Assembly: GCA_015179025.1 (NCBI GenBank)
Contig: WHUX01000035.1
Span: forward strand, 248,001-312,000
DNA: 64,000 bases
Source: Terfezia claveryi
Taxonomy: Eukaryota; Ascomycota; Pezizomycetes; Pezizales; Pezizaceae
Direction of reading: 5' to 3'
Below the pieces are notes generated by a model. The model did no database searches, had not been told where the DNA came from, and saw only the letters and a list, made by a program, of their open reading frames with translations. Below, one piece after another: positions 1 through 64,000 of this stretch. Both the position numbers and the translations under genes were made by a program. The stretch's first letter is position 1. Each line of letters begins with the position of its first letter.

Positions 1-474
1 CAGAACATTATAGATCTTACTTATTATTGTAGCGAGACTGGAAATATGCCTTCCGATATGCTTCTTTCCTTTGATTTGAGATTTTACTGCCCTGCCCGCA
101 AAATTTTGTTATATCGGACGCTAGTCTAAACCGGACAGGATCCTGGGGATTTATGCAGTCTACGAGGGTGTTGTGCCAACCAGACTATTATGCAGTCCGG
201 TTCAGCAAGTTGTGACTAAAGGGTCATGACTAGTATAGAGATTGGTATAGTGTTGTATTCCCAAGCAGCATGCCAAGATTTATAGTCCGCCACAATAGTT
301 ATTCCAAGTTGCTAATTATACAAGTACTTGTACATTATGTAGTCTTGTACGAAATCACACTAGTTAAGTGGCACAACCGATCCTAGCCCTTCTGCAGATC
401 TGGCGCAAACCTCCGAGCACCAAGCATCTGTCAAGCTGCATCGTGCAGGCCCTTCTTATCACCAGCTCTTCCCC
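1..474. other. intergenic, left edge of window
   Basis: No coding frame with recognisable similarity is seen. The stretch holds one micro-insertion (160-187, listed separately) and would contain the promoter of the NHX1-type gene that starts at 475. Confidence 0.5.
160..187 (+). mobile_element. 28-bp micro-insertion, TAGTCTGGTTGG family
   Basis: The insert ends in GTTGTGCCAACCAGACTA and is preceded by GAGG. It is flanked by an exact 9-bp direct repeat TTATGCAGT at 151-159 and 188-196; one further C also matches. Only one transposon end is present, so this looks like an excision footprint or a terminally truncated copy rather than a self-mobile unit. Confidence 0.75.
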
Positions 475-2749
475 ATGCTGTCGTTTGCAACTGATTTACT
501 GTCCGGCCTGCTTAGTGCGTGTAACTAACCATCTATTACGTATTTGTGGAGTTTGCACTGACTGGATCTACAGAGCGAGAAGCAGAGGACCCTGATACAC
601 AAGGTTATATCCTACTGTGGTGCCCCTCCGCAATCTAGCTCTCTAGAAAGCTAATAATGAGTTTCTCCTGTAGAACCAAGCAATCCTGAGAAGGAAATAT
701 TCTCATCATGGGCACTCTTTATCCTAGTTGCCCTGCTTATAGCAGCGCTGTTCACAAGTTATTACCTACAACTGAAGAAAATTCAGGCAGTGCATGAAAC
801 CGTTATATCTATTTTTGCTGGTGTGTTTCCCAACCAGGTGAACCATAGGGGCAAAGATCTAAAATAGCCATGCTATAGGCATGTTCGTGGGCCTGGTTAT
901 TCGAGCCACAGGTTTAAAATACATCCAAGACCTTATGAAGTTCGATTATCAGTTCTTCTTCAACCTACTATTACCACCCATTATATTGAATTCAGGGTAT
1001 GAGCTGCATCAGGTGTGTTATGACTGAAGTTGAAACGAAGTTCTAGGCGTTCGATGACTGACCGTACAAGGCGAACTTCTTTCGAAATATTGGCACCATC
1101 TTGACTTTTGCATTCGCTGGAACTTTTATCTCAGCCATAGTTGTTGGGTATGTATCACCCTAAATCAATTTATCAACTCGTGGGTGCCCGCTTACAGATT
1201 TTAGGGTTCTACTGTTTGTGTGGTCGCTACTACATTTAGATGGCCTTAGTATCTCCTTCGTCGAGGCCATCTGCGTGGGTGCTACTCTATCAGCTACAGA
1301 CCCAGTCACTATTCTTGCGATATTCAACACCTACAAAGTTGACCCCAAGCTTTATACAGTTATCTTTGGGGAGAGCATCCTCAACGATGCAGTAGCAATT
1401 GTCATGTTCGAAACAGCCCAACAATTTCATGGACATGCACATGTTGGAAGTTTCTTCAAGGGTATTGGTATATTCTTTATTGTTTTCATGGCATCACTTC
1501 TGATTGGTGTATTCGTTGGGATTGCTACTGCCTTGCTATTAAAACACACCTATATACGAAGATTCCCTAGGATCGAATCTTGTATAGTTCTCTTGGTTGC
1601 CTATGCATCCTATTTCTTTTCCAATGGATGTCGTATGTCTGGTAAGTTGTATATCTGATTATCACACGTCATCTCTTATACTGAAACGTGGTTAGGAATC
1701 GTCTCACTGCTCTTTTGTGGAATAACCCTCAAACACTACGCCTATTACAACATGTCTCGGCGCACCCAACTCACGACTAAATACATCTTTCAGGTCCTAG
1801 CACAACTATCTGAGAATTTTATTTTCATTTATCTGGGTTTGTCATTGTTCACAGATAATGAGCTTCGCTTCAAGCCGCTATTCATTATCATGACTACTGT
1901 TGCAATCTGTATTGCTCGATGGGTTGCTGTTTTCCCATTGTCGAAGCTCATCAATGCAACGATTGCATTCCGAGCTAAAAGGCGAGGAAGAACAGTGACG
2001 GAAGAACTACCTCATGCTTACCAGGCTATGCTATTTTGGGCTGGGCTTCGTGGCGCCGTAGGGGTGGCTCTGGCTGCCAGCTTGACGGGGAAGAATGCGC
2101 CCGCCCTACGAATGACGATTTTGGTGGTCGTCGTATTGACAGTGATTGTGTTTGGGGGGACAACTGCTCGCATGCTCGAGATTCTTGGAATCCGAACGGG
2201 TGTGGTTGAAGAAATCGACAGCGACGACGAATTTGATATCGAGGCACCAACGCCCTACCACAAGCGTCCAGGATATGTAGACGGTTCCATGCAGTTGGGC
2301 TCGGTCGGGGCAAGTGGAACTGTATATAGTACGCAATCAACACTAACGCCTATCGACCGCCCGGAATCGAGAACATCTAGGAGATCGAGTCCCTTGACCG
2401 GCAGTCTTCAACGCAGCACAGCTTCCCAACACCCTCATCGAGCCAAGATATGACAGCTCCTTCTGAATACGATAGCGATAGCGAACTACCTCCCATGGCG
2501 CCGATGCCACGGGCAAAGAGCTTAGATAGGTCAAGGTCAGAACCGTCTGAGGGAGGCGACGTGGGCGTTGGTAGTAGCACATTCGGAGCCTCGCTTTCAG
2601 CGGGAAGTGCAATTAGCCAATTGACAGGACTTCTATCAAGCACTACAGATGATCATGCAGAATGGTTCAGGCAGCTGGATGAGGGCTATATAAAACCCCG
2701 GCTACTTCTCAACAGCAAAGGGCATGGAAATGGAGGAGGGCCTGCGTGA
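475..2749 (+). CDS. NHX1: endosomal/vacuolar Na+/H+ exchanger, NHX1 type
   Basis: Multi-pass antiporter exchanging luminal H+ for Na+ or K+ in endosomes and prevacuoles. Model: join(475..514, 574..603, 674..820, 879..1012, 1071..1147, 1205..1641, 1696..2321, 2381..2749), 619 aa, open across all seven junctions. Visible motifs are the first transmembrane segment (SSWALFILVALLIAALF), the family signature FFFNLLLPPIILNSGYELH in exon 4, DPVTILAIF, and the transport core FGESILNDAVAIV in exon 6. The cytosolic tail is Ser-rich and ends near WFRQLDEGYIKPRLL, as in fungal NHX1 homologues. The last intron (2322-2380) has GTATAT and ACTAAC and restores the frame to the conserved tail. The first two exons are the least certain: the ATG at 475 was chosen because a 59-nt intron 515-573 joins it in frame. 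The N-terminal leader is short. The core assignment is firm. Confidence 0.9.
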
Positions 2750-3459
2750 TGAATCAAGGTGGTGGTATGGGCTTTTAGTTTGCATTCATTGGTATCGGTT
2801 TGGGCGGATCTGGAGTAAATGTTTCCCAAAAGTTTCTTTGGTGGTGTGCTTAAGTAATGCTGAGTAGATGACTTGACATTAGATATAGATCATACATACT
2901 TATAGTCTGGTTAGCACAACACCCTCCACATGTTGTGCCAATCAGACTAACATACTTAGGTATTCGGCCATATTTTATCATGCTCGAGCCTTTGTTAATG
3001 CGAATTCTTGAGAGGCATCGAGGCTTGAACGAAATAATTAATATAAAAACCTGTCGTCCTCTTTCCAATTCACTCTGAGGTGAAGTCATAATACCTCAGT
3101 CATGGGGCCATTATCAATTTCAAAGCCGACAGACTTTGGAAATTTTTTTTAGTGGATGCTGACGGTCAGGTAGCAGATGCGGTTTGTCGTCACAAGAATG
3201 TGGCGTTACTGAATGAGGTCTGAATTTACGCCACGTCGTGTAACAAACTTACCCTCAAACCCTTTATCAAACTTCACCTCAGACACCATTTTCACCGGTT
3301 GATTTCAAACATCACTCCTATCTGCTCCTCAGAGTAGGACATTTAAACAAGCCAACGAAGTAAAATTCTACTTACTGTACTCCCGTTTTCCCAGGGATCT
3401 ACAGTGTTATTGATGATTTTGGTGACCTCATGAGAGTGAGATGCAATTTAATGCTTGCA
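2750..3459. other. intergenic, NHX1 3' flank
   Basis: Apart from the 47-bp palindromic insertion at 2903-2949, nothing is recognisable. The right part (about 3240-3459) may be decayed retrotransposon sequence continuing from the reverse transcriptase relic, but no frame holds. Confidence 0.4.
2903..2949. mobile_element. 47-bp two-ended palindromic micro-element
   Basis: Both ends are present as 19-bp inverted repeats (2903-2921 and 2931-2949, 17 of 19 matching) around a 9-bp centre. The left end reads TAGTCTGGTTAGCACAACA. It is flanked by an exact 9-bp direct repeat ACATACTTA at 2894-2902 and 2950-2958. This is the most complete member of the family in the window and shows that its two termini are inverted. 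The two arm mismatches are both transitions. Confidence 0.85.
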
Positions 3460-4282
3460 CACTGCCTGGATCCATCTGAATGCCTTCTGCTGAAATGATC
3501 ATGCCTAAGTAGTGGACCTTTGTCTTATGGAATTCGCATTTTTCTGGTTTTAGATATAGACCAGCATTTTGAAGTGCATCGAGGACCTTGGTAACATGAG
3601 TTCGGTGTTCTTCCAGTGTATTACTATAGATTAAGATATCGTCAAGATAGGCAGTACAGAAGTTGTCCAGAAAAGGGTGAAGGACATCATTAATGAAGTG
3701 TTGGAAGCTGACAGGAGCATTGGTAAGGCCGAAGGGTATAACTAAAGATTCATATAGTCCGTATCATGTTCTAAATGCCGTTTTCCATTCTTCACCTGCA
3801 GCTATTCGAACTAGATTGTAGGCGGTTCGAATATCGAGAGTAGTGTAGTATTTGGCTTTTGAAAGTTGGTGGAGAGTTTCACGAATAAGGGGTAATAGGT
3901 ATCGATTTTTGATGGTGCTTTCATTGAGTCCTCGATAATCAACACATAGACGTAGAGATCCATCCTTTTTCTTTACGAATAAAATTGGTGCACCAGCTGG
4001 AGATGAAGATGCACGAATAAACCCTTTTGACAAGTTTTCTTCCAACCATGTCTTAAGAGCTTGTAGTTCGAATTTTGATAGGGAGTAAAGAGGACCGAAT
4101 GGAGGGGTAAATCCTTCCTTAAGAGGGATCTTGTGATCATAGGGTCGATGAGGAGGGAGAACTTCAGCTACTGCTTTTTGGAAGAGTTGGAGGTATTGAT
4201 GGTATTCAGGTGGTACAAGTTTCTTAATCTTTTCCCCTTCAGTTATTGGTTGTTCGTCAGTAGATAGAATTCGAAGTAACAA
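3460..4282 (-). pseudogene. Ty3/gypsy reverse transcriptase fragment, broken
   Basis: The minus strand encodes the N-terminal part of a Ty3/gypsy reverse transcriptase: [44 protein letters not shown] and [19 protein letters not shown]. The frame stops at 3764-3766 with TGA where the family normally has Arg; one C-to-T change would explain it. The same frame then continues with PFGLTNAP and the catalytic YLDD box (about 3634-3645) and fades near 3460. No protease, RNase H or integrase domain and no LTR is recognisable. I infer an old, inactive copy that RIP may have hit. Confidence 0.9.
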
Positions 4283-6017
4283 GAGATTTCAAGGATGCAT
4301 CTAAAAGCCGTTACAAGAGCGCTGAAAGCTATTCTTTTCCCGCCTTCGTATGTGCACATATCCCCCGTCAGCTGATGACGTTTTACTCTGCGGAAATTTG
4401 GAGGAGTCTCCAATCGCACTGCTGTGAGTTTTTTCGAGAACACTTCGGAAAAGGGGTGCTGGACAATTTGGATAATATACTTCAAATATGAGATAAATGA
4501 ATATATGGTAAGTTAACACTGTTATGGGATTGGTCTAGTTCCAGGCAGTCAGTTGAGTCCAATAAAAGAACAAACCATACATACCAATCTTCCCTACGGT
4601 CTTAGGCTGGCATTGCCCCTGCTTCTTTTGATATATGTGACGTTGCTGCCCGCTGGACTCGGATTCCCTACCTACCGTACTACGCCTCCCCTCTGGTATG
4701 CACACGACAAACCCTTTAGCCTATGATTTTGAGTTTCAGTCAAGACCTGCCGGAAACAGTGGCAACGGAGCCGCGCAGGGTCACAAAATGCCACGTTCAT
4801 GCACGATGCATGAAGATGGTGTAGAACACCACGCGAATGAGAAGCAAGGTGGTGTATCCTCCTGTCAACGGCAAGTGGGAAATCTCCGGAAAGGGAAGGC
4901 TAAAGCCGATGGCGCCCCAACATCAGAGGCTTCGTCAATTACGGTTGAGACGGAAGTAAGAGTGGAGTAGAAGGAATGGTATTTAAAAAGGTAGATTTAT
5001 CACCGTAACTGACTTTCAGATTCCTGTTTCGTCTGGTTGAAGCTTGGTACTGTTAGTTATGGTTTGTGAGTTGCTTCTGTCATGTATGTATGCTGCGCTG
5101 TCCCGTGTGTATATGCGGTTACCCTGAAGTGTCAGGTCAGACCTGCAGAAGTTCTTTCATCTGTTGTTCTCATTTAACAAGTAGCTTGTTCATCCCATTT
5201 CACTACTCTCATAATAGAAAGTTTAAACATTTCAAACTCACTTTTTTTTTCCCTTTTGTTCTTAGTTACTCACCTTAATCAATCTCTAGACTTTGTTTTG
5301 TTGCTAACTACAGTTCGTGTCCATTTATGTCCAGACATTTAACAAAATCACAGCGATAATCGGCAAAAGCGAGTTTTTTCAAGAAGAATACAAAAAATAA
5401 ATAGTTCTTGATCTGAATTAGCATCCACACTCGAATTACCAAATACATTGTTTAGGAGATGCCTTACTTCCCAAAGCCCTGATCCCAAGTGGTGTTTAAA
5501 GAAACGAAATTTTGCCAAGACCACACCAAAATTAAATTAATCAGCTTGCCATCATTAATACTCCTCTTCATGTTGAGAGGAATAGGCTGATTTCAGGTCC
5601 AACAACAGCTTTTGATCAGTCTGTGAAAGTTTCAGGCTAATTACTTTTCGTTCAGAGTTAAGTAATATGGGTTGCAACTAGGTCAGTGTTGTGGAGACTT
5701 CTGGAGCCTTGCTGTAGTTCGGCAAGTAGCAACTTCTCTCTGAGGCACGGCCAGGGCTATATTTCTGATAGAAAAATGTTTCCGTCGTTACTATATATTT
5801 ATTGATTAACACCGACACTATATACTTCTCTCTCTATCATCAAAAAGCCAGCTTAAGTATCTGTCTTAATTTTTATCCATGATAGCTCCTATGCCAGTAA
5901 AGAAGAAGACTGTTTATATCAGCAGTCCTCGGCCTAGTTGCTGAAACACTAAGAGTCCGGGATTAGGTAGACGCGTTCCGTTTTGGCTCCGTCAGCCTCT
6001 ACGTAAATCACCGAGGG

Positions 6018-6034
6018 GTTGTGCAACCAGACTA
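6018..6034 (+). mobile_element. transposon-end fragment, same family
   Basis: GTTGTGCAACCAGACTA, preceded by CGAGGG, matches the right end of the micro-element family with one base missing. The flanks CGTAAATCA and AGTAAACCC agree at only 6 of 9 positions, so a target duplication is not convincing. Confidence 0.5.
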
Positions 6035-6124
6035 AGTAAACCCCTTGTCTCCTCCAAAAGTAGATAGAAGCATTAATCTGGTATAGAAGATACCACATTG
6101 CCCATTGCCTAAAAGAAAGTAGGG

Positions 6125-6141
6125 GTCGTGCCAACCAGACT
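6125..6141 (+). mobile_element. transposon-end fragment, same family
   Basis: A right-end copy reading GTCGTGCCAACCAGACT with the following A, 90 bp from a similar fragment upstream and 65 bp from one downstream. No flanking direct repeat was found. Confidence 0.5.
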
Positions 6142-6204
6142 ATCTATCCATTGACTTTGGTGGGCACGAAAGAGCGGATTCATCGTTCCAACACCCCACT
6201 CCTA

Positions 6205-6235
6205 CCTCTCCGAGGGTGTTGTGCCAACCAGACTA
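6205..6235 (+). mobile_element. 31-bp micro-insertion, TAGTCTGGTTGG family
   Basis: The insert ends with GAGGGTGTTGTGCCAACC followed by AGACTA. It is flanked by an exact 9-bp direct repeat CCACTCCTA (6196-6204 and 6236-6244). Only the right terminus is present. It shares 25 contiguous bases ending in ACTA, apart from the outermost base, with the copy at 160-187. Confidence 0.8.
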
Positions 6236-6837
6236 CCACTCCTAGGCGCAGACCAGTACTGAGTTTTTTTTTATTATTTTTTTTTAAAAAAACTCGGAAC
6301 CGCAGAGCCGCCCACAGAGGCTCAATTTGTATGCATTTTACCTAGGCTGCTCACCCAACTTCATCTCCTGTTGATGAGTTTAGGGTGGTGTGACTCACCT
6401 GAGATCAGGGTAACCCAAACTATATTCTGAAGCCAAATTCAAACTTAGCATGCATAACGTTACGTGTCCTTTTTTGAGAAAGTCGAATGTACGTACATAC
6501 ATACTGTAGAGCAAGATGCAAGTCTATCATCTAGGCCATATAATGCAGCACACCGGCCATGGCCATACTCGATAATATAGAGCAGAACAAGCTATCTTCA
6601 ATCCCCGACACTAACATCATGCAGATCATTCCCTCCTTGATTTCTCCAAACTCTTTCTTACCATATAATCAGAATTCTAGTTGTAGAGGTACAGAAAACC
6701 CCTTTCCGGCATCGTAATGGAACGATTCATGCACAACACGCAAAACAACTCCCCTTTTCTCCATTCTATGTTCATCCTACTCCCAAATACCCTCCTTCCC
6801 AAACCTCCCCCCCACACCATCACCCCAACTCCCCTAG

Positions 6838-7447
6838 TTACTTCTCTGGAATCTCCCAACTATTCACTCCCCACCACCACCTCCTCACCCTCGCGCCGAG
6901 GCCCCGTCCAAGAAACCTCGCACGACTATTCCACGCCCTCCACCCCGCCATCCCCAGACTAAAAATCATGCCCTGCACAAGCGGAAACACAACCTGATCT
7001 CTAATCGTAATCAAGAATATCCTCCACGGATCTCCATTCGCAGAGCTTATACTCGCTAGATAGCTCTGCTCGAATCTGAGGTCAGGTAAGGGGGGCAGAT
7101 GTGCACGACGATGGCCGTGGGAGGGGCCGTGGTGACGGTGGAGGATGGATGAAGAGATGGATGCTGTTTCGTCGGCGTCAGCACCGGCTTCGGAGTCGAG
7201 GTCGGAGTGGTCGATGTCATGGGCGGATTTGTGCTTTTTGAGGGGTGGGGGGGGAGTGGTGGAGCGGGAAAGGTCGGAGTGGTGACGTTTAGAGTCGAGG
7301 GAGGAGGAGGGGTCTCTACAAAGCAAAAGTGATTAACCCAATAAGCCCCTAAATGTGTTATCAGGCCCAAACATCGCCTGGGTAAACTTACAGATGTGAA
7401 TCCTGCACCACAGTCTCCATCGCAAATATTGGTGTAGACTCCGACAT
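6838..7447 (-). CDS. DUF1770-like small fungal protein
   Basis: Function unknown. Model: complement(join(6838..7315, 7392..7447)), 177 aa. The 76-nt intron has GTAAGT and TAG and joins the start MSESTPIFAM to the main exon with an open frame. The middle is Ser/His/Asp-rich and low in complexity. The best-conserved part is LPPLPDLRFEQSYLASI, followed by a hydrophobic stretch (about residues 124-150, around FLITIRDQVVFPLVQGMIFS) and a basic Arg/Trp-rich tail. This layout agrees with my memory of fungal DUF1770 proteins, but the family name is from memory and unchecked. The hydrophobic stretch could be a membrane anchor. Confidence 0.8.
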
Positions 7448-10400
7448 CGTTGGGCCTTGAGATACTATAGTTATTTCCCTCTGATGCTGTCTTTTTCTTC
7501 CCTCCTCACTTCTAAGTAATTGATTTACTAATGCCGGTAGAGAATCAGCAAGAGTTCCTCGCTGTGGCGGGTGCTACCACGTGACAAGGCACTTCTGCAT
7601 CACGTGCTACAGGGTATGTTCTCGTTCACCAATTCCTGATCATCACACAGATTTTTATAGTTACATCATGGTCTATGGTAGTGCCAACCAGACTAGGTCT
7701 ATGGGTCGCATAGGAGTACTGAGTATACAAAAATTAAAATAAAAAAAATGGTCTATATACGGTATCTCATACCTACCGTATATACAGTAGGTGCCGCCTA
7801 GGAAGTACACAGTTAGCCTGCTGGTATCAGTGGAGGTAATCCCGTCTATATAATATTAAACTGCTGCTTCCATGGATATTGGGGCGATGACACAACGTGA
7901 AATTCGAGTCTGCTGACTCACCATCTGCGCTAGTAGTCGTATTTGCATGTACTTTGAGTTGAGGACTGTTGGTTACTGCATTGGGCTAGCCTATGTATAG
8001 AGCTGTAAATACAAGTAAGAGCACATCCACAGGGTCCACAGGGCCTAAGATCTCCTGTTCTACATAACATACATAGACTATTGAGATATATATGGGTATA
8101 TAAGTTTTTTTCAGTTGATCCGATAGCTACTGTGCTCGCCCTCCCCCGACATGTTTTTGGGTTTATCTAGGAGCTGCAAATGTAAGTTACTGAAGGCACC
8201 TTCTCGAGCTTGCATATATAAGCCGCCCACTGCTAGAACTCCCTGTAGCTTCGGGAGGAGCCTATAATCAAAGACCCCGAGAAAATCATTTGGTCGCCAA
8301 CGACAATACCGTCATCTTTCTTAGCTCTCCGGTCTCTTTTCATGTACAAGGTGGTCAGCTGGGGATGAAGGTTAGAGGACGCTGACAGCCTGTGGAGGTA
8401 TATGATTTTGATAGAGGTCGGAGGAGGCCGGAGGTAGTGGTTTCGGCTTCAGATTTAGGTTGGTGATTTGGGTCTTTTATAGTTCTTTACGTTGGCGATA
8501 CAGTTCGAGCGCGGGTAAGACTACAAAAAAAAAATTAATAATAAAAAACTGTTGGTGTGAGGCGGAAGGTGAAGGGATTTACCATGTGGATTTAATTGTG
8601 AGGACCAATGTGAGTACATTTTGGTAAATATGTAATAACTCACCTTTTCACTCACCTACTCACATTTGATAGCTCATCCATCGAGTCGTATATTGATGCG
8701 TTTATTGATTATGGCTCACATATCAACTACTTTAATACCTTTACATTAGTATACTCACATCCAATGCAATTCACCTATTTTACTCGCTCCCATATAGTAT
8801 GTGTACCAAAGTGAAGGTTAGAGCAGGCCCTCCCAGAGGTGGTGGTGATTCCGGAGAAGCGTTGTAGATATTACAATGTGGTGGTCGATCCTCATAGTTG
8901 AATACCCTATCTATGACTTGATGTTATGCTCATTGTATCTTCATGAAAGGTATAAACAAACGGAAGTGCATCATTACCATACTGCAAACCCAAAATGTAA
9001 GAAGCCATGATGCCAATCTCTGCGGACACTCTGCACCACCGTACTCTCTTGTTTGAGCTCAGTAAACCAGTCATTATATTGGCTGACAAATTTGATGAGG
9101 GTTGGCCATATGCCGACTCCGTTTATACAAATCTCGCAATAGAGGTACTTCAATGCAAAGGTATAATACGAGTCCAGAAATATGAGAGTCAATAGCAGTG
9201 TTTGAGATAAGCAATTATGTCATGTACGAATTAAGGTCTTTCGGCTCAGCAGTGACAATTGAACTCCTCAAATGATTATACCCATACCCACATTATTGAG
9301 GAGAGCTTCCGTATCAAAAAACCAAGTATATTGTTAAGGGACATCAAATCCGAAGTTGCCAGAAATTCAGAGCAGTTCGGATTTACCATGCCATACGTGA
9401 GCTCGGTGGTTCGTCCTTAAAACGGTTAGTATTATCTGAAAGAATTCGTTATTTCGTATGAGAGAGAGAAGTGTATATTCGTATACAAAGAATGAAAGAA
9501 GCCACTCGCTTGATTACAACAGTAGAAAATAAGGAGATCCTCCGCCCTTTTAATACCCTGATCCTGAACACCCGATTCCTCAGCCTCGTCATTCATTCCG
9601 TATCAGCCCACTCCATATCGGCTTATCCTGCCGTCAGGTTATCTAGCCTTATCACATTATCCCAGTTTCAACATTATCTAGCTCATGGAGATACACAGCA
9701 TGATATAATAGATGGGAATAGCCAAGATATCGTGAATTTAAAGCGGGGGATGAGATCATCAGACCTACGGTGGCAAGCTATTCCAAGATGTTGCTCTTCA
9801 AGCATGTAGCCTCTTAACAAAGCGGGGATGGCTTAATGATATTTGCAGAGTGTGGTATGGAGGTATGAGATTATGGGTACTGTTTGGGTTGAAGAAGAGA
9901 GCAGTGGACAGAATACTAGAAGGATGAACAGGCTCTATCCAATATACGAGTTAATGGATCAGCTTCACTTGGAGGACACGGTATAAGTCAGAAAGTGGAG
10001 CAATGGGTAAATCGTATATAAACAACAATAGGTAGTCTGACAAGCTTGCGTGCCGAAAATATTGCAAGTAGTAATCGATCATGGGAGTTGTAATATTGAC
10101 TCTTATTCTCTGCATTCATATTCAGAATAGCTACCTGAAATATGCTTCACTTAGGACTGAGACACGTAGTTATGACATTAGCTAAATATATCAATATTAA
10201 AATCATCTCTAAGCTTATATAAATATAGCTAGTAAGTCATGACCAGCAGTTGCTAATGAAGTTTTCTGTGGTAACACAGGACCTCATCGAGCTCAATTTC
10301 ATGTCACAGCAACGCCACCTGAAAATCATATCAAGGTACCCAAAGTACATCATTATTATGACTAAACGGTTTAACAATAGAGAAAACAGTTTATTCATGT

Positions 10401-10645
10401 ACATCGTTAGAATATACCTAAGTTGATCTATCCTATTCACCGTATAAAGTCACACCAAAGTAGAAAAACCCACAAACCAGCAATTTAATACAACTAAAAT
10501 TATAAAAACCACAACCTACTTCAATCCTTTACTATTTTTTCCCAATCTCATTTTCCCAATCTCATTTTCCATATGATCCCCCATTCCCATTCCCAATTCC
10601 TTTTCCATTTTCCTCCCCAAGCTTTTGCTCTTTTACCCCCTCGAT
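7448..10645. other. intergenic, mostly featureless
   Basis: About 3.2 kb without a recognisable gene. It contains the 17-bp micro-insertion (7679-7695), an 11-bp-arm hairpin TATATACGGTA at 7754-7764 with its inverse at 7774-7784, and a run of scattered ACTCAC words between 8600 and 8800. Short frames near 8900-9800 match nothing I know. Confidence 0.5.
7679..7695 (+). mobile_element. 17-bp micro-insertion with 9-bp duplication
   Basis: TAGTGCCAACCAGACTA sits exactly between two copies of GGTCTATGG (7670-7678 and 7696-7704). It is explained as four bases of the left end (TAGT) joined to thirteen bases of the right end, which is what imprecise excision with retained target duplications would leave. 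Confidence 0.85.
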
Positions 10646-13600
10646 TCAATTCATATTCGCCCCCCCTAACAACTCCATCATCTTTGCCCTCTGTGCCTCC
10701 GGTACCTGCTGCAACGCCAACACAATCCCCGCCATTGCGCCGTCCTTATTCGCCATAATCAAATCCCTCATCTCCACCGCCGCAATCTCCTTTTTAACCT
10801 CCTCCATCTTCGCATTAATATCCTTCCTATTCCCCTCAAACCACTCCGCGACAATCCTATCCTGTTCCTCATACATATTGCTTTCCGAGTCCTCCATAAA
10901 CCAGCCCTGGACTCTCTTGAGGCAATCCTTCCTACTGGCCTTCTTGTTCGTAGCAGAAACTAACTTCTTGACTACAGCCTCCTCATTAAGTCTCCTCCTC
11001 AGCCTCCAGTATAAGAAGCGTCGAGAGTTGACCCATTGTAATGGCTTGCGTATAGCACCCTTTGCCTGCATACGTCCAGCGCGATCGTGAAAATCAGCGA
11101 ATTGGATACTGACTTGTTGGTAGACTGGCATAAGGAGCTTCTCTCTCTCAACCATCTTAACCTTGATAGTAGATTGCTGATCCACAGAAAGCTCCTTATT
11201 CTGCAATTGTCGGTATAATTCTCCATAGGTAGGGTCAAGACGAGCCATGGTGTCGAGCAACTTCTCACGACGGAACTTGATACCAACGATACCCTCCGGT
11301 TCAAGAACACCACCACGGGCCTCCTCATCGGCATACATTTCCATCATATCCTCGTTAATCGTCGGGTCTACGACGACCCAAGAACCACCACGAAGTTCAC
11401 CAAATGGTGGAATATAGACAATGATAGGCTGCTCATACTTGACAAGGGCATCAACAATGTAGGATCCATACTTCAGCACCTCGTTGTACATATCCCTCTG
11501 GCCACCAGAGAAACCACGCCAGTTCGCGAGGATAATCAAAGGAAGCTGCTCCCCGTGGTTGAAGTCATTGATAGCCTGGGCGGTTTTGAACGCAGAGTTT
11601 GGATACCAAACCTGACCAGCTTCCTGGGTGACTTGCTCAGTAGAGTCAGGGTTTGCAGGGTCGGCAGGGGTAACGTTCTCAACGGAGCGAGTCTCAACAC
11701 TAATGACACCAACTGGGATACCACCAAGGCGAGCGCGGCCAACAACGACAGTCCTGGCCCATCCGCTGAGGGTTTCCTGGAATGAATCACGGTCAAAGAG
11801 ACCACTAAGGAAACCCTCCTCGTCTTCCTTACCACCGATGAGCCACCGGACATCATAGGGGTTCTTCTGCGGTGGCCAGAAGGTAATATCACGGTCCCAG
11901 GTATCCGCAGTTGGAGTGACAGGGACAGGCTGACCCTTTCGGTCTGGGACATATGCCAACCACTCGATGATCTTGGACACACCCTCAAAGTCATCGCTGG
12001 CAGTCAAGTGAGAGACACCATTGCGGTACATAATCTGGGTACCACCAAGCTGCAAGTTGGAAGTATAGACTTCCCTTCCAAGCAACTTGTTGATAGCAGG
12101 TGCACCAGTGAGAATCTAATTTCCGTTAGCACCTCTCCTGTCAAATAATGAATACCTGGTTGACCTACAATTGGTTGACCCTCAATTTGAATAGCCCTCT
12201 GTCCAAGACGGACAAGATAAGCACCAATACCAACGGAACGACAAGTAACAAGTGTAATGGTGAAGATATCTTTGTATGCCTTCGAGGTAGCTCCCGCAAT
12301 CAAACCCGATCCTCTCAAACACTCCACTCCCAAGCCATCCTCCGCACCAATAATAGTCGTAATCTTGAATCTAGTCTCCCCCTCCTCAACGATCTTCTCC
12401 ACGATGACATTCTTCTTCTCCTTAAGCCCCTCATATGCCTCTAGACTGAAGTACAGGTACTTAAAGCCAGCCTCCGGCTTCTCAGGGTCATTCCAGGCAA
12501 CAGAAAAGTAGGGAATTAGCTCCTCTGCCATACCAATACGAGCACCAGAGTTGGCAGAAAGGTAAATCCTGGGAATTCCCAATCTCCTGGCAAGCTCCGT
12601 GCACTTGTGGAAGAACCTATCCTCTTGTGGTCCAAAGGATCCAATCTTGAAAGTGATATCATTGGCGATAATGACGAATCTTCGGCCTCTGGGATATTCT
12701 GGCGTCCTTGCGGTGACAATCCACCCAACCATACCATGAGTATTAGTTCCAGGCTCCCTCTGTACTTCAATCAAGCCCTCACCGTCGTCCAAGACCAATT
12801 CCTTATACTCAAAGACATCAACGCCTTGAACCATCTTGTCCTTAAGTGCTGGAACCTTCGCGGTAGCCTTATTCCAGCTGTTCTGGATCGCTTGTCTGAA
12901 CAACTCAGGGAAATCGTAGACATACTGTGTACCCATCAAGTGAGCCTTATAGCGCTTAGGTTGCAACCACTCTTTCGCAGCATACGGTGTCGTAACAGGT
13001 CGAAGGTGCATGTTTCCAGGTCCAGACCCAATGCTATGGAATATCCATTGCCCTTTATCGTTCTTCCTCTCCGCATACAAATCGACATTAATAACATACC
13101 CAGAAACGTTGTTAATCATCATTCGGAGAGGATAAGCGATACTAGTGGCAGGGTCAGTACAGATAATACGGATCTCCGCACCAGTAACTCTCAACCTCCA
13201 CAGTCGCCTTCCAAATCGCTCAATAAACCCTGCCAAAGCAGACTCGACCTCCTCAGGGACAAGAGGGAAGACTGGAGAAAAGTTAATGAAAATGTGGTTA
13301 AGGTCAGAGTTATTGTTACCAATAATCTCCAACGCGTCAAGGATATCATCAACCAAGCGGTTCGTCTCAGAGATGAGATATTCCGCAGTTGGGATCTCAT
13401 CACGCAACCTACCAGGCCTGACAATAGCACGAGTAAAGTACCTTTTGTCACTATGGGTTTCCTTGCCAATAGCCTCATACACGTGAATGTTGCGGTTCTC
13501 AGTGAACACAGGCTTGATGTTGAAGTTGGAAAGACGTCCAAGCTCAAGCTGGAAAGCCAATGCGGGTTCAACGTGACGGATAGACTTGTCTTCCTTGTAG

Positions 13601-16600
13601 TCGGGACCTCGGAAAGTGAAGTATCCAGGGTAAGAACCGTCTTTGTGGCCGCAAATAAAAGTAACACGGCGAACATTCCTATCCACAAGGTCCTCCTTAA
13701 CATCCTGGACTAACGTACTCAGCTTCTGCTCAATCTCCTCATCATTGTTTGTCTCTATATCACGGACAGCAACGTTGCAAACCGCCGAGAGCTCCTCGCT
13801 CTCTGCGCGAATAGGAGCCGGTCGCCGCTTGCCAGACAAATTGGCCATCAATCCACTTGACTTAGTTTGCTTATGTCCTTTCCTAGGGAGGGCATCAAGG
13901 GCCCTTTGGAGACCCTCATCGGCCTCGTCAACGTAGCCAACTGGAACCACGACACCTTTCCTCATAGGCTCAGGGTCGTTATTCTTGACCAAGTACGACA
14001 GATCACTGATGGAACCTATCCTCTTGAAAAGATTTGGACCTTCGCCAGTGGGAGTAGCAGGAGTAGATGGCTGAATAGAGCCAATCTCAGAGAGACCAAC
14101 CTTCCTGAGCTGGAAATCCCAAGTCACAAGGTACGGTGGCTCACTGTCAAGGTTGTGGTATTGGATGCTCTGGAGGGAGTATGCCCTGTAGGCTCTTCGG
14201 ACGTAGACCTCCAAAGCGGCAAGGGAAACCCAAGGATCAGAGTAGCCGAAGAATGTAGGCAAGACATCGAATACAGTATACTTCGAATCGATGACCTCCT
14301 TCAAAACGTCGAGCTTCGGCGACCTATGTTCCCAGCCAGTCTCACCATACCTTGATTCCACGACTGCTGAGCGAAGGATGTGCTCCATCTGTCCGGCACG
14401 CTCCTCCAATGAAGGCAAAGCACACTGAATCAGGACTTCCCTTGCCTTCAATGCTACCTTCGCAGTTGGGCGGGACTCAAGCTCGGTGAGCTTCTTAAGG
14501 ATAGTACGGAAGTACTTGCTCACGGCTCCATTGGTTGGCTTGTTTGGTCGGTATTCCTCCAGGATAGCGATGATAAGGTTATTCTTTGCTCCGATCCTAG
14601 TATGAGACAGGACATACTGCACAACCTTCTGGATATCCTCCTTATTCTGATCACGTAGGTGAAGAATAACGTCCTCATCACGGGTGTTTTGTCCCTACAA
14701 ACATCATTAGTACCTCTAATCCCAAAAATAAACCAGCAAAACCTACAGAAAATAACTTCTCGACATCGTAATATTTCTGCAACAACTCAACAAAAACATA
14801 AAACTCATGCGCCTTCAGCCCCTCCATATATTGACTCATAACATTGGTCAATGGCACTAGCTGAGACCTCAAGAGGTCGACATCAGTCGGCTGCACATTA
14901 TCCTCCAAGAACTTATCAAATGTCTTGACCAACGCCTTGCTCGGGAACTCCGCCTTCCTCGACTTGGCCTTATCCACAATCTGGCTAAATTGAGTGACCA
15001 GCCTCTGTGGCATCCTCGAGGATAGAGCAGAAAATTGTGCACTCCACTCTCCATACGGCAGATCCGGGTTCCTCAAGACCTCCATAAGCTCCCTAAGAGT
15101 GCTAGCCATAATGACCTGGTTATCAAATCCATCAAGAATGTTATTAAGCACACCAAGGAGCTGAGTGAACCTTTGCGGTGGTTTATTTCCAATGACCTGA
15201 GCAGGACCCATTGGAGGAAGTTGTCCCTCAAAAGGAGTAGCATGCTTAACACGGGAAGGATCATCAAGAGCGAGTATTCCAAGAATATCTCCCGCCTCAA
15301 GAGTAGCACCTGGCTGCTTGATAAGTTGAACATGACCATCCTCTGCAGTAACCAAAGGCATGTACATCTTCATAACTTCAACCTCAGCATACGCCTGGCC
15401 CTTCTTGACATGCTCGCCATTCTCGACCAAGAATTTGACCAATTTACCTGGAGAAGGAGTTCGCAACTGTGTAGGATCATTCTCTTGCTCCAAGAGACAT
15501 GTCTTTGAGTCAACGCTCAACCTAGTAGCTCCAACCTCCTCTTTCCAGTAGACATTGTGAGACTTCCCGTCAAGCAAAATGAGCAATCCACCATCAGTGA
15601 GCGCACGAACTCCAACAGCACACTTCGATCCATTGATAAACAAGTGGTAGGAGTCCAGGGAAGACCTAGTCGCGGTGAATTTGTATCTCACTCCGGCGTA
15701 GATGTAATCGATAGGGAAAACGGTCTTGAGAATATCCTTCGCAGGAACCTGACCCTTCTCCAAAGACAACTTATACTCATTCAGACAAGATTCGCTAGCA
15801 ATATGAGCCTTAGTGACGGCACCAGCAACAACAGCAAGGATTGGGTCCGGCCTCTCAACAGTCAAATTCCGAGAAATTAACTCATCAAGCCATCCAGTTG
15901 TAATAGTATTATCCTCGAAAGCCGGTGTCTCCAAGAGTTTAATCAAGTACTCAACAGTCGTCCTGAAATCACCACGGATGCTCAATTCCTTCAAGGCGAC
16001 AACCATATGCTTCCTTGACGCACTACGGTTCTCACCATAAGCGAAAATGTGACCAAATTGCGAATCCGAGAAGGAGTGAATACTACTTGCAGTACCAACA
16101 GAGAAGTAACCCCAGACATTCGATGAAGACCTGAAGTTCAAGTCATGCAGAACACCACCAGATGGCTTAAATCCTTCACCTGGATCTTCTGAAGTGATAC
16201 GGCATGCTGTGGTATGTCCCTTTGGCTTTGGTCGGCGTTGAATCTCGCTAGATCCCTCCTTGGAAAAGTCAAAATCGATCTCGCTAGAACCATAAGGGTC
16301 AGTTCCATAGAGAAGCCTAATATCCTTGATCCTATACAGCGGAAGACCCATTGCAATTTGGAGCTGCGCAGCCGGAAGATTGACACCAGTAACCATCTCC
16401 GTGGTAGGGTGTTCGACTTGCAACCTCGGGTTCAATTCCAAGAAATAGAAGCTATCGTCGGCATGGGAGTAGAGATATTCAACCGTTCCAGCAGAGACAT
16501 ATCCGACCAATTTTCCCAACCTCACCGCGGCCTTCTCCATCTCATGGAAAGTCTCTGGTTTAGCAACAGTCACTGGTGCCTCCTCAATAATCTTCTGATG

Positions 16601-17818
16601 TCTCCTTTGTACGGAACAATCACGCCCAAACAACGAGATATTGTTCCCATACTGATCGGCCAGCAATTGCACTTCCAAATGCCTAGCATTTCCAGCCAAC
16701 TTCATCACAAAGATTGGCGACCCAGGGACTTCACTCGCAACCTGACTAAAGAGGGAAGCAAAATTGTCCTCCCCATCTGCCTTTCGAATACCCTTTCCTC
16801 CACCTCCCTCACTCGCCTTAATCATCACCGGGAATCCAATGTCCATAGCCTTCTGGAGAGCTTCCTCCGCAGTCTGAACACATCCCTGTCGGTAGACATC
16901 ATCCGCAACCCTGACCAACCCCTGCTTATCGATAATGACCTGGTCTACACCCGTTCCAGACCACGGAATGCACGGCACCTTAGCATGTTGGGCGACAATT
17001 GTGGATGAGATCTTATCACCCAGCGAGCGCATAGCGTTGCCAGGCGGGCCGATAAAAACAATCCTGTTCTTCGACATCGCAAGTGACTCGGGGAGATTTG
17101 GATTTTCACTAGCATGACCCCTGTAACGTTCCGAAAAGAACATGTCAGCCAACCAAAAATCTTTTCCTACTTCTACGCCCGCAAAAGACTCAACGCCTTG
17201 CTTATTCGCGCACAATAGAATAACTCACCATCCAGCCCAGACTGCGTGTACTCCTGTTCGCTCTGCAACATCGACAATCAATTCCACATTGGCATAATTA
17301 TTATTATTCGTGCCCCCAGGTACCTATGTTGCTCCTTAGTCAAACGAAATCTGGATAATCAACCAAACACCGCTGGTAGCTCACCTCAACGTACTGGTCG
17401 GCCATCCTAATGTAGTCCGCATTGGCCTTCAAGTCCTCTGGTGTGGCCATTACCGTGAACTGTATAGCCCTCTCATCCCCGAAAGTTTCATACGCCCATT
17501 TCCTCACACTCCTAATCTCCTTGACTGCCGCAATTCCATTGTTGGCGATAAGTACCTATTCAAAATTAGCCCCCTACCTCCCCCAGTACACTCACGTAAA
17601 CCCCTGTAACTCACCGAAGTTATCACCGTATGACCCCCATTAGCAGAAACGAAATCCCTTACAGCCCCTGGCCTCGCAACTTCCAATCTGTTACCCCCAA
17701 TATATTGTGACAGTATCGGCGACGCCGGCGGTGAAAGTGATGATCCGTCCGTGTCTACTGTTGGTGATATTATAGCGTCCTTTGCCTCTGAGACCACTTC
17801 CTCTGCTGCTGAAGCCAT
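10646..17818 (-). CDS. ACC1: acetyl-CoA carboxylase, multifunctional
   Basis: Carboxylates acetyl-CoA to malonyl-CoA, the committed step of cytosolic fatty-acid synthesis. Model: complement(join(10646..12115, 12169..14694, 14747..17120, 17229..17323, 17385..17555, 17615..17818)), 2279 aa, the usual fungal length, open at all five junctions. Domains in order: biotin carboxylase starting near residue 69 ([15 protein letters not shown]) with the ATP-grasp glycine loop [11 protein letters not shown] near 262; biotin carrier domain with EVMKMYMPL, biotinyl Lys 741; a long central region; carboxyltransferase from about 1480, with [19 protein letters not shown] near 1630 and [20 protein letters not shown] near 1980. 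The introns are 52-61 nt except the third (108 nt). The ATG at 17818 gives the short Ala/Ser-rich leader typical of fungal ACC1. No lesion is seen. Single essential gene in most fungi. Confidence 0.97.
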
Positions 17819-19477
17819 TGACTTTGTGTGGCCTGCTGTTCGAATAGTAGTAGTAGGTTGTTTATGTGATTGTAGCTGTGGTGGTGTGCAGGGTGATGGG
17901 GGTGGTGATGGGAGTGGGACTGATGTCGATGAGGAATGTGCCTGTAAAGCTACCTCTGCTGCTTTATATTTTGAAACTTGTCAGCAACCGCAAGTACCGG
18001 TACCCAAAATGTGCATGCCCCACCCCAGATCGGAGTGATGGCCGAGTGTAGGTATCTATCGGTCGCTACCCAACTTATTCCTTAGACTGATAGATTCCAA
18101 CAGATCAAATTCCGGCTCTTATTGAAAGCAACACCATGGCAGCAGAAATTTGAACCAACGGAGGGAGGCGGGGTATTATACTTCTCAAGCACCTAATACC
18201 AGACGTAGAACTACAACTAGCCAAACGCAACAGACGATAACACAACCTTGACGTTGGTAACGTTTTGAGTTGGATATAGCAACTGGGTATTGTTTTATCA
18301 AATCAATTCAATATACAAACCAATCCCACTATCAATCCCTCTTCATCTATCTCGTAAGCAGAAGCAGGCAGGTAAGTGGTAAGTCTCGTCAGAAGCGGGC
18401 TAAAGTCCCAGAGCGTGTGATGTGAGGTGTGGAGAGGAATGAGGTGAGATGAGGTCAAGACCGGAAAACCCAAAATAATAATAATAAAAATAAGGGTATG
18501 ATTGAAACTCGTCAGTTTGTGTAGTGAGGAGTAGGTATTATGTATGTAGGTCAGAAGAGTGTAACCGCATGCGCTCTAATTGAAAAAACTGCACGTAAGT
18601 AGGTCACAGCCGTAGGAGGATGGGTTTCGAGATAACGATAAGCCAGCAGAAGAAACAAAAGTGCACAATATCACCTAAATAACTCCAGAGTAACACGATT
18701 CAGTCGGTTGGGAGCCCCTGAAATTGCTTATTTCCTTCGGCTCCTACTTAGTTACTCAACCAAAATTCAGGAACGGGACAGGGTTGACTAGTTTCTTCGT
18801 TCAACGGCGCTAACCAACGACAACAACTTGAAAGTTGCCCTCTATCAAGTGCAAAATACCTTCAATCAGCACACAAAGTTCTTGTTCCTTGGGTTCCCCC
18901 CTCTTCACCCAATCCAATGAGCATCCCAATCCCAGGTATGCATTCACACCCTCTCCATTCCATCAAGTTTCCCACATCAAGATGCCATCACCCAACCATG
19001 AACATCTCTCAGTTATCGTAGCGTTAAAAGCTGAAAACAATCTCCATCCCCAGAGCCCAATTTACCAGTTCACCAATTCCATCTACCACACCAGATTTTC
19101 CCAATCCCAATTTGTTGGGTTCAGATGGTCCCTTCCTCCTGACATCTGTTGAGCTGCCAAGACCCCATCCTCACCTCCCGAGCTATCCTGCACCTCAACG
19201 TCAACCCTCATCAATATGCAATTTCCACGTCAAGTTGTTGATCTCATCGATCATCTTGACCGTTAACATTTGCGGAGGAGGTATTTACAGACCCTAGACA
19301 AAGCTCTTCACAACACCCTGGATACATCGCAAAAGTGTCCTCGCATAATTACAATTACCTTGAGGATTTGAGGGTGCTTTTTTTGAATTGAGTTTTGAGC
19401 TTGATATGAAGCTCCTAAGTCCAAGTAGTTTTAACTGGATGGCTACTCTGGTGAATTTTTTGAAACTGAAAAGTTGG

Positions 19478-19499
19478 TAGTCTCGTGCCAACAAGACTA
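19478..19499 (+). mobile_element. 22-bp two-ended micro-insertion
   Basis: The insert starts TAGTCT, ends AGACTA and contains GTGCCAAC between them, so both family ends are present in reduced form. The flanks AAAAGTTGG (19469-19477) and AAAAGTTGT (19500-19508) match at 8 of 9 positions. Confidence 0.75.
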
Positions 19500-19636
19500 A
19501 AAAGTTGTGGAAAATACGCTATTCCCCATACAATTTAGCGCGTTTTTGGAAATGGATTCAACCTGCTGTATCTGTCCAAGCTTTGCACCTGGCTGCAAAA
19601 ATCAGAAAAGAGATTATATACTCTTCTCTTTAAATT

Positions 19637-20114
19637 TAGTCTGGTTGCACAATCCTTTTTTTGGTTTTTGTAAGCGCTTAAACTGATTTTTAACATTTTT
19701 TTCGCTCTATGGGTGTGATTCCGGTGGATTGCGAAGACTTTTGTCTAGTTAGGGTCTGTATGTAGAAAGTACTACCGGTAGTGCTTTCACCCGGATATTT
19801 TTTGCCTGAGCAAAAGTTACACTTGCATAAGTCGGGTATATGGATGGATGTGTAAAATATTGATATCAGGGGCCGTGAACAATTGCGACAATGTGGATAT
19901 GCCCCAGTCCACATGTGAACAGAATGTTTTGGGCAACTTGTATCCGTATTGGGTATTGGTGTAGTAATACTATTGATATCTGTGCTATAATAGGTACCCT
20001 CTCGATGTGTCCGAAGTGCTTCCGTTGGTATTTCTTTAGCATTTTTTTTTTTTTTTTTTTTTCTATACATCTATAGAGCCTAAGGCTCATGTTAAAAGAG
20101 TGTCAACCAGACTA
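19637..20114. mobile_element. possible 478-bp element with family ends
   Basis: The left edge reads TAGTCTGGTTGCACAA and the right edge TGTCAACCAGACTA, the correct inverted orientation for a TIR element of the same family. Inside lies a T23 tract (20042-20064) and no ORF of note. The outer flanks do not match, so these may equally be two independent fragments. Confidence 0.35.
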
Positions 20115-20158
20115 GGAACAACGTGTAAAGTATGTACTCTACATAAGCGTCTAGTCTA

Positions 20159-20604
20159 CAGTGGTGTCTCGATAGAAGCAACCCCTGATAAAAGAAACCT
20201 CTCAATATAAGAAACCATACTCCAGTCCCGCGGAATTTGTATGGGAAAATAAGAAACCCTCGTTACTAGCTTAAGTATTCGCTTACTAAAAGTGCAGGTT
20301 TCTTTATACCGCGAGTTCAGCCGCAATGACCTCATGCGAATTGTTTCTTAACGAGTTTACACCACAAAAAAGCATCCAAAGTGTTATTCTCCTTACCTGC
20401 ATCAGCTCTAGCAAGATAAATTATTAGCCTCTCTTCTGTCTGAAGCGTTATAATGCCACCGAAGGTTCCCATTCGCCTTTTATACCCAACTCAGACATTT
20501 CCTTTGTTTTTTTTGTATGTATCTTGATATAAGAAACCTCGCGTTATAAGAAACTCGCTGCCAATCCCAATCCCGATGGGGTTGCTTATATCGAGACACC
20601 ACTG
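20159..20604. mobile_element. 446-bp pogo/Tc1-mariner-type MITE
   Basis: The ends are inverted repeats beginning CAGTGGTGTCTCGATA, extended to about 28 bp with one mismatch and one indel, and flanked by TA on each side (20157-20158, 20605-20606), the pogo/Tc1-mariner target. Subterminal words ATAAGAAACC recur near both ends (for example 20190-20280 and 20530-20565), as in pogo-like elements. No transposase frame is present, so this is a non-autonomous copy. Confidence 0.85.
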
Positions 20605-21230
20605 TAGGTAGGCTTGGCGTCAAACCTTCCGAACCAAGGAAACTGAACGCGCCCAGGCATGAAATAACCCAACCATTCAGGGACCGACTTTGAAAGCAAA
20701 TCGAGACTTGGAGTAAAAACGTCCCCACCAAGTCCACGGTGTATTACACCATGTTCTCGGATATTATTTCCTAGACTTCTAAAGGAACCCAATAGTCCAC
20801 AATAATGATGTATTTATGATTATATGATGAAACATAGGACGCCTCGCTTGGCAGAACTAAGGTTAGGAGACTAGTATCAAGTTACGAGTCCAGTACCCTT
20901 TGAGTAGTTCTCGTGCCCCTTTCGGTAATCCACAACCACATCCTGTATAAACGGCCCGCTGACGCTCCCCCGTCATCACCCTGGAGCCACCGCAAGCCCA
21001 AAAAAGCCAACTCGTGATCAACCACCTTTAGCCGCTTCATTGAATGAGAGCCAATTTGTTTAGATCATGTGGTCCAGCAGAGGCAATAGCTTAGTTGTTC
21101 AATTCGACCGGTTAGCAGATTACGTATATGTATATTATTCATTGTTTCTTCAGCCTGTTTTCCATCCCTCCACCTACTTAAATATACAACGCTGACATTC
21201 ATACAAACATCGTCTTGCCTACTTGAAACA

Positions 21231-21784
21231 ATGTTTTCTCGCAACCTCCCCTCAATAAAGCCTGTACACCACAGCATTTCACAATTTCGCCTTCAATCTC
21301 GAAAGTTTCGCTCAGCGGCTCTACTCAATACCTCTGATCCCAACATGTCTGGAAAAAACCCCGGAAACGTCATTGGCGGGCATAAGGCTACCATCAGTAA
21401 CCCTCGTAAGTCATTCTTGACGCAGGAAGTGCCTTCGATGAGCAGCAGTTGACAAACTTACACCTGTGTTCCCAGACCGGTCCGAGGAGGCGAAGCAGCA
21501 TTCCAAGGAAGTCCTTGACGAGCAATTTGGCGGGGGCGAAGGAACTGGTGGAGGACAAGGCGCTGAAGCAAGGTCTGATCTTGAGAAGAATACTGGAAAT
21601 GTCATTGGCGGGTATAAGGCGTGAGTATCTAGCATTCTGCTATTTGTCTGAATAATACATGAAACGTTACTTACAACTATAAACTTGCAGTACGTTGAGT
21701 AATCCCACCACAGGTTCTGGGGCCAAGGCGAAGGCGAAGAAGAAGCTTAACGAGATGGGTGTTGAGGTAGATGATGACTCGTAG
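21231..21784 (+). CDS. con-6: Con-6 family conidiation-related protein with N-terminal extension
   Basis: Small protein of the Con-6 family, first described as induced during conidiation in Neurospora; molecular role unknown. Model: join(21231..21405, 21476..21620, 21691..21784), 137 aa, with two 70-nt introns that keep the frame. Two Con-6 repeats are visible: NPGNVIGGHKATISNP then EEAKQHSKEVLD, and NTGNVIGGYKATLSNP near the C-terminus. Both introns interrupt the repeats just at or after the GG(H/Y)KA motif. The ATG at 21231 adds 38 residues rich in Arg/Ser with no Asp or Glu until just before the family start, resembling a mitochondrial presequence. An in-frame ATG at 21345 (MSGKNPGN) would give the usual compact form. 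Which start is used cannot be told here. Confidence 0.92.
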
Positions 21785-22330
21785 ATGGATTTATTTTGTT
21801 TATAGTTACATATTAAGCTATATAATCAAACTCTGTAAGAGGAGTCCGTACCCAGATGACGGTTGCTTTCCATTTTTCTACTTTTCTATTTATCCACTGT
21901 GCTTGTTTCATTTACAAATGGCCCCCCAGTATGTAATTGATGTAGAACAGAGAATTGAATCCAAGGAGATGTATTTAAGTACCTAGGTAAGTTATGTACC
22001 TTTACTGGTCCACATGACTTTGAATCTTATTGGGATACTCAGTTGGATAACCACAATTGCAGTTATGTTCGGAAACCTTCTTGAAGATTTGTTCGGTGAC
22101 AACTCACGAGCACCTATAAACGTATATCGCTGCGATATGTCCTCGGATATTGATTATGTGTTTGGGGGAGTATTACTCCTTAATTTCTATAGAATAAAAC
22201 TTGGAGCAGGAGCTCGTTGTGTGAGGTCTTGAGATCTCAAGGTTCCCTCATCTTTATATGTCAGGGACTAAGTTGAACTTTTGAATAGCAGTTAAGGATT
22301 AAATAGCAACGTAGTCTCTATGCTTGAAAT
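21785..22330. other. con-6 3' flank with one copy of a 149-bp repeat
   Basis: Contains the left copy of a 149-bp direct repeat (21988-22136) and ends at the 10-bp target duplication TGCTTGAAAT (22321-22330) of the large element. No gene seen. Confidence 0.6.
21988..22136 (+). repeat. 149-bp direct repeat, left copy
   Basis: Matches 25604-25752 in the same orientation over exactly 149 bp, with about six mismatches. The two copies bracket the large palindromic element but lie 184 and 230 bp outside its target duplications, so they are not its termini. Partner listed separately. Confidence 0.9.
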
Positions 22331-22604
22331 GAGAAAACCTTTAAAATGCCCTCCGGGTAACACGGACTACTGTAAAATGCCCTCCACTTAGTGGAACATG
22401 TCTAACATACAACACTAAACCACTCTCTCTACTACCAACACCTCGCTGCTTGGCATGACTATATGCAAAGGCCACTTTTTTATGCCAGACTAACACGCGC
22501 CCATGCAGTTCAGCATACCCTACCTAGCATACCCAGCATACCCAGCATACCCAGCATACCCAGCATACCAGCCCAGCATAACCTGTATAACCGACACGCA
22601 GCAT

Positions 22605-23110
22605 CACCTGTGGCATGCAGGGGTCACATAAGCTAAGAATGAGGGGATCGTTGCGAATCCCCTATTCTTAGCTTATCTGCACCCCAGGGGATCCCCCCAC
22701 CGCAAATTTTCTAGCTAAGCTTGGCGTCAACCGTAGTCGCTTTTGAAAAATATAGCAAAGAACAATGGGGTTTGTGTACGTTTCTTACATATGTGCATAT
22801 ATGTATTCATACCAGCTCATCTGAATTTCCCACCACTATACTATTATTGCCTCCCTAGGAGCGGTGACTAACATCATTGAGACTTCTCGAAATCTCGCAT
22901 CTTTGGTGAAGATAGAGAATAGAATCTGATAAGATCCAGCCTCTGCAGCGTCTTAAGCTGGCCGATTTAAGACGCTATCGCATCCAGCCTCTGCGGCGTC
23001 TTAAGCTGGCTGATTTAAGACGCTATCCATCCAGCCTCTGTAACGAGACTAGCCTCTGTCTTACCCTAAACCTGTGCTTTGGCACTGAGTGGGCTTGGCA
23101 TTGTGCGGGC
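22605..23110 (+). repeat. internal inverted repeat 1, left arm
   Basis: Pairs with 23690-24240. Contains a perfect-looking small hairpin of ATAAGCTAAGAAT type (about 22629-22676) and two copies of a roughly 43-bp unit with GCGTCTTAAGCTGGC, which is itself palindromic. The partner arm has three copies. Confidence 0.85.
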
Positions 23111-23176
23111 TTGGCATTGTGTCGCAGTCTTAATGGTGAAATAAAGTCTAAAAAAAACCAAAATGAAAAAATGAAA

Positions 23177-23248
23177 GGATGAATCGAACCTCTGACCTGC
23201 CAATTATAATAAACTTGAACTCAAAACCCAATCCACTGCACCATAAAC
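23177..23248 (-). other. degenerate tRNA-like sequence in element loop
   Basis: The minus strand reads TGGTGCAGTGG (A-box-like) and, about 55 nt later, GGTTCGATTC (B-box). The T-stem pairs at only about 3 of 5 positions and no acceptor stem forms, so it is not a working tRNA gene. It could be a tRNA-derived SINE head or pseudo-tRNA captured in the spacer of the palindrome. Confidence 0.4.
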
Positions 23249-23348
23249 AAGTAATAATAATAATACTTAACTAACCAATATGATTCACAAGATATAAACT
23301 TGATATAAGCATTATACATTCAATTATTATCAATCATAGTAGGTTGCG

Positions 23349-23366
23349 GGGGGGTTGTGCCAACCA
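23349..23366 (+). mobile_element. transposon-end fragment inside the palindromic element
   Basis: GTTGTGCCAACCAGACTA, preceded by a G run, is a right-end fragment of the micro-insertion family. It lies in the unpaired spacer between the arms at 22605-23110 and 23690-24240. No flanking duplication was found. Confidence 0.55.
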
Positions 23367-23689
23367 GACTAGTCTAGCAGCAATATAGTCTCGTCTACAT
23401 AGAATATAGGTGCTGTTATTACAAGTTGAGTTTATATTCCGGTTATCTGTAAGTCTTGTTAAATAGACTCGGACCCTACTACCAATATTCTATTTGACTT
23501 TTGATCTAGGAACCCCGATGTATGGGAATACAATATGAAATAGATAGCCGTTTGTAATTTGTTCATATCTCACATATCACATCACATCGATTATCCACTT
23601 CAATATTACAATTTAAGTAATCCTCCCGTTTTCCCAATCTAGTAATTTTATTTAGTGTATGCCAAGCTTACTACAAGTAACAAGCTAGC

Positions 23690-24240
23690 ACAATACCAAG
23701 CCCGCTCAGTGCCAAGCCCGCTCAGGTTTAGGGTAAGACAGAGGCTAGTCTCGTTACAGAGGCTGGATGGATAGCGTCTTAAATCAGCCAGCTTAAGACG
23801 CCGCAGAGGCTGGATGCGATAGCGTCTTAAATCGGCCAGCTTAAGACGCTGCAGAGGCTGGATGCGATAGCGTCTTAAATCGGCCAGCTTAAGACGCTGC
23901 AGAGGCTGGATCTTATCAGATTCTATTCTCTATCTTCACCAAAGATGCGAGATTTCGAGAAGTCTCAATGATGTTAGTCACCGCTCCTAGGGAGGCAATA
24001 ATAGTATAGTGGTGGGAAATTCAGATGAGCTGGTATGAATACATATATGCACATATGTAAGAAACGTACACAAACCCCATTGTTCTTTGCTATATTTTTC
24101 AAAAGCGACTACGGTTGACGCCAAGCTTAGCTAGAAAATTTGCGGTGGGGGGATCCCCTGGGGTGCAGATAAGCTAAGAATAGGGGATTCGCAACGATCC
24201 CCTCATTCTTAGCTTATGTGACCCCTGCATGCCACAGGTG
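23690..24240 (-). repeat. internal inverted repeat 1, right arm
   Basis: Reverse complement of 22605-23110, nearly identical apart from one extra copy of the 43-bp GCGTCTTAAATCGGCC unit (three copies against two) and small changes at the inner end. The spacer between the arms is about 580 bp. Confidence 0.85.
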
Positions 24241-24313
24241 CGCAGCATACCCGTCCCCATACCCAGCAGTATACCGCGCCCATACTCAGCAGCATACCGC
24301 GCCCATACCCAGC

Positions 24314-24590
24314 ACACTCCGCAACATACTCAAATTACCTAGTACATGGCGATATCTCTCAGTGCTTCTGTAGTAGGCTTGTGCTTCGGGGGGGTCCGCT
24401 AATATAGCTATACCAGTACTACCTAGACTTCATGCGCTTTTTCTATGGCTAATATACCATGTATGATTGCTTTATTACTCCATACACTCTTAAGGCAGGC
24501 ATGCTTTAAATTACGCGCTGCGATAATTATCTGTTGGTTTGATATGCGTTGTAGTTACCGTCCTGCTTCAGGGTAACCTGGTGTTCCCCA
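24314..24590 (+). repeat. internal inverted repeat 2, left arm
   Basis: Pairs imperfectly with about 24975-25274. Shared words include GCTTGTGCTTCGGGGGG, CTTCATGCGCTTTTTCTATG and GCATGCTTTAAATTACGCG. The right arm runs straight into the right terminal repeat of the element. Confidence 0.8.
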
Positions 24591-25603
24591 CTCGCTTCTA
24601 TTGCATTTGGTATCTTTAATATGTCTAAACTACTGTAGTTTATATTTTCGCATAGTTTGTAGGTGCGGGTGTCAGAGTAAACCTATACACAGTGTTGAAT
24701 GAACTTCAGAGTGAGATCTTACCGTAATACCATACTCTATAAATAAACATCACTATAAGTACAAGTTGGCTATTACTTACCAACATAGAGAGCACATATA
24801 TGATCTTTAGCCGAGAGCGAAAGTATTTAGAATAATCATCTCTATATATTTTATGATTATACAGATATATATTTTGGTGCTATGTACGGAGTATATTCTA
24901 CTATAATAGGCAATCTATCATTGGGAACACAACTACCTACCGGCAGCGCATGCCTGGTCATACGCCAAGAGCCACAAGCACAGACCTGAGCGAAGATTAC
25001 CCTGAAGCGTGATTGTAACTGCGGAACCGCATCTAACCAACAGATAGCTATCGCAGCGCGTAATTTAAAGCATGCCTGCCTATAAGAGTGTATGGAGTAA
25101 TCATACATGGTAAATTAGCCATAGAAAAAGCGCATGAAGTCTAGGTACTGGTATAGCTATAGGAGCGCGTAATATGCGTGAACAGATTAGCGGACCCCCC
25201 CCGAAGCACAAGCCTACTACAGGAGCTGAGAGATATCGCGATGTGCTGGGTGATTTGAGTATACTGCGGAGTGGTTTAGTTTTGTATCTTAGACATGTTC
25301 CACTAAGTGGAGGGCATTTTACAGTAGTCCGTGTTACCCGGAGGGCATTTTAAAGGTTTTCTCTGCTTGAAATACTCAGGAAGGCCAAGCTCTAAAAGCT
25401 ACCTACCGCTCATCAAATCTCAGTCCTAATTACTCCTCTTCCGCGAGTCTACAGCGTCCGACGGTATGTACAACCGGTCAGCTAACCTAGGTGAGTTAAA
25501 TTAGCCGTGGCAGTCAAAATACCAATAATTCAGTGCAAATGAAGAATAGAGCGTTGATATTCAATACAGTCAGTGCACGCGTTTCACACAAGATGTAAAT
25601 AGA

Positions 25604-25752
25604 TAAGTTATGTACCTTTACTGGTCCACATGACTTTGAATCATATTGGGATACTCAGTTGGATAACCACAATTGCAGTTATGTTCGGAAAGCCTCTGGT
25701 AGATTTGTTCGGTGACAACCCACGAGCACCTATAAACGTATATCGCTGCGAT
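25604..25752 (+). repeat. 149-bp direct repeat, right copy
   Basis: Partner of 21988-22136, same length and orientation, about 96 percent identical by eye. Confidence 0.9.
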
Positions 25753-26120
25753 GGTACTCCATACATACATCATGCTAGGTGGCAATGAATTTGGTACTCA
25801 CCCTGCATAAGAGTCTTGCATTAGCGCGCATATGATAGGTTTAGCGCGAATATTACATGCATATTACATACAGTACATACATACATAAGAGCTTCAATAG
25901 TCATGCCCGTCATGACCTCTTCCGTCTAGAATGTCGACTCCAACTTACTGTATATCTTTATTCCCATCTTCAAGTTCATCACAAAACCCCAAGTACTGAC
26001 GCGCTTAGAATTGTGAATTGCTCGAAAAGGGAATATGTCGGGCTTGGCACCCAGGTGGTTTTGTTCTATATAATGGCCTCGTCTTGTTCTTGTCTTCTTA
26101 ATACATACATTATAGAGCTA

Positions 26121-26184
26121 GAGCTTCAGTCGTCGAGCTTCAATCGTCGAGCTTTAGTTGTCGAGCTTCAGTCGACGAGCTTCG
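26121..26184 (+). repeat. 14-bp tandem repeat
   Basis: About 4.5 copies of GAGCTTCAGTCGTC with a few substitutions. Confidence 0.85.
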
Positions 26185-27352
26185 TCCATAGAATACACTT
26201 ATACAGATTCCTTACATCGGAGTGAGTTGAGCTTTATCTGGGTGTGTCCTTCTTTATTCTCCTTCAGTACTCGAGTGAGTTTGCCAGCTAAAGCCTAAAG
26301 AGAGAAGTGCAGTCCTCTTCTTATTTGGGAAACTTGCATATGCATGCATGACTGCTTGGCATATGCACACTAGTAACTTCCCCCGATACCCATCTCACGT
26401 CACCCCCTCCCAACTCACACCTGGTGTTAATAGTGGCATGAAGTGCACCTTGTATGTCGGAAGCCTCCCGCGCTTCTGAACACCATCTTTGGGGGCCTTT
26501 TTTTTTTCGGCCTTTGTGACCAGCTGAGATCGCGATATTGATTGGATCAATACTAACAATTTGGTCACGGCTGCATGCTGGAAGTGAGGGGTCCCTATTT
26601 CAGTTGTCTGCAACATGTTTGCAGTGTTAGGGGATTGCGGGCGTATTAGGGGACTTGGGGGTATAGGGGATTGGGGAGTTATTTACCCTTTACATGGTTA
26701 TGCGCTTGAGATTTGCTGGGCCAAAACTCGATGCTCATTTATGCCCTCCCGCCGAGCCTGTTCATGTTTCTTCTATTAGAGAAGAATCCCCGATTTGATC
26801 AAGGTTTGCCTCCATACATAGGCCCGGCTGAACTTGCTTCAGCGTTCGAAAGGTGGGTCGATCTAGATCTATTTCGTTGAGTTTTCTGGCATACGCGACT
26901 GTCAAGTAATCTAATCTGCGCATGCCACCCTACAGAAGCCTGTTAAGACTCAAACTGGCTTGGGATTATAATCCAGGCAGATTCACCTTCCATGATGTGG
27001 AATTGCAAAATGGAGGCGCTGGGCGGAGGTACTAACTTGAAACAGTGGCCTGTTACATACCAACAACTTCACGCCCCTGTAACTGATGCTTGCTGAAAGG
27101 CTGTGGATATCAGCGGTGGGTACGTGTATCTACTTTCTCGTTCAAACTTTTTAACAAGCATAACCTTCTCTATTCATTTACGACAAAGTTCGAACCAATC
27201 CTCGATATCCATCTCATTACATTTAAGTACACCAATTGATATATATAATACAATTACGACCTCCAATTCAGAGAATCTCCAGACAAGTATGCTCGACCCT
27301 AGCTCCTAAGCCTTACATCACTTGGCATATATGCATTGCTAATGCTCCGAAA

Positions 27353-28576
27353 TTATAACAGAAGATAAAAAACTGGTAGAGAAAGCGCCAGTATTAGTGT
27401 TGTGGTAGCCTTGCATACAATTGCATCGCTCTTCTTCGTTTCTGTGGTGCTCGGGTTCGAGGTAGTGGCGGTTGGTGATGTGGTATTTGTTGGCTTCTTG
27501 AGAGGAGAAAGCACCTGCACCCGTCCCATCTTCATATCAGCAATTGAAGGCCGAACAACAGGCCCTAATAGCAGTTCATTTTGGATTGAAAATACTCACC
27601 CCATCGAGGACATGTGCCACTCCATTACTGGTCATCACATTGGCCTGTAGCACTTTCACATCATTAACCCACCAGACACCATCCGCGTGTTTGACAACAA
27701 CGCTATCCCCCGCCAATGTAGTAAGTTCCTGTCCATCCTTCCACGTAGAGGTATACCCAATGTAATCACCCTGGAGAGTATGGTACTTCAATGCCTGTGC
27801 GAGTAAATCTGGGCTGAGCTTCTGGTCAGGGGAACCGGAATTGTTGAACGCAGCGTCTGAGGGGGCAAAACAGGTGATGCGTGGCGTTGTGTCAACATAG
27901 TCTGTTAGATTGGTACGACGCAGGGCTGTGATGAGGCCATTGAGGTTGACTTTTTTGGCAGTCGACGTACAGGTCTCCGGTAGAGAAAGCATACTGTCCT
28001 AGTCAGTCTCTGGAAATTATAAGTTTAATCAACAGGGAAAACCCACGTATCGACAGCATGTACAATGCCACCATTAAAGGTAATATTCAGAGGTTCGATG
28101 GCCGATTTCGTCCCGAGACCAGAGAACACCTGAGCAGATTGGGTCTCATTTCCCCCACCACTATCTCCAAATTTACTAGTAAACACGACGTTCGGCTGTC
28201 CGCCGCCTAAATTGGCAAACTGGTTCCCTTGCAAAAATGTTTGCATAGTTGCTCCGCCTGGAGCTGCGAAACTGCTTGTCTGTTGGGTTCCGTTCAGAAT
28301 GTGGTACTGCAAAAGAGCTTGCTGGTCCGTAAACGAAAGACTGTTCAGTACAGACAGCACCAGCGCAGAATTTGTTGGAACTAAAATCGTCTTTTGGTTC
28401 ACTGTGTTGATAAGATTCTCAAAGTCCTTGTGCTGGTTCAGGAGTTCGAGAAAGCTGGAGAGATTGGGATAGTTCTGGAGGGCGTCCCTGATATTGGTGG
28501 CATTGCTGAAGCCAGAGAACAGTATTGAAACGGTAGCAATGGTGAAGGCGAAATGCTGAACTTTGAAAGAGACCAT
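27353..28576 (-). CDS. secreted two-domain fasciclin (FAS1) protein, probably GPI-anchored
   Basis: Cell-surface adhesion-type protein. Model: complement(join(27353..27514, 27600..27993, 28047..28576)), 361 aa. An N-terminal signal peptide (MVSFKVQHFAFTIATVSILF, cleavage likely after FSNA) is followed by FAS1 domain 1 (about residues 28-176, with TILVPTNSAL and LQYHILNGTQ) and FAS1 domain 2 (about 190-312, with TCFAPSDAAF, LKYHTLQGDY and NGVAHVLDGV). A Thr/Ser/Pro linker then leads to a hydrophobic C-terminus (TTTLILALSLPVFYLLL) typical of a GPI signal. The acceptor at 27515 was preferred over an upstream AG because it restores the FAS1 ending DGVLSP. An ACCAGACTA word (28576-28586) sits directly upstream of the ATG. 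Confidence 0.93.
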
Positions 28577-31500
28577 GGTAACCAGACTAGGTGAATTTCT
28601 TGCCGTTGGTTATGAATACACAATCAATTAATCCATTTTTTCCTTGACGCAAATTAGACGGGCTGCTTTATGTCTTCACGATCGCAAGAAAAACCAATGG
28701 GGAGACCTTGTGCAACCAGGACTCGAAAAGAGCCCCCCTGCGTACATGTGTCAAATCAAGCAGTTATATTGGCTTGTGATCAGGCGGGGCAGTGCTTGTT
28801 TCTTCCTGCTCACGAATTTATATATGTACAGTACTATCAGCCCGTGAATGCATCAGGTGAGACATGCATGGTACCACAAATTCGATTCAAAGGTTATAAG
28901 TTGAACTGTCATTCTCACCGCTCCAGTAGCTAAAGATAACTGCTCTCAAGAGGACACATTTTTTTTGCTTTCACTCAACACCGACCACCGGCCTCTTTGT
29001 TCTTCAGGTGGCTATGGCATGCTTAATACCCCAAATTTGTCTCGGCACCTATACGCCACAATTCCAGATCCGGAGTTGACACATCAAAATTTTTTCGGAA
29101 ATAGATCGAGGACATGAAATATTAACGGGATTTCTCGTCCTAATACAGCCTCAACTATAAGTAAACGCGGTTATCGCAACTCTAAAATAAGTCGAATCAC
29201 TCCGGAAACTGACATAATTGCAACGTTGAACTTTCATTAGCTAGTTTCAGATAAAGCTAATATACAAATAAGTATAGTCTCACCATTATGATGTACGGTA
29301 TCTATCTAGGATCGAGTAGTGAATCCCATGCCCAATAGTTCTTTCTGGTTGCATGACCCCAGGGACCTGCCACTAACTCAACAGCAGTTGCCTCGTCAAA
29401 ACCCAATTCCCATGGTGCACTCGGATGGCGGAAGTAAGGGATTCAAGTGGATCCCACATGTTGTCCTAGAGTAAGGCACTGCGGACCAAAAAAAATAAAA
29501 AGAAAAAAAAGAAAAAAAAAAACTTACTGATGTATTCTAGGTACTGTACGTAATACGTAGGTACGCAGGGGCTGAAAAAGAAAGAAGAAAAAAAAAAAAG
29601 AAAAACAAATAAGGCATCGATATCTTTCAATCTTCAATCCTGATACATCGGAATATTTTATGGCTTCATCATTGTGAGGGTGAATTTAAATATAGGTTAC
29701 AAGTATATGCACATGGAGGCATTCTAGCAGGTCTGGTCTATTCATTCTGCTTAGTTCGTATTCACTCAAAACAAGACCTCGGGAATTTTTGGCTTGCCGA
29801 TAATAATATGTAATGTTGATTACGGGAGTTTGGTATGTTCTAGTAATGTACCATGCAAACCAGCTATGTACCTGCGGAGGAATCTTCATCCCCCAAAATA
29901 GCAACTTCCCGCGTAAACACGTGATTAATACATTTGATCAATATAAGACTATATATCTACTTATAGATTTATAACTCTGATTGCAGAGCTTTCCCTCGTT
30001 ACAATTCAATTGGGAATAATTAAGTCATCCAGCAAATCCTTGAATCCTCAGCCTTTTGTGAAAAAAGTCTCTCGAGACCAAGCCTCGATGCACAATGAAA
30101 GTTCTCGCTGGTGGGGCTTCCTCTATCAATAACTCGAGATACCGTAAGTGTTCACTATACGATACCATTTATAGAATAAAAAAAATGGAGAATTTTCAAT
30201 TTTCGATCTTGAGTGACCCACATTCTCCTGCGACAATGCCACTGGATGATATGCTTTCAGTTTTCCCGTGTTCTAGGGCTGAGAATCATGGGTCATTACT
30301 CATACTATCATACTAATCGATCCTCGGATAGAAAAATGTGGTAAACATATATTATCGCAATCGGAACTGGTTGTATCAACTTGTCATACATTTGGGGAAA
30401 ACAATTGTGGCCTGCTGACCTTGATGTCAAGGTTGGGGGGCTCGAGGTTTCTGCACACAGCATACCTTGGTGTTCGCAATTATAAACAAGTACGGAGAAT
30501 ATAACTATGCCGGGTCATATGTACGTGTTCGGGCACTGCCTTTTAACACCAAAACTGCACTATTCAAGATATCAACCACAGAAAGAATCAACTGGCCATT
30601 TCTAGATTGCCTGTAGGGAGTCGAAATCTCTTAGAAAAAACTCACACATTTTTGGAATTCGTAGAGGGCTTTGCAGAGTTAGTTCATATACATAGAAATG
30701 TGTATGGGATCACCTTGTACCCTTACCTCTACCACATTGTCAGCTCTCTGCACCTCATTGGAGTACACTACGTTCAATCAGAAAATATATGAGAAACATT
30801 TCAATCTTAGAGGCTCCCCAGTGAAGCCTGCTGTAATCTGAAATTTTACATAAATTCCGAAGGAGGATGATTTTCGCCCTTTTCTGTGTGGTTTTCGTTG
30901 CTATTCGGACATGTATATATGACCTAGAACGATATAATACATGTATGGTAAGAAGTTGTTCACCTATACAATAATTTGGGCTCCTCCAGAATTGCCAAGA
31001 CGTATGATGATATACCAGTATCTTGTGGGCATGGGTATTCTTCAATTGTGTGGGATAGTTCTCAAGATGACAAGAGTGTTGCAATTCTCGCAGCTACCTA
31101 GGTGATGTGATCCCAGTATGGTATTCAGGTTCCTGGGTAAGGCACATACCATCTGTATATTTCGAGATCTCGAAGGCGCCAAAGCTGCTATCGTAGGTTC
31201 ACCGTGAAATTGTAACGACGATCACACAGGAGGCAGATTGATTTGGGTTCGTGGGGAGGTCAGCAAAAGCAAAGCCTTATTTTCAAGGTAGCAAAGATAT
31301 ATATGCCAATTACGAATTCGTGGGACAAGCGCACCAGACACTTGAACCATTAACGGGATAATTTGGCAGTAGCTCTAATGCATATCATATGTAGAGAATC
31401 CTCAGAAACAATCTTCATACGCATTCGTGAGTGGACTGTTCTAAAGGGCCCCGCAGACCCCGGCAATGTGGCTCACTGCATTATGCAAGTGACAAGGGCG

Positions 31501-32306
31501 TTTTCTCCTGTGCTCGTCGCACAAATATGGCAAGTTCGCCGGCAAGAACCAACAGTGCACAACAAACAATTGCTGTGGAGTCTGTGGGAGCTATCTATGT
31601 ACCTGGCGGTAAAACACCGTTGTTTTTTTTTTCTTTTTTACAGGCGAGTTGTGGTTTGGCGCACTGTATTATTGTAAGGCTTACTCCGATTTGTCTGTGC
31701 ACGGAAGGTCTCGGTGCAGAGTCTGAACCTACCGTTGGAGGATTTTTCCTTACGAAGCACTTTAGATTTTACCCGCGCGAGCTTTTAGTGGACGTTCAAG
31801 AATCCCCTACCTACTCGCCCAATTGTTTATCAAACGTTCGCAGGGACCCCAGTTGCTCTGTTCCCGTATAATTTTCACTGACGCATATGGCGTATTAAAC
31901 ATTAAAAGGTGCGAGGACCCGGACCGAAGCAAGTGGGGGAAACGGTGGGCGTTCGCCTGCAGCCCCCGAACTCCAGACCCACTTAACTGCTTCTGCTATC
32001 ACACTGAACAATCATCCGCCTCTTTTTTCCTTTAGCGACTGCTTTCTCTGAATTCACTTGCCTCCTTCAGTGTGATTTTTTTTCGGACTCGGTGTTAATA
32101 ATCAATTCTTTGAGAGCCGCTCGATTGAGTTCTTTGGTTCCTGGTATAATTTGGGACCTGCTGAACGCCACCTCATCCCGATTGACCTATCAATCGACTA
32201 CCTACGCCGCGAGTCCTAATCCGACCGATCAATTGTTCAACCTCACCCAACTTAGCCGTTATATATGCATATATGTTCATGGGGAGAGTTATAATTAATA
32301 AATAGT
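28577..32306. other. intergenic, 3.7 kb, no recognised gene
   Basis: AT-rich with purine runs (29487-29522 and 29575-29606). Small frames match nothing I recognise. The last few hundred bases are the putative promoter of the 32307 gene. Confidence 0.5.
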
Positions 32307-34742
32307 ATGAGAGGTTCATCGTCCGATCGCTCAAGCTCAAGCTCAAGCCTGACGAGGTATTTGGACCAATTTATCAGGGGGGCGGGGGAGGGAAGGTGGA
32401 TAAGGAGGAGGGAGAAAATACGATGGTGGAAAAGGCAGTCAATTCCAAAGGGTCAAGACGTCGATGAAACGGATGTGACGGATGGACAGTGGGGATTAGA
32501 GCATACTGACCAGCCAACAGGTTTAGATAGGAGTCCGGGGAATGTTCAAGATGGAGATCGTGCTCTGAGCTCGGTGGAAGCGCATGAAACGGTCCCGTTG
32601 CCTCCCTTGATTTATGGCGCACCCCGATATTCATCCAGCCAACATCAGCTTGTGCGGCGTGCTTCTGCCTCAGATAACGCCCCCCTGATCATCGGTGCAG
32701 CTGTGGGTGGGCTTTGCTTCGTTGGGGTTTTGATAATAGCAATCGTGGTATGGCGTCGTCGGTTAAGAGCAAAAGAAAGGCAGATTATGGAGGGCAATAA
32801 GGGGGGAAGATGGGGTGGGCGGACCCTCTCGGTTATAACAAGCCCCACAGTCGTAAATAGGGCCGGCGATAAGCTAGTAGACCTAGGGACGATGTACAGA
32901 AGTCCAGCCTCAGCATATAGAGCAGGAGCGTCACGCTCGTCCTCAGTCAATAACAAAACCAGATCAACTCCCACTTCACCAATAGATAAAACTCACATTC
33001 GCCATCACTCCTGGACTCAGGCTGGGAGCATTCTTGGAAGTCCCACGGAACCAGCAATCGCAGGAGTGCAAATTGGGAATAGAATACCATCCCGTGGGAC
33101 GACGCGGCAGAGTGTGGTTTCCTCTCCGTCTAGTATAGGGAAGAGACCAAAGCGGACATCTTCCGTACTCCAACGATTTGGGCATTCCCGAGAACTTTCG
33201 GCGCCTGGATCGATCACTACATCACTCCAATCTTCATCCACAAATCGGGGACCACCACCCCCGAGACCCCCCAGACCAGATGAGGAAAATGGAGCTGAAG
33301 AGCGGCCGCAAATTTTCGAGCTGAGTGCCAGTCCTAGCGTCAGAGTAAAGGGGAATAACAAGGCTCTGCCGGCTCTGCCAACATTCTTAGTCAGGGAACA
33401 CGAGGAGGAGATGAAAAGACGTAGGGAGGAATGGGAGAGGGAGAGGGAAAGGGAGCGGACGGATCAATACGAGAGCCAGAGGAGACCACAGTCGCTCGTG
33501 GATGACTCAAGAAGCTCTACCCGTCAGCAACCGGGAGGATCTTCAGCATATCCGGGAGGAAGTGGTGAGATGGGTATGTTGGCAAACCAAGAGGAATTAG
33601 CCTTGAAGAAAGTTATGTCTTTGGAATCTCTGGCCAGTACCGCGACTAGTTCCTCAAGTGATTGCGGTGATGAAGATGAGGCTCCGGCGGGGTCAAGACG
33701 GCCAATTCCTGAAGTCAACGCTCTATCCCCTAGAAGCTCCCAGCGCAGGCCAGCAAGGCCGGAGAGTGGTTCAAGACCACCGATTCCAAGTTTCGCAAAC
33801 ACAGAGAGTGAAAGTATTGCTACTGGTGATAGTCTAATGAAGCGAACTAGCTACCTCATTGCAGATGGTTCCAGCGGCGTTGAAGCCACCGCTGTGGCCC
33901 GCGGCTTCCCAAGCCCGAAACTTGGTGAACAATTGAGACTGACGCCGCCTCTCCCATCCAGTGCTTCAACAAGTAGCAGCAATATCAGTAGTGTGTTCGG
34001 ATTGATAACAGCACCTGTCTCAGCAACAGCACCTAAGCCACTTATTCTCCCTCCGCCTGATCAATCCCGGGATGGATCACTCGGGGCCCATATAAGGGCC
34101 GAAAGCACAAGCTCCGGTGGAATTGCAGCACCCGGAGGACATCAAGAAACAAGAGGAACATTCATGCTAGCGGGAGACTGTGGTGAGCGAGGTCTGGCAT
34201 TCAGTTCAATCGAGGATTGGAGAGAGAGTGTAGGAGAGACATATGCTGGAACAAGACCAACTACCGCAGGCGCGGCATCCACAGGGCCTGCTAGTGCTGA
34301 AGACATGATTAGACCTGGCCTGCCAGTGCCGCCAGTGATGATTGAATCTGCTGCAGGGGGGCTGGCTCAGCCACGCCCTGCATTCCCCCGGCGAATATCG
34401 GTCGACACTGGGGTTGGAGGGATGAATATTTACCCCCCGCCCCCTGTAGCCACTGCCGGAGGAGCACTTTTGACCCCACGCACGGCAGCTTCAACAACTG
34501 CACAAAGCCTATTCACACCTATCGAGATGGTACCTGTATCTGCTGTTACCCCCCCGTCGGGTGGCAAACTAAAGGGCCGAGGACCAGAAACGTTATTGCT
34601 GAGGCCGTCAACTCCTGAGAGGGAGAGAGCGCTGAAGAATGAGGTGGAAGGGGTTTCAAAGGCACCGAAGCCCGCCTTGAAAGCAGATGAAGGGGCACAT
34701 AGCTGGCTGAATGTCGGAGAGGATAGTGATTCTGATTCCTGA
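32307..34742 (+). CDS. 811-aa Ser/Pro-rich single-pass membrane protein, unknown function
   Basis: Family not recognised. One uninterrupted frame of 811 aa starts at the first ATG of the frame. The N-terminal 125 residues are basic and then acidic. They are followed by one clear transmembrane segment at about 126-148 (APLIIGAAVGGLCFVGVLII) and a WRRRLRAK stop-transfer cluster. The long C-terminal part is disordered, Ser/Pro/Arg-rich, with PPPRPPRP (possible SH3 ligand), a short charged helix near 368-388 (EEEMKRRREEWERERERER), and many SP/TP sites. The layout recalls fungal wall-stress sensors and other type I cortical proteins, but there is no signal peptide or Cys-rich ectodomain; an upstream exon supplying one is possible but not seen. 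Confidence 0.8.
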   Translation: MRGSSSDRSSSSSSLTRYLDQFIRGAGEGRWIRRREKIRWWKRQSIPKGQDVDETDVTDGQWGLEHTDQPTGLDRSPGNVQDGDRALSSVEAHETVPLPPLIYGAPRYSSSQHQLVRRASASDNAPLIIGAAVGGLCFVGVLIIAIVVWRRRLRAKERQIMEGNKGGRWGGRTLSVITSPTVVNRAGDKLVDLGTMYRSPASAYRAGASRSSSVNNKTRSTPTSPIDKTHIRHHSWTQAGSILGSPTEPAIAGVQIGNRIPSRGTTRQSVVSSPSSIGKRPKRTSSVLQRFGHSRELSAPGSITTSLQSSSTNRGPPPPRPPRPDEENGAEERPQIFELSASPSVRVKGNNKALPALPTFLVREHEEEMKRRREEWERERERERTDQYESQRRPQSLVDDSRSSTRQQPGGSSAYPGGSGEMGMLANQEELALKKVMSLESLASTATSSSSDCGDEDEAPAGSRRPIPEVNALSPRSSQRRPARPESGSRPPIPSFANTESESIATGDSLMKRTSYLIADGSSGVEATAVARGFPSPKLGEQLRLTPPLPSSASTSSSNISSVFGLITAPVSATAPKPLILPPPDQSRDGSLGAHIRAESTSSGGIAAPGGHQETRGTFMLAGDCGERGLAFSSIEDWRESVGETYAGTRPTTAGAASTGPASAEDMIRPGLPVPPVMIESAAGGLAQPRPAFPRRISVDTGVGGMNIYPPPPVATAGGALLTPRTAASTTAQSLFTPIEMVPVSAVTPPSGGKLKGRGPETLLLRPSTPERERALKNEVEGVSKAPKPALKADEGAHSWLNVGEDSDSDS

Positions 34743-35405
34743 GGCTAGAAGCCGGGTGGGTTACCTTACTAAGCAGACAATGGTTGCATGTAGGGCAGGC
34801 TCGCTTGCATACATCATATGCATACTCGTTATAACGGACTAACACGTTATGATTTTCGATTTCTTTGTACATGAATTTCGAAGGTGCAAGTATTTGGCTG
34901 GCATTTATTTATTTCCATTTTTCTACTTTTTCCATCTATTTTATTTTGGCTTCTTACAGCTACTTTTCAGATTTTCGTTTTGTATCATGACATTCGAGTA
35001 CCCTTTTTTATATGGCCAGAGCGTTTACTGTTTGTAGTCTGTTTTTGTTCTTGTTCTGTTGAAGTTCTGCGGTGCACGTGGTTTTGGGGATTGATTCTTT
35101 TAGCGCATGGTTTCTGGACTAAATCTTTGGTTCTGGGGTTAAAACTACATGCGAGACTGCCCCAGATATACATCACAAATTTTCACAGGTAGGATACGGA
35201 GGAGAGCGGACCAGCTTTCTGAAATAGCAATTCAATCAAGAACTACTTCCAAATTCATCAAACATCCGAATAGAGGAATGGTTTAGAACAGCATGATTTG
35301 TGATCTGAAGAGCACACCATTACCTCCAAAAAAGTTACACTCGCACGACCCAATCAAGCCTTGAAGCTGCAAACCAGCCTCCAAGATTCTTTTACATGGA
35401 GCCTT
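34743..35405. other. convergent 3' flanks
   Basis: Sequence between the 3' ends of the 811-aa gene (+) and the 76-aa gene (-). T-rich, no gene seen. Confidence 0.5.
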
Positions 35406-35754
35406 TTATTTCTTGGATGAATTGCTTGGAGGGGTATAGGTCGCAGCTCCTTTGCCATCATTATGGTAAGTGGACCCATTGGGATTGGAATAGTAATAGC
35501 TCCCATCACTATTGTTACAACATCGCATTAGTACCATGGATTCACCTTGTAGAATTATAAAACCTACTTATTGGAGTAATGATAAGAGTTCGGATTTGGT
35601 GCAGAAGTGCCATAATCGCGGCTGCAGTAGTGGTTACCCCTAAAGCAAGCGTGTTAGCAGTCAATGGTGGAGGCGGCAAATCTAGTTAAAGGACTTACTG
35701 AGAGTTTGTCCCAGAGGACTTGTACTCATATGAGCCTTGCTTGCTTGATGGCAT
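35406..35754 (-). CDS. 76-aa Tyr/Ser/Asn-rich fungal protein in three short exons
   Basis: Function unknown. Model: complement(join(35406..35508, 35568..35639, 35699..35754)); both introns are exactly 59 nt with GTAAGT/GTAGGT donors and CTAAC or CTAAT-like branch sites, and the frame is open across both. The protein starts MPSSKQGSYEYKSSGTNSQG, continues NHYCSRDYG and contains repeated Y-Y-S-N words (YHYSNNDGSYYYSNPNGSTY) before a Lys-rich end. Similar short YYSNPNGSTY proteins are, as I recall, widespread in filamentous ascomycetes without an assigned role. No signal peptide. Individual exons are under 35 codons, so it is missed by length-filtered ORF searches. Confidence 0.85.
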
Positions 35755-38017
35755 CTTGATCAATGTATAGCGTATAGAGTTATCGTAAGTGGGGGGTGAA
35801 GCGTGGTGGGTTGATGGTTATCGAAGTGGAGCTCAAAGGGTAAATCTGAGGTTCTGAGATGATAAAAGAGAAAGCTTCCTTATAAAGGCACATGTTCGCA
35901 GAAGGCCTCCCACTAAAGTAGACAAGACTACCCGATACAGCATGTGACCTGTCGACTGCATTTGATATTCTAGCCCGTAAGGGTGGTCTCGCTACAGGCG
36001 ATGTGATCTGTCTCATGCCCCAACGGTCAGGGGGACTTTGGTTGGTCAACTAAGATAAGGGAACATGAGCAGTAATGAGTTCTGTAGATAATCAGGTTCA
36101 AGATGTCAGATTAAAGAGAGTAAGTGGAATTGCGAATGCAGCAGGCAATAGAAGCCTATCGGTCAGATCTGATAGGATGAACGCAAGCAGCAAGCACAAC
36201 TTTTTTGCAATTTCTAAGAACTTGCACGCAAAGCTACCTTCAATAACCCCTATTTGGCCTTATAACCTCGGTACAATATCCCCTTCATGAACTTCCAAAA
36301 GGGCCATGTTTGCGTGGATACTAAGGGAACGCACTCATCTCTCAAACCAGCCCACACATAGTGGTGGCGGCCCCACATACATATGCTCGTGAGTAATGGC
36401 GGCCCCACATGACAACATATAAACGTACTCATGAAGCACGCATGTACGTATGCTCATGAACATTCGTCAATCGCTTTTCGTTAGTTTGGTTGGCTTTTCG
36501 TTATATATATACTTGACTCTCAAGGAATTCGTGGTCAAGCAATTCATACGATTGAATACATATTAGGCTATGACTACATAAACATATACCCATCTATCCT
36601 TGTGTATGCTGTTTATACGGCATCGTCTTAAGCCGAGATAGTGTTCCGCTCCTGGGCTCGGTGAAAGATCACACAACCTTCGAATTGTAGTAATAGAAAT
36701 TGTATTGCTCAATATCTATCCTAAGAATTTAATAATGATCCTTATTGCATAGGGTTGTAGTGGAGTCTTGCTCAAAGCCGGTTGCTGGGTTCCTCTAGAT
36801 AAAGGTGTTCAAGGGGTGTAAAGAAATCATGTGTCGATTTAAAAATCAATGTATCACCAAACCAAACCAAAGTCTTTTTAAATATACTTGTTCCCCTCCA
36901 AAATGGTGTTTTGCTTCCTTCAGATTAGTTTTGGAACTCAATCCATGTAGACGGAATTCTCACCGCAATATAAAATTGTATAGTCCTAGTAACAAAGGCA
37001 AAACCTGCCATTACTCAATTGGATGGGAGTGGAAGCTTTGCCCCACACGTAGCTCTACGTGAGCCGGCGTAGTTGAACAATAGGGGTTCGTTTACAGTGA
37101 CTTGAAACGGCAGAAGTGAGGTTCACAATTCTGGAGACAATGTTGGTTATACGCTGATCTAAAGGTAGATTCTAGTCAATTCATGATGCAAAATCCAGAT
37201 TACTATCGGTTGCTAGATAAACAAGATATGATTCCAAAGCTGGAACCTTGAATTTACTATAGATTCAAAAGGGAGTGCGAAAAGTGCATGCTAGAGTTAT
37301 AGTATTCCAACATAATGTCGAATCCGGACAGCAGAGGACCCTTTTCGATAAAATAATACGCATAAATCAGAAGTTGACACGAAGTAAAGGTTGTCAAGAT
37401 TTCGTGATGCAGTTCCGCCGGATATGCGCTTTTATCAGATGCACAGTCATATAGTCTCAACACCGAACTTTCCGGAGAGGCTATACGTCGTAGGGTTGTA
37501 CTACAAGCTACTTATCTACTTACTACCTACAAGGTAACTGAGGTTGACGACGATGTGGTCACCCTGATTTGGCAACGATCACTACTCGGGCAAAGATCAT
37601 AGTCGTATTAAAGGTTATAGAAAAAAAGGAGTCTCGATCCCTGGAGCGGTCGCTAAGAAAGACACTTATGTCAAAAGGCAAAACGAGTTACCCCAGTTCA
37701 CTATACTCCGAGCGCCATCACACTACTTCTTAGGTCGCCCTCGTTGTAGACTTGTGGTTTGGTGGAGATATAGTGAACTGGAGCATTAAGGAATGGATAC
37801 CCGACAACCCTGCTCCCGGTCCGCCGACAGTGATATTAAGGCAATTAACTTCTTGCCTCCACTGGGAATCGAACTCGGGCCCTCAATAAATAAACATAAA
37901 CCGTAAAGTAAAGAACTTACCACTGCGCTATGCCTACTGTCAGTTTCAAACACTATAGTGCTATATTCTGCTAAAACTCGTTACTTTTTCCACTTGCCAA
38001 TTCAATTGTAGAGACAG
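35755..38017. other. intergenic, 2.3 kb
   Basis: No gene recognised. Contains an inverted repeat CCAGTTCACTATA (about 37693-37706) with its inverse near 37769-37783, and a degenerate tRNA-like sequence (37853-37937). Confidence 0.5.
37853..37937 (-). other. degenerate tRNA-like sequence (SINE head or pseudo-tRNA)
   Basis: The minus strand reads GCATAGCGCAGTGGTAAG (A-box) and GAGTTCGATTCCCA (B-box) with tRNA-like spacing. The acceptor ends do not pair and the T-stem pairs poorly, so a functional tRNA is unlikely. Confidence 0.45.
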
Positions 38018-38082
38018 GCGCATAGAGATAGGAAACATACAGCGCATAGAGACAGGAAACATACAGCGACAGGAAACATACA
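38018..38082 (+). repeat. 24-bp tandem repeat
   Basis: Two full copies and one shortened copy of GCGCATAGAGACAGGAAACA plus TACA, directly before the 29-bp minisatellite. Confidence 0.85.
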
Positions 38083-38090
38083 GTAGCATG

Positions 38091-39117
38091 GATATTTGCT
38101 CGCTCTATATGCCAGCCTAGATATTTGCTCGCCCTATATGCCAGCTTGGATATTTGCTCGTTCTACATGCCAGGATATTCGTTCGCTCTATATATCGGCC
38201 TGGATATTCACTCGCTCTACATGTCAGCCTGAATATTCGCTTGCTCTATATGTTAGCCTGGATATTCGCTCGCTCAATATGCCTGCCTGGATATTCGCTC
38301 GCCCCATATATCAGCCTGGATATTTGCTCGCCCCATATATCAGCCTGGATATTTGCTCGCCCCAGATATCAGCCTGGATATTTGCTGGCCCTAGATATTA
38401 GCCTGGATAACCCCCTCCGGTGAGCCTGCATATTCCCCCTATATCAGCCTGGATATTTGCTCGCTCTATATGCCAGCCTGGATATTTGCTCGCTCTATAT
38501 GCCAGCCTAGATATTCGCTCGCCCTGGATATCAGCCTGGATATTAGCTCGCCCTGGATATCAGCCTGCATATTCGCTCGCCCTAGATATTAGCCTGGATA
38601 TTCGCTCGCTCCATATGCCAGCCTGAATATTCGCTCGCTCTATATGTTAGCCTGGATATTCGCTCGCACATGTTAGCCTGGATATTCGCTCGCTCTATAT
38701 GTTAGCCTGGATATTCGCTCGCTCTACATGTCAGCCTGGATATTCGCTCGCCCTGGATATCAGCCTATATATTTGCTCGACCTAGATATCAGCCTGGATA
38801 TTTGCTCGCTCTATATGTCAGCCTGAATATTCGCTCGCCTAATATGTCAGCCTGGATATTCGCTCGCCCTATATGTCAGCCTGGATATTCGCTTGCCCTA
38901 TATGTCAGCTTGGATATTTGCTCGCTCTAGATATCAGCCTGGATAACCGCCTCCGGTGAGCCTGGATATTCCCCCTATATCTCGCTGGATATTCGCTCGC
39001 CATGGATATCAGCCTGGATATTCGCTCGCTCCATATGCCAACCTGAATATTCGCTCGCGCTGGATATCAGCCTGGATATTCGCTTGCCCTATATGTCAGC
39101 CGGGATATTCGATTGCC
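38091..39117 (+). repeat. 29-bp minisatellite, about 35 copies
   Basis: The unit is of the form GATATTCGCTCGCTCTATAT plus GTCAGCCTG, degenerate between copies. Because 29 is not a multiple of three and the unit lacks stops, long frames appear in rotation; these are not genes. A variant block with AACC(C/G)CCTCCGGTGAGCCTG occurs at about 38408 and 38944, roughly 535 bp apart, showing a higher-order duplication. Confidence 0.95.
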
Positions 39118-39246
39118 GGTACAATGCGGGTGGATGTGGCTAATTAGCAAGAAGAATGGGTGTGCAAAGCCCGTAGATGTGGGTAATAAGGCAGAATAAG
39201 GGAGCATGTGTGGAGCGCTAGTATGTGTGTAATTGGGGTGATATGC

Positions 39247-39381
39247 GGGTGATTGGGGTGAACAATGGGGTGATGGGGATGAACAATGGTTTGGGCAAAG
39301 TGGTAATTGGGGTGAACAATGGGGTGATTGGGATGAACAATGGTTTGGGCAAAGCGGTAATTGGGGTGAACAATGGGGTGA
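39247..39381 (+). repeat. 54-bp tandem repeat, about 2.5 copies
   Basis: The unit contains AATTGGGGTGAACAATGGGG and GGGATGAACAATGGTTTGGG. The length is a multiple of three, giving a spurious repetitive frame (39225-39890). Confidence 0.9.
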
Positions 39382-39385
39382 CAGG

Positions 39386-41334
39386 AATTTACAACTGCGC
39401 TTGGATGCGGGTGATTGGTGTAACACATGGAGGATTGGTGTGGGCCGAATACGCAAATCACCCCAAATCAATTTGTATGCGAGGACGCAGGGGTGGGAGG
39501 GTGATGCACTATGACACGGCAAATCACCCTCACGTAAAATTTTATGGGGTGACGCGAGGACGGACCGTCCTCGGGCTGAGATGCACTGATCACAGGTCCT
39601 CCACCTATCACCAGTTGGCGTACATGTCCAGTCCGAATGATCGAAGGTTTTTCTGCACCTCGGGCAGGCAGGTGGTTGGTGGGGCTGAGCTGGCTGTTGT
39701 TCGAGGTGATTTTGCTGCTGTTCTAATTCTTCTAATTCTTCCCGCCGTTTACTCTATAGACATGGACATAGTTAAATCAATGCCATATATTTATCGAATG
39801 GGCTACTTGGAAAACTTGCGGTCAACTTCACAATCCGTCTCCCAGACCTGCACCGATCACAGGTCCTCCACCTATCACCGGTTTGCGTGAATGTCCATTC
39901 TGATGGATCGAACGGTTTTCTACACCTTGAGCACGAAACAGGGTTTATTTAATGCGCCATAACGGGGTCTCGTAGTTGGTATGCGGTGCGAGTTGTGGCA
40001 GTTGGTATGCGGTGCGGGTTGTGGCAGTTGGTATGCGGTGCGCAGGCGGGGTCTACAACGGTCTGCTGACACATACACCTGTGTCATGTCACGTGGCTGT
40101 CATCACGTGGCTGCCCGCTAAAAGCGCCAAGTGTGCTAGCGTGCAAGAAGTACAGTATATTATAAGAAAATAAATAACAACTTCGTACCAATTGAAATTG
40201 GCAACTTCGTTGCCAACTAGTACTTTGGAAGAACATAGCGAGAGTGTGGCACCATTTGACTATCTTGTCTCTACGTTTAATTATCCATGAACTCAAGCTC
40301 CCAGCCCTCATTATATACTTAAGTACAGTATCACCAAGACACTGAAAAATCTAACACTTCAAGGATCTATCCTGCAGCTTCAAACGAAACTTTTACATGC
40401 TCCCATCATATTATACAATATATCCTTATAGCCTAATTGCATGTATCATTATTCCTCCGTTGCAATAGAAACTCATTCCGAACAATGTAACATAGATTGT
40501 TATCCACAGACTCCATGCAGCAGCCTATTGGAGGGGACGTCTCTATGCGAGCAAAAGAAAGCTACCTACTAGTTAGCTCTAGGTACTTAATTTCCCCTTC
40601 TCATAACTAGAGTTGCTGGGCGACGATACAGAAAGACACTTTGTTATCGTATCGTCACAATGCCTATGAACGCCTTATTGACATACTAATTCCCCGAGAT
40701 CTATTATACATCCTACATATTGCTATACTAAAATTACTCATACTATTTGAAGTGCTCAGTAGTTGATATCGGTTCTCAATCACTACCGGGACTCTCCCCT
40801 CCTGTGACGGCTGAAATACAGGACTACCATATATATGATGTGGTTTGCTACCAACCAATCGGAATTGTAGCACAAGCTATGCTGGTAATCACTTCCAAAC
40901 GAATTATTTGCAAAGCGACATTCACCAATTCAAAGATCCATCCTGCAAACAAACAAACGGGCAGGAGGTCAGAACCCAGAGACCCACTGTCGACATAACC
41001 CTCCCAAATGAATCAAACATTTCAGATAATTCTGAGGTCTACATAACAACAACATACAATATCGCACCTAAATAGAACAACCCCTAGAAGAAACAAGATA
41101 TACAATACATTGCAACCTTCAGGTAGCCTCTCAGTATTAGACAGGAGGAAAAAGAACGCCTGGTAAGTGAAAACTAATTGAGCACCGTCTTCGGTGCAGG
41201 ATATAGAATCATAAAAAGAATGCATCATAACCCAAGCTCATTGTACATATATCGCCCTTCGCGGTGCAATCACAAAGATATGTTGGTCTCATTACTCACA
41301 ATCTGGCACCACACCACCATAATAAACGCCCCTT
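39386..41334. other. intergenic with short duplications
   Basis: Contains an 82-bp direct repeat pair (39583-39664 and 39850-39933, each with ATCACAGGTCCTCCACCTAT) and a 28-29-bp tandem GTTGGTATGCGGTGCG repeat at about 39976-40042. No gene is supported. Confidence 0.55.
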
Positions 41335-42642
41335 TTACGAAATCTTCTTCATTCTCCTCCCCCCAATCTGCAGCTTCGAATCTACCCTACACAAACAAGT
41401 TAGCATCCCATCCCAGTGCGTTCAATCCAATTCCTCATATCTCCCAATACATCACATACCTCGAAACATCCTGATCCACAGCATTCAAAATAACAATTTG
41501 CTCGTCCAACTCCTGATGAATAGCCTGGCCAATTTCCCTTTGCCTAACCACCGTCTTGAGCATACTTTCCAAATCCTGGTCCTGGTCTTTTAAAAATTGT
41601 TTTTGCAATTGTAAGACCCCGTCGTTATCTAGCTCTCTAGTTCTCTCCGTTTCCGGTAGCGGTGCCCCTAGTACTCTCCTCCCCCCGCCAGTACTTCCGC
41701 CTCCATTCCTGGCCCCACCAAAGAGATTCGCTTTATCTGCTGCGGTTGCATTGGGAGTGGTGCTTGTTGCGTTGGACCGTTTAGACGCAAGACTGTTTGC
41801 CAGTGATTCGAGTGCCTCACGCTCTTTTCTTGCTGAAGCAAGGAGGTCCTTCCTTCTTCTGATCTCTCCTTCACCAAGATCGCTCGCCCCGTTACCAGAC
41901 CCATTGCTCCCTCTTTTTGCGGCCGTGGGCGCTGATACCTCAGCCATAACCTTCAGTCCACTCTCTAACGCCGTTAAGATACCCCCGGCTTTTACTATAC
42001 ACCTTTTCGCCCCAGCAGCACTCTCGTGCTGCTCTGCCGGACTCACCGCCTGGTCCCGCTTACTCAAGAACAACCTTGCGTCGTGTAGTAATGCTTTGAG
42101 TTCCCTATGGACGTCCAGCCACAACCCGGCATCAGTCACAGGCTGCCCTGTGCTTGCTATAGCCGCAATTCCTCCAGCACCGCTCGCAGCCCCGATTGAG
42201 CCTTTTCCCTTAGAACTGCTCGACGACCCGGCAGACCAGGAAGGTGGGAGGTTGAGGAATTGTCTCCAGACGGAGGAGTTCCGCCAGCGAGGATCGGGGG
42301 ACTCGAGGATGGATTGGAGGTAGCGCTCGAGAGCTTGTCTGCGGTCTTCAGTGAGGGAGGGGGATGTGATGGTGCGGGGCCAGTATGACTTGGGGGGGAA
42401 GGAAGAGGGTGGTGGGATGCTGGCATGGGTGGTGAGAGTTTGGTGGAAGTTGAGGAGCTCGGAATACCGTTTTGAGAGGGTATGTTCGCGGAGGGGAAGG
42501 CGGACGCTATATGTGGGCCGCAAGGAGTTAGCTATGGACGTGGAGCAGTAAGGGGAGTGGCGTACAGAATGTTGTAGACAGTATAAGGCTTGTCGGTGGT
42601 GTCTATTATGGAAGCAGTGGGGATGCTGAGCTTGAGAGACAT
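41335..42642 (-). CDS. VAM7: vacuolar SNARE VAM7 (PX domain plus Qc SNARE)
   Basis: Soluble Qc-SNARE recruited to PI3P on the vacuole for homotypic and endosome-vacuole fusion. Model: complement(join(41335..41386, 41460..42506, 42566..42642)), 391 aa, open at both junctions. N-terminal PX domain, about residues 1-115: MSLKLSIPTASI, KPYTVYNI, then VRLPLREHTLSKRYSELL (the RYS lipid-contact motif) and PPKSYW. A Ser/Gly/Ala-rich linker follows. The C-terminal SNARE helix is at about 323-387: LQLQKQFLKDQDQDLESML with the zero-layer Gln region and ending GGRRMKKIS. There is no transmembrane anchor, as expected for Vam7. The first intron's AGCTAACTC branch supports the start. Confidence 0.93.
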
Positions 42643-43102
42643 GTTGGGGCGCAAGTGATTCTTCAGGCTCTTTGGTCTAGTTCGCAGCCGGCTTTCTTCT
42701 CAGGCTTCTCTCTTGAGATATAACAGACCCTTTAATTCGATGCTTGGGATTAATTGGGACTACCTAGCTGTTTATTGTGCATCGCAGCAAGGGGAGTAGC
42801 GCAAGCGCTTATGCGTAATGAAGCTGGGCGAGCCAGGACTTGCATGACGCAGGTGTTGGCTTGGCAAGGTGCATGAGTAGCAGCCAACGGCGACGCACTT
42901 TTGATCTCCCTGCGTATAGTAGCAGTTTTCATTCTGCAGAAGTCTCGGGGTATACCTACGGTTTGTTCGTTATCAGCCCACAGGCCTTTTGTATTTGGAA
43001 AACACCACGAACGCTATTCCCAAGTTCTTCGCTAACAGTTACGAGCATCTAGCTCCAATTTGGCCTAACTACCCCACCCCCTACTGCCATGTTCCCACAT
43101 GC
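42643..43102. promoter_or_regulatory. 460-bp divergent intergenic region
   Basis: Lies between the ATG of VAM7 (-) and the ATG of the 346-aa gene (+), so it must hold both promoters. No specific site is claimed. Confidence 0.5.
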
Positions 43103-44143
43103 ATGAGCTCCTCAAGCATGCGATCCGGCTCCGGTAGGACCTCGCCGTCAGAACTCGGCACCGGCACCAGCATTGACCCGCAGACAATCCCGAGGCGAGA
43201 CCATGGAGAAAGCCTGGAGAAGCCACAGCCAAACGGCACCTACGATACCGGAGAATCCAGCGGGGGCGATGCTCGAGGGGGGTCTGGTTGGGTCGACGCC
43301 GACGGGAGTGATGATGGTCCAGCACCAGCTTCTTCTTCAGCTGTCAGCAGTAGCACTGTTAGCGGTAGTAATGGTACCTCTCCCACTGGCAATGGAGTTG
43401 ATCCCGTGAGACGTACTCGACAACGCGGCCGCTCGCTCCGAAAAAACGTCCTACTGCGCACGCGGGGCGTACTCATGTCCAACCTAACCACCAATGTCCT
43501 CGGGATTATCACTCCCGGGATGGTCCTTGGAGCAGAACACCATTCCCCTAATACCCATATACACCCGACGAATAACAACTTACTCCCATCTTCACCTACA
43601 GTCATCACTACCCACCACGCCGACGACGAAGCAGACCACAGCAGCAGCACAAGCAGCATCACCAGCAGCATCACCAGCACTTCTCGCCCCCTTCCGCCCA
43701 AACCGACTGATGCCATCGACAACGGCTACTGCAACCCCAGCCCTTCTCCCTCCTTCCCAGCATCTTTCATTGACCTTCCCTGGCCCCCACTCACTCCACG
43801 AGACTCCATTGACCCCCTCGCCGATACTGTCTGGTGGGGATACTTTATCCTCCTTAGCACATGGCTAATATTCGTCATTGGCATGGGCAACGTTCTCAGC
43901 GTGTGGGGATGGGCTTGGGATGTACCCAGTGATCATCCAATTCCCATCCTAAGCTTTTTACAAAATGACGGAAATAGGATTCTGGGCGGGGAGGATGATA
44001 ATGAGGACTTCCCGATTCAGGGTTATTATCCGGTGTTGATGATTTTGACCAGTGTGGTTGCCTGGGTGTGGGTTATTGTGGCATGGGTGGGGATGAAGTA
44101 TTTCAAGCATGCGAAGATTCAGCCGCAGAGTGATGATTCCTAA
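43103..44143 (+). CDS. conserved-looking fungal two-TM protein, unknown function
   Basis: 346 aa from the first in-frame ATG (MSSSSMRSGSGRTSP); the frame is open further upstream but has no ATG. The first 240 residues are disordered and Ser/Gly/Pro-rich with a basic patch (RRTRQRGRSLRKNVLLRTRG). The C-terminal 106 residues look like the folded part: DTVWWGYFILLSTWLIFVIG with GMGNVLSVWGWAWDV (TM1, about 243-266), a variable loop, then GYYPVLMILTSVVAWVWVIV and AWVGMKYFKHAK (TM2, about 309-331). I have the impression of having seen this Trp-rich pair in other fungal hypothetical proteins but cannot name a family. The stop codon TAA overlaps the target duplication of the following transposon. Confidence 0.82.
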   Translation: MSSSSMRSGSGRTSPSELGTGTSIDPQTIPRRDHGESLEKPQPNGTYDTGESSGGDARGGSGWVDADGSDDGPAPASSSAVSSSTVSGSNGTSPTGNGVDPVRRTRQRGRSLRKNVLLRTRGVLMSNLTTNVLGIITPGMVLGAEHHSPNTHIHPTNNNLLPSSPTVITTHHADDEADHSSSTSSITSSITSTSRPLPPKPTDAIDNGYCNPSPSPSFPASFIDLPWPPLTPRDSIDPLADTVWWGYFILLSTWLIFVIGMGNVLSVWGWAWDVPSDHPIPILSFLQNDGNRILGGEDDNEDFPIQGYYPVLMILTSVVAWVWVIVAWVGMKYFKHAKIQPQSDDS

Positions 44144-44149
44144 TATTGT

Positions 44150-45119
44150 ATATGTTCTGGGCCGCTCGCGGGCGGCATACTCACTGTGCCGCTCACGGGC
44201 AATTTAAATAATTAGTCAATTTGGTGTATAATGCACTTGTATTGATAAAGGTTTACGAGTACTGATTTACCTCAAAAAAAAAGGAATTGATAACGATATA
44301 CCTAGCTGGAGCTATCCCAGCGACTGCAATAGATTCATGTATTCCCCAGTCGATTAGACCTCCATCTAATATTCAGCTAGAGTTGAAGGTTAATACAGTC
44401 ATGATCTGTTAACACTTTTGTATGTCAATAAATTGGGAATTTCAGTTTATTCTTAGAGTATCGGCAATAACAATTAGAGTAGAAGTCTTTGCAAACACCT
44501 GAAACAAAAACACAAGTAGTTATACTTAGCAATCTGTGTAAAAATAAGTACCTGCGATTAAGAAAGTACAGTTTTGCACCTTACCTGAATCCTATAAGTA
44601 TAGCTAGGATTTTTCTTATATGATAAATCGTGCAACAAGATGTAGACTAAAAATATTATAATAATGATTATTCCGAACTCCACTGAATTCCACATAGCGC
44701 ATCGATATTCAGTACAAGATGGTCTATATAGCCTGAACCATAAGGCCCCATATATTAAAAACTCCATAGATAAGAACCCGTAGATAAGAAACTAATTTTC
44801 AAATACATATTGCATAGGAAACGTTGCAGATTTCTATGGTAGCAATAAACTCAGTATCCTCCTCTCCATTCCATTCATCATCAGAGATGAAGGTGATGAG
44901 TTGTTAACTACGCAAGCATGTACTTCATCATTTGAAGGGCTTGAGGTAATCTTTCTGGAATTCTCCCCTTGTTCAATGTCTGCCGTCTCCCTGTGATGTG
45001 GAAGGGGTGGTCAAAAATGACCTCACAGGGTGTTTTTTGAGTGTAGCAGAATGTTTTGGTCAATTCACAGTTACCAAATTGAGGAATTATATTAATTGCC
45101 TGCGAGCGGCCCAGAACAT
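44150..45119. mobile_element. roughly 970-bp hAT-like TIR element next to a stop codon
   Basis: The ends are inverted: ATGTTCTGGGCCGCTCGC at 44152-44169 and its reverse complement at 45102-45119, followed by alignable sequence to CAATTTGG on both sides. The left end has an extra internal duplication GCCGCTC(G/A)CGGGC (44163-44200). Flanks ATATTGT (44143-44149) and ATATTGT (45120-45126) form a 7-bp duplication (7 to 8 bp would fit hAT). Two bases next to the left flank are unexplained, so the exact border is uncertain. No transposase is seen. Confidence 0.65.
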
Positions 45120-46523
45120 ATATTGTGCAGACTGAAAGATAGAAATGGAGGTCAACGATGAGAGAGTTGAACTTTATAGATAACGAGATATCTCTGTGTT
45201 TTTTTCTTCTTAAGCTCTTGATTGGGTGTAGATAGGTGAGTAGAAATTTACATGATATTTGTTTTTGCTCCTCCTCCGCCACAGCCAAGTGTTTGCATTA
45301 CTCATGAAAATATGGTGGTTATGATAGGGACTTTGTGCCTCCTAGAGTTGAATGATTTCTGGCAGAATTAGGCTGTCTATGGGTGGTTGGTAGTCCATAG
45401 GAGATTCCGAGCTTCCGAGCTGTCCTTTACCTTACTGTTGATGAAGCCAAAAATCTCATAAAGTTGCAAGTCTGAAGTCATAGAATGTATATTCTCTTAT
45501 GCGTATAGTATGAATATGCATACCGAGTTCCCCCCCAAAAATATTCCCGTAGTTAATTCTTCTACAACTTCTTCGATTACGACTATACTCCCCACTACCA
45601 TTGGTCCAACATTGAGCTCAGGCTGCACTTTAAGAATCTTTCCCTTGGACTCTCCTGATACCATTCGCTCTACTTATAGCCGACCCCATTGATTTCCGTG
45701 CTGCCTTTTTTTACATGCAAAACAGAAGAACTTGGTCAAGTGATATTGGGGATAGAGGCCGTTGGTAAGGTTTTTTGCCAAGCGATTATTGTAAAATAGT
45801 ATGGAACATAAAGGGCATGGATTTGGATGAGGCAGGCTAGGGGGGTGAGTGAGAGCTTTGTAGCTCATAAATAAGAGTAAATGCATATCAACAAGGAATT
45901 CCATTTCTTGGAAATGGTCGCAAGCATAGGTGCAATATAATAGATCTGTAATGAAAGTTCTTATGGTCGATTTGCGTAATAAGACCGCGAGTTTGGGAGG
46001 AGAGCTGAACTGTATGTTGCCTTTAGCCCAACGTTGCATAGTTAGTATGGAATAATTGAGGTCGCTTGTATAGTCTAGCTTTTAAATTTCGCTTAAACCT
46101 ATGATTCATCACATAATTCCAAATGGTACTTTGGAACTAACTAATAAATAATATAATTTTCAATGGTGCGGCGAGTTCACGGCTCACCTCTGTTAAGGTA
46201 CTTATTAGTCTGAGCGCTAACCAGACTTAACACTGCGGCGTTAGACTGTATATGTATTCAAACTAAGGTAGTGGGTAATGAGTCTGGGTAATGAGGGGAG
46301 GGAGGATACAATAGTCTGGTTAGGGGAAGAGGGGGGAATTTTTTTTTTTTTTTTTTTTTTGTAAAAAAACTCTTTGGTACTCGTATGCACTCATCCTTCG
46401 GGAGCTACCCGCAATTCAAAGGTCAAGTGAGTAATCTGCCGCTAGCACGTGCTATATACATGGTATAAGTGTGTCGGTGAAGAATTAGAGAAGGGGAGGG
46501 GGAGGAGGATGAGGAGATTCAAT

Positions 46524-46537
46524 TAGTCTGGTTGGCA
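46524..46537 (-). mobile_element. 14-bp micro-insertion, left end only
   Basis: TAGTCTGGTTGGCA is the outermost left end of the family, lying between AGATTCAAT (46515-46523) and GGATTCAAT (46538-46546), which agree at 8 of 9 positions. It is the mirror-image case of the right-end-only insert at 6205-6235. Confidence 0.65.
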
Positions 46538-47949
46538 GGATTCAATCCTCAATAAGGAATCTGATTAGAGTATAATCTCAGCTAGTAGTAGTCAGGGATC
46601 TCAGTAACTTTATCCTTCACTATCATGTTACGGCGCCAAGCCGAATTCGGAATTCGGAGTTACCCTGAATCTACATGACCGTAGAACTTTCAGACATTAT
46701 TCTTTTCTTTTTCAGGGGGAAAGAGCTGGAAAAAAAAATGCATACTTTTACTTATAAAATCATGCTTACCGAAGCCAGAGTCAGAGTACAATATGGACAA
46801 TTGTCCATGTGCGCTGTAAGATGGTACGTTGTACAAAGTGACGCACACATTATCTGCGAGTTTGCAGTGTGCAACTATGTGACTTAACCGGTAAGGAGCA
46901 GACTTTTCTGCATAATTTCTGCAAAACACGGGTACCTCTCTATCGATCTTGCCCAAACAGGTAGATGCCGGGATGCAAGAAAATGTGTGAGGCGTGACAA
47001 GATGTGAACCGGTTTGAGGGCAAAAGTAAAGTTCCAGCTGTTGTTTGAACAATTGGGAAAGCTGTCATTATTAGTTCGCGAGGCTGTGTGAGTGAATGGG
47101 CCCTTGTCTTCGGAACTCCTTCAGTGGGTACCCACCCGCCGTGCCATCTTCTGCCCCAGTCGTGTTTCTCAATACGCTTTCCAAGTCGAAGAATGGCGGT
47201 CTGTAAGATTTTCTCACTAATATTTGAGGCCAAAATATTTTTATGCCCTAGAGCACCTGGAGGCCGCTATAGCCCTGGTGTGTACTGATGTCTGAGAAGC
47301 TGGCCACACCCTGCACCTGCTTTATACAACCTATAGTATTTGGGGGTGGATTTCATGTCGAGGCATGTACTGGTTGTAGGTGCCAGTATCAAAATCAGAT
47401 AGCTGCGTGCCCCAGCATGCCGCCGTCTACAGACATCTTATAGAATATATATTAGCATAAATTCGCGGACTAGTTGGAGATGAAACTTTGGAGTGCAACA
47501 GTTCGAGTTGGACTATTCATGAGCATGCAGAGGAGCTGGGTGGGCAAGCAACACCCTGAGTACAAATATCATATTGAGTGTGCAACTTTGAGGCCTGCGG
47601 GTGGGAATGTGCGTGGGAAAGAGTTGATCTTGTGGGACAAGGATTGGGACAGAACAAAAGCAACGTTGTTGGAATAGAAAAAGAGATTTAATCGTATGCG
47701 TTGATTGTTGGACAAAGGGCTTTATATAACCATTCGAAGGATAAGAGGAAGGGAGGGATGAACATATGTTAGATGTGGATAAAAGGAGATGGTGAGGAGG
47801 AAAAGTGAATAACTAGTATGGAGTGGATTCAGGCGGTCTTGTAGGATGGGTGGTTGGAAAGGGATTTAGAAAGCTTAGGATTCACTGATTTTGAAATAAG
47901 CAAGTTGATTTTAATAAATAACTTAGATCTATATTCAGAGGCGATATAT

Positions 47950-48310
47950 AGAAATTTCATATAACGCTGAACATTGCATGCAAGATGCCAAGGCATCAAT
48001 TATATAGCAGAATTATCAAGTAACAAATTCACAGCAGCGTTATGTACTTAAGCTTATTCCACGGCCATTTTGAGTCCTTCTAGGGCAGACTTATTATGCC
48101 TTTTGATTCGGTATAATATTGTTACCAATGGAGGGGAGATTTCACATGACGTTGTACCAAGGCAACAATAAATATTAGAAAGTCACCAGGTAGCAAATAA
48201 TATTCACAGTAGTGTCTTGTAATTAGGCTTCTGATGGCTTTTAATTTGGTAGTAATTTATTACCAATGGAGTGAAAATTTTACATGACGTTGTACATGCA
48301 TGTAAATAAC
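47950..48310 (+). repeat. diverged tandem duplication, unit about 140 bp
   Basis: The block with TTACCAATGGAGGGGAGATTTC and TGACGTTGTAC near 48121-48157 recurs near 48260-48295, and the AATTCACAG or TATTCACAG region near 48029 recurs near 48208. A partial third copy may precede them. Divergence is considerable. Confidence 0.7.
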
Positions 48311-48635
48311 TACCTATAATGTTACCGATGGATGCAACCGGCTGTCGATATAATGAATTAATTACCATGGACTTGGTGAGCAGTGCATACAATGCTTGGT
48401 ATGTCTTTTTTCTATTACATGGCTATATCTTAACGTCTTAGGCTATTACTAGCCTTGAAATTCTAGATAAGTGGATAGAGGTAGTGCAGCTTTCTTACTC
48501 TGAACTTGGCTACGAAATATTTGATTAATAACTTCAATACAACATAATACAAATATGGAAGGTCTGACCATCCAGAACTCTATTCATTTATTCATTTATT
48601 CCATTTCCACCCTCTTCGAGAAACCTAAAATTGTT

Positions 48636-48670
48636 CATATCATATCATATCATATCATATCATATCATAT
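48636..48670 (+). repeat. (CATAT)7 microsatellite
   Basis: Seven exact CATAT units followed by degenerate TATATCAT. Confidence 0.95.
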
Positions 48671-48898
48671 TATATCATAATATATGTAACCGACCACCAA
48701 CAGGTAACCAATCAGAGTATCATGAACATTACTCTACGTCCCTCCCCACTCTTTTAAAATTACAACCTGGGTACTCCCTGCATCTCCTCTAATTATACAT
48801 GCATCTAACATCAATTATCCAAGACGTATATACTGTAGATAAACAACAAAAAAAGGACATCACATCAATCATCCCACTCTCCACAATCCCACAGGGCC

Positions 48899-51800
48899 CT
48901 ACACACCCCTAACCTTATCCCAACTTGGTGGTCTCCACCTCCTACTAATCACCTTAATAACCCACGGAGGAATAATCGATACCGACAAAATCGCCAGCAC
49001 ACGCCAGAGGTACCCCACTGTCAGGACGTAATTCAAGTCGAAATACTCTCCCAACAACGGCATACTCGCCACAAAGAGGAGCGCGGTGGCGGCGAGGGTG
49101 AGGATCATGTAGAAATGCCTACCACAACAAACAAAATCATCAGCAAACTGACAAAGCCATAGATATGTATACTGTATTTTTTTGGGGAAGGGGCCAGAAG
49201 GACATACCAAGTCGTAATCTCTAATGCCACCATAACCAGCTCATTCAACACCAATACCGTAAAACTCACCGCAACCATCTCCTTAAACCTATCCAACCCC
49301 ACAAGAATCTGACTCAACCCCTGAATCACCCCCCCTTGGTAAACACTCACAAGCACCCACATCCCAAACGTCTTGTAACTCAGACTCCGCCCCTCAGTCA
49401 ACTCCTTATACAGCTCTGGATACAGATTTGCCAAATGCTCGTCGACGTCTTTATCTAAGACGAGAGAGAACACGGGAGCCATGGTGTAAAGTGTTGCGTA
49501 TCCTACCAGCAGCCAACCTTGGTAGAGTGCGATCGGCTCGAATTTCGACGCGATGCTAAACATGGTTTGGCAAACGGAGATAATTAAACCTCTATGAATG
49601 ACAAATTGCGCGAGTTTTGCAGAGCGTTTATAGGAATTTCGACCATGCCAGACAAGAAGTTTGGTTAGATGTGCGAACTGTGTGATGGAGAAATCAGCTG
49701 CGAGAGAGGCCTGTCGACCTTCCTTGCCTACAATACCGACCCCCACGTCTGCTGCTTGGATCATAGAGACATCGTTCCCTCCATCACCAATACAGCAAAT
49801 TCGTTTTTTCGTGAATGCGCGAATAAGTCGGGCGATATCGGCTTTTTGGGTAGGTGTACATCTGCAGGCTACAACCGCGGGAAGACGGACAGCGAGGGAT
49901 ATGAAATCATCTCGGTACGAGTCGAGGAACAGTGCGAGTGATTCTCCGTCAATGAGGAGACACGAGTCGGTTTTATTCCGGAGAAATTCGAGGGTATCGT
50001 ACGCAGCGTCTTTGCGTTTGAGTTTTGCCACGGTGTGGATATATTGACCTCTTGAGACGAGCTTCGCACTGACAGCAACACATCGGGCTGTCTCGACTTT
50101 ATCTCCAGTCAACATCCATATCTTAATTCCTGCATTCCGGAGGAGCTCTATAGAAGGCTTGACATCTCGCTGTAGTTTATCCTCTACACCAGTAACTCCA
50201 AGGAGTTCCAAATCTCGTTCTAGATATTCGTCAATCACCTTTTGCATTTCCTTGTCTCGGTTTTGAAGCAGTAAGCTGGCAAATTTATAGCGCTCAGAGA
50301 ATTCTCGGTATTTCTCCACAGAGAGACGTTTCCTTCCCACAACTAGAGTTCGGAGACCTTCACGTGCCATGTTCCCACATTCCTCGTCCAGCCAGTCATT
50401 CGCGCCAACAATAGTAGACATTACTGTATCAGCACCCTTTTGGAAAAACCATATATGCCCTCTGGAAGTATCATCTTCCTCAGCAGCGCCCGCTAATAGG
50501 TCTGGCTCTTGTTTCTGGGCACTCTGGAATTGGACAACGATACCCATACGCTTGCCTTCGCTAGTGAAAGGGAACACTTCAAGGATCTTGACGCGAACAA
50601 CCACGTCCCCCCGAGCGACGCTTTGGAGAGCAATACTTTTCCGGTCCCGATGGACAAGGCGTAGACCAACGGATTCGGTCCACCGCACAATGGCGATCTC
50701 ATCAGGGCTGGAGGCTTGGTAGGAGGTTTCGGTTATTGTGGGGTCTTCGAGAGAGGGGGCGGTGGTGGGGGTGACATTGTGGCAAAGCGAGAGGGCGAGG
50801 ACGACATCTCGTACCCGGGAGCCGATTTCACGCCGGGTTCGACCAGCACCGCCAGATTGCTGAGCGGAACCTGTGGGTTGAGTAACGAAGATTGATGGGA
50901 GGGAAGGGTCAGAGCTGCCGGTGGGCGGGGCAATGGAGAAGCCTTGTTTGACGTACTCCACAACCTCGTCCATAGCTTCTCCGGCGTAGCTGACGGTACC
51001 AACGTGTACCTTCTTCAGTTCCATGTCTAAGATATAATACATTAGAAGAGTGATTGTCCAGAATTGTGGACCTTGAATCACATACCATTCTGGGTCAAGG
51101 TTCCTGTTTTATCACTAAGCAGATATTCCACTCTCCCCAGCTCTTCCGGGATTGTGCTTGTTCGCACTACAGTCCCCTGGATGCCCTCATCCCGCTCAAT
51201 AAACCGTGCATATACTGATTTACCCATATCAAGGTTCACCCTCAAACTAATTGGTATGATACTAGAGAATAAAATCAAGAATCTCATAATCTTCACGTAC
51301 CAGGGGGTATTAGCGACATCGTTATCAGTACCATCTGATTCTGGCTTATGCGGCTCAATCCCTCGTAGTGCTACTAGGACTATGGATAGTGTGAAGGTGA
51401 TGAAACAAAGGATCTTCGTGAGGTTGTTGATTTCCTCCTCTAGTAGCCCGGTTTTTGAGCGTGGTTTGGAGGTGGATAGAGACTGTCGTGTTTCTGGGCC
51501 TGTAAAAATGACAGCAGCGATGGTAGTGGTTGTGGAGGCCATGACAGTGTTGGCCCATGCTGTGTTGTCAATAGTCAAGGCCTGTGAGGATGGTGGCTTA
51601 CTGGAATCTTGTGGGGTTAATGTAATTTTTCCAAGGAAGGAATCTACCGCCTTAGAAGGTGGAGAAGCTGTAATTGTAAGGTCTGAAAATGCATCCAATG
51701 TGAGTGAGAGGGATTGAGTCAGAGACGGTGCTATACGGAGTTTCCAATCTGTCTCCCCGTCAAGCTGATCTGTCCGGATAAACGCTTCTCCGGTAACATC

Positions 51801-52844
51801 ATCTGACGGGTCTGTAGGTATGGACTTCAGAATAATCACATCTGCTGGAACTCTTTGATCTTTGTGTAACACAAGTATGTCTCCAACCTTGATGTCTTTG
51901 GCTTTTTTCGTCACAGTACGCACTTGTCCTTGCCCCTCGACCTGATCTTCCTCCTGTGCAACGGTTCGGGGTTGAGTTTTATTTTTCAACTTTTTTTGGG
52001 GCACCCTCTGTTCGGATTCAAAGGGCACCTTTCCTGAATCAAGCACCTCGTACCCTTCCCCGTTTGCTTCGGCATCCCTCCTCCTCCTGGCTAAATCATC
52101 TAATGCCTCCTTCCCCAGAGTAACACATAATACAAAAGCTAGTGGAACAATATAACTGCTAAGAAACCCAATCCGTAACACCGGTATAATCTGTGAAAGT
52201 GCGACTAATAGGAAGTACAGGTTGAAAAAGTAGCTGAACTCGTGATATAGCGTGAGCGGAAGAAAGGTAATTGGGGTGAATTTGTGATTAGAGACAATGT
52301 TGGGAGGAAATTGCGGACTTTTAATGGAACCGGGGGCGAGGGATATTATCCGAGTTAAGTCGGAGGTCTTTCTGGACCGTGGGGTTGGGGACGGCTGCCG
52401 GGAAGATCGGAGCGATGTTTTGGATGGCGATCTCGACAGCTTTCTCGAGATGTGTAACAGGGCCGATTCTTCCTGCCCGTGACTGCCTTCCCCACTTCTT
52501 CTGTGTGCGTCCCTGCTGTTTGACGGATGTCCGACTCCCAGCAGCTCTTGCCGATTCTCCTCATGATCAGAATAATCGTCTGTAGCTTTCAGTCGTTCAT
52601 ATTTGCGTCGACCACCCCCCATGAGTGACTTGAGCCCGATCCGTGGCGAAGGGTCTCTCGTCTTTTTACTACCGCCAATTCCAGTTGTTGAAAGAGCCCG
52701 ACCTACCGCCTGGTACCCAGAATTTCCAGCCGGTTGATAGCTTGCGGAGGATGGATCAAGCTCCTCAAGGTCAAGATCGAGATCAGAATCGGAGTCTGAT
52801 GGTATAGGAGACGGTGAACGTGGTGGCGACGGGTGAGAGGACAT
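48899..52844 (-). CDS. NEO1: P4-type phospholipid-translocating ATPase, NEO1 class
   Basis: Flips phospholipids to the cytosolic leaflet of Golgi/endosomal membranes. Model: complement(join(48899..49118, 49208..51026, 51086..52844)), 1265 aa, open at both junctions. The acidic Ser-rich N-terminus (MSSHPSPPRSPSPIPSDSDS) is followed by the P4 entry motif NVVSNHKFTPITFLPLTLYH in variant form, the actuator region with FIRTDQLDGETDWKLR (about 352-367), and the phosphorylation loop LLSDKTGTLTQN with catalytic Asp 578 at the end of exon 1. The hinge GDGGNDVSMIQAADVGVGI lies near 997. The membrane half and short C-tail (VIKVISRRWRPPSWDKV) follow. The FIRTDQLDGETDWKLR form and the short tail favour the NEO1/ATP9 class over DRS2/DNF types. 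Head-to-head with SEC16 over 669 bp. Confidence 0.95.
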
Positions 52845-53513
52845 CTGCCTTTTTTATTTAGGCGGGCAGGTGTGTGAATGCAGAGGGTTGATCCGCTGGC
52901 TGGGCAGGTAACCCACCGGATTAATTGATTTGCTTGGTCGTCCCTCCAGACTTGTCTGATTCCTGCTGAAGCTCCCACTGGCAGGTGTGTAGTTGCAGAT
53001 AAATGTACTGGGATCGGCGTGATCTGTCAGTGCAAGATGACGGAGCTTGGGCCAATGAGAGCGAAGCTTGGAATTCCGCTGTAGTCAGGCGTTGGATTAT
53101 ACAGTAGATATGCCAACAGCGAAAGGAGAGCTTATGCGTATATTGAGTAGAGTACTGGTGGTATGCTTGAGATGGGGGAAGGACTTGAATTTCAGCTTGC
53201 CGGATGGCCTGACGTTGGCCATGACGGGCGGGCTTGGCGTCGCGTCACACGTTAACGGCGTCATTGGTGGCGGCGACCAGCCAAGCCCGGTTGTGGTTAA
53301 TCTGGCTTTTGGGATGGCCGGTACCCGGGATCTGACCAATATCTGGCAGCACGAACTCGACTTTATTTTAGCGATTCAGGCCTCAGCATAAAGTGCATTG
53401 AATTTGACGGGCTACTCTACACATCCCCCCATCAACCTGACGTCGAATCCCATAGCTGCGGAACAGCACAGCCCAGCAGCATCTTCTGGGCACTATAACT
53501 CGTAAGATTCGCT
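52845..53513. promoter_or_regulatory. 669-bp divergent region between NEO1 and SEC16
   Basis: Separates two start codons facing away from each other, so it should contain both promoters. A 107-codon frame at 53068-53391 has no recognisable similarity and is probably chance. Confidence 0.5.
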
Positions 53514-56500
53514 ATGGAGCTGTCGTCGCCTCCGCATTCTCCGGAGGCCACCTGCGAGCGGTCTCGGTCAAGCCATCTTGATGTCAACTCAGGAAGCTCG
53601 CTGCCACGGGTAGATTCAACTGCAAGCTTTATAGCCGAAGCTTGCCATATTGAGGACGTGGATGCTGGGTGCCAGATACATAGCCATTCATCCGATATTG
53701 GGCTATCACGGCACTATGTGGATGGAAGTTCAGCGGGAGGTCGGATAACCGAGGTACAAGAGGGTGAAGGGCATACGGGGTCGCGTGAGGAGAACAAAGG
53801 TGGGTAGCAGTCGGGTCTGCACCTGTAAGGGTGCAATGATGCAGACGTTTCCATCTAATTGGAAATATTGTGGTATCTAGAGATTACGAATAAAATATCA
53901 CCCGAATTTGTTGCAGTGGTTGGAAATCATTCGTGTAAGGCTAACATCTCATTTCTCTGGCACCAGACTCCCTCCCAACGCACGACCAAATACCACTAGA
54001 AACACATCACACTAAATGGACCCCCCCTGCCATCAATACTGCTGATGCCAACCACCCAGATCAATTGAGTTTCGAGAGACCTGCAACTCCGATCATCGTC
54101 CCACCTACTCCTCAGTTTCCCCTACACCAAGAGCCATTGGAGACCGGAGCCACTTTATTACCGCCGCAAAATGGAACCACACTCCCCACAGGGCCTGGTA
54201 CAGACGCCCCGCGGCGTTCCTCTGGAGAGATCAATTGGACCTTCGATGATATGAATGAGCTACTAAAACGTGAGACGGGGGAACTTAGACGGGAAAATGT
54301 TCAGGCATATGGGGAGCAGCAAGGACGAGCAGTCAGCCCTATAGACCGTGCTAACACTCCCCCAGTTCCACCAAACGTGGTGTCAAAATCTCAACCCGAT
54401 TCTAGCTCAGACGTAGACGAAGAGGGAGGGCTAGTTGACAGGCGGTCGCCTTTCGATGACGAGGAAATTGCCGGAGATGCAGCAATATTCAATTCAATCT
54501 TTTCAGAAGCTGGGACTGGTATCCCTGGTACACAACAAGAACTGCCAACTTCGATATTTGACTCTGTAAATGTGGACAATTCCAACGTTGACGAGTCTGA
54601 ATTTTTCAATACACTTGGTGGAGACAGGCAGACAAACGCCCAGGACGAGACGAAGGCTCAGTGGGAAGAAGGGTTGTCTCAGGTGAAACCGCAGGCTAGG
54701 GAGCCAGTCTTTACGGAAGAGCAGCAAGCCCCGGTTTCGTTTCTATTTGACGAACCCGGTGACTATGAGGGAGGCGACTTTTTCTCAACAGATCCCCAAC
54801 CACTTGCAGATGATCCCCAAAGAAAATCGAAATCTGAAGCAGTGGCGGCAGCATTGGTAGGTACACACTATGGTGGAGTTGCTGCTAGTGTGACGACAGC
54901 TATTTCTGAGATTTTTGGTACAGCAGACGAGACACTCCCAAAAGGAGCGGATTTCTTTGCCAGCTCAATCCAGGTGCAATCAGGCACAGAAACAGGTGCC
55001 ATGATTGGCTCTGGGGAAACGGATATTGCGGCGAAGTGGCAGGCGGCGTTGGCTGCAGATGAGCTCTTGGATGATGATTTTCTTCCTGACGATGAGGGCT
55101 TTTTGAGCAGTGATCAGGAAGAAGATTCTGCGGAAACAACTCCAGCGGAACTAAAGCCAGTAGTAAATTCCAGTGGAGTTTTGCAAGGCTTCTCAAATAT
55201 CACCACTACAAGTGCTCCTCCAGCTACCTCCAGATATACTCCACAGTCTGCAACTCCACCCATTCATACCCAAGAGCCATATCAACCCCTCCAGAAACAC
55301 TATAGTACTCCAACTGCAGGTTGGCAACCACAACCTAATCCCCACACTCCAGCTCAGCAACCGTCCGTCACTCGACCGTACGGAACGCCACAGCCATTAG
55401 GCTATACCCCAGCTCTTCCTGCTACAGGTTACTACACTCCAATCCCAGCATCAGCTCCGCCACGGCAATTTCAAGCAGCTCCTCCAAAGCCTCCTGCGGT
55501 GCCCAAAGCCCAGAGTTTTGTTGATAAGAAAGGAAACTATCAGTCCCCTTACGATCTGCCAATGGAGGTGGTGAAACCAGCGTTGTCGAAACGCGTCAGT
55601 ATGCCTCACATGTCTCCGTCATTAACATCTCCACCTCATCGGCAAAGTTCCTTTGGAAAGGGGGCTACTCCTCCAATCACCCAGAGTTCCTTTGGCCCTC
55701 CGCTACACGGCACACCTCCAGGGGCACCGGCTACAAATGTAATAGCACCCAAGGTGTCAACTGGGCCAGTGCCAGCGTTTTTTGAAGATCTACCCATGGT
55801 CACTAAGGTTAAACCAACAAGGTATCAACCACAGGTAGCTATGGCTCCTAGTGAAAGCCTGTCTGGTGCACTTGCAAGGCCAATGAGTGCTGCGAATACT
55901 GCGTATCAACCCCCATCTGTCCCAACTACTACTCCATCTTTAGGCCCAGCACCAACCTTGCATTCACGATATGCTCCTCCACCAACCAGCCAAACCCCGT
56001 CTCAAATTTCGCATAATTATGTTGCGCCTCCCCAACCCCCCCAAGCATATGTTGTCCCTCCCCAGGCAACTGCCACTACAGCTCCGCAATATCCTGCTAT
56101 CCCTCCTACGCCACCAACTACTTCACATTATACCGCTGCTTCTGCTATAGCTCCCCCTCCGATCCAGGGCCTCATATCCCCCCCGCAGTTCCCCCCTTAC
56201 CACCGTGTGCCGAGTACACCGCTCCCAAACACCTGTATGGAAAGTAAATACGTTGCTAAGCCAGTGGTGGCACTCCAGCAATCACCGCCTCGCCAAAGGC
56301 AGGTCAGTGCTCCCCTCATTTTTGGGTCGGATGCGGCCAGTACTGGGAGCCCACAGCAGTCCCAACAGAATTCACCTAACCAAATGAGGCATTTCGGTGA
56401 ACAGCATCATTTTCACTCCTCTAGGCCAGGTACCGCAAAATCTGCGGCCTTTGCTGCTGGTTTTGGAGCATTAAAAGAGGAAGATGAGGTTGGAGAAAGT

Positions 56501-59500
56501 GCCGTAGCTGCAACACCGCCGCCAGCTGTGATTAGCAATAAGTATGGCCCAAGATCAACTGCTACCCCCCCCCGCCTTTGGGGCAACCCATGCGAGGAAT
56601 GAGCCGAGCAGATACCCTATCACCACCATCCCGAACCGCGTCGCCGGTGGTATATTCCGCCATACAACAACAACATCCCTCCCGAACGGCTTCCCCAGAA
56701 TCATCTGTTCCACCTCGCAGAGCTCAGACTCAGAGCCCGTCGACTTTGATGAACGGTTCTAAGAGGCCTACAAACCAGTATCAACCGTCTCAGCATCTTC
56801 CCAGGCCGGCTTCGGCTTTGGCTGGAAATGCAACATCTGCATATCCTGGCTTCTCACCAATAGAGCAGCACACACGAAGTATGTCCGCTGGCGTCAAGAA
56901 CTTCATGAATGATCCAGTAAATTTCATGACACCGCAAGACACGTCGATTCACGACCCTTTAAACAGATGGCAAGGTTGTCCCATTTTCTCCTGGGGATTT
57001 GGTGGCCATATCGTCACCATGTTCCCCACAAGGACGCAACGGAATGCTGTTGGTATGTCGCAACCAATGATCAAATGTTCCCCCGGAGAGGTGAAGGTCA
57101 GGCATACAAGGGATATTCTGCCATTGGAAGACAGTCTGGTCAAGTTCCCAGGACCAGTCTACTCTGGTGGGAAGGGAGCGAAATCAAAAAAGAAGGAAGT
57201 ACTTGCTTGGATGGCTGAGAAGATTGCGGCGTTGGAGGGGGATGCTAGTGGAGCTGGAATGTTCTTACCAGGCGAGCCAATTCCGGATGAAACGGAGAGA
57301 AAGAGGAAAGAGGAGAAAATACTTTTGTGGAAGGGAATGAAAACCTTCTTGGAGAATGATGGAAACATAGAAGGGTTCGTCATGAAATAATGTTCGAAGG
57401 TTGACAGTTACTGACGAATTTCATAGCGGAGAGATCGAAAAGTCTATAAGGGCATTTTTATGGCCAGAGGATTCTTCACCCACTTCCGCGGATTCCTTCA
57501 GCCTCGTTGCCTCTATGAGCAGCTCTGCAACTGGGAGTGAGCTTGGACCCGTGCCGGATCGTGTAGATATGGAAGCTATGAAAACGATTAGAACTCACCT
57601 TCTGAATGGAGATCGGACAGCAGCAGTTTGGCACGCTGTAGACAAACGGTTGTGGTCCCATGCAATGCTGATTGCGGGTACAGTGAGCAATGACTTGTGG
57701 AAGCAAGTCGTCCAAGACTTCGTCAGGAATGAGGTTAAGACCCTGGGCGGTGGACTTGAAAGTTTAGCCGTGCTGTACGAGATTTTTGGAGGAAATGGTG
57801 AAGAAAGCGTGGACGAACTTGTACCGCAGAGCGCCAGACTAGGACAGCCAATGATGACTAGCATGACAGGAACCGTTTCGGCAAAGGACCCAATGGAGGG
57901 CCTTGAGAAATGGAGAGAGACTCTGGCGTTGATTATGTCGAATAGGAGTGCAGGAGATACGACTGCCATAACCGCCCTCGGTAAGCTCCTGGGAACTTAT
58001 GCAAGGGTAGAGGCTGCTCACCTTTGGTACGTACAATGCTTCACACTCTGAGCTGTATTTACTAAATATTTCTTCAGCTACTTGTTCGCCAAAAATGCTG
58101 CGAGCTTCAGTGGTTCCGACGACCCTAATACGGCAGTAGCACTTTTCGGAGCAGACCATGTGTACTCGCCATTTACTTTCTGGAAAGATACTGATGCAAT
58201 TCTTTTGAGTGAAGTTTACGAGTTGGCCTTGTCGCTGGCTCCTGGCCCCGCGGCCCCCGCCATCATCCCGCATTTACAGGGCATCAAGGTTTTCCACGCA
58301 TTTTTACTTGCAGAGAGTGGATATCGTACTGAAGCTCATAAATATTGCGACGCAATTGGTTCAGTACTCAAAACTTCAACAAAGCCACTACCATATTTCC
58401 ACAGGACTATGTTTAATGCACTTGAAGAGCTCACCAATAGAGTCAGCCAGTCACCGAAGGATGCTGCAACTGGCGGATGGCTTAGCAAGCCTAGTTTGGA
58501 CAACATCTCAGGTAGCATGTGGGGTGCGTTCACGAAGTTTGTTGCAGGAGAGGACAGCGAGCCTGGTCCTGGTACCGACAACGGCCAAACCACTGGTGTA
58601 TTGGCACCAGGACCATTCGGAGGTACATCTACCAGCCCCGGCATGAGTAGAACTCAGTCGATTGCAGATATTTACGGGTCCTATGGAGGCAGTATTGGTA
58701 TAGGGGGTGGAAATCAGTCCCCCACAATAGCCAAACAGTATAACTTCACGGCAGCCGCTACCCCATATACTCCGCAGCAACAGCCTGTTTATTCATCTCA
58801 GCCGCCTGGGTCGAGTGGCATGCCCTATGATCCGTCATCATCCTACGCTCCGTATACCCCTCTGTCAAATACTAGTACTACTAATGCATACAAACCGGTA
58901 CCAACGCAGCAGACTGTCTTGCAATCACTATACGTCTCTGGTAGCCAACAAAGCCCATACATGCCACAGAGTGGATACGAGCCATCTCCCGTGAAGCCCA
59001 CTTTCGACAGCCCTATACCGTACCAAGGTTCCTTTGGTTCTCCTGCTGCTAGTAAAACCACCTTTAGCGAAGCTTTGAGTGGTTATCAGCCTTTATCCTA
59101 TGAACCACCGTCTGCGTCCTCAGGATATGAACCCCCCACAGGTGACACCTCTTACCAGCCTCACGAAGCAGGGGGCCCTTCCTCCGCGAAAGATAAAGAC
59201 TCTGACGACGAGAAACCCAAGCCTAAGAAGAAATCTTTCATGGATGATGACGATGATGATGCAGAGTTCCTTGCTCGTGCAGCGGCGTTGAAGAAGGAAG
59301 CGGAGGAGAAGAAAAAGAAACAGGAAGAAGAAGAGAAAAAGAAGCAGGCTGCGGCTTCGGGTGGCTCAGGATGGTTCAAAGGGTGGTTTGGTGGGAAGAA
59401 GGATCCAAATGTGCAAAGTGGAGGACCGATCAAGGCAAAGCTGGGAGAGGAGAGTAGCTTTTATTATGATCCTGATTTGAAGAGGTGGATAAACAAAAAG

Positions 59501-60104
59501 GTTTGTACCCCCAACTTTAGCCGTTAAATATTTTTTATGACAAAAACGATAGGCTGCCGCAGAGGAGCAAGCCGCACCGAAGGGCCCTCCTGTTCCACCC
59601 AAGCGCCTCTCAAACCCTCCATCTCGACCCGGCTCGGCTGTCCCTCAACTTCAAACACCTACCTCAGCAGGCCCTCATAAGTCTTACAGCACCTCACCAT
59701 TGAACATGACTTCCCCACCACCCACTTCTGGTTCTTCCGATGCGCCTTCAACTCCAATATCAGCGGCTCCTGCTATGAGAGCCAGTACTCCAGGAACACC
59801 GGCCGGCCCACCCATGCGTACTGGTACGCCGAGTACTCCTGCACCACCAAGTAGACTAGGCACTCCAGCGCCTAGTACGCCAGGTACACCGGGGTCGTTA
59901 CCGCCGATGAGTGCATCTGCGCCGCCGCCGCCCGGGGTCTTGGGGAGAAGCGCGCCGCCATCAAGGCCCAGTACGGCAGTGGTTAGTGGGGGAGGTGGAG
60001 ATATTTTGGATGATTTACTTGGGGGATCATCAGGGCCGAGGAAAGGGCCTGCGGCGAAGAAGGGGAGAAAGGCGGGGAGGTATGTGGATATTATGGCGAA
60101 GTAA
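53514..60104 (+). CDS. SEC16: SEC16, COPII exit-site scaffold (one apparent frameshift)
   Basis: Peripheral ER protein organising COPII budding sites. Model: join(53514..53799, 53967..57374, 57427..58026, 58078..59500, 59553..60104). The sum is one base short of a multiple of three; the frame breaks at the C9 run 56565-56573, and one more C would give about 2089 aa. Landmarks: N-terminal [19 protein letters not shown] and [14 protein letters not shown]; a long Pro/Ser/Gln-rich region; the central conserved domain beginning [17 protein letters not shown] (near residue 1100) with [14 protein letters not shown]; the alpha-helical ACE1-like part ([34 protein letters not shown]) across exons 3-5; and the end [13 protein letters not shown]. 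All four introns are 51-167 nt with good signals. The exon 1 start ATG is the first in frame. Identity is secure; the C-run may be a sequencing error. Confidence 0.93.
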
Positions 60105-60706
60105 AATAGGCATATCAAAGGCGAAAAATCGAAGAGATAGAGAAGAGTAGGGGAAGTAGGGGGATTATGATTGTGGGATACTTTTTCATCGGGGGAATAT
60201 TGTTTGTGATTTTTCAACCATATATTTTGTTTTGCCACTGTTTTTTTTGATAGGACGATTGATGGGTGGATGTTCCGGGCGTGATGAATTAATGTATACG
60301 TGCACCAAACGAGTAGTAGGTTTTCTTCTTGATTTCATGCATGGTCGACGAATATGGGTGGCCTTGACCGGCAATAATTTAGAAAAGGACTCTCGAGAGA
60401 TTTTGTAAAACTGTACTATGGATTACAATAGAGATTTGTGAGTCAGTTGGTTAGTAAGAGTAAGAGGGCCCACCAAAATTATGCCACAATTCAGGTGGGA
60501 ATATATATGGGGAGTGGTTTACGACATACCGTGTTTCTATTGTAAATTTACCTTTGTTGCTGGATTATGGTAAGTTGTACAGTTCTATCTATCTGCAATG
60601 GGGATGGATGTGTAGGCTATATGGCCTGGACGGTTTTAACGCGGTGAAGTTCAAGGTACAGACTAGTGATTGTCTTTGAAGATGAAGACTACCGCAGAAA
60701 GACGTC
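60105..60706. other. convergent 3' flanks of SEC16 and BTB gene
   Basis: Space between the two stop codons. No gene or repeat recognised. Confidence 0.5.
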
Positions 60707-61840
60707 TCAGTCCGGGTAACTCAAGTCCCCATTCCCCCCCGTACCTTTACATGACGAGTTACTACAGACCAGGTTCTCGTGCATCCAATAGGCCCCTTTT
60801 CCTTTTGAGCAGCATTTCTGCAAATCCACCGTGTATTCCTCTCGACTACCCGAAATATAACAGCTTGTCCCGTTTGCCCGCTTAAGACAGCCCGGACAAA
60901 CGATATGCGCAACATCCGACTTAAGACAAACCATGCAGTATCGAAGTAAGGCATGTTGGTTAACCTTATTCCACGGTGGTCGTGAGGCCCTCCGCACACA
61001 TTGAATAACCGCCCCCACTACCTCTGGATTATCCATCAATAAATTCAAAAAGCAGTCTTTCTTGCGCAAGATTTCCAAATTCCATGCCATATATTGTGCA
61101 TAGTCCTTGAGTAAAGGATCAGTTTGCACCGGAAGATTTGTAAAGGCGTAATCAAAGACATTTGTAACCTCCATTGTTTCTTCATCGCTTGGGCGGGGGT
61201 AGCCATCGAGCGCTTGTAAACTCCGGTTGGCTTTGTCATAGGCCTCGTCTTTGAGCACGGGAATGTTAAAACGCTCAGCAAAGGCGTATATGTGAGTGTG
61301 AATTGACAATGCAAGTACACCTGACTGGGCTCTGTACACAGCTAATCATGATTAGTAAACCCTTGATATATTAGGTGAATATCGAATTAGTTTGTCAGGT
61401 ATGAGATATAGCGAAACATACACAGTATAGTAGCCCTTATATGCCCATTGGAGAAACCTTTCGATGGTAGTTGCATTAACCTCATGAAGAATCATCCTAC
61501 TTTCCTTTCCTTCTTTCATATCATTATTTGTATGTTTCGCTAGTTCGGGGGAAATCGAAGCAAGCAATGCTCGATGGATCAAATATTCTGGCAGAAGTTT
61601 GCCTTTCTGAAGAGCTATGCTTGATGACTCCGTGGCTGGGCCCGTCTCGGGTGGGCTTTCGGTAATGCTATCGCTACTGCTATCACCGGCATCCGCAAGG
61701 ACAATTGTGAACAGTCCGCCTTGGAACATGGAGAAATTGAAATCTGCCCTATATATTTGCATTGCGAGCAAGTTTGCAATAGTTAGTCTGGTTTTGTTAT
61801 ATGATTGATTGATCTAAGGATAGGAATCATACTCCGTCAT
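60707..61840 (-). CDS. BTB/POZ domain protein with Cys-rich tail
   Basis: Probable protein-protein adaptor; partner unknown. Model: complement(join(60707..61331, 61422..61748, 61833..61840)), 319 aa, open across both introns. The first exon would encode only eight bases (MTE begins), then ADFNFSMFQGGLF. The BTB core shows LPEYLIHRALLASISPELAK (the binding-loop HRALL motif), ATTIERFLQWAYKGYYT and, after the 90-nt intron, HTHIYAFAERFNIPVLKDEA, typical of fungal BTB proteins. The C-terminal 75 residues are rich in Cys (CMVC, CPGC, CC), suggesting a small metal-binding module. The acceptor at 61332 was chosen over an earlier TAG because it keeps the BTB frame. The 8-nt first exon is plausible but unproven; an in-frame methionine at 61720 (MFQGG) is the alternative. 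Confidence 0.85.
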
Positions 61841-63395
61841 TGTTGTGATTGATTCTCTGTATGTGATGTTTTCCGGATAAGTGAGAAAGTGCGGATACAA
61901 CAAAACGAAATGTAACTTTTAAACAAATATAAAGAAGTATGGTTGGAGGCCTGATTCTACGAATAGATCGAGTACGGACTCTATATAAATATAAGTATGT
62001 AATTTCACTGCAACCTTACGTGTTCATGCATTTCTTTGCTTAATACATACAGTACGTATGTACTGTCTTTGTTTTGCATTTGCATTGGCATTGGCATGTC
62101 TATGCGTCTGGGGAGTCTGGTTTCTAAGGCTATGAGCGGCCCTGTTCCCTCATCACAAAGACTCGGTACACCCACGGGACAATAGAACTTCCCTCAAGTT
62201 TTAAAAAGCATACACATAGTGATAATACATAATAGCTACCGGTACTAAAGCTTTTGTTATATAATTTTCTTTTTATTTACTTATATCTAGTATGCTTGTA
62301 TTAAGTGTACTCTGTTACCACTGCTACTTATTATCTACATAGCCTTCTGAATACTCCTATTAAACAAGAAACAGAGTTGCAATATAACTTGGAAGAGGGA
62401 TTGGAGGACTCTATGCAACACTTGGAAGTGAGAAGCATAGTCATATCTCATTGAGTACATTAGCACTAATATATTTTCATCATCCATGCACCTTCATTAA
62501 ATTGCTACATTTGGTAATCACATTCCCAGAAAGGCCAACCCATGCTCTGGCGACCGGAGGAATTTCATTTGTATGTTCCCTAGGCAGGCCTATATACGTG
62601 CATAGGCCGGCCCCCCCAAGAATCGTAAACACGACCATCACCACGAGCCCCACCACCAAAGGCAGTACCTCTCCACCCACTCCCAAACAAAATCCCCCCC
62701 CCCCAAAAGAAACCTGCGGCGGCGGCACCACCCCCAAACCCTCCAAATAAGAATCCTACATCAACGCTAGCACGAGCAGTAGACTTGTATGCTGCCCCAA
62801 CTACTGTACATACATGCCCAGTCTGATGCGCCGCTGGATTGAAGAAGACAAAAAGAGCGCTAATCATCTACATGGCGGAAGAAATCGACATCCAGCACGG
62901 GCTCCGCATTGGATAAAAGATTAACTTGCCTTGTCCTGAATCCCAAGTACCATATGGCGAGCTGTCTGGAAGTTGTCCCACGTCGTTGGTATTTTTCGAT
63001 ATGGGGGTTCCCCATAGAAGGAGCATGGAACTGCGGGTCCTCTGACTCTCAACCAGCATCATTCGAAAGAGCTCGAAGTGGGCTTCAAGAGTCATTCCCA
63101 GCGACCTTCCCCCTCAAGTTTTCCCCGGCTGCCAAGCTCACGATCGGAGGGATATTCTGCGATTCTTCCCGACGCACCGTATTCAGAGCTCTGACACCGC
63201 ACCCACATCTCCGGGTATCTTCCTTTTAAATACGTCAGAACCCACATACCACCACAAAGAACAAATCATGCCGGAGATAACTCCCACACCACTCTGCTGA
63301 TTGGTTGACATTGCGAAGCCGCAAAACAACATCCTTCCCAACCAACCAAACCCATACCTTTTTTTTAAACACTCATTACTGCCGAACACACACAC
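61841..63395. other. intergenic, 1.5 kb
   Basis: No gene is supported. A Gly-rich minus frame (62580-62867) and a 75-codon minus frame (62868-63095) lie next to each other but show no recognised domain or convincing splice joining. Confidence 0.4.
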
Positions 63396-63593
63396 ATGCC
63401 GGGCAAGGGAAAGAGAAAGCACAATCCTGGGAAGAACGATCGACTAAGTCCACCACTCAAGACGGCTACCAGTCAGCGGACACCCGCAGCCACTATCCCT
63501 AGACCTCATAGCAGTCTGTACGCTTTACGCTCCAGGGTTCTGAGTCTCGTTGAGCGAGGACCCATTGCATTTGGCAGCAGCATCGTACTATGA
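63396..63593 (+). CDS. possible first exon of a gene leaving the window
   Basis: The 65-codon frame begins MPGKGKRKHNPGKNDRL and is basic and Pro/Ser-rich with no known domain. A pyrimidine-rich stretch ending in CCCAG (63650) could be an acceptor leading to further coding sequence, but two frames compete downstream (63651-63728 and 63662-63844), so no model is offered. Promoter-like spacing from the upstream intergenic region is the only support. Confidence 0.3.
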   Translation: MPGKGKRKHNPGKNDRLSPPLKTATSQRTPAATIPRPHSSLYALRSRVLSLVERGPIAFGSSIVL

Positions 63594-64000
63594 GCCTGGT
63601 GCGTCCCTTGCTTGGGATGTTTTTTTAACTCATTACCCCTATTCGATCCCAGTAAGCTGGAATGTGTAATCCGGGACTATCACGAGTCCCTCGCGTTTCA
63701 GCGTACATCGAGGGGCGAGAAGGCCCGGAGGTAGTGAACGTCTTAAACCAAATCGACCCGTGTAAAACATGGGGCAGGCCAGCTTTTGACGTGGATCCAA
63801 TTCTGAGATCTCAGATGAGGAGTGGTCATTACACGTTTGGTTAGTATCTATATATAACGTGGATGCCCACAACTCGAGTGTAGGAGATCTTGAGTTTTGT
63901 GGGTCGGTCTACGTCATCCCGAAGTGTCTATCGACCGGATCCAGTCCTGAATCCGCCTGGATTTCCGGGTGGCTCATCATGGTCCCCTAATTGGGACCGC
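63594..64000. other. right edge, unresolved
   Basis: Open in two frames for up to 60 codons; possibly a second exon of the 63396 candidate. Nothing else recognised. Confidence 0.3.

Follow-up and report, generated by a model that had tools for sequence, protein, structure and literature searches.

The closest described systems are cut-and-paste transposons. For the Drosophila P element and THAP9, the cited portions of the literature describe 17-nt 3′ extensions at the transposon ends and 8-bp target duplications, with repair of the P element donor site by end joining or homologous recombination (PMC7776569); it follows from this stagger that element bases corresponding to the extension stay behind in the donor flank. 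MULEs typically make 9-bp duplications and carry terminal inverted repeats (TIRs) of over 100 bp, and the relevant part of the same report describes excision of the MULE Muta1 as mostly precise where flanking repeats are present and as leaving mainly 1–4 bp deletions where they are not (PMC5225508). A genome-scale archive of DNA transposon excision has been described in rice, where, in the portion of the study cited here, only 8 of 94 excisions left the two repeats and nothing else, while flanking sequence was lost in 43 and filler gained in 58 (PMC4423477).

We examined a family of very short inserts in a 64,000-nt stretch of Terfezia claveryi DNA (the window) and across the whole genome. Judged from sequence, these inserts are likely to be scars left by the excision of large cut-and-paste TIR transposons, members of one family whose insertion duplicates 9 bp. 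A preliminary description had listed six inserts in the window between 9-bp direct repeats, exact in four cases and matching at 8 of 9 bases in two; a base-by-base check found all six, with repeats as claimed. Exact repeats flank a 28-bp insert at 160–187 (scar 151..196, minus strand, ttatgcagt), which consists of 28 nt of one end of subfamily ...ACCCTCGTAG, a two-ended 47-bp insert at 2903–2949 (2894..2958, unstranded, acatactta), a 31-bp insert at 6205–6235 (6196..6244, minus strand, ccactccta) and a 17-bp insert at 7679–7695 (7670..7704, minus strand, ggtctatgg), the last combining 15 nt from one end with a 4-nt crumb of the other, 2 nt of which are shared. Imperfect repeats (aaaagttgg/aaaagttgt and agattcaat/ggattcaat) flank a degraded two-ended insert of 22 bp at 19478–19499 (19469..19508, unstranded), whose host repeat has unfilled copies elsewhere, and a 14-bp insert at 46524–46537 (46515..46546, plus strand). 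A probable further scar, absent from the preliminary description, is the 11-bp insert TAGTTTGGTTG at 36482–36492 (36473..36501, plus strand), flanked by exact GCTTTTCGT repeats. Other end-like matches in the window, e.g. 6125–6142 and the minus-strand 18-mer at 23354–23371, showed no 9-bp repeat; the latter is part of duplicated DNA, as the same end and flank recur at C10:84998–85133 (L103).

A search of the whole 72.6-Mb genome for the 18-base end returned 3,260 matches (≤2 mismatches) against a single match for the reversed control, while a related end subfamily gave 311 against 0. The ACC protein of this genome scores highest against structure entries 5i6h/5i6i, followed by 5csk, from Chaetomium and yeast, which would fit a filamentous ascomycete. 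The 9-bp duplication was present at 91 of 145 sampled ends at ≤1 mismatch and exact at 73, compared with means of 3.27 and 0.85 (maxima 8 and 4) in 200 shuffles of the upstream 9-mers, so in this sample the flanking 9-mers match far above chance. Forty loci in the sample had been picked by 27- or 30-base end patterns, which biases its lengths towards long retention, and two-ended inserts can be counted from each end. In 280 kb made up of the window and 26 loci selected for an 18-mer hit, 54 of 122 TAGTCTGG sites had an exact 9-mer repeated 3–120 bases away, and each of six permuted seeds (5–13 sites each) had none. Repeat length steps at nine (36 of 78 ends at k=9, 11 at k=10). A scan that presupposed no sequence, and in which repeats longer than 9 bp enter in several registers, returned TAG as the most frequent triplet at the start of inserts flanked by exact 9-bp repeats, with 79 counts over both orientations of 401 entries and 24 for each of the two runners-up. 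Chance similarity was rejected on the reversed 18-mer, the permuted seeds and the shuffled 9-mers. Counting against excision scars are the 54 of 145 ends without a 9-bp repeat (≤1 mismatch), which may reflect age, loss of flanks or nested hits.

Paralogous copies within the same genome provide empty sites. L002 and L011 align to joined flanks with no gap at the junction. For the window scar at 19478–19499, C457, C455 and C323 match 55 of 55 bases across the junction and five more places are one base shorter; of 13 matches at other places, five are by length 7–10 bases longer than the query stretch, a point against the excision reading. L105 is an empty copy of the host repeat of this scar. Together with the 9-mer statistics and the long copies described below, these sites support the original proposal, in which a TIR transposon that duplicates 9 bp leaves footprints on excision.

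The end together with an inner motif, GTCTGG, was found at 13 places genome-wide (≤2 mismatches). One of these, C773 (L078), is itself a scar, 34 bp long and flanked by GTACCAATA repeats, leaving at most 12 long ends. Two pairs of long ends bound complete elements with exact 9-bp duplications, providing the long copies with two inverted ends that the preliminary description had proposed looking for. The C656 element (44243–56804, 12,562 bp) lies between copies of GGTTGTGTG and has 355-bp TIRs that are 99.7 % identical; the C95 element (50819–67651, 16,833 bp) lies between copies of ATGGAATGC, has 113-bp TIRs (94.7 % identical) and measures about 8 kb once nested DNA is removed, as estimated from nested repeat positions. 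Both start and finish in the same sequence, except for CCA in place of CTA at one C656 end, and their ends run past a small hairpin into the inner GTCTGG motif. Terminal inverted repeats and a fixed 9-bp duplication, two of the marks of a cut-and-paste TIR transposon, are thus present. A 4.5-kb interior common to the two elements was considered as the transposase region and rejected, being a nested Gypsy element (reverse transcriptase, RNase H, integrase, chromodomain).

The domains found in 20 ORFs from C656 and C95 were limited to DUF6589, a helicase and the nested Gypsy. DUF6589, a Pfam family of unknown function, is named in no paper of the literature searched. It occurs in C95 and near the C300 end, so that 2 of its 22 loci have a long end no more than 20 kb away (p about 0.008, in a test framed after its two cases had been seen); C656 gave no DUF6589 match despite nearly identical TIRs. 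The DUF6589 protein is our candidate transposase of these elements, which suggests a role for the family. PDB sequence searches with two DUF6589 pieces returned no match, and a permissive Pfam scan of the pieces detected no second transposase family. The P-type RNase H profile PF21787 had no match in the genome and was also silent in every control genome. C656 and C95 resemble MULEs, as these are characterized in the cited portion of the literature, in combining a duplication of 8–10 bp with long TIRs. However, none of the 21 MULE transposase domain matches in the genome lies within 20 kb of the 13 end-plus-motif places, and the 20 ORFs contain no such domain; a MULE origin was rejected on the transposase. 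The inserts of element end left here also differ from the mostly precise excision described for repeat-flanked Muta1 in that source.

The preliminary description had also claimed that variable ends are left behind. Lengths do vary, but not freely: where a short copy can be assigned to a family whose long end is known, it reaches the inner GTCTGG at most, except in one case that runs 1 nt past. Exact copies of family A fall from 85 for the 28-mer to 53 for the 30-mer and 24 for the 33-mer, with 1 continuing into GTCTGG. Overrun of this border was ≤1 nt in all 59 scars matched to long ends (repeat within 75 nt, match of 24 nt or more to any of the five long ends known). This sharp limit suggests, from sequence comparison, how the transposon may cut itself out. 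Most exact-repeat inserts abut the second 9-bp copy directly, with nothing of the other end left, and 57 of 72 keep one end only (<3 nt of the second). Among 91 scars, the other-end remnant was 0 nt in 53, 1 nt in 16 and at least 2 nt in 22 (at least 3 nt in 19). The crumbs CTA, GACTA and CAGACTA represent the very tip of the opposite end, and at least three opposite-end bases finish 15 of the 72 inserts, where about one would be expected at 1 in 64.

These observations bear on two readings in which the short sequences themselves move. The preliminary description had offered, as its alternative, a population of extremely short mobile units, taken here as autonomous or trans-mobilized units of about 28–33 bp that jump as such. 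Identical inserts do recur: the 28-nt ...CCCTCGTAG five times and the 33-nt ...CACAGGAGG nine times (two within one duplicated locus). The 28-nt insert of the window scar at 160–187 is seen at L086, L097, L107 and L123 with different 9-bp repeats. Yet because 57 of 72 inserts are one-ended, the second end that a transposase would need is missing, the opposite-end crumbs at the far junction point to a longer parent, and the 12.6- and 16.8-kb elements, with the same ends and duplications, provide it. Thus weakened, the short-unit reading is very unlikely. We also regard as very unlikely the second, in which the inserts are MITE-like internal-deletion derivatives of the long element that arose by aborted gap repair and then became mobile. 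The two-ended palindromic forms of 41–54 bp do look like minimal MITEs, but most copies lack one end, leaving them unable to transpose alone. Nor did a series of intermediate sizes emerge: of 41 pairs of opposite ends that share a locus and are separated by 60 bp or more, the only ones with matching flanking repeats were in L054 and L061, loci that carry one duplicated pair of neighbouring scars.

The imbalance between at most 12 long ends and thousands of scars is large and counts against excision. It suits a further reading, abortive insertion, in which the transposase, cutting at the inner motif, releases short end fragments (about 33 bp) and inserts them in pairs or singly, and host repair fuses the broken target, so that the full element was never present. 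Abortive insertion predicts an identical upper limit on length, again with 9-bp duplications, and is compatible with exact one-ended joins without microhomology; one-ended junctions indeed showed no microhomology excess (mean 0.56 against 0.44, with 82 of 500 shuffles as high). We nevertheless judge it improbable: it calls for a double-strand cut inside the end, which would be unusual; flap removal is an easier route to one-ended inserts whose second repeat is perfect; and known cut-and-paste elements leave scars by excision.

Under the favoured reading of excision scars, the transposase would release the 3′ ends precisely where the element meets its flank and cut the other (5′) strand about 31–34 nt inside, just before the inner GTCTGG, as the scar edge suggests. 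Each donor flank would then carry a long 3′ single-stranded tail of element sequence. Usually, end joining would connect one of the tails with the opposite flank at its recessed 5′ end, the second tail being removed as a flap exactly at the border, and fill-in would yield a one-ended scar no longer than about 33 bp. The carried helicase, read as RecQ-like, would help repair or replication.

Such cut-and-paste movement with an unusually long staggered cut within the inverted repeat would resemble that of the P element and THAP9, although the predicted stagger is about twice the 17 nt of P, the duplication is 9 bp rather than 8 bp, the TIRs span 113–355 bp, C95 is about 8 kb without nested DNA and DUF6589 would take the place of a P-type transposase. 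As in rice genomes, excision would be archived at genome scale, but here both 9-bp copies are kept at 91 of the 145 sampled ends and the inserts are element end, in contrast to the outcomes given in the cited part of the rice study. We propose, with slightly less than even confidence, an undescribed superfamily with a DUF6589 transposase and a RecQ-like helicase, in which the end carries a hairpin, the 5′ strand is cut about 31–34 nt in, at a repeated GTCTGG, and the one-ended scar of each departure preserves both 9-bp copies, so that thousands of oriented departures are archived and very few elements are left. Excision scars are usually too small or scrambled to read; here their length makes subfamily, orientation and retained end all legible, transposon history becomes countable from departures rather than surviving copies, and, thanks to the sharp edge, the position at which an uncharacterized transposase cleaves is directly testable.

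Three inserts of 46, 58 and 64 bp (L096, L092 and L120) contain additional or nested sequence not expected under the simple model. In a rarer outcome of the proposed excision, both tails would be trimmed and joined, giving two-ended scars of 17–54 bp. Counting against the model, microhomology was weak at these junctions, with an overlap of at least 2 nt in 7 of 15 two-ended scars, compared with 25 % of simulated blunt joins.

The six short inserts that the preliminary description placed in the window were all confirmed exactly, position for position. The genome holding the window (72.56 Mb in 794 contigs) is judged to be fungal from its ACC, Sec16 and PIG-Y genes and from the solved structures nearest to the ACC protein. 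The 18-base end TAGTCTGGTTGGCACAAC returned 3,260 matches with up to two mismatches, as against one for the reversed control, while the related end TAGTCTGGCTTGCACTAGCCCCTC returned 311 as against none. Flanking 9-mers agree far above chance in the sampled loci: among 145 ends (≤1 mismatch to the end pattern; loci L006, L007 and L069–L077 excluded), 73 showed an exact and 91 a near-exact repeat (shuffle means 0.85 and 3.27, respectively). In the first 280 kb examined, an exact 9-mer repeat lay within 10–150 bases for 36 of 78 ends, while control 9-mers starting at least 3 bases further out gave 0–1. With pattern-picked loci left out, a near-exact repeat (≤1 mismatch) accompanied 55/86 ends that matched the 18-mer exactly. 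The 9-bp repeat at these scars is real. Its base preference is weak and symmetric, T being rare at position 1 (8/71) and A at position 9 (7/71), and a scan blind to the end sequence returned TAG as the top start of inserts between 9-bp repeats.

Judged from sequence comparison, the scars are insertions, because paralogous copies without the insert exist. For two scars, paralogous empty copies align across the junction with no gap there (identical columns 85/108 and 75/84). The joined flanks of the window scar at 19478 match 13 other places in the genome, three of them at 55/55 bases through the junction and five 1 base shorter, the remaining five each having 7–10 extra bases; at one of the three 55/55 places (locus L105), the empty state was read directly in the sequence.

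The end followed by the inner GTCTGG motif, the mark of a long end, occurs at 13 genome places (≤2 mismatches), one of which, on contig C773, is a 34-bp scar; long ends therefore number at most 12. Long copies with two inverted ends, which the preliminary description had suggested looking for, were found: two opposite pairs of long ends enclose complete elements, at C656:44243-56804 (TIRs 355 bp, 99.7 %; GGTTGTGTG on both sides; one end terminating in CCA, not CTA) and C95:50819-67651 (TIRs 113 bp, 94.7 %; ATGGAATGC on both sides). Both contain a nested Gypsy element, which in C95 (520-bp repeats, 95 %) sits between pieces of a helicase gene. Outside it, the two elements also have in common a ~400-aa protein (21–28 % in three pieces) and mutually related helicase C-terminal regions (46 % across 150 aa). 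Pfam names DEAD and Helicase_C alone for the helicase, which we read as RecQ-like.

C95 also encodes DUF6589, the candidate transposase. On contig C300, a DUF6589 match lies ~8 kb inside a long end, and another member of that Gypsy family is present there too; the far end of this element was looked for and not found. One Gypsy family is thus common to all three long elements read, by its domains in C656 and C95 and by DNA similarity of ~80 % in C300, perhaps through targeting, perhaps by chance. Genome-wide, the 43 DUF6589 matches fall into 22 loci, and 2 of these are no more than 20 kb away from a long end (0.13 expected, in a test devised after both cases had been seen). On contig C235, DUF6589 is represented by a frame of 815 codons that has two stops and contains the acidic motifs LDNVN and VGGDQ, at a guess the catalytic residues.

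Scars that could be assigned to a known long end stop at or before a border just ahead of GTCTGG. Exact copies of end family A number 85 at 28 nt, 53 at 30 and 24 at 33, and one runs on into GTCTGG; 59 scars, all of them copies that have a repeat no further than 75 nt away, could be matched to one of five known long ends, and these overrun the border by 1 nt at most. A 12-nt seed retrieved 72 unique exact-repeat inserts, of which 57 retain less than 3 nt of a second end; the other 15 were called by at least three outermost second-end bases (~1 expected by chance). The lengths of the 57 (7 at 12–15 nt, 0 at 16–23, 48 at 24–36 and 2 longer) come from a sample skewed to long retention, because 40 loci were picked with 27- or 30-base patterns; relative to it, a seed-only scan gave more scars of 10–15 nt and a few of 17–25 nt.

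We infer a staggered cut, which would leave each donor flank with a long 3′ tail; flap removal at the double-strand border would then yield an exactly clean opposite flank. Such tails would jointly explain the ~33-nt maximum, the clean opposite flank and the absence of microhomology at one-ended joins (0.56 vs 0.44 by shuffling), and P elements offer a precedent with a 17-nt tail (PMC7776569). Instead of or beside this effect, the hairpin ahead of the inner motif (5–7-bp stem, ~3-base loop, read by eye) may halt an exonuclease.

The 9-bp repeat and long TIRs are shared with MULEs; however, excision of the MULE Muta1 is described as mostly precise (PMC5225508), and none of the MULE domains of this genome was found near long ends. 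Most excisions in rice are reported to lose flank or gain filler (PMC4423477), and a fungal paper terms DNA transposon excision footprints almost undetectable (PMC10691877). A limited literature search returned no paper on DUF6589, and a thin check of titles and abstract openings no description of a system like this one.

At loci L054 (C46:14051-14120) and L061 (C120:56200-56269), two scars of different subfamilies adjoin among three copies of the 9-mer gggaatctt, the unit being identical in both; both ends recur at the same spacing at C277:23735-23804 and C300:34700-34769. The target was therefore probably hit twice and afterwards duplicated. L013:8877-8942 holds three tandem copies of the 19-mer gattccctc+TAGTCTGGTT, with a fourth gattccctc at the close: here a scar has turned into a small tandem array. 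Other inserts between 9-bp repeats, at loci L010, L014, L021 and L076, begin TAGTCTCG or TAGTCTCATGCC and hold a stretch (CAGACCC or AGACCC) that includes part of the inner motif's reverse complement; they may represent one more type of end within this superfamily. Finally, a short tandem repeat array with units of ~29 bases or multiples occupies window positions 38021-39117.
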